34,428 nt of DNA from Chalciporus piperatus (lineage: Eukaryota; Basidiomycota; Agaricomycetes; Boletales; Boletaceae): NCBI GenBank assembly GCA_038093975.1, contig JBBPTG010000253.1, positions 1 through 34,428 of the forward strand, in the 5' to 3' direction. Under the pieces are notes generated by a model. It saw only the letters and a program-made list of their open reading frames with translations. It made no database searches and had not been told where the DNA came from. The translations under genes were made by a program, and so were the position numbers. Shown here one piece after another: positions 1 through 34,428 of this stretch (its first letter is position 1; the number at the start of each line of letters is the position of its first letter).

Positions 1-1
1 C

Positions 2-2931
2 CACCTCGGTCATTCCTCGTGTGATGTGCTAAAAGCCACACGCAAACATCTTAAAGATTTCCTGGACGTTGATATTCCGTCCAATCCTCCCATTTGTCCC
101 GGTTGCGAACTCGGCAAACAGCCAAACAGGACGTTTCCTCATACTGAGACGTGTGCAAGCGCTCCTTTTGAGTTGATTCACTCTGATCTCAAGTCGTTTG
201 AGATAGAATCATACCATAAGTTTAAATACGCGGTCGTATTCTACAATGACTTCACATCGATGTCCTGGCTCGCCCTTATATGCACCAAGGACCAGACCCT
301 TAAAATGGTCAAACAATTTATTGCTTTCGTCCGCACGCAGTACAACGCCAATGTAAAGGCTTGGAAATCCGATGCCGGAGGTGAATATACCTCCAAGGCA
401 TTCACGGAATACATGCGCGATGAAGGCATTCATATTCAACAGTCCGCCCCATACGCACATCAGCAGAACGGGCGTGCGAAACGCTTAATCCGCACATTAA
501 TGGACAAAGCACAGGCGATGCGGTTACACGCTTGCCTACCCGATTCTTACTGGGAATTCGCTCTTACGCATGCATCCCACATGTACAATCGTACACCAAT
601 GGCTAGGTTGAATTGGAAGACCCCTATGGAGAAACTTACAGGGGAACAATCCTCCGTCTCCCACCTAAGAGTATTCGGATGTGGTGCATACGTGCATCTT
701 CCCGATGAAACAAGGAAAGGGAAACTACAACCTAAGTCCCAATTGATGATTTATCTCGGTGTTGCCCCTGGTAGTGAGCGCAACTACATTTTTATGCGCC
801 CCAACAACTCCATGCACACATCGGCACATGCCATCTTTGATGAGCATTTGTTTCCTAAGTGTTCCGGTGCACGCCCTCACAGGCCCGTAAGTCACCCACC
901 GACTGAAGCACATCGACACACCGATGATGAAAACAAGTCTTCAGACTCTGACTCCTCTGACGATCAGTCTGATGCGGTTAAACCCGCCCCTGATCCCCAG
1001 CCAGCACGGCCGGAAACCCCACCTGCACCTGCACCTGCACCTCCTGTCACACTGCCATCTGCTCGTCCACAAGCTGGACCACCTCCCGATCCACCTCGCC
1101 GATCTCAACGTGAACGCCGACCCCCTACTCGTCCTGGGAACGTCTATGGCGAAGATCGTCATCCTTTACAACAGATTAAGGACATTGAGAAGAGATCTCG
1201 CTGGGAAAAGCTTATCGGACACGGCGAACCATCACGAGAACCGCAGCGTGAACAACCGATCCCAGGTTCTATGCCCGACTCTGATCCTTTGGAAGACGAG
1301 ATCGAACGCATAACCAGGGAAGGGGGAGAGGCATTGATTAACTATCTTTGCTCTCGTGCTTATTTTCCGGATGAAATGAGTAATCCCAACTATCGTGAAT
1401 GGAAATTCCGTGATATACTCAAACTTCCTGCCGAGGATCAAAAACTCTGGCGACAAGCCTGTGAAACAGAGCTTCAGATGCTCAAAGATCGCAAGGTTTA
1501 CGAGATTGTAGATCGACCAGCTGATCGTAAGATCATTAAAAATCGCTGGGTATTCGACGTCAAGTCTGACGGTCGTAAACGCGCTCGCCTAGTAGCCAAA
1601 GGCTTCTCACAGGTTGAAGGCGTAGACTACGATCAGATCTTCTCCCCAGTAGTACGATACGAAACGGTGCGGTGTATGCTCGCCCTTTCTACACTAGAGA
1701 ACTGGTACATAACCGGTCTCGATGTACGATCTGCCTATCTATACGGCAAACTGGAAGAGGAACTCTACATGGAGCTTCCTGAAGGTTTTATGCCACCCGA
1801 TAAAAAAGGCAAAGTCCTAAGATTACTACGTGCTATATATGGCCTCAAACAAGCAGGATTATCCTGGTGGCGCACGTTAGATAAATCTATGGCTGAACTT
1901 GGCTTCACAAGGCTCAAAACTGACGCCGGCCTGTTCATATACCGCAATGGAAATGATATCGTCATTGCGATTGTCTACGTTGATGACACCCTCTTCTGTG
2001 GACCTAACAAAGCTGTCGTAGACAAGCTAAAGGCCACATTCATGAAGACATGGGAATGTCGAGACCTCGAGGAACCTAAAGAGTTCCTTGGGATGAATCT
2101 TCGTCGAGAAGGCAAAAAGCTGCACATTGATCAGTGCAAATACCTCGACAAGGTGCTTGAACGCTTCGGCATGACAAATGCTAAAGCTGCACCCACTCCA
2201 CTTCCTCAGGGTTATTACCCAGAGAAGAACGTTGCCCCCGTTAACTTCGAATTGCGGACGCGCTTTCAAACGGTGATAGGCTCGTTATTATACCTAATGT
2301 TAGGTACACGCCCAGACATCGCCTATGCAGTTACCCAACTTGCAAGGCAGTCTGCCAATCCTACTAAGGAGCACTTGGATAGGGCGTTGTACGTATGTCA
2401 ATATCTTGTCGGTACTCGTCAATACTCCCTTACCTTTAATGGTGCATCTGGCAACAGCATTTATGCCTGTACCGACTCTGATTGGGGCCAAGACCCCATC
2501 ACAAGACACTCGCAGACAGGATTTTTCCTGAAACTTGCGGACGGTGCTTTCCTTTGGAATTCACATTTGCAGAGCTCTACCGCTCTCAATCTACAGAAGC
2601 TGAGTACATGGCCTTGAGCGATTGCACACGAAAAGTATCCTGGATACACCACATGTTCTCTGAACTAGGATATAAGCTAAAAGCTATACCAGTCTGTGGT
2701 GACAACCAAGGATCACTATTTATGGGTGAAAATCCCGTTACCGAGAAGCGTAATAAACATATTCCACTACGGTACTTCTTTATACGTGACGCCGTAATGA
2801 AGTGGAAAGAAGTAGAACTCTTCTACATCCCTGGAACTGACAATCCCGCGGATATGTTGACGAAGAACCTCGGACATGTCAAGTTCGAGAAGTTCCGCTC
2901 TGAACTCGGTCTGGTATTCTACACCAGTTGA
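2..2931 (+). pseudogene. Ty1/copia pol polyprotein (integrase, RT, RNase H), frameshifted, open at left edge
   Basis: The frame is already open at base 2, so the gag and protease part lies outside the window. In order: integrase zinc domain (HLGH at 2-13, then CPGCELGKQ), integrase core, a Pro-rich linker, reverse transcriptase with YVDD (near codons at 1975-1990), and RNase H. The first frame stops at 2617. The RNase H sequence continues in another frame from about 2590 (STEAEYMAL) to 2931 and ends with the usual copia tail NPADMLTKNLG. This fits loss of one base near 2588-2592. The integrase third catalytic acid, normally E in QNGxxER, is lysine (AAA at 479-481). The element would copy its RNA to DNA and integrate it, but this copy is dead twice over. 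Domain assignment is from family motifs; the frameshift is seen directly. Confidence 0.93.
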
Positions 2932-2990
2932 TCTCGCCGATACCTATCGTGCGGAAGTCCTCATTTATGCTTACGTGTCTCCATACACTT

Positions 2991-3002
2991 AGCAAGGGGG
3001 AG
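2991..3002 (+). other. Polypurine tract of the copia element
   Basis: AGCAAGGGGGAG lies directly before the TG of the 3' LTR and 60 bases after the pol stop. This is the standard place for the plus-strand primer. Confidence 0.75.
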
Positions 3003-3132
3003 TGTTGAACGTAGCGTACATTCTTAGGATAGAAGGTAGTTACCACGCTTGTTCTATATCACATTCGGACTCAGTCGATCTGAGTTCTAATATAACTTGA
3101 CTTGTAACCACAACGTTCGACGTTACTCAACA
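3003..3132 (+). repeat. 3' LTR of the copia element (short, about 130 bp)
   Basis: The LTR begins TGTTGA right after the polypurine tract and ends TCAACA, giving 6-bp inverted ends with TG/CA. The length is inferred from these ends because the 5' LTR is outside the window. The next bases, ACCTC (3133-3137), would be one copy of the target duplication. Confidence 0.7.
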
Positions 3133-3241
3133 ACCTCACTGCTAGGTAAGCACCAGAAGTAGTTCCTCATCAGAACCCTCTCAACACCTCGGTGGTCTTG
3201 AGACACAAACGGAGGTGACTTGCGACTGATATCTCGACATT
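3133..3241 (-). pseudogene. 3' piece of the split P-loop NTPase host gene
   Basis: Read on the minus strand from 3241 downward, this short segment continues the frame that stops at the right edge of element E1 (6878). It contains VASHLRLCLKTTE, a helical stretch typical of the region after the ATPase core in this basidiomycete family. A TGA at 3170-3172 ends the frame soon after. A one-base slip would let it run further, so the stop may be a mutation. The copia 3' LTR abuts it at 3132, so any remaining 3' part of the gene probably lies beyond the copia element, outside the window. Confidence 0.6.
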
Positions 3242-3256
3242 CATCAGGAAAAACCA
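3242..3256 (+). repeat. E1 left terminal inverted repeat
   Basis: CATCAGGAAAAACCA; exact complement at 6863-6877. Confidence 0.9.
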
Positions 3257-3639
3257 ACTTTACTCTCATAGCTATAATAGTTCTATAGAGTACTATAATT
3301 GCATTTATATTGCTTATAGGAAAAAGTGACAAGTCCCCTCTATGGAGCACTCTATAGCGCCCCCCAAAACTCTCATAGCTTTTATAATACTCTATAGACT
3401 CCAAAAGAATCAACAGCTATTGAGCTCTATAATAGCTTTTATAATACTATATAGACAGTACTAATTCTGCAGCAATTTACTGCCCTTTTTTGATTTCACT
3501 TCACACTGGTCAAAGATAGATAGGAAAAAATCACTTGTATTGGGAAGTCTATCTACTACATGTTGTATACTAATCTATCACTACAATGTGGTGGGGATGG
3601 GGCTGAGGTGATACGTCCAAGTCAATGGTCAGTGGGTTA

Positions 3640-4060
3640 ATTGGTGAGTAGACACTCACCTTGCCAGTGTGAGGCCAGCGGGCTGTTTTTTGGCATCAAG
3701 GTGGGAGGTGGTGGTGGGGCGAACAGCCCAAGCAGCTGTGTTAGAGGTGAGCGGTTGGATTGGTGGGTGAGTGAACACTCAAGCTTTTGGGTGCCAGTGG
3801 GCCTATTGACTCGTGTTAGAGGTGAGCGGCTGGGTTGGTGGGTGCACAAACACTCACTTCTGGGTGCTGGCGGGGCTGTTGAGCCCGCGCTGGCCTTGTG
3901 TTGTTTGAGTGGGGCTGAGGTGGGAGGTGGTGGTGGGCAGACAGCACCGAGCGGCTGCTAACGAGGTGAGTGGATGGGATGGTGGGTGAACTGGCGGTGG
4001 GCACTCACATCGTGATGCCGGCGGGGGCTGTTGAGCCCGCGCCAGCTTTGTTTTTCCAGT
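3640..4060 (-). repeat. Module A of E1: GC-rich hairpins with GTGAGT motifs
   Basis: Several degenerate units sit on the minus strand. Each has the form GCC(G/A)GCGxGGGCTCAACAGCCCCGCxGGC followed by an AGGTGAGT or AAGTGAGT. The best hairpins are near 3869-3894 and 4021-4046. They are separated by CACCCACCAACC-type spacers. Open frames across this stretch are by-products of the repeat, not genes. Confidence 0.8.
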
Positions 4061-4384
4061 TCAACGAGAAACGACATAACGCACGCGTGTGTTATGTCGT
4101 TTCTCGTGTCGTTCTCGTCCTTCACCCTCAACCTCAACCTCAACCTTACCCTCAACCTCACCCTCAACCTTACCCTCAACGGACGACGACGAGAAACAAC
4201 ACAGCGCGCGCGATCGTGCGCTGTGGTGTTTCTCGTCTTGTTCTCGTCATCCTCGACTCCTCCTCCTCCTCCTCGTCCTCCTCCTCCTCGTCCACTCTCA
4301 CCTCACCCTCCACTGACGACGACGAGAAACAACACAGCGTGCACGATCGTGCGCGCTGTGGTGTTTCTCGTCTCATTCTCATTC
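4061..4384. repeat. Module B of E1, left block: long palindromes and pyrimidine tracts
   Basis: Palindrome 1 has 17-bp perfect arms (4064-4080 and 4091-4107) around GCACGCGTGT. Palindrome 2 has 20-bp arms with one mismatch (4188-4207 and 4218-4237). Palindrome 3 is similar (about 4319-4375). All use GACGAGAAACxACA arms. Between them run CCTCAACCTCAACC and CCTCCTCCTCGTC tracts. Confidence 0.85.
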
Positions 4385-5774
4385 TTTTTTTTTTTTTTTT
4401 TTTTTTTTTTGTTCCATTTATGTCCAATTGGGGTAAAAGAACCCTATGTAAGACAAAGCTGGCAGTAAATAAAACGGTGCGCTGCGGAATTGCAGAAGAA
4501 AGTGGGTACATGTGTGATAGTAAAGCAAAATGCCTGTCCCACCGTGGTGGGCAAGCGGTTGAGGAAGAGTGGGATAAGGTAGGTGTTGTAAGTACGCAAT
4601 AGAACACGGCCAAAGAACCCACTGGCTGAGACGGGGAAGACAGCCAACTTCTGTTCAGTAGCAGGCTAATAGTTAAGGGTAAAATGAAAACATGGAGGGT
4701 GACCAGGGAGGATCATAACCTGCGTCGTGGCAGGTGAGAGCTTACTTTATGAATGGGACAGTGCACATGTTTACATCGATGGGATGCTCTTCAGGGTTAA
4801 TGCTCAGGGCTATGTCGCACGTGTCTGGATCCTCAAGGACCCTGGAGACACATATGTCCCCATTTGAGTCAAAGCCCACGAAGACCGGCGGCCCTCTCTT
4901 GAACAGAACCTGAACTGCTTGTGGCACCCCATCGGGCATGGAGTATGTGAGTGTTGGGCACATCCCAGAGTCGACATGGTAGAGGAAGGATGGGCAGTCG
5001 GCGTGATCCAACACAAGTTGGAGCCATTCGTGATCTGGGTGGGCTGTACGGCTCTGGATAGATGATAGGGTCGACATGGATGACTGCGGACGTAGAGGGA
5101 TATCTGGGATCACTGTGGGAGCGATCTCTGGGGAGCGGGGGTCAGGTGAACGCACCTCAAGTTCATGTTTGAGACTCCGAAGCTCCTCCTGGAGCCGCAT
5201 TACTTCCTTGTGGAGTTCCGCTATCTCCGCCGAGATAGCAGGGGGGGCAGGGTTGGGGGTTGTGAGGGGAATAACTTTGGCTTTGGCTAACGCCTCGCCC
5301 GCTGTTGACGGTTTGATGAGGGACTGCCCACGAAAGTGGACGATCATGTTGTTTTGATACAAGCGGACGATGGGGCGAAGAACCTGGCCAGAGTTGGCGT
5401 CCAAAGCCGAGGCATTCAGATGCACTTTGAATGAGTGGAATATAGAGACAACCCAACGCAGTGCCCTGCTGCTACCTTCCCCACATGAAGTGGGGATGAT
5501 AGGGACTGAGAATGATTTCCCCTTGTTGGGGCCTTCCTTGGTAGTCCAAGTCCAGGTGAATGGGTGGGCGGAGACATGTCGAAGAACCGAGCGCGGAACC
5601 GCAGGCGGGGAGAAGCGAGTACGGAATGTTCCCTTGGGAAAGGCGTGGAAGCGCTTCCCTATGTCAGAGAGAAGTATCTCGCAGGGAGAGTCTGTCGAGC
5701 AGATATGTTTGGGGGAGGATTGGGTTTTTCCCACGGGGGGATTATGGTGGTTAGAGTCCAAGGGCATTTTGATG
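4385..5774 (-). mobile_element. Poly(A)-tailed retrocopy inserted in E1
   Basis: A run of 26 T at 4385-4410 is a poly(A) tail on the minus strand. The 10-bp motif TTCTCATTCT occurs at both borders (4376-4385 and 5775-5784) as a likely target duplication. The ATG of the minus-strand gene lies 7 bases inside the right border. About 330 bases of 3' untranslated sequence separate the stop from the tail. E3 has no such island between its modules. The target is low-complexity, so the duplication alone is weak; together with the tail it is good evidence for LINE-type retroposition. Confidence 0.7.
4742..5767 (-). CDS. Unrecognised 341-aa protein with a central coiled coil (retrocopy)
   Basis: A complete frame runs from ATG to TAA without introns. 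I do not recognise the family. Residues 1-150 look globular, with a HPFTWTWTTKEG stretch. Residues about 175-210 contain EIAELHKEVMRLQEELRS, a heptad-like coiled coil. A Ser/Pro-rich linker follows, and then a second compact region rich in D, P and hydrophobics (FLYHVDSGM, FVGFDSNGD) to the end. There is no signal peptide or membrane segment. The frame is intact while most neighbours are broken, which suggests a young insertion or selection. Expression is unknown. An alternative view is that it is a processed copy of a host gene with no promoter of its own. Confidence 0.55.
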   Translation of the reverse strand: MPLDSNHHNPPVGKTQSSPKHICSTDSPCEILLSDIGKRFHAFPKGTFRTRFSPPAVPRSVLRHVSAHPFTWTWTTKEGPNKGKSFSVPIIPTSCGEGSSRALRWVVSIFHSFKVHLNASALDANSGQVLRPIVRLYQNNMIVHFRGQSLIKPSTAGEALAKAKVIPLTTPNPAPPAISAEIAELHKEVMRLQEELRSLKHELEVRSPDPRSPEIAPTVIPDIPLRPQSSMSTLSSIQSRTAHPDHEWLQLVLDHADCPSFLYHVDSGMCPTLTYSMPDGVPQAVQVLFKRGPPVFVGFDSNGDICVSRVLEDPDTCDIALSINPEEHPIDVNMCTVPFIK

Positions 5775-5784
5775 TTCTCATTCT

Positions 5785-6140
5785 CTTCCTCTCACCCTCA
5801 TCCTCGACTCCTCCTCCTCCTCGTCCACCCTCACCTCACCCTCGACTGACGACGACGAGACGGCGCGACACACGTGATCGCGTGTGTCGCGTGTGTCGTG
5901 TCGTTTCTCGCTTCTTGTCCTTCGTCAACAACGAGAAACGAGACAACGCACACGTGCGTTGTCTCGTTCCTCAGCTCGTTCTCTTCCTCACCTCTTCCTC
6001 ACCCTCACCCTCACCCCTCGCCCTCAGACGACGATGACGAGAGATGACGACGACACACGATCGCGTGTGTTGTCTCATCTCTCATTCTCATTCTCGTCTC
6101 CTCGTCCTTCACCATCACCCTCGTCCTTCACCCTCGCCCG
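5785..6140. repeat. Module B of E1, right block
   Basis: Palindromes of the same design recur: GACGACGAGACGG...GTGTCGTGTCGTTTCTCG near 5850-5910, AACGAGAAACGAGACAACGC...GTTGTCTCGTT near 5934-5975, and GAGAGATGACGACGACACAC...TCATCTCTC near 6037-6090. They are separated by CCTCACCCTC tracts. The minus strand of 5990-6026 has four G3+ runs with 3-4 base loops, a G-quadruplex pattern. Confidence 0.8.
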
Positions 6141-6229
6141 TCGTCTCTCGTTCTCGTTCGTCGCGAATGAAAACAGCGACAATGACAACTCGGACCAAAC
6201 GAGAACGCGACACTCGTTCTCCCTCACCC

Positions 6230-6500
6230 TCGTCCTTCAGCTGTTTGCGACCCCAGCAGCTCACCAACACCCCAAACGATCCACCGACACCTCAAAGGAC
6301 TTGTTCGTGACCCAAACAACTCACTGCCGCTTCAAACAACTCACCAACACCCCAAACGATGCATTCACAGCCCGAGCGACTAACCACCACCCCAAACAAC
6401 TCATTCATGACCCAAGCAACTCACGACTCACCAACACCCCCAAATGTTGCATTCACGGCCCGAACGACAGGCCAGCACCTATTTCCCCCCACTCCAAATG
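6230..6500. repeat. Degenerate CCCAAACAACTCACCAACACC repeats in E1
   Basis: Irregular units of roughly 20-45 bp share ACCCAAACGA/ACAACTCA and CACCAACACCCC. They have no consistent start codon or codon pattern and are repeat DNA, not a gene. Confidence 0.65.
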
Positions 6501-6554
6501 ACCTACCAGCTTCACCGTATATTTCTAAATTTTCCCTTTTATTTGCTTTTGTTG

Positions 6555-6877
6555 CCTGTACAGTAGCTACGTTGAAATCTATTAAGCTTGACATAAGTGT
6601 GAAGTAGAGGAGTTAGCTTGTTCTGCACTACGACTCCATGAAAGTTGAAGATGACAAGTAAATATGCATATCAGACCTTATGGGAGTTATTCTAGAACTT
6701 TATAGTACTCTATCTCACTTTCAAAAAGATATATAGTGATATGAGAGTTCCAATAGTACTTTATAAGTGCTCTACGTCACTTTCAGAATAATATATAGTA
6801 ATATAGAAGGTCCTATAGCAACCATAGCTCTATATAGATAAGACCCCTTCTATATAGGGAGATGGTTTTTCCTGATG
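6555..6877. repeat. E1 right subterminal region, nearly identical to E3
   Basis: This stretch matches 28720-29036 with only about ten differences by eye, mostly transitions. It contains repeated TATAGTACTCTA and ATATATAGTAATATAG motifs that mirror the left end, and closes with TGGTTTTTCCTGATG. It is the likely transposase-recognition end. Confidence 0.85.
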
Positions 6878-8275
6878 TTAAGAAGAGCATTGCAGGAACC
6901 AAAGGCGATATCGAGGCCGAACCTTTGAGCAAGAACTGTGAATGCTTGTCTGTGGTCGTGGGGGATGAACTCCTTGCTTCCACACAACTTCCGTTCAATG
7001 AAAACGAGGAAGTTTTGGAGTGAATCACCGGTGGTCTGTAAGACCCATCTGTGAATCAGTTAGCAGACACAGAAGCATAAAATCGGAAATAAGCACACAC
7101 AATGGACGGCCATATCGAATGATATGCTTCACTTGTGCAACTTCATCTGGTCGAACGACCCCGATCATCGGGGAATTCTGGTCCCATCCAAGCTGTGTAA
7201 ATGGCGAGAAATGCTGTTCTCCCTTAAGATTGACCCTTGCCGAGGGATCTAAGATTGTTTTAATTGTTAGGACGACAAACTATTATGAAATCACGTACAT
7301 AGATCTTGAGGAGATGCAAAGTGGACAACCTTCGACGTCGTCGAAGCAAACACGACCCAAACTGCATTGGTATGATTGTCTGAATATTCTTTGATAGTCC
7401 GGAGGAATACAGGTGCTCGGGAAAATGTTGAATCCCCCTGTTCATGCAATATGTGGGCCTCGTCCAGAGCAATCACCACCCTCGGTTTGTTCTTCTTGGC
7501 CTGCGGGAATCTCTTACTACTAACCATCCCCCGATAGTACTTGTTCATGACCTCGCTTCCTGCGGACGAAGTAGGAATTTCTTTCTTGACCTAGCATAAA
7601 TATGTGAATATGGCAACAAATATCGTAAATTCGTCGTACTCACATTTCCATACTCCCTCTTCAGATCCACAAAAAACGCGGTACGAGTAGGGCTCCCGAT
7701 GTGGCACATGGTTCCATACCAATCCAGCCCCTTCTCCAGGAACGTGCGAAGGACTTTGAAGACAGCGGAGAAAAATGCGTAGCACTGGATACCATACTCG
7801 TCTTCAGCGGAAGAAGCGCGGAGGAGATCTGCAGGTACATCGTCGTGGGGAGGCCATCCCTGTGCGTCGTTAGAGGATCTAATGTTCATGTACAATACGC
7901 AAACACCCTTTGTGGCAAGCTGCACGGAAGAGTGGATGTTAACTCAATTGTCAGACAAGACAGTGGAAACTCGCCTGAAGCATTAAATGTGTCTTTCCGG
8001 TACCGGAGCTCTGGACGATGGAGCCAACCTTGGCGTAATACACCGGGTCCTTAGCCACGTGAAATGCCTCATCATTTTTCTGGAGATACTTGTAGAATGC
8101 GTCGACGGCGAGACCTCGATAAGTGGCAGAAGGCAGAAAACCCATCCCTCAACGCTTTCAACTGGGTTTCCAAAAGGGGTACTGTGTATATCAAGTAAGG
8201 ACAAACTGAGACACGTAGACGGAGAAACCTACCCAATACTACGAGCCCATTCAGCTCGTTAGGCCGTACAGCAAG
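6878..8275 (-). pseudogene. P-loop NTPase host gene, multi-exon, 5' part; split by E1
   Basis: Minus-strand exons can be followed through five short introns: 8182-8232 (GT-AG), 7920-7974 (GC-AG), 7591-7643, 7249-7298 and 7049-7100, each 50-55 nt. Walker A is GSIVQSSGTGKT (about 7985-8020); Walker B is RVVIALDEAH (about 7470). Other family landmarks are VPLLETQLKALRDGF, VLYMNIRS, GMVSSKRFP and VVFASTTSK. This is the ATPase often seen in Agaricomycetes and linked by others to Crinkler-type systems; that link is only suggestive here. A one-base slip near 8125-8137 separates GFSA from ATYRGLAV. The gene is cut at 6878 by E1, and its upstream end merges into the tandem array. It is therefore a broken copy. 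No start codon could be fixed. Confidence 0.72.
7920..7974 (-). other. GC-AG intron of the P-loop gene
   Basis: The minus-strand junctions are CAG|GCGAGT and CCGTGCAG|CTTGCC, with CTGAC and TTAAC as possible branch sites. Splicing joins LMLQ to LATKGVCVLYMN, which matches the family order. The donor is GC, not GT. Confidence 0.6.
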
Positions 8276-8710
8276 GCCAGCCGATCACCAATTAGGCCGT
8301 GCTCTACTGGCCGGCTAACGATTGGCCGCTGGTGTATGGTCACCTAGGTTAGGGATCGGCTAGTAATAGAATGTACACGTAAAGTAGGGATCAGCCAATG
8401 TACCATTGTGCCCTGGCAGTGGGAATGGCCAACACAAAGGTTCCATGAGGTAGGACCTGGCCGACTGGTGCTAATCACCCAGTCCTGCCTGCATCAGGGT
8501 TTGGCCCATAGAGGTAGGAATAGGCCAATGGGTTGAGCCTCAATGCGTAGGAATGGGCCAATGGGTAGACCCTCAATGCTTAGGAATGGGCCGATATTCC
8601 TATTGTCACTAGGTAGGGGCGGGCCGATGTAAAGTTAGTCCATTGGTAGGGATGGGCCAATGCATTGAGCCTCAATGCGTAGGAATGGGCCAATGGGTTG
8701 AGCCTCAATG
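8276..8710. repeat. Degenerate tandem array, left block
   Basis: Units of about 30 bp built on TAGGAATGGGCCAATG or TAGGGATCGGCC, with spacers such as GGTTGAGCCTCAATGCG. Units nearest the P-loop gene are the most diverged. There is no gene here. Confidence 0.85.
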
Positions 8711-9170
8711 TGTTACGATCACCCATTCTTTCCTTCCCAATTACTTTGTACTAAGTCCTAGTCGCTGGTTCAAGTCCTGCCTAGGCCACTTATTTCTTAT
8801 TCCATCTTAGTCAGCGAACATTCCTTCATGTTCTTTCACCTTCTACACTTCGTCATCGCTGACTCATACGCTTACTGAGCATGACTCATTCTTATTCGTC
8901 ATAGCTCATTCTGACTCCTTCTACGCCTGCCCTTAACTAGTTCACTTATCTATATAAACCCTCGAGTCTCCTCCTGTAACCTTAACTTAGACCTGCGCAA
9001 TCTAGCCTGGTTACTCTTTACTTCCCTTGAACCCTCTGAGAGTCACCGTCCCACTCTTGAACGGACGCTAGGCCTTAACGTGGACATCCCATCGTTAGGC
9101 TATCTTTGAAACCCTTGCTTTAACTAGGCTTTTGTGTCTACGCTTTGACCTACCCAGTACAAGCGTAACA
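8711..9170 (+). mobile_element. Solo LTR, 460 bp, with 5-bp target duplication
   Basis: It begins TGTTACG and ends CGTAACA, 7-bp inverted ends with TG/CA. It is flanked by CAATG on both sides (8706-8710 and 9171-9175), and CAATG is part of the surrounding repeat unit. A TATA-like TCTATATAAACCC lies near 8950. No internal element sequence is attached, so it is a recombination remnant. Confidence 0.9.
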
Positions 9171-9713
9171 CAATGCGTAGGAATGGGCCAATGGGTTGAG
9201 CCTCAATGCGTAGGAATGGGCCGATATACCTAGTGTCACTAGGTAGGGATGGGCCGATGCAATCAGCGTCAATGTGTAGGGATGGGCCGATGCATTGAGC
9301 CTCAATGCGTAGGAATGGGCCGATGCAATCAGTGTCAATTTGTAGGAATGGGCTGATGGGTTGAGCCTCAATGCGTAGGAATGGGCTGACATACCTATTG
9401 TCACTAGGTAGGCATGGGCCGATGCAATCAGCGTCAATGTGTAGGGATGGGCCAATGGGTAGACCCTCAATGCGTAGGAATGGGCCGATATTTCTATTGT
9501 CACTAGGTAGGGGCGGGCCGATGTAAAGTTAGTCCATTGGTAGGGATGGGCCAATGCATTGAGCCTCAATGCGTAGGAATGGGCCGATGCAATCAGCGTC
9601 AATGTGTAGGGATGGGCCAATGGGTAGACCCTCAATGCGTAGGAATGGGCCGATATTTCTATTGTCACTAGGTAGGGGCGGGCCGATGTAAAGTTAGTCC
9701 ATTGGTAGGAATG
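9171..9713. repeat. Tandem array, right block (GGGCCGATG family)
   Basis: The array resumes after the solo LTR with better preserved units, such as CGTAGGAATGGGCCGATGCA and a longer unit containing CTATTGTCACTAGGTAGGGG. A long minus-strand open frame (9150-9668) reads as endless SAHPYxL repeats; this is an artefact of unit length, not a protein gene. Confidence 0.9.
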
Positions 9714-10167
9714 TGTTATAGTATTTAAAAACTTTTCAAACTTTTGCCTACAACGGTATTCGAACTCTGGACTTTGTCTACAACTTAGGGGTCAAGCCGG
9801 ATTCATCTTAATCCGCTCCGGTAGTCCCTGTAGCATTACGTAAACTATTACATAATCAGGTCACGTGACAAAGGTCCAGACTTAGATGAGTCAGCAATGA
9901 TGTCATGGCCTAGACCCTAATCTGTGCCTGGTACCTTTTCTTATTGTCGTCCCTTTACCTTATCTATCTTTCCCTTTATGATTTCCTTATCCGGCTGTTG
10001 GTCTGTGCGCACTTCTCAATAGTATATAAGTAGTCCTGTACTTATCACAGACCCCAGTCTAATCCATTTGTTGCTTCACCGCAATTAAGCTTTAGTACTC
10101 AGCATATCCCTTCGCAAAGGCTTAGTGTTGCCTTAAGTCCCTGCTGTGTTGTGACCCAGTCATAACA
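9714..10167 (+). repeat. 5' LTR of gypsy element G1
   Basis: It starts TGTTAT and ends ATAACA, 454 bp, and sits just upstream of a gag-pol element in the right orientation. The flank GAATG (9709-9713) is the likely target duplication; the other copy is lost with the 3' half of G1. It contains AGTATATAAG near 10021-10030, a good TATA box. Confidence 0.78.
10021..10030 (+). promoter_or_regulatory. TATA box in the G1 LTR
   Basis: AGTATATAAG lies about 140 bases before the LTR end, the expected U3/R position for transcription of the element. Confidence 0.55.
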
Positions 10168-10558
10168 CTTGGATTAGACTTGAAAACACCGCCCGGACTC
10201 TAGGGCTAAAGAGTTGGTCGTTGACCGTTGGTGTACGTGACACACTAAGAGAAAGCAACTCTTCCCACTGCTGCGTATACGGTTGTCCGCCGTCTAAATA
10301 CGGATAAAGTTGCTGTTCCCCATAGTGCACTAGGGGCTCTTTCGTGGTTCGAGACGTCTTGGGGTCTGCGCAAGCACTAGCCCTCTGACTGTAGACACCA
10401 CGCAGGTTCTTGTGATCACCTGTAATGTCACAATTCGCCATCTGGCTATTCTATTCTTTTGGGCCAGCCTTTAGTGCCCCGTTTCTGTTATCCTTTCCTC
10501 CGCCCTCGTGTCTGTCAACCCCAGAGAACCTTTGGAAGATAGGGTTCAGTAAGGTTAT
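10168..10558 (+). other. G1 leader with candidate primer-binding site
   Basis: Directly after the LTR comes CTTGGATTAGACTTGAAAAC. The TGG near its start fits a tRNA 3' CCA primer, but I cannot name the tRNA. The rest up to the gag ATG shows no gene that I can support. Confidence 0.45.
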
Positions 10559-11905
10559 ATGTCAGCAGAGCTCTACGATCAGGAACCACAAGCTCAAGGT
10601 TACAGATCTCCCCCACGTCACTTTCCGTCTTCATCCGAAAGTTTGCATCCACCTACTCCCCGCACCAAATCTCCTATGGCAGATCCAGTTGATCCCATCG
10701 CTGCCCTCACCGCCGCTCTGAAGGCGCTCATTTCAGACAATTCGGACTCCGTGTCCAAAAAGGTTGCCGACCCTGGGAAATGGGATGGTGATCGCACCAA
10801 GTTCCGTTTGTGGTGGGCGCAGGTTAACGCCTGGCAGTCCGTCCATACATGGAAAAACAACAAGGTTCGATGTCTCGCCGTACTCTCACGGTTAGAAGCA
10901 AAAGCGGCTGGATACGCGCAAATGATGATCGAGACCTGGTCTCGATTGGAACTTCTGCCACCGCCTCCCCCTGCAGAAGAAGATCCACTGGCGCCAGAAC
11001 CGGATCGCGCACCGATGGGCCTGAAAGCATGGCCAGATTGGATCGTGTTCTCAAAGATGCTCAAGGACTATTTCCAGATTGACGTTCTCGCTCATGAGAG
11101 TCTCAGGAAATTGGAAGCATTGAAGCAGGCTGGGAAACCTGTGGATATATTCATCCAGGAGTTTGAGTTGCTGAAAGCGGAATCGGAAATAGCAGATGCT
11201 CATGCCAAAGAGCTTCTGAAAAAGGCAATAGACTACAAAGTTTATTATCAGGCGCAAATCAACACTACCGTTGATGAGCAAAGCTACAACGACACGATCG
11301 ACACCTACCGAAAGTTAGGTCGCACGTTCGAACGTATCGTTGTTGAACGCGGTGCACCAGTTCGTCAGGCACCCGCTTCTGCCCCCAGGCCTTCTTCTTC
11401 TTCATATCCGTACCTTCCACCACGGTACCCAATTGCATCTCGCCCTCTTCCGCGTTCCCCCGCTTCGTATGCGGCTCCCCGTTTCACTCCCACAGGCACA
11501 TAGCCTGGTCGTGGAGCCCCGATGGATCTTTCGGCACAGCAAATGCCAAGATCCCCCGTTCGGGGAAACTGTTTCAACTGCGACCAGCCTGGTCACTTTG
11601 CAAACGTGTGCCCTAAACCCCGCAGGCCACGTCAGAGACAAGTTGTTATGTGGGACCCATATTCTCAACAATACGTTGAAACTTCCCTGCCGTTTGACAA
11701 CCGGCAGATGCCCTTCGCAGGTACCATCCCTGCACCCTACCCTCCTACCCCTTCCCCCTATCCCGCTGGCCCGTCCACCAGCACAAGTTACATGTCGCAT
11801 CAAGCGGCATATACAAACCAAGAAGCGGAAGCGTACTGGCGCGACCGCATTGAATCAGAAGCCAAGGCACAGGCAGCCGAGGCTTTAAAAGGAAACAGCC
11901 AATGA
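10559..11905 (+). pseudogene. G1 gag (capsid and zinc knuckle) with an in-frame stop
   Basis: ATG at 10559 opens a capsid-type protein (DPGKWDGDRTKFRLWW, then FSKMLKDYFQID and EFELLKAESEI). TAG at 11501-11503 interrupts it. The same frame resumes at once and carries the nucleocapsid zinc knuckle CFNCDQPGHFANVC (CX2CX4HX4C, about 11570-11611), then a Pro/Tyr-rich tail, ending at TGA 11903-11905. The stop fits CAG changed to TAG. Full length would be about 448 aa. Gag would form the particle and bind element RNA. Confidence 0.88.
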
Positions 11906-13383
11906 GAGAGATGGGTTCTCGGCGGCTCGGACATAGTTTACCAAATGGTTGTATTAGTACTACTCCTTGTGTTCCGTTCAAATATACTTTTTCTTCTTCT
12001 TCTGAAAGGGCGTCCCTTAGTGGTGTGGCGACAGAAGTAAAACAATTCATGCTTAATTCCCTTAAGGTAAATTATTCGAAAAAAGAAATCCCATCAAAAA
12101 TACATGTAAGGAATCAGAATCGGAAAAACGAGCTGGATCTCGCTATTACTATTATGTACGATATAGGGGAGCAATGGAAGAAAATGGAGTTTGCCGCTCT
12201 ATTGGATTCCGGCGCAACCGAAACCTTTATAGATAAATCGTTCTGTGAGCAACATGGTTTGACACTGGAAGAATTTCCTTTTCCTATTCCAGTGTACAAC
12301 GCCGACGGCTCAGAGGGAGCAATAGGCGGTGTCACTCACAAGGTTTCGCTTGTTTTGGGACACAATGGACATTTTGAACATATGGACGCTTTTGTTTCTG
12401 TACTTGGCACACACCACATGATCATCGGCTATGATTGGCTTGAGAGGCACAACCCTGAAATCGACTGGGTAGCCGAACAAGTACGATTCACACGCTGTAC
12501 AGATCAGTGCAAAGTAGTCAACTATCATTTGAATCGTTCTTTTTCTATTCGTCGAGTGTTTGAGGCGGGGCTTACCGAGAAAGTCCCAGTAGAACTCCAC
12601 GAGTACTTAGACGTCTTTTCAGAGCAAGAGAGTGAGCGTATGCCTACCCGAAAGGCGTGGGACCACGCAATAGATCTCAAGCCTGATTTCGTTCCCAAAA
12701 AGGGTCGGGTGATTCCGATGTCCGAACAGGAACTAGATGATGTCAAAAAGTTCATCGATAAGGAGTTATCGAAAGGATATCTTCGTCCGTCGAAATCCCC
12801 TCAGACATCTCCTGTTTTCTTTATTCCAAAAAAGAACGGTAAAAAGAGACTAGTTATGGACTATCGTTACGTAAATGAGGGAACTGTCAAGAATGCTTAC
12901 CCTCTTCCCCTCATTTCTGGACTTATCGACCAGCTCAAAGGAGCTGATATGTTTACAAAAATGGACCTTCGTTGGGGTTACAATAATGTTAGAATAAAAG
13001 AAGGCGACGAATGGAAAGCGGCTTTCGTTACTCCATTCGGCGCTTACGAACCAGTCGTTATGTATTTCGGACTTACGAACTCTCCCCCCACGTTTCAACA
13101 AATGATGAACGATCTATTTAGCGATCTTCATGGGGTTCTCATTATTTATATCGACGATCTCATGATCTTTACATTCGGAAAAACTAGAGCACAGCATTTA
13201 GAAATAGTTAAAACCGTATTGCAACGTCTTAGAGAGAACGATCTTTACGTAAAACCAGAAAAGTGCAGTTTCGCTGTAGATTCCGTAGATTTCTTGGGAA
13301 TGGTTATCTCCCAGAAAGGCGTAGAAATGGACAATTCGAAGGTGCAGGCTATTCTGGACTGGCCGACGCCAACTCGGTTGAAG
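11902..13383 (+). pseudogene. G1 pol: protease and reverse transcriptase, truncated
   Basis: ATG at 11902 overlaps the gag stop in the four bases ATGA. The aspartic protease has LLDSGATETFID (about residues 100-112) and MIIGYDWL. The RT carries SPVFFIPKKNGKKRLVMDYRYVN, FGLTNSPPTFQQMMND and the catalytic YIDD, then VDFLGMVIS and ILDWPTPTRLK. After 13383 the frame leaves the family sequence and stops at 13410. RNase H, integrase and chromodomain are missing. The following DNA belongs to G2, so the break is the G1/G2 junction. Confidence 0.9.
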
Positions 13384-13508
13384 GTGTGGCGGTGTAGAGT
13401 CAGGGGCTAGCGGGAGTCAGCAGAGAGCGTGCGGGAGATGCCGAGCGGAGTGTCAAACCCGTAGGATTGCGTAGCGCACAGCGTGTTCTAGTGGTTCAAG
13501 GCTTGTAG
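13384..13508 (+). other. G2 upstream sequence at the G1/G2 junction
   Basis: About 125 GC-rich bases precede the open gag frame of G2. No TG...CA LTR, TATA box or primer-binding site is visible. This suggests that G2 is truncated at its 5' end or joined to G1 by recombination. Confidence 0.45.
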
Positions 13509-15284
13509 CACATCGAGTCGGCGGCAGTCCTGGCCTCTCCATCTGGTGAAGAGAGTGGGAAGCGCACCACACACAGCATCTCCATAGACGACGTAGCCAG
13601 AATACGCGGCATCGAAGGCATCGGGCAACGGACAGTGCAAACGTCAGACGACGATAGCATCTCATCACCATCGCAGCTTTCCTCAGAGTCACGAGAGGAA
13701 AACAACAACTTCATCTCTTTTACCCCGCGTAGAACACACGCCGTGCTACCAACGGCAGGACACGCAACCAGACGTAGACGTACCAGCAGCGTAGGCACCG
13801 TTACCCCAGCCACCAGCACAAACCGCTTTCGTCTAATACCCGCACACTTCACCACGCCGGTGAAGCAGAAAGTAACACCCAACGTCACGCATACAACCAG
13901 AGATAATCCCCCACTCCCACCCCTGCCTACCTTTAATCCATTACAACGTACGACGGGAAAGATCGAACCCGACACCCCGCAGATACCGCGCATACGACAA
14001 GAACAACCCTTCATGCGTTCATCAGCCAACGAGTCCGCCAAAGTGGTCCCGCTCTTTAGAGGCGACTACTCGGACAAGGACCCACCAGCGGAATGGTTCG
14101 CAGTATTCCAGCTGGGGCTCCCAGCCTCGTGGTCAGACAGGGACAAAATCGAGCGCTTTGAGCTCCAACTAGCGCCGGAAAGTATCGCAGCGGAATGGTT
14201 CGCGTACCTAACCACCGAGGAAGTCTATGACATGGGGTCACTGAGGGGTGCATTCCTGAAGAGGTGGCCACCGAGGAAGCGCCCCGTCTGGACAAGAGCA
14301 CAGCAGCGAGAGAGGATCCAGCAGATTGTTCTCAAAGAGGAGGACATAGGTGAATGGCGAGAGGATGGTAACTCGGGGAACCACGGGCAAAACATCTGGG
14401 CGGAAAAAATCCAACAACTAGCACTCACCATGGGCGATAACGAGGGCCACCTCATTGCCCATGTCATCCTCCACACCCCCCGCCTCCTTCGAGAGCAACT
14501 CACCGAGGAATACGACAGCTGGGACGAGTTCGTCGATGCGGTACGTTCCATCCCGCAGGAACGCCTTCGGGTAGAGAAACAGAAGCTATCGGAGAATCGT
14601 GCTAGAGACCAAGCTATCGCGTCCTTGCAACAGTGGCGCGTGTCGCAGGTCCCTGCACAACGACCACAACACTTCGCAAGCCCCTTCACGCCCAAACCTA
14701 CCACACTACCCCCGTATTCAGCAGCAACTCCCAACGTCACAGGAGGGTTCCGCCAAGCCCGAAGCCCATCCCCAATGCCTCCCCTCACTTGTACTCAAAT
14801 CCTAGAAAGAGCAAACATGATCCCACAACGCCCGAACACGGAGATGGGGAAACGGCAGTACGAAGCTGACATCGCAGCCTGGCACCAGGCACACGGGCAG
14901 ACCTACCCAAGCTTAGAACGGCCATACCCCCTCAAGCCGGGAACAGCCAGTATCGGCTCAGGAGAGTGTTACGGATGTGGGTACGTCACGGACCCACCCC
15001 ACACGGGGAACGCATGTCCTTCAACGGACCCGGTTCGTGCCCTCGAAACCTGCTGGCGTCAACTAGTAGGGGGAATGTTACGGCGAGCCTCGCCAAGACC
15101 CCCTCCCGCTCCAGTGCAATACGTCTATTCAGCCCAACCCCATGCACTCGCGGGTTCAACCCCCGTCTATGCCGTTGCACAAGGCCCAGAGTGGCATGCT
15201 GGGGATGCCGAATACGACCAAGTTTATCAGGCAGAAGAGTGGGAGGCGGAAAACGAATCAGGGCTACCTACGATGGTAGAGTAA
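13509..15284 (+). pseudogene. G2 gag
   Basis: The frame is open from 13509, after a TAG at 13506, and runs to TAA at 15282-15284. No ATG lies near its beginning, so the start has been lost. The capsid-like core reads VVPLFRGDYSDKDPPAEWF and later LRGAFLKRWPP, then a helical EEYDSWDEFVDAVRSIP. A C-terminal knuckle-like CYGCGYVTDPPHTGNAC follows at about 14970-15020. This is a distinct gypsy family from G1 and G3, of the sort common in Agaricomycetes. Confidence 0.82.
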
Positions 15285-17273
15285 GGATAGCCCGTGAAAC
15301 CGTACTGCACTCTGCCGACAGTACCATACATGTCCATACGGCTCCCGTCGCTACATCAAACTTCCCCCACCCTCCTTTACCTTCCTTTTCCAGCCCTAAT
15401 GTCGAACCCGACCTGTCTATATCAACCAGCTACGTAACCCCATCCAGTACTACTAATACTATCACTGACGTTTATTCGTTGGACGCGTCAGGCAAACCAA
15501 TCATGGCCCATGTCAGCAGTCCGTTCCTGACACTGGCGAGCTTACGAGGTCCCTTGGGCGAAAACGTCCGCCTGCTCGCTACCGTTGACAGCGGTGCAAT
15601 GATAAACGCTGTAGACTCGAACATCTACAAAAGCGTAGAACGCCGCCTAACCAAGCTGAGTCCCTCAGCACGTATACTACGGATGGCAAACGGTTCACTA
15701 GTCCCGTCGCTAGGAGTGTGGACCGGTACCTTCGAGTGGGGGTCTAAGAGTACGACAGTCACGTTCGAGGTCTTCCCTAGTGGGGGATCCTGGTGCGCAC
15801 TGATTGGAAAGCCCCTACTCGAACAACTTAAAGCTGTGCATAACTACAACACGGACACCATCACCCTCACTATCAACAGTTCGCCAGAAACCATACCAAA
15901 CCGCCATTCGCTTAACAAACAAGTCACTCCCTATCGCCTACCCACCCCCATACCATACCCAGCACACCACCACACTAATACTACCCCGGACCCACCCGCT
16001 CCTAACCCTACGTCCCAAGGCAACAATACGGAACAAACGCGCGGTGTTGAAGAAGCGATTCCTCCAACGCCGGAGCAAATAGAAAGTATAGAACACGACG
16101 ACGGTGATGTGTTCAATACCCTTTTCACCAACATCGAGGATAATATGTTTACCAGGTTGACGAGCGAGGGACCCTTCTATCCCCCGCGCGTAAACAAAAT
16201 CCTGCAAGCGGTTACCATTGGGCCTCTATCTAATGAGCGGCGAGCAAAAGTCGACAAGCTAGTGATAGAATTCGCCGATGTGTTTGCGCTATCAGTCAGA
16301 GAAGTCAAACCGGTAGACTCCGTAACATTCAAACTGAATGTGCCCAAAGACGCTGAGTACCCGATTAAAGTTCATCAGCGCCCGCTCACACAGGCGCAGA
16401 AAGAATGGTACTTCCCAGTCCTAGACGACTTCATAGCGGCGGGTGTTCTACAAGAAATCCGGCCCGAACACGTCAAAGCGGCTCACCCCACAGTACTAGC
16501 ACAAAAAGCCCATGGTTCCCCGGGCATGACACTAGACGAGATCAAGTGGGCCGTGGAAGATGAATGCGTCCGCCTCGGAGAAGCCCCCAACCCCAACCTG
16601 CCCCCAAGGCCTCCTACACGGCCCATAACTGCAGAACCAACAAAGAAGCCCAAGTGGCGAATAACGCAAAACTTCCACTCAGTCAATAAAGTGTCGAAGG
16701 TCGCACCAATGATACAAGGAGATATCCAAGCTAAGCAACAACGCTTAGCAGGACACGAATTCCTATGTGTTATTGACTTCGCTTCAGGTTTTTATGCGAT
16801 CCCAGTCGAAGGGGAAGATCAACCCTACCTATGCGTTTATACAGAGGGTCGAGGATATCACAAATATGCCCGAATGCCCATGGGCGTTATGGGTGCGCCC
16901 TCCTGCTTTGCTGAACTCACTGCTCACGCCTTTAAGGACTCCATGTTAAAACTCGGGCTGGAAACCTTCGTCGACGACAACGGCATGGCAGGTGACGACT
17001 TCGATGAACTCCTAGGCCGCTTGCGTCTGTTCTTCGAAGTATGCCGAGAGAAAAACTTATCAGTATCGCCCTCAAAGACTCAATTGTTCATGAGCGAGGC
17101 GGTATATGGCGGCGCTCGGGTCGGAAAGGAGGGTATCAAACCAGACCTGACAAAGCTCGAGGCTATCGCTGAGTGGCCCGTCCCCTCCAACCTACATGAA
17201 TTGATGCGCTTTTTAGGCTTGACGGGATACTTCAGACCCTTAATCAAAGACTACGCACGCATCGTAGCTCCCT
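15285..17273 (+). pseudogene. G2 pol: protease and reverse transcriptase, truncated by E4
   Basis: Pol lies in the -1 frame relative to gag, and its frame is open well upstream, so the two overlap. The protease has LLATVDSGAMINAVD (about 15570-15615) and ALIGKPLLEQL. The RT has KPKWRITQNFHSVNK, FLCVIDFASGFYAIPV, ARMPMGVMGAPSCF and FVDDNG in place of the usual YxDD, then LRFLGLTGYFRPLIKDYARIVAP. The frame is cut at 17273 by the left end of E4. RNase H and integrase are absent. An expected frameshift site for gag-pol was sought, but no canonical slippery heptamer was found. Confidence 0.88.
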
Positions 17274-17509
17274 CATCAGGAAAAACACCCTATGCCATAG
17301 TTGGCCATATGTGCAGCCATGGCACACATTGGACATATTTGTGCTATAAGTTGCACATATGGCACTATATGGGCTATTTATTGCTATAGTACACAATGCT
17401 ACTGATATATCTAGTACAATGTTTGATAGGCGTACTTACTAGACCAGTTATTAAGGATAAAATGTGTACAACTGTCCAATACATTACTGGAAGCCCAGGT
17501 GGTGTTGGC

Positions 17510-18126
17510 AACTCGTCTGGTCGCGTATCTTTGCGCCTGAGTGCATCTCCAACGTTGTTCGACGTGTCCCGCTCGACGGTTGGGCTTGTCGACTCGTCGT
17601 CGTCGTCTTCTGGTGGCTCGGTAGGGTCATTTGGTGAGTTCGCATGGCCGCCACTCGACTCGGCGCTGACCTCGCCGGGACATTAACAGCCTCGGGCTTC
17701 ACGGCAGCCGCATCGCCTTCAGTGGCAGGAGGGGGAGGAACAGCTTCTTCACCTTCTTGCCGGAGTGTGGAGTCTTCAAGCTCTGATGCGAGCTGGCGAA
17801 CGTACTCGTGGCCCCATGAACCTGGTTCCGGTATTGTTGATGACGGAGGGAGGAGGGACGCGGATAGCAAGCGATATCGGAGAGTCCCTTGTGGTTGAGT
17901 ATCTGAGTACATCATAGCGAGGACAGATAGGATGTCCGCAAAGAGACTCTACTGCAGGGTGAGTTTCATTTGGTGATTCACCAACGAAGTGACCTACCTT
18001 CAAGCTCTGATGGGGGCCACACATCGAAGAGCTTTTGGAGTTCGGGGTAATGAGGGTGGAGGAACTTGAGGGGTTTAGGTACGGATGTCATGGATGACTC
18101 GGATGTCGATGTCCGTATGAGTGCAC
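17510..18126 (-). pseudogene. RPN1: Captured fragment of 26S proteasome subunit RPN1 (PSMD2)
   Basis: The minus strand encodes MTSVPKPLKFLHPHY (about 18090-18045), then after an intron-like gap FADILSVLAMMYSDTQ, GTLRYRLLSAS and GSWGHEYVRQLASEL. This is the N-terminal part of RPN1, the scaffold of the proteasome base that binds ubiquitin-like shuttles. Roughly 150 of about 900 residues are present. The gap at about 17952-17997 has GTAGGT and CTGCAG borders, so an intron was probably carried along; simple joining shifts the frame, which points to decay. The fragment has neither the gene's start nor most of its body and cannot make a subunit. It is cargo of E4. Confidence 0.8.
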
Positions 18127-18525
18127 GAGCGTCAGGGTCAACTCAAACATGGAGGCACGAGACACGACTCGATTACAACGTACTTTCTCCAGCGTCCCGC
18201 TTCAAGATTAGCGGGGACAGTACTCGTCGCGGTCGATGTCGGTGTCGTGGAAGTGGGTGTCGCCAACGTTGTCGACTGGGACATCGAGAGTCTCTTACTG
18301 CAGTTTGAATCGAGCCACGGGTTGAGCGACACTAGCTGCGCGCTGGTGATACTGAACTGGGTCTCTATCGGCGAGCAAGTGTTTCCGCTTTGCACTCGAT
18401 ACACGGTGGTGCAAGCATTGGAGCCTTGGACACAGTAGGACTGCGACGAAGTAAGCATGACTCCATTGATATTTAGAGCGACGGGTACTTACTGCAAGGG
18501 CCAAGTCTACGAGACGCGATGAACA
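18126..18525 (-). pseudogene. Captured LysM-domain fragment
   Basis: The minus strand reads YCVQGSNACTTVYRVQSG, then NTCSPIETQFSI and LNPWLDSNC, the pattern of one LysM carbohydrate-binding domain (YxVxSGxTCxxI...LNPxL). LysM domains bind chitin or peptidoglycan and occur in secreted fungal proteins. A GTAAGT...CGCAG intron of 52 nt (around 18437-18490) lies just before the domain. A GTAAGA donor follows NC. Upstream the frame meets a TAA near 18525, so no signal peptide or start is clear. It is a broken, intron-bearing genomic fragment. Confidence 0.62.
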
Positions 18526-19620
18526 TTAGTGCGATTTGAGTCGTCCTCGACGACGTGGTGGGTTCGGGTGACTGGTGAGTCGTCTGGCGTGATGGTAAAT
18601 GCGTGGTGGTGGTGGCCTAGGTGCGTACATGGCCAACTTGCGCATGTAGCGTTGGTTCTGACGCTCGTCGTCAGCGATCGGCTTCGATCCGACTCGTCGT
18701 GAGTCGCGATCCCAGTCGCTCGTTGCGTCGTCCATGCCGTTGCGTTCGCCGTATCGTTCGGCGCCGTTTCCACCCCTCTCATACTCCCCCTGACTCTCGA
18801 CTTCAAGTTCTCTCGACTTGACCCTCTCCCGCTCGTCGTCTCGGTCTCGATCTCGCTTGACTCGAGTCAGCAATCTCCGTAAGTCGTCGCCGTCGTCTTC
18901 TCAATGCTCTGGATCGCCCCGTTGGTCCCTCGTTGCGACCGTATGGCCACACGACTCCGTTCGTGCGTCTGTGCGGTTGTACCGTGCGTTCGCCGCTTTG
19001 TCATTGTTGTGATCATTCGTTCGGCTTCGGGATCGCTCGTGAGGACTGGGAATAGGTGGAGGAAGGAGTGGGGACGGTGTAGCTATGTCGTCGTTGTTCG
19101 CCGTGTCTTTTTGACTGGTTGCTTTGACTCCTTGCGTCGATCGCTTGTGCGGCCTCGACGACCTTTTCTTCTCCTTGATCGACGTGTTTCCGCGCGTCTC
19201 GTCCTTCTCCCCTTCGACCTGCTCGTCTCTGAGTGCTTCCTCGTCTTCCCCTTCGATCTCCGTGGTCCCCCGACCGGTTTCGACGCCTTTTTGTGGCCTC
19301 GAGTTGCCCCGATCGGTTTTCATGCACCTGCGGTCGTGCACGACGCTTCCGGCTCGTTCGACGTCCGCCTCGCCACCTGGTTCGATCTCGGCGGCACCCG
19401 ATTTGCTCGACTCGACCCCTTGGACTTTGGACTTGCAGTCTGCATTCGTGCGGCTGCTTGTTTCCTCGACCTCAACTCTCGATTGCTCAACTACCAACCA
19501 CGCGCCCTCGACGCCTGCGACTCCCTCAAGTCCGTCGGACGGCTCTGGCGACTCGTCCCGTCGCGTTTCTTCGCGGCTGGGCGCGTCTTTATTTCTGCAG
19601 TTGGACGCTCTGCCATGATG
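18526..19620 (-). pseudogene. Charged, disordered protein fragment (Arg/Asp/Glu-rich)
   Basis: The minus-strand coding starts plausibly at MAERPTAEIKTRPAAKKRDG (about 19615). It slips frame near 19490 and continues through a long E/K/R/S-rich region to TGA at 18901-18903. The same frame then resumes with RDRDRDDERERVKSRELEVE and ends at about 18526. The internal TGA fits CGA changed to TGA. I do not recognise the protein. The composition suggests an intrinsically disordered nuclear or RNA-binding type. It may be joined to the LysM fragment or be separate cargo. Confidence 0.45.
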
Positions 19621-19714
19621 AACGTGGTGGATTGATCACGACAAGGACGCGCGATGGTAGACCTCGTTGTCTCCACGGTCGTCTTCGCGAAGGTGGCGGG
19701 CGCCGACACTGCGC

Positions 19715-19776
19715 CTTGGGACTACTCGAAAAGGGAATTGCGTAAATACGCAATTCCCTTTTCGAGTAGTCCCAAG
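19715..19776. repeat. Perfect 62-bp palindrome, 30-bp arms
   Basis: The left arm begins CTTGGGACTACTCG and ends GGAATTGCGTA (19715-19744). AA is the centre, and the right arm (19747-19776) is its exact complement. It would form a cruciform in DNA or a long hairpin in RNA. Confidence 0.95.
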
Positions 19777-19970
19777 CGAAGTTGGAACTATTTGGGGAAC
19801 AAGAGTGTGTTTCTGCCACTTGTCTGCTTTTCCACTGTTCCCACAGCCTTCAACTTCATCACACACGTATTTCTACCCAAGATGAGTTTTTTTCTTCTCT
19901 CCCGTTCTTTCTTTCACACCCAACCAAGTTTTAGCAACATGCCCACCTCCACCCGCTCAAACAAATGAGC
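19777..19970. other. Stretch between palindrome and module A in E4
   Basis: It holds pyrimidine-rich DNA (TTCTTCTCTCCCGTTC) and no gene that I can support. Confidence 0.4.
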
Positions 19971-19979
19971 TACCCCTGC

Positions 19980-20470
19980 GCCCAGGCCGGCGAGGGCTCA
20001 ACAGCCCCGCCGGCCTTACTAGGTGAGTTTCCACTCCCCCACCACCACATCCACTTACCTCGAGCATAGCTGCTCGTGCCCCACCATCACCTCCCACCTT
20101 CAACACCCACTCGAACACGGCCGGCGAGGGCTCAACAGCCCTGCCGGCCTCACTAGGTGAGTTTTCACTTACCCACCACCACATCTACTCACCACAGACT
20201 CCCTCCACAGCTCCCCACCACTTTTTTACGAGCCGGCGAGCTCGTTCGCGCACGCCGCCACCTCACGACACCTCCCGCACCTCCTCCCAACTCAAGGCCT
20301 CTAACTCAACATCAAAACACGGCTGGCGAGGGCTCGACAGCCCCGCCGCCATCATCAGGTGAGTTTCCACTCACCTACCACCACATGTACTCACCACAGA
20401 CCCCCTCCACAGCTCCCCATCGCTTTTTCCACCACCATCCCCATCCCCATCCCCGCTACTACCACAGCTA
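19980..20470 (+). repeat. Module A of E4: three GC hairpins with splice-donor-like motifs
   Basis: Hairpins GCCGGCGAGGGCTCAACAG...GCCGGC are at 19986-20014, 20120-20148 and 20322-20350 (the last less exact). Each is followed within about 10 bases by AGGTGAGTTTTCACT or AGGTGAGTTTCCACT. The spacers carry CCACCACCACATC. Orientation is opposite to that in E1 and E3. Confidence 0.88.
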
Positions 20471-20896
20471 ACACTGCCATTTCTGCTGCTGATACCCCCG
20501 TCGTTTAGATTTATTGTTTTGATTGTTTTACTTTTCATTTCATCATGTATTATATTAGCACTGAATTCAGCCTGAAGTATTTTAACTCAAGTGTGATATT
20601 TTGACATAAAGAGTGAAAAATGGCGCCATATGGAAAAGCCCCCAGTTGTTTTTTCACTTTTCCATTTGGTGCACATTGTGCACATATAGCTTATATTGAT
20701 AGAGGCCTTTTACATGTCTACAGGCCCTGCTATATGATGCAATTTGGTGCTATTTGTATGCTATATGATGCACTATAGTTGGATACTTTTCCCTTTTTGC
20801 CATATGGCCCATAGTGCACAAATAACATCAAATAGCATCAAATAGCATCAAATATTGCCATATGGTGACATATGGCATAAGTCATTTTTCCTGATG

Positions 20897-21469
20897 AAAG
20901 CGCTCTATGCAAATTCCCATACAGATTATCGTCCCTTCGCACACGATGAAAGCCGTCGAAACCCACACCCTCATTGATAGCGGCACGGACATCTCCTGTA
21001 TCGATTGGGGCTTCATACGAAAGAATCGAATCCCAACCACCCGACTCGAAACCCCTATTCGAGTCCGAAACGTCGACCAGACCGCAAACAAAAGTGGAAT
21101 GATACTCTTCACCACCACCCTTTTCCTTGACATTGAAGGAATCACACAAGAAGTAATCTTCCACATCATGAACTGTGGAAACGAAAATGTCATCCTAGGT
21201 CTCCCATGGCTTGAAAAGCTAACCCAACCATCGACTGGCGCCGATGAACCCTCTCACTATCAGAGTCCATCGACGAGTCAAAGAAGTTATATACCATACA
21301 CGCCGCGGCCTGTAAGGCGAACGACCAACTCTTCACTCGACCTATTTCTCCTCCCCGACACTCTTACATAACCCCAGAAGTCGATAAACAACTCTACGAC
21401 TACCTAGACTCTGAAACCGAATCCACCTTCCTTAACTGTGCCCATGAGAACCATACCCTAAACCACATT
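20897..21469 (+). pseudogene. G3 pol, protease part (gypsy chromovirus), split by E2
   Basis: The frame enters at the right end of E4 (KRSMQIPIQIIVPSH). The aspartic protease is ETHTLIDSGTDISCIDW (DSG at about 20970), then VILGLPWLEK near 21200. A slip near 21230-21250 moves the frame; the other frame continues with TRPISPPRHSYITPEVDKQL and reaches NHI at the E2 border. Gag and the 5' LTR are absent because E4 lies directly upstream. Confidence 0.85.
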
Positions 21470-21709
21470 CATCAGGAAAAACCTCTGCTGGATAATTTGT
21501 GCAATTATCCTAAAAATTTGTAAATTTGTCCAAATTTCAAGAATTTCATATATTTCCAAGAATTTCTGATATTTGTGGCAAATACTTGACCTTTCCAGCA
21601 TGTATGTTATATGAAATTTCTTAAATTTCATGAAAATCATGGTTATTAGTGATATTTTATGAAAATTCACAGTAACCATGGTAATTCATATGAACTGAGT
21701 AGAGAGGGT

Positions 21710-22140
21710 GCAATTAGAATGTAAACTCAAAGTGGGAAAAAGTGTACTGAAAGTGTAGGAAATTGTGGCTAGCTTGAGTGTAGCAAAGTGTACAAAAGAG
21801 CATAGTAAATGTATAGTTACAAGTGTGGGAAAGTGTAGCTAGATTGAGCTTAAGTGTAAAAAAAGTGTAGTAAATGTGTAGTTACAAGTGTGGGAAAGTG
21901 TAGCTGGATTGAGTGTACCAAAAGTGTACTAAAACTGTAATGAAAGTGAAGGAAAGTATATTAGGGAGTGTAGCTAGAATGTACCAAAAAAGCGTACTAA
22001 AACTGTGCTTAAAAGTGTAGGAAAGTGTACTAAGATTGGGTGTAGCTAAAGTGTACAAAAATGCGTACAGAATGTGTAGTTAAAAGTGTAGGAAAGTGTG
22101 ATTTGAAAGTGGACAAAAAGTGTACATAAGTGTAGCCCTA
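21710..22140. repeat. GTGTAG-type subterminal repeats of E2
   Basis: Irregular units such as AAGTGTAGGAAAGTGTAGC, GTGTAGTTACAAGTGTGGG and AAAGTGTACTAAA repeat about ten times without coding potential. They may be transposase-binding clusters. Confidence 0.75.
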
Positions 22141-22279
22141 TTTCCCTAATGGTTGGACTTGTCAAACATCCGCGCGAGCAGGTCACGTGACCGTGTTGAA
22201 CTTGCCGCGTCGGCATTTTCGAGTCCTCACCACTACAACTACTTACTACTACCCAACAACCCACCTCAACACAGCATGA

Positions 22280-22930
22280 AAACACAGCCGGCGCGGGCTC
22301 AACAGCCCCGCCGGCTTCGACAGGTGAGTATTTTTTAACTATCCTCGACAGGCTCAGTGACTTCGAACACAGCCGCATGTTCTCTTTGCCCCACTCGCTC
22401 ACCTCAAACACAGCCGCTCGGGCTGCTTGCCCACCACCATCCCCCACCTATCCAATTTGACACCAAAGCAAGGCCGGCGAGGGCTCAACAGCCCCGCCGG
22501 CATCACCAGGTGAGTTCTCACTCACCACCACTGGCACCACATCTACCCACCTTGTACCCAGCTGCTCGCGCTCGACACGAAAACGCGAAAATGTGTGGGC
22601 GCTATTGCCCCACCACCACACCCCACCTCAACCTCAACACGATGACACGGCCGGCGTGGGCTCAACAGCCCCGCCGGCTTCACAAAGTGAGTGTTCGTTC
22701 GCCAACCAATCCAACCCAGCTACTTACCTCGTACACAGCAGGTCGGGCTGTTTGCCCCATCACCACCACCTCCGAGTCCCGTCTCACCCAGCCTCAGCTC
22801 GCTCAACTCGCACACAGTCGCTTGGGCACGCCGCCACCTCCTGCCACCTCTAACACCATTTTAAACATTTCCACAAGCGTGAACGGCCGGCGTGGGCTCA
22901 CCAGCCCCGCCGGCATCACCAGGTAAGTCT
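22280..22930 (+). repeat. Module A of E2: four GC hairpins with AGGTGAGT
   Basis: Hairpins GCCGGCGxGGGCTCAACAG...GCCGGC are at 22287-22315, 22473-22501, 22650-22678 and 22886-22914, with spacing 186, 177 and 236 bp. They are followed by CAGGTGAGTA, CAGGTGAGTT, CAAAGTGAGT and CAGGTAAGTC. The last unit has ACCAG in place of ACAG in the loop. Open frames here (ARAQQPRRH...) are repeat artefacts. Confidence 0.9.
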
Positions 22931-23591
22931 CGCTCACCCACCACCATATCCACTCACCACAGATCCCTATCACAGATCCCCACTGTGTTTTCGCAAGCCG
23001 GTAAGCTTGTTTGAGTTCGCCAGCATCTCATGACACCTCCTGCACCTCACAACACCTTTTCATGAGCTTCACTGGTTTGCCTGTGCATTCCTTGGGACAT
23101 GCTGGGTCTGTCCACCATCATAAGTAAGTTCATTCCCCCACCATCTCTGCTTCCTCTCTCATCACCATGCATAGCTGTACCTTGCTTGACATGATCACCA
23201 CCCTACCATGCTCCCTGGGTCTATCCAGCTCCATAGTAGTAGTTATATGTATAGTACATGTTGTAGTCAGTTGTCAATATACTGGTTTTCAACCAATATG
23301 TTTGATTTGTGTGAAATGGAAGTGAAAGAATAGCTGTAATAGGATGGAGAATAGGCTGAGATTATGAGCAAATTGTAGGTATTATCAACAAATGTCTGCA
23401 TATATCTGTTCAATTACCATGCATTTTGGTAGATAATTGTATGGAAATATAAGGAAATTTTCGCAAAACCAGTGAAAAACAAGGGGGGGCTAGTTATTTT
23501 CAGAGAATTGTGTGAAATACTGAAATATGACCAATACCAGATATTATTGGATATTTCATGGAAATATCAGCTATTATCAGCTATTATATAT
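22931..23591. other. E2 right arm, AT-rich
   Basis: A CACCATCACC/TCATAAGTAAG zone grades into AT-rich DNA with repeated GAAATAT and ATTATC words. I see no gene. Confidence 0.5.
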
Positions 23592-23619
23592 AATTATCTG
23601 GGAGAGGTTTTTCCTGATG

Positions 23620-26600
23620 TTATTCGTTGCGGTTCACGTTTTGTTCCCAACCATGTTGTCGCTCGTCTTACTCGAGCTACTGAACTCGCAATCGCGGCCG
23701 AACTGGCTAAACCCAAACCCATCCTTCCAGAAGAATATGTCAAATATACTTCGGTTTTCAACGAACCCTCAGCTGGTCACCTTCCTCCATCACGAGTTTA
23801 TGACCACGAGATCAACCTGAAGAAATCCTTCGTCCCCAAGATCGGAAAGCTTTATCCGCTATCTCCGGATGAAAAGAAAGCCACAGAAGACTTCCTCGAA
23901 GAAAACCTTCGTACAGGAAAGATACGTCCTTCCAACTCCCCCCAAGCATCTCCTTTTTTCTTCGTCAAAAAGAAAGATGGAAAACTCCGCCCCTGCCAAG
24001 ACTATTGGTATCTCAACGAACATACTACCCGAGATGCATATCCACTTTCCCTCATCGGAGATCTCGTCGATAAACTGAAAGACGCTAAAGTTTTTACCAA
24101 GTTCGATGTACGATGGGGTTACAACAATGTCCGCATCAAAGACGGACATCAGTGGAAGGCCGCTTTCCTCACCCACAAAGGCCTCTTTGAACCGACCGTG
24201 ATGTTCTTTGGACTGAACAACTCCCCGGCTACCTTCCAACGCTTCATGAATGACTCTTTTAGAGACATGATAGCCGAAGGATGGCTCGTCATCTATATGG
24301 ACGATCTCCTCATCTTCTCTCCCAACGATGCTACTCACACTGCTCGCACGCAACGAGTCCTCGAACGGATGCAAGAGCTAGATCTCCATCTCCGTTTGGA
24401 AAAATGCAACTTTGCCGTAAATGAGGTAGAATATCTTGGCATGATCATCCGCCCCGGAGAGCTTGCCATGGATCCAGTCAAACTCGATGGCATCTCTCAA
24501 TGGCCCATTCCCACTACAGTTAAGGAAGTTCGCTCATTCCTTGGCTTCGCCAACTTCTACCGACGTTTCATCCCAAACTACTCTTTAGTAGCCCGCCCCT
24601 TGATCGATCTGACCAAAAAGGATCATCGATGGGATTGGAGCAACGCCTGCCAAGATGCCTTCACCCGCCTGAAACAGATGTTCTTGGCAAAACCCGTCCT
24701 ACGCTTCCCTGATCTCTCCAAATCCTTCGCCATCGCAACTGATGCCTCCAAATTTGCCTCTGGCGGTATACTCCTCCAGACTGACGCCAACGGCAATTGG
24801 CACCCCTGTTCCTACCTCTCCCAGTCTTTCGGCAATGCCAAACGGAACTACGACATCTATGATCGAGAACTCCTCGCTGTGATCCGCGCACTGAAAACCT
24901 GGCGACATTATCTCCACAGCTCTCCCTTCCCCGTCTAGGTATTCACTGATCACAAGAACCTGACCTACTTCCGCCAACCCCAGAATCTAAATCGTCGGCA
25001 AGCCCGATGGCTGCTTGATCTCGCCGACTTTGACTTGAAAATGATTCATGTCCCCGGCTCATCCCTCGCCGGTCCTGATGCCTTATCCAGGCGCGCTGAC
25101 CACTTCCCCACTAACGCCGATGACAACGCGGGTACAACTCTACTACCACCCTCCCTATTCATCCGTGTCATTAACGCCGCCATGAACAACCACATTTCCA
25201 GTCTTTCTAAAAATGATCCATTCCTCCTCACTGCACTACAAGCCATTGACGGTGATATCCCTGCGCCATTCCGATCCCGGTTGGCTGACTGGCAGATGAC
25301 TAATGATGTCCTGACCTATCAAGGTCGCGTTTACATCCCGCCAGACGAAAACTTACGTTGCACCGTCGTTCAATGCTGCCATGATCACCCCACCGCCGGC
25401 CATCCAGGTTATCTCAAAACTAGACAACTGGTCGCCGCTGAATTCTGGTGGCCTGGACTTGCACAGTTTGTCCGCAAATATGTTGAAGGGTGCGCAACCT
25501 GCCAACAGAATAAGGCAAACACACATCCAACTACCCCCCCTTTAATGCCCATACCGTCAAAGAGCTCTAAACCGTTCCAGCAAGTGTCTTGTGATCTGAT
25601 CACTGACCTGCCCATTTCCAATGGCTTCAATTCTCTGTTGGTCGAGGGGGTAATTCTCTGTCCTACTAAAAAAACTGTCACCGCCGAAGGGATTGCCTCC
25701 CTCTTTTTCCACAAAGTCTATCTGAGATTTGGCCTTTATGACAAAATCATCAGCGACCGAGGACCACAATTCGCATCTGAGTTCGCTCGTGAACTAGGAC
25801 GAATCCTCGGATACAACCTTTCTCTCTCCACCGCCTACCACCCCCAATCTGATGGGGAAACCGAACGTGTCAACCAGGAAGTAGAAACCTATCTCTGAAT
25901 CTACTGCGGAGATAACCCCATATCCTGGGCTGATTCTATCTCCCACGCCGAATTTGCACACAATCATCGACCCCACTCTGTCACCGGCAAATCCCCATTC
26001 TATCTCATGATGGGATATGAACCCCGTCCTCTTCCTTCGGTAATTGCCGACTCCGCTCTACCCGCTGTCGAACTTCGCCTTCACTCCCTCACTGCTACCA
26101 GAGACGAAGCACTCGCCTCACACGAGTTTGCCAGACAAGTGATGTCCGCACGAACTCGACAGAAGTTCAAACCATTCGCCAAAGGAGACAAAGTCTGGCT
26201 AGAGGCAGGAAACCTCAAATGATCCCTTACCTCCCCAAAGTTCACCCCAACAGGTCTTATCCCCGCTATCTTATAAACTCCGACTCCCACACATGTGGAA
26301 GATCCACCCCGTGTTTCATGCTTCTCTGTTATCGCCCTATCGCGAAAACCCCGTCCACGGACCGAACTTCCCGGCTCCACCACCTGACTTGATAGAAGGC
26401 GAAGAAGAGTATGAAATCGAAAAGATTCTTCGACACCGAAGCTTCTCTGGACGCCACTCGTACCTGGTCTGCTGGAAAAGATATATGGCCGATGAAGACC
26501 GCTGGCTTAAAGAAGCAGACCTTACCCACACCAAGGACATCCTAGAAAACTATAAGAAAGCTCACCCATCCGCTTTCCCTTCCTCTTCAAGATCTCCATC

Positions 26601-26628
26601 TTCTGTCAAACGAAAAACTCGTCGATAA
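23620..26628 (+). pseudogene. G3 pol: RT, RNase H, integrase, chromodomain; several stops
   Basis: This continues G3 after E2. The RT has SPFFFVKKKDGKLRP, FGLNNSPATFQRFMND and YMDD (about 24295-24306). RNase H has IATDASKFASGG and YDRELLAVIRALKTWRHYL. The integrase has H-H-C-C (HDHPTAGHPGYL, CATCQQNK), D in SCDLITDLP, D in ISDRGPQFAS and E in QSDGETERVNQE. The chromodomain is YEIEKILRHRSF...YLVCWKRY near the end. In-frame stops are TAG 24936-24938, TGA 25896-25898 and TGA 26220-26222. A frame change lies between 26222 and 26293. The integrase core also seems to lack a few residues after NSLLV. All three stops fit C-to-T changes of CAG, CGA and CGA. Confidence 0.93.
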
Positions 26629-26819
26629 AACATGTCTGCTCCCGCTACCCCCTCTGTTACTATAGCTTTTATAATACTATATAGACAGTACTAATTCTGC
26701 AGCGATTTACTGCCCTTTTTTTGATTTCGCTTCACACTGGTCAAAGATAGATAGGAAAAAATCACATGTATTGGGAAGTCTATCTACTACATGTGTTGTA
26801 TACTAATCTATCACTACAA

Positions 26820-27600
26820 TGTGGTTGGGATGGGGCTGAGGTGATACGTCTGAGTCAATGGTCAGTGGCTTGGTTGGTGAGTAGACACTCACCTTGCCAG
26901 TGCGGGGCCAGCGGGGCTGTTTTTTTGGCGTCAAGGTAGGACTGGTGGTGGTGGGGCGAACAGCCCAAGCAGCTGTGTTAGAGGTGAGCGGTTGGATTGG
27001 TGGGTGAGAAAACACTCACGCTTTTCATGGTGAGGTGGAAGGTGGTGGTGGGGTAAACAGCCCAAGCAGCTGTGTTGGAGGTGAGCGGTTGGGTTGATGG
27101 GTGAGCAAACTGGACACTCACATTTGGGGCTATTGAGCCCATGCTGGCGTTTTCATGGTGAGGGTGCCAGCAGGTGATGGTGGGTGAACAGCCCCAACAG
27201 CTGAATTTGAGGTGAGCAGATGGGTTGGTGGGTGCACAAACACTCACTTCTGGGTGCTGGCGGGGCTGTTGAGCCCACACTGGCTGTTTGTTTTCATGTC
27301 GAAGTCAGAGCTGGTGGTGGGGCAAACAGCCCGAGCGGCTGTGTTGTTCGAGTGGCAGTGGGCACTCACATCGTGATGCCAGCGGGGGCTGTTGAGCCCG
27401 TGCCGGCTTTGTTTTTCCAGTTGCCAAGGGTGGGTGAGGTGAGAGGTGGACCGTGGTGATGGTGGTGAGGCCAACAGCCCGAGCGGCTGCAAACGAGGTG
27501 AGCGGATGGTGTGGTGGGTAAGTTTTCACTTACATTGTGATGCCGGGGGGGCTGTTGAGCCCACACCAGCTTTGTTGACGTGTTGAGGTGTGGTGTAGAG
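26820..27600 (-). repeat. Module A of E3
   Basis: Minus-strand hairpin units lie near 26905-26925, 27125-27147, 27257-27285, 27379-27408 and 27542-27570. They share GGCGGGGCTGTTGAGCCC (plus-strand reading) and CACTCACxT, the complement of the AGTGAGTG motif. Spacers read GGTGGTGGTGGGGCAAACAG. Confidence 0.85.
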
Positions 27601-27729
27601 ATAAGGTAGTAGTAAGTAGGAAGTCGAGAGAAGTAAGTTGGAAAAAATGACACAGCGAGTTCACGGTCACGTGACTCGCTCGCGCAGATTTTCGTGAAGT
27701 TCCAAGGTGACCTACTAATCTTACTACAC

Positions 27730-27915
27730 TAGTCCTACACTTGACTGAGGCGTGCGACAACTGAAGACTCACCAGGAAGCCCCACAAGACTCATCAGAAA
27801 ACCCCACCAAGCCACCAGATCGACTCGACGAGTTGACGAAGCCCACAGACAACCAAAACACGGGGCGGGACGCGCGAATCGAGCAGGTCGAGGCTCGAAA
27901 CGAGTACGTGGTAAG
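27730..27915 (+). other. Possible captured exon fragment in E3
   Basis: One frame is open, with balanced composition (LKTHQEAPQDSSENPTK, then RDARIEQVEARNEYV), and meets GTAAGT at about 27912. It lies between the modules, where E1 holds its retrocopy. I do not recognise it, and it may be chance. Confidence 0.25.
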
Positions 27916-27949
27916 TCAATGAACATCACCACTTACGCACTGACGAAAA

Positions 27950-28610
27950 TCCCACCCAAACGACGGCGCGCGAACGATACGACGCACATGACAACGGACG
28001 ACACAACGGACGAGGACGTCGTTCTCGTTCTCGTCCTCACCTCACCCTCGTCCTCACCCTCGTCCTTCACCCTCTCACCCTCACCCTCACCTCACCCTCG
28101 CCCTCCACTGACGACGACGCCGACGACGAGAGACGACACAACGCCTGCGTTTGCGTGCGTTGCATGTCGTTCTCGTCCTTCACCCTCAACCTCACCCTCG
28201 TCCTTCACCCTCTCACCCTCACCCTCACCCTCGGCCACCTCACCCTCATCCTTCACCCTCTCACCCTCACCCTCAACCTCACCCTCACCCTCAACCCGAC
28301 CGACGACGACGAGAAAAGACCCGATGCACGCAATCACGTGTGTCGTGTGTTTTCTCGTCGTCGTCTCATTCCCTCGTCCTTCACCCTCTCACCATCACCA
28401 TCATCTCACCCTCATCCTCGCCCTCCACTGATGACGACGCCGATGAGAGACGGTGCGACACACGTGAGCACGTGTGTTGCGTCATTTCTCGTTCTCGCCG
28501 TCTCGTCTCGTCTCGTCTCGTTCTCATCCTCATCCTCCCTCACCCTCGACTGACGATGACGATGACACGCGATCACGTGTTGTCGTCGTCTCTCATTCTC
28601 ATTCATAATT
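27950..28610. repeat. Module B of E3: palindromes and CCTCACCCTC tracts
   Basis: Four palindrome-like units occur near 28118-28172, 28305-28365, 28440-28495 and 28553-28600, all built from GACGACGAGA/TCTCGTCGTC arms and ACACGTG centres. Long CCTCACCCTCACCCTC tracts separate them. The minus strand has many GGG runs. Confidence 0.82.
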
Positions 28611-28719
28611 TATGAGAACCGTGTAAACCTGAGCAAAAATAGTACAGATTTTCGCCAGAATGCATATGTCCTAATTATAGTTGTCTGTGTCTACAGCTGC
28701 TACGTGAGGTGTCATCAGG

Positions 28720-29036
28720 TGTCAGCTACGTTGAAACCTATTAAACTTGAAATAAGTGTGAAGTAGAGGAGTTAGCTTGTTCTGCACTACGACTCCATGA
28801 AAGTTAAAGACGACAAGCAAATATGCATATCAGACCTTATGGGAGTTATTATAGAACTTTATAGTACTCTATCTCACTTTCAAAAAGATATATAGTGATA
28901 TGAGAGTTCCCATAGTACTTTATAAGTGCTCTACGTCACTTTCAGAATAATATATAGTAATATAGAAGGTCCTATAGCAACCATAGCTCTATATAGATAA
29001 GACCCCTTCTATATAGGGAAATGGTTTTTCCTGATG
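28720..29036. repeat. E3 right subterminal region
   Basis: Near-identical to 6555-6877 of E1, ending in the terminal inverted repeat. Confidence 0.88.
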
Positions 29037-29551
29037 TCTGGTTAGTGTTTCAAAGTCCTGTTCAGTCCAGTCTTTTGATCCCCTAGCTATTACTCACCTT
29101 GGATCTCGCCAAACCATGCCTATCATCAATGCTCCTTTTCATCGTAAATTCTTCAAGATTACATCATGCAGTATATAATGTGTTCATGCTATTTTCATGA
29201 CTGTCAGAGGTATCATTTTACAGTATTTGTTTCATCCTCCTGGGATGATCACCCAATATCCATGTTTAATTCAATCTAATTTTTTCATTGTAATCTGCAG
29301 GAATCTACTCCAATCAGCAACACAGGTAAAACAATGAAAATTCACTGTGATCGAAAGGGGACTAAGTTGACACAGTGGAAACATCGAGTTTCGCAAATTC
29401 AATCAAATCTCGTTGAATTTTGGTGGACTCAAGGGGAACATTTTCCCTGATGTGTATTCATCACTTTCAATGTTTTCGTGTTCCGAACTGCTACCTGTAT
29501 GCTCGTGTCCAATGCTCTGCTTCTGCTATCATCCGATGTAATATTTCTGTT
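29037..29551. other. No gene seen; one extra CATCAGG-type end
   Basis: AT-rich DNA. TTTTCCCTGATG at 29441-29452 resembles a right terminus of the E family with one added C, but no partner left end was found. Confidence 0.4.
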
Positions 29552-29579
29552 CTAGTTAGCTGTGTTGAAATACAGTGAT

Positions 29580-30077
29580 TTACAGAACACTAAAGAGGAT
29601 GACATTCGATGTCCATCGATTTCCAACAACATCACTATATCCTTCCACAAATTTCCGACTGTTTGTAAATGTATGGATATTGGTGGAGTGACTTTTGACT
29701 GGGCTTGAACCCCAGTGAGAAACGGATATCCGGAGATCCAGGCACAGCCATGGAAATGTACCCGGTAGCTCGTAGTTGGTACAAATAGCCAAATGGCACA
29801 AATAGTAGATGGGTTGTCTACTCCTGTGTACGAGAATAAAGCTATGTAACCCAACATTGTCTCCATTGATCTCCATAGATTCTGTTCGTCCCGCCGCGAG
29901 TACCCCGAGTCTACCCAAATCTATTCGTGTCCCATCAGGCATACCCTCAACACGAATCATTTTCTCAATAGATCCCAGTAGTTCACTCGAGTCACCCAAA
30001 ATATACCAGAAACCACGTGTTTGTACCAGAGCATACACATACGCATACCGACTCATTTCTACTCGGTAGGTGTCCAT
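29580..30077 (-). CDS. Hypothetical 165-aa reading frame, possibly part of a spliced gene
   Basis: A minus-strand ATG-to-stop frame begins MDTYRVEMSRYAYVYALVQT and contains GFWYILGDSSELLGSIEKMI and RIDLGRLGVLAAGRTESMEI. The first 95 residues have a natural protein composition. From about residue 100 (LVHRSRQPIYYL) it looks less like protein, so an intron or decay may lie there. I do not recognise the family. No promoter is evident. Confidence 0.38.
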   Translation of the reverse strand: MDTYRVEMSRYAYVYALVQTRGFWYILGDSSELLGSIEKMIRVEGMPDGTRIDLGRLGVLAAGRTESMEINGDNVGLHSFILVHRSRQPIYYLCHLAICTNYELPGTFPWLCLDLRISVSHWGSSPVKSHSTNIHTFTNSRKFVEGYSDVVGNRWTSNVILFSVL

Positions 30078-30420
30078 CTACCCATTTCACGCCTCGTCTA
30101 CCTCCCCCCCACCTCCGTCGACCCGTCTCGCCCCCCATCTACCCATTTACACTCGTTTACCTCTTACCCATATTCGTACAACTTGACCGGCTTGTAGGGA
30201 CTCGAAGCTAGTATACGGTCCCTTTCGCGAGTGTGTCGATAGTTTGCTGAGTGAATGCGGCCCATTCCTTTGTTACGACCTGAGGAAATTTAGTATGGTG
30301 AACAGATACAGTGAAATCAGCTGTAGACTTACGAGGTTCGCACATTCCTCTTCATATTTCTGCGCAAATGCAACACGGTGATAGTGTTTAAAAGTCCAGT
30401 TAAGTTAAGTTTTTGTACCT
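30078..30420. other. No supported feature
   Basis: A pyrimidine-rich stretch (CTACCCATTTCACGCC, CCTCCCCCCC) with no coding pattern or RNA that I can support. Confidence 0.35.
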
Positions 30421-30426
30421 CTTTTG

Positions 30427-30940
30427 ACAAAACTGTAACTGTAACTGGTTATCAATTTTGGCAAAATCAGTTTAACTGAACTGAAACTCTACATAACTGT
30501 CATATCAGTTATGGTCCAGTTTGTGACCGGTTTGTGACCGGTTTTTTGTAATAACTGGACAAACATTAGAAAGCCCTGATTCTTAGCTTTAAAATGACCC
30601 CTGGATCATGTGATTTGGTTCAGTCCTTGAGAAGATATGCTCATTTTATTATATTACCATGATTATCATATGTTTTGGTGGATATAGCATTGGAATGGAG
30701 GTCAAGTTAAGTAAAATACAAGCAAATATATAATCTCAGCAGTGCAAATTAACATGTGTATTTGAGTAGAGTGTGTTTCAATCAGTCATTTCATCAATTT
30801 ACTTCAATATTCAGAAAGAAAGTCAAATAAGGTCGGAAGAATTTGTAAAAAATCAGGAAAAATAGTGATAAATGACCATATATAGGTTATTATTTATAAC
30901 CAGTTATAACCAGTTATAACCAGTTTGTGTACAGTTTTGT
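30427..30940. repeat. Inverted-repeat block with AACTGGTTATAA ends
   Basis: The left arm ACAAAACTGTAACTGT...CTGGTTAT (30427-30452) is matched by the complement of ATAACCAGTTTGTGTACAG...TTTTGT (30916-30940), about 80 percent. Inner ends add direct repeats of CAGTTATAAC (x3, from 30901) and TGTGACCGGTT (x2, near 30524-30545). AT-rich and non-coding; MITE-like. Confidence 0.5.
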
Positions 30941-31124
30941 AAAATTTTGTCTCACACTTGTAACTACACTTTTAGTCCGCTTTTTTGCATACTTTATTAC
31001 ACATATTTCCTATACACTTTGCTACCCTTAGTGTTTAAAAGTCCGGTCCGGTCTGGTTTTTAGACCAAGTTTTGAGGCAACCGGACCTGGACTGGTCTTT
31101 TTATTTGTCAAATTTCAAGCAACC

Positions 31125-31600
31125 TGAAACGACTCAACTCAACTAAGAGCTAAGACTCACACTAGACAATAGTGAGCCGATGTACTTGGCTGAGGTTCGA
31201 TGAGGAAACTCCAGGAGAACAAGACTGGGGAGTCCAGTGCTTGTCGACCCAGGTTTATATACTATTGTCAATGTTTGTACATGTTGTGGCTAAACCTTAT
31301 CGTGGGTGACTGGGTATGACTCATATTGACTACTAGCCAATGGCGTAACTAACTCTACTACGGAATGAGTAAGCGTGAGTCATATGATGAGTAATGCTGA
31401 CTGATGCTGATGAGTGAGCGGTGAGTCATCAGTTAGTAAGCGAAGGTCTAGACCTAGCTTATGTAAGTAAGTCACGTGATGCGATAAGATAAGATAACAA
31501 AAGAGAAAGTGAAACGACTAAGTCCAAGAAACGAAGAGAAACCTAGTAAGCGTAATGGAATGTAGGGATGATTAGGATAAAGAATGGAGCCTTCGTAACA
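31125..31600 (-). mobile_element. Solo LTR, 476 bp, reverse orientation
   Basis: Read on the minus strand it begins TGTTACGAAGG and ends CGTTTCA. CAACC flanks both sides (31120-31124 and 31601-31605), a 5-bp target duplication. A minus-strand TATATAAACC near 31255 is a TATA-like box in the right orientation. The TGTTACG start matches that of the solo LTR at 8711. Confidence 0.8.
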
Positions 31601-31605
31601 CAACC

Positions 31606-32250
31606 GGGCCCAAACCGATAAAGACCGGTTGCCATGGCCAGACCTGGGCAACCGAACCGGTTGCAACCGGTTGTCTTAAAAGACCGATCTACTATACATA
31701 TTTTGGTCTTAGTTGTAAATGGATGACTTCCCGTAGGCTCGAGAATAAAATCTAGAATATATTTTGATGCATAAGGAAGGTCAGCCGCGATGCCGCTGTC
31801 AGTTTTGACAGGGTTTCAAATCGAATGTCAACTTATACCCTTGAATAAATCTTAATTTGAAGAGGGGGTCCGACCCCCTTGAATAGAATATCGAGCGCAC
31901 AATAAACATTGAGAGATGCCTTTTTGGGCCACAAACACCTACGACGCTGCTGACTAATCACGTCCGTACAATGTTCTGCTTGAGCTCGGTCCTCGAAACA
32001 GTACGTCCCCTCAGCCCTTGCCTGCTGAATGACTCATTAAACTCCCTGATCAGTGGCTAAGCAACACTTGACAGGTTCATCAACGACTGGACAAGGCTAT
32101 GCATCGCAAGCGAAGCACATCATGCAGTGAGATGTGCTCGCATTGTCATGTCCCAGTAATGATGCAGGTACGATCAACATAGTATGCAAATGAAAGTGAG
32201 ACTTATTGTTCGCTTTATTGTAGCTCATCTATGTGACATGAACGCTCTCC
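31606..32250. other. Intergenic DNA with a GC-rich palindrome
   Basis: AACCGGTTGCAACCGGTTG direct/inverted repeats (about 31655-31675) flank the solo LTR remnant. AGGGGGTCCGACCCCCT at 31863-31879 is an 8-bp-arm palindrome. No gene is seen. Confidence 0.5.
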
Positions 32251-32271
32251 GGATGCTGAGGACCAAAACCT

Positions 32272-32278
32272 CTATAAA
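32272..32278 (+). promoter_or_regulatory. TATA box of the trihelix gene
   Basis: TATAAAA lies 80-90 bases upstream of the ATG at 32359, a suitable core promoter position. Confidence 0.5.
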
Positions 32279-32358
32279 ATCAAGGAGAATGAGTCGTGGT
32301 CAGTACTGCTTTCACATCGATCGTCAGCACTCATAAAACTTCGTGCTTCATCTCTAGC

Positions 32359-33997
32359 ATGACTAGTAATCAATCTTCCGCAGGTCTGCTATTCTCGGAT
32401 GGCTCCCATGTTGACCTCCGGTATGATGAGGCAGGAAACCCATTCATTCGAGATTCGAACGGAATCTGGGTTCCTCATCAAGGTTTCGCGCACTCTGAGG
32501 TATGTCCTGAGCTTGAGCACGAGCCACAGACATACTTATATTCTTTGCCAGCAACAGAATCACGCTCGCGAGCATGATAGCATGCAATCTCGGGCGCATA
32601 CTGGACAGCGAGTTAACGAGCCGATCACACCAGCGTTTGAGGTACGCTGGGTACCATCATGATTTCTTCATGTATATCAAACTAATACAATGTATTCTGA
32701 CCAGAATCCAGAAGCCCGTTGGGGCTTATCGCCCGCCACTTTCTCTTCGCCAGGCGGCGAAATTTCTCATGGGAGCACTTCGCGAACAAGACCTTTCGCG
32801 ACTGGTGGGCCTCCGCCAGCAGTTGATCCTGTGTTGGTACCACTCCCTTAATCTCACGATCGTGACCTCACCAACCCGAGCGGCATTGCTCGGTCCCTGG
32901 GATATCGCCCTGCGAGTCGAGTTGCGGGTGTACGCCATGCCGGAAATGCTGTGGCTGGTCCCAGCAACCCCAACAAGAAAGCAAAGGGAAAGGAGATTGA
33001 GACTCGAGAGAGAGTATCGAAGAAGCGATCACGCCCGACTGATCTTGATATCGAAGATGACGAGGTTGTGAAGACCAAGCGAGGACGTCCACAGGGAGCG
33101 GGCAACTATTCAATGAACGACACGAATGCCTTGCTCGACTGTGTCGAGCAGGAGCTCCCGATTGGTCAGCGTGGCTGGCTAACTGTCACGGCCGAGTTCA
33201 ATAAGTGGGCTACCAAGTCTGGCAGGCCCACTCGCAAGGTTACATCTCTCGAAACGAAGTTCAAACAGGTTTGTGATTCATTTCCATTTACGAACATTCT
33301 ACTAACTGTTTACTCTGTACAGTTAATCAAAACCACGAAGCCGACAGGGACGGGAGTCTGTCCTCCAGAGATCCAATGTGCCCACCATATCGACAGTCTT
33401 ATAAATGATCGTGCCGGGACAAGGGATCTGGACGACGGTGATTTCGATGGAGTAGAAGATGGAGAAGAGAAAATTGAGTGGCCAGCCTCCGAAGACGAAG
33501 AAGCCGAAAAGCCTGAAAGCCGCACTGCCGTCGCGCGTTCAAGGCGTATGGAGGCACCCGCACCTCGCCGCCGTGCTAACGCAGCATCTGAACTCATGCA
33601 GCGCCTTTCTACTGCATTTGATCCCGAGGTTCAGCGTGGCCGTGATGAAGATCGCGCAAACCGATCACTTGCCAACACTCACTATCTCACACTTTCGCAG
33701 CAATTGCGCGATGCTCAGGCAACGAATGAAACTTTACGCGGTCAGGTCTTTAATCTTCGTAATCAGCTCTATGAAACTCAGCGCCAGCTTGACCGTACTC
33801 AACTTCGCTTCGAGATGGCTCAGATGGTTCAAGGTCGTCGAGGTCATTTGTCACAACCGGACCCACCAAAGGAGAAACGCATAGCTCACCGATGGTTTCC
33901 GGAGGGTGGTGGATCTGTGTCGGTGCTCGAGGACGAGGATGATAACATAGCAGAGCCTGATCTCTGGCCTGAGGATGATTATGACACTCGTTCGTGA
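32359..33997 (+). pseudogene. Trihelix/DUF6818-like DNA-binding protein gene, four exons, one in-frame TAA
   Basis: Exons 32359-32499, 32552-32641, 32705-33268 and 33323-33997 join in phase 0 through introns of 52, 63 and 54 nt with GT-AG ends; the last has no stop and is easily missed. Exon 1 gives MTSNQSSAGLLFSDG. A low-complexity, Pro/Ser-rich part leads to a basic KKRSRP stretch. The conserved domain follows: RGRPQGAGNYSMNDTNALLD, IGQRGWLTVTAEFNKWA, then after the intron KTTKPTGTGVCPPEIQCAHHI. This is the Myb/trihelix-like fold named DUF6818 in fungi and oomycetes. An acidic region and a coiled coil (QQLRDAQATNETLRGQV) end it. TAA at 32849-32851, fitting CAA to TAA, lies before the DNA-binding domain. 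Confidence 0.75.
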
Positions 33998-34105
33998 TAC
34001 TTTCTTGATATTTCTGAGTCAACTGACATGATCTATACCAGAATCTAAAGGCAAGAAATCACCTGAGAATAATGAAGATAATATGTAGTACTGTGTATTG
34101 TCCTT

Positions 34106-34428
34106 CTACTCGTACTCCAGCTCTACGTGAAATCTCGAAACTCTGTCCTTTTTCCTTTGATCGGAAAATATCATGTCAGCGAAGCCCATCCAAACTTCTT
34201 TGTCCTCGTCCGAGTGTAGCCAGTGGGTTAAGTATACAGTACGAATCTGATTGATCCCCACCCTGATGGTTCGTACATTGTGCAACCGCAGGCAAATCTC
34301 CAGCAAGTCTGCTCTCGAATCATTGTCCCGACAATCCAATGGGATGCGAAGTCGTCCAAATGAACCTTGAAGAGAATGCATGCCCCATTCTGCTGTTTGA
34401 CAATAGGAAAGTAGTTCCCGATTGAATT
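34106..34428 (-). CDS. PIF/Harbinger-type DDE transposase, C-terminal end, open at right edge
   Basis: The minus-strand frame enters from the right edge and reads LSYCQTAEWGMHSLQGSFGR, LRIPLDCRDNDSRADLLEIC and VGINQIRTVYLTHW, stopping at 34106. The AEWGM...GSFGRL motif with its Glu is the last part of the DDE_Tnp_4 nuclease of PIF/Harbinger elements, which cut and insert DNA at TWA sites. The N-terminal catalytic Asp residues lie outside the window. It converges on the trihelix gene 109 bases away. Confidence 0.72.
   Translation of the reverse strand, partial: FNRELLSYCQTAEWGMHSLQGSFGRLRIPLDCRDNDSRADLLEICLRLHNVRTIRVGINQIRTVYLTHWLHSDEDKEVWMGFADMIFSDQRKKDRVSRFHVELEYE

Follow-up and report, generated by a model that had tools for sequence, protein, structure and literature searches.

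Four elements with CATCAGG ends (E1–E4) on contig JBBPTG010000253.1 of Chalciporus piperatus (assembly GCA_038093975.1, 35.5 Mb) are very probably non-autonomous PlavakaB copies, probably moved by a Plavaka transposase encoded elsewhere in the genome. They lie in the 34,428-nt stretch of DNA that we analyzed, hereafter called the window. In the available part of its description (PMC12730594), PlavakaB has CATCA...TGATG termini, a 2- or 3-bp target duplication, the Plavaka domain (PF18759) between the ends, and C(2)C and H(3–4)H motifs between the second D and the last E of the transposase. The termini, the 2-bp duplication, and the C(2)C/H(3–4)H motif were all found here, and PF18759 lies between such ends in other members of the group (L012, L025, and L028). 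E1–E4 themselves differ from the PlavakaB of that part of the description in having no transposase, for which reason they are filed as non-autonomous, and no 3-bp duplication occurs among the 28 end pairs compared. The termini, CATCAGG...CCTGATG in this case, point to PlavakaB rather than to PlavakaA, which needs TGT...ACA.

The first-pass annotation had proposed TIR elements of one terminal type with 2-bp target duplications, as we also find, and could name no superfamily for them. The termini, the duplication length, and the in-genome transposase match PlavakaB, of the CMCT clade, and at the level of this published group the ends are those of a known transposon family. With a transposase in the same genome, the question of what the ends belong to is answered; what is added is a set of PlavakaB-type elements from a Boletales fungus with precise 2-bp duplications and empty sites. 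Furthermore, the terminal signature lets annotators find copies that have no transposase.

Terminal Ends in the Window and the Genome

The end sequence CATCAGGAAAAA starts exactly at seven places in the window (3242+, 6877−, 17274+, 20896−, 21470+, 23619−, and 29036−). When up to one mismatch was allowed, nine places were found compared with 0.17 expected, and nine or more were seen in 0 of 100 shuffles. The genome-wide search that the first-pass annotation had suggested returned 326 exact places for CATCAGGAAAAA and three for the reversed control. Its statement that four copies share the termini holds at both ends for E1, E2, and E3, which carry CATCA...TGATG with perfect TIRs of 12–17 bp, and only at the right end for E4. 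Nor are the four equivalent: E1 and E2 are complete, E3 has no duplication and appears rearranged, and E4 has lost its left end. Helitrons, which have neither inverted repeats nor target duplications, were rejected on the perfect TIRs of E1–E3 and the duplications.

From the first 100 of the 326 places, 20 end pairs were chosen, defined as a plus place followed by a minus place 0.6–7.2 kb away; the sample omits the pairs on C51, C53, C54, C62, and C75 and neighbors 10.5–14.6 kb apart (C35, C62, and C76), and the count omits the second right end of L049. A 7178-bp element with a TA duplication (L035) at first seemed to have a reverse transcriptase of its own but proved to be a small element into which a Ngaro/DIRS-like retroelement with split direct repeats is inserted near base 37; the retroelement was identified by eye and gave no Pfam match. 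The non-autonomous elements of Marasmius oreades have likewise been classed by the TIRs and duplications of autonomous families, Plavaka among them, and are mostly shorter than 1000 bp (available part of PMC8290104), whereas 20 of the 24 pairs here that have no Plavaka match or nested retroelement span 1.7–3.7 kb (range 652–3636 bp).

Plavaka Transposases Flanked by CATCAGG Ends

PF18759 matches at least 135 places in the genome, none of them on the contig of E1–E4, and a Pfam scan of 11 of the longer ORFs inside these elements gave no transposase family, in agreement with the first-pass annotation, which had seen no transposase in them. Candidates for the autonomous copy that it had proposed to look for were found elsewhere: a Plavaka transposase lies between CATCAGG ends in a 6572-bp element with a TA duplication (L028, 492–7063) and in a 6861-bp element with a CA duplication (L025, 2611–9471), the ends of which agree perfectly with each other over only 7 bp. 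Similarly, L012 has the transposase between both ends, and L030 has it beside a right end. All four transposase ORFs that were scanned match PF18759. In four aligned transposase ORFs, D143, C158/C161 (C-x2-C), H366/H370 (H-x3-H), E387, and E390 are invariant, and three of them also have the putative first D (in DKTQLT), the fourth ORF starting after DKTQLT; the catalytic roles of these residues are presumed from their resemblance to the published description.

Furthermore, a CATCAGG right end lies 1527–2030 bp downstream of the Plavaka domain in 14 of the 20 loci fetched, and ends in the wrong orientation occur within 3 kb downstream in two of the 20. For six loci (L011 and L020–L024), the presence of a nearby end was already known when they were chosen, and each of them was positive; among the loci chosen otherwise, the figure was 8 of 14. 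The remaining six loci, L014, L016, L017, L018, L019, and L027, lack a right end of this kind in the first 2.1 kb. The end in L014 is 3.9 kb downstream, past the 3 kb counted, and the one in L017, at 2988 bp, was left out because it is part of a separate small element (15 of 20 if it is included). A 1089-bp element with a TA duplication (L021) has 188 aligned bp in common with L028, the best segment at 94.7%. E1-type ends (CATCAGGAAAAACCA) occur at 43 places in the genome, and comparing these with the PF18759 matches gave no transposase-bearing element with such ends.

Are E1–E4 then CACTA/EnSpm elements proper? They begin with CA, both groups have CA...TG termini and belong to the CMCT clade, and the Plavaka transposases are related to EnSpm (available part of PMC12730594). 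We nevertheless regard this reading as very improbable, because fungal EnSpm elements are described in that same part with CAC...GTG termini and a 3-bp duplication, whereas the ends here are CATCAGG, a 3-bp match was seen in 0 of the 28 strict end pairs, and the four scanned ORFs match PF18759.

Target Duplications and Empty Sites

A 2-bp duplication flanks 19 of the 28 strict end pairs, compared with 69 of 756 (9.1%) for unpaired ends (binomial 5e-14), and at five shifted positions used as a control, only 0–4 of the 28 pairs showed one. The TT that the first-pass annotation had placed on both sides of E1 (3242–6877, plus strand) and E2 (21470–23619, plus strand) was read directly, at 3240–3241 and 6878–6879 for E1 and at 21468–21469 and 23620–23621 for E2. 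Flanks were also compared with empty sites, as it had proposed. For E2, which sits inside a gypsy-type element, the empty sites have a single dinucleotide, and the flanks overlap by exactly 2 bp in all 29 pairable copies among the matches listed, paired by match coordinates (10 of 39 left-flank copies had no partner within the 40 places listed in each case). For E1, the match coordinates of a paralogue (C125) give the same 2-bp overlap, and the shorter matches of C121, C142, and C345 fit after ungapped extension by hand.

Ten different dinucleotides occur among the 19 duplications; there is therefore no preference for TT or ACATTA of the kind that the first-pass annotation had suggested, and the PlavakaB-type elements here use at least ten target dinucleotides. 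TA accounts for three of the 19, on which Tc1/mariner elements, with their TA target duplication, were rejected. This diversity also bears on the idea of an unnamed new TIR superfamily that prefers TT (ACATTA) targets. Such a superfamily would fit the two clean insertions in the window, both at TT, and the lack of a recognized transposase inside E1–E4, but it is highly unlikely given the range of dinucleotides, the Plavaka transposases that ends of this type enclose elsewhere in the genome, and the termini and duplication lengths already published for PlavakaB (available part of PMC12730594).

It is even harder to credit that recombination or gene conversion, instead of transposition, spread the shared ends. 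Nine of the 28 pairs show no duplication, E3 and the transposase-bearing L012 among them, E3 and E4 look rearranged, and internal modules are common to elements with different ends. However, the 2-bp overlap at all 29 pairable E2 sites and one E1 empty site, together with 19 duplications in 28 pairs, requires precise insertion, and recombination can therefore account only for the minority of pairs that have no duplication.

Under the preferred reading, transposition of PlavakaB copies, a Plavaka DDE transposase supplied by larger elements at other places in the genome would bind the CATCAGG ends, excise the element, and join it to target cuts staggered by 2 bp, and gap repair would then duplicate whichever dinucleotide stood at the target. 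E1 and E2 would be complete insertions, the flanks of E3 would have been rearranged after insertion, and E4 would have been truncated. Mobilization from elsewhere in this way is probable for all four.

The Individual Elements and Their Cargo

E1 is 3636 bp long with a 15-bp perfect TIR, and both of its end types also occur in L042 (CC duplication) and L048 (AG duplication). It probably contains a retroposed gene on the minus strand (4385–5783), comprising a 341-aa ORF (4742–5767, minus strand), a poly(T) of 26 bases (4385–4410), and a 9-bp direct repeat (4376–4384 and 5775–5783); the repeat by itself lends little weight to retroposition because the word occurs three times in E1. The ORF matches 17 stretches of the genome, its own copy counted, and has 44 homologues, the named ones being from Scleroderma, Pisolithus, and Boletus. 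E2 is 2150 bp long with a 17-bp perfect TIR, and its terminal 30 bases are identical to those of the transposase-bearing L028 at 24–27 positions.

E3 (17274–20896, plus strand; 3623 bp) has a 12-bp perfect TIR and is flanked by CT on the left and AA on the right, with no duplication. Inspection by eye shows a reverse transcriptase of gypsy type on its left and a protease region on its right, and E3 has probably been rearranged. Its relatives L034 (TT duplication) and L050 (TG duplication) are 100% and 98.8% identical to it, respectively, in the best segment. E4 (26662–29036, plus strand; left boundary within a few bases) is a left-truncated relative of E1 that retains only the right terminus: its right end is 97% identical to E1 over 313 bp, about 190 bp on the left are absent, and the E1-like sequence adjoins gypsy sequence at about 26662.

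On the minus strand of E3, a 143-aa ORF (17484–17915) resembles the proteasome subunit RPN1 in its first 51 residues (PF17781, 2.8e-5, 24.2 bits; cut-off 22.4), and this 51-residue match, together with a presumed donor on C64, suggests that the ORF is probably a captured fragment of a host gene. Full-length matches of 97–99% identity occur at seven other places and split matches of 91% at two more; none was found in PDB sequences (solved structures) or NCBIfam. A 79% match to residues 1–96 on C64 (around 80676–80966) could be the donor gene. Pack-MULEs and Pack-CACTAs are non-autonomous TIR elements that carry a host gene fragment, and E3 resembles them in its apparent host fragment, although they belong to other superfamilies. 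A literature search returned nothing that joined Pack-TYPE, transposon, and basidiomycete.

Hairpin Arrays and Shared Modules

E1–E4 are largely ordinary elements, and their inner cargo, the hairpin arrays and the apparent gene fragment, is only partly explained; these are the parts that deserve specialist follow-up. Hairpin units lie in E3 (19982–20350, plus strand; three units, at 19982, 20117, and 20321), E2 (22283–22911, plus; four, at 22283, 22469, 22646, and 22882), E1 (3866–4046, minus; two matches, at 3866 and 4017), and E4 (27256–27571, minus; three, at 27256, 27378, and 27542). The main text of PMC12730594 nowhere uses the word hairpin. The arrays are degenerate, related, and apparently non-coding, with 335 exact matches to the hairpin consensus in the genome, and they are common to elements with different ends (CATCAGGAAAAA and CATCAGCAACACTGC). 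L019 and L051 carry units with CATCAGCAACACTGC ends, L051 so classed by its right end only. The hairpins are thus not confined to CATCAGG elements, as many of the 100 places listed have no listed CATCAGG pair nearby.

Could the arrays be functional cargo that passes from one element family to another and that selection for transposition maintains, in elements that also gain host fragments? We consider this doubtful, though conceivable; the arrays may, for instance, be DNA that binds the transposase or a host factor, or a source of structured RNA. At the gathering threshold, Rfam gave no known RNA family in the whole window. The modules were also considered as exons, with GTGAGT...CTCACC being intron-like, and this reading was rejected because the spacing of successive hairpins shows no frame: the remainders 0, 1, and 2 occur in 26, 17, and 18 of 61 cases, a rough test because the starts of the fuzzy matches vary by a few bases. 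In the stretch checked, GT[AG]AGT follows 45 of 87 hairpin units, and GGTGAGT...ACTCACC is an inverted repeat in itself.

Terminal sequences and target sites

We observed that the window holds seven exact copies of the end sequence CATCAGGAAAAA, and nine with at most one mismatch against an expectation of 0.17 (0 of 100 shuffles reached nine). The genome search for the same ends that the first-pass annotation had proposed (35.5 Mb in 484 contigs, the window being contig C253) returned 162 exact ends in forward and 164 in reverse orientation, the reversed control pattern giving 2 and 1. The flank sequences of E1 (3242–6877; ..ACATT / TTAAG..) and E2 (21470–23619; ..ACATT / TTATT..) show a TT duplication in both. 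The two-base TT duplication attributed to all four elements therefore holds for these two and fails for E3 (17274–20896; ..CCCT / AAAG..), while E4 retains a right end only, at 29036 (313 bp, 97% identity to E1). The E1-like sequence of E4 starts at about 26662 beside a gypsy element, indicating that about 190 bp have gone from its left side.

The target site duplication (TSD) was then evaluated in 28 strict pairs of facing CATCAGG-type ends (20 genome pairs, five in Plavaka loci and three in the window). The results show a 2-bp TSD in 19 of the 28 (TT four times, AA and TA three each, CC and AG two each, and CA, CT, TC, AT and TG once each). As a family trait, the 2-bp length stands but the TT does not, being present in just 4 of the 19. 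Unpaired ends agreed by chance in 69 of 756 comparisons (9.1%), which gives 19/28 a binomial probability of 5e-14, indicative only because many of the paired elements are kin. Five shifted control positions gave agreement in 0–4 of the 28 pairs, and a 3-bp match occurred in none of them. The nine pairs without a 2-bp TSD are L012, L031, L037, L038, L039, L041, L045, L047 and E3. Of these, E3 was probably rearranged after insertion, since its relatives L034 and L050 have the duplications TT and TG. By eye, one flank of E3 is a reverse-transcriptase region and the other a protease region; comparison with the fetched loci gave a match to L021 for the right flank and no match for the left one. The identity of E3 to four relatives (L031, L034, L039 and L050; best segment 98.8–100%) suggests recent activity.

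The flanks of E1 and E2 also match empty sites. The 200-bp left and right flanks of E2 each match at least 39 other places; among the matches listed, the two overlap by exactly 2 bp in all 29 pairable places, and ten left-flank places have no right-flank partner. The E2 target is a gypsy-type element, and an ORF starting at 23472, within the right end of E2, carries RVT_1 and RNase H domains. For E1, the flank matches in a paralogue on C125 (5139–5193 and 4941–5140) overlap by 2 bp, the paralogues on C121, C142 and C345 are consistent once the shorter matches are hand-extended without gaps, and C53 has the left flank alone among the matches listed. These overlaps mean that the target dinucleotide is present once in the empty sites. 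The left flank of E1 is located 55 bp beyond a repeated stretch resembling a Copia LTR end. Much of the window consists of retrotransposon pieces of Copia and gypsy type, at 2–3186 and 11902–26660.

A Plavaka transposase in the same genome

The earlier impression that no transposase is visible in E1–E4 was borne out: a search placed none of at least 135 genome matches to the Plavaka domain PF18759 on C253, and a Pfam scan of 11 ORFs inside E1–E4 recognised no transposase. The same domain had no match in 14 control genomes. Among 20 fetched Plavaka loci, a right-orientation end lies 1527–2030 bp downstream of PF18759 in 14, and two have wrong-orientation ends in the 3 kb downstream. The 14 omit an end at 2988 bp in L017, part of a separate 1408-bp element, and include all six loci chosen with knowledge of a nearby end (L011 and L020–L024), the remainder giving 8 of 14. 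Three strict pairs, candidates for the autonomous copy that had been sought, enclose the domain: L028 (492–7063; TSD TA), L025 (2611–9471; TSD CA) and L012 (1464–8176; without TSD).

Four transposase ORFs match PF18759 at 1.3e-72 to 4e-87, and their alignment keeps D143, C158-x2-C161, H366-x3-H370 and E387/E390; the best named homologue of one is from Suillus. The first 30 bases of E2 and L028 agree at 24–27 positions, and a 1089-bp element in L021 (TSD TA) has 188 aligned bp in common with L028 (best segment 94.7%), which supplies E2-type ends with a transposase. No transposase partner was identified for the E1-type ends, which occupy 43 places in the genome. The Plavaka domains of L016, L018 and L027 have no CATCAGG ends nearby in the fetched stretches; these loci might be PlavakaA (TGT..ACA).

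In DDE cut-and-paste transposition, the transposase binds the inverted ends, excises the element and ligates it into a target cut with a 2-bp stagger, and repair leaves a 2-bp duplication. Here, a Plavaka transposase would bind the inverted ends of E1–E4-type elements, excise the element and insert it at a 2-bp staggered target cut, and gap repair would yield the 2-bp TSD. The ends, duplications and empty sites are products of transposition and co-occur with the transposase in this genome; we infer that E1–E4 were mobilised in trans. They are real elements, mobile in the recent past.

In published work, Plavaka is defined by pfam18759, and non-autonomous elements are sorted by the terminal inverted repeats and TSDs of autonomous ones (PMC8290104). 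PlavakaB families have termini CATCA..TGATG and a TSD of 2 or 3 bp, PlavakaA has TGT..ACA and 2 bp, and the C(2)C and H(3-4)H motifs are common to Plavaka, EnSpm and Transib in the CMCT clade (PMC12730594); an excerpt of another paper names Plavaka once, in a deletion (PMC9674265). The E1–E4 group agrees with PlavakaB in termini, TSD and same-genome transposase. Judged by these sequence features, its superfamily is already known, contrary to the earlier view that none could be named.

Probable gene cargo and hairpin arrays

Shared hairpin arrays and apparent gene-fragment capture are loose ends of the study of E1–E4. E1 probably carries a retroposed gene at 4385–5783, marked by a direct repeat of 9 bp and by a 341-aa ORF followed on the 3' side by poly(T); the ORF has 17 matching stretches in the genome and 44 homologues, those named being from the Boletales Scleroderma, Pisolithus and Boletus. 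Together with the Suillus homologue of a transposase, these point to a Boletales fungus as the likely source of the genome. In E3, a 143-aa RPN1-like ORF (17484–17915) matches PF17781, the model of the proteasome subunit RPN1, over residues 1–51, barely over the curated cut-off (2.8e-5). Present in other E3-type elements too, it recurs in the genome with 97–99% identity at seven places and split at two more, and at least six places (the window, C1, C3, C17, C46 and C62) are enclosed by end pairs. This ORF is probably a captured host gene fragment; its donor gene could lie on C64, where it has a 79% match. Gene-fragment capture is a trait of Pack-type elements, which E3 resembles in this apparent respect.

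Fuzzy matching found a degenerate hairpin array in 19 of 24 pairs without a Plavaka match or nested retroelement; it was absent from L038, L040, L043, L045 and L049, and from the transposase-bearing L012, L025 and L028. The consensus GGCCGGCGNGGGCTCAACAGCCCCGCCGG, often followed by GGTGAGT..ACTCACC, has 335 exact genome matches (reversed pattern, 0). A rough test of unit spacing gave no reading frame, and the window had no Rfam match. Hairpin modules like those of E1–E4 also occur in a 3081-bp element of L019 (6463–9543) that has ends CATCAGCAACACTGC, is flanked by TG left and right and, by eye, sits within a gene for a Plavaka transposase, and in L051, which is 93% identical to it over most of its length and shows the right end alone. 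Consequently, related hairpin cargo occurs under different PlavakaB-type ends.

Furthermore, a retroelement interrupts a PlavakaB-ended element in L035 (201–7378; TSD TA) near its base 37. Like Ngaro/DIRS elements, this retroelement has split direct repeats (47 and 158 bp). By eye, its ORFs are gag-like, reverse transcriptase-like, RNase H-like and tyrosine recombinase-like; they had no match in Pfam, and the Ngaro/DIRS likeness is likewise by eye. Elsewhere in the window, 8508–9764 holds a degenerate tandem repeat of 33 bp (GTAGGAATGGGCC..), whose higher-order periods are 66, 99 and 165 bp, and an ORF at 32951–33997 matches DUF6818 (4.8e-8).
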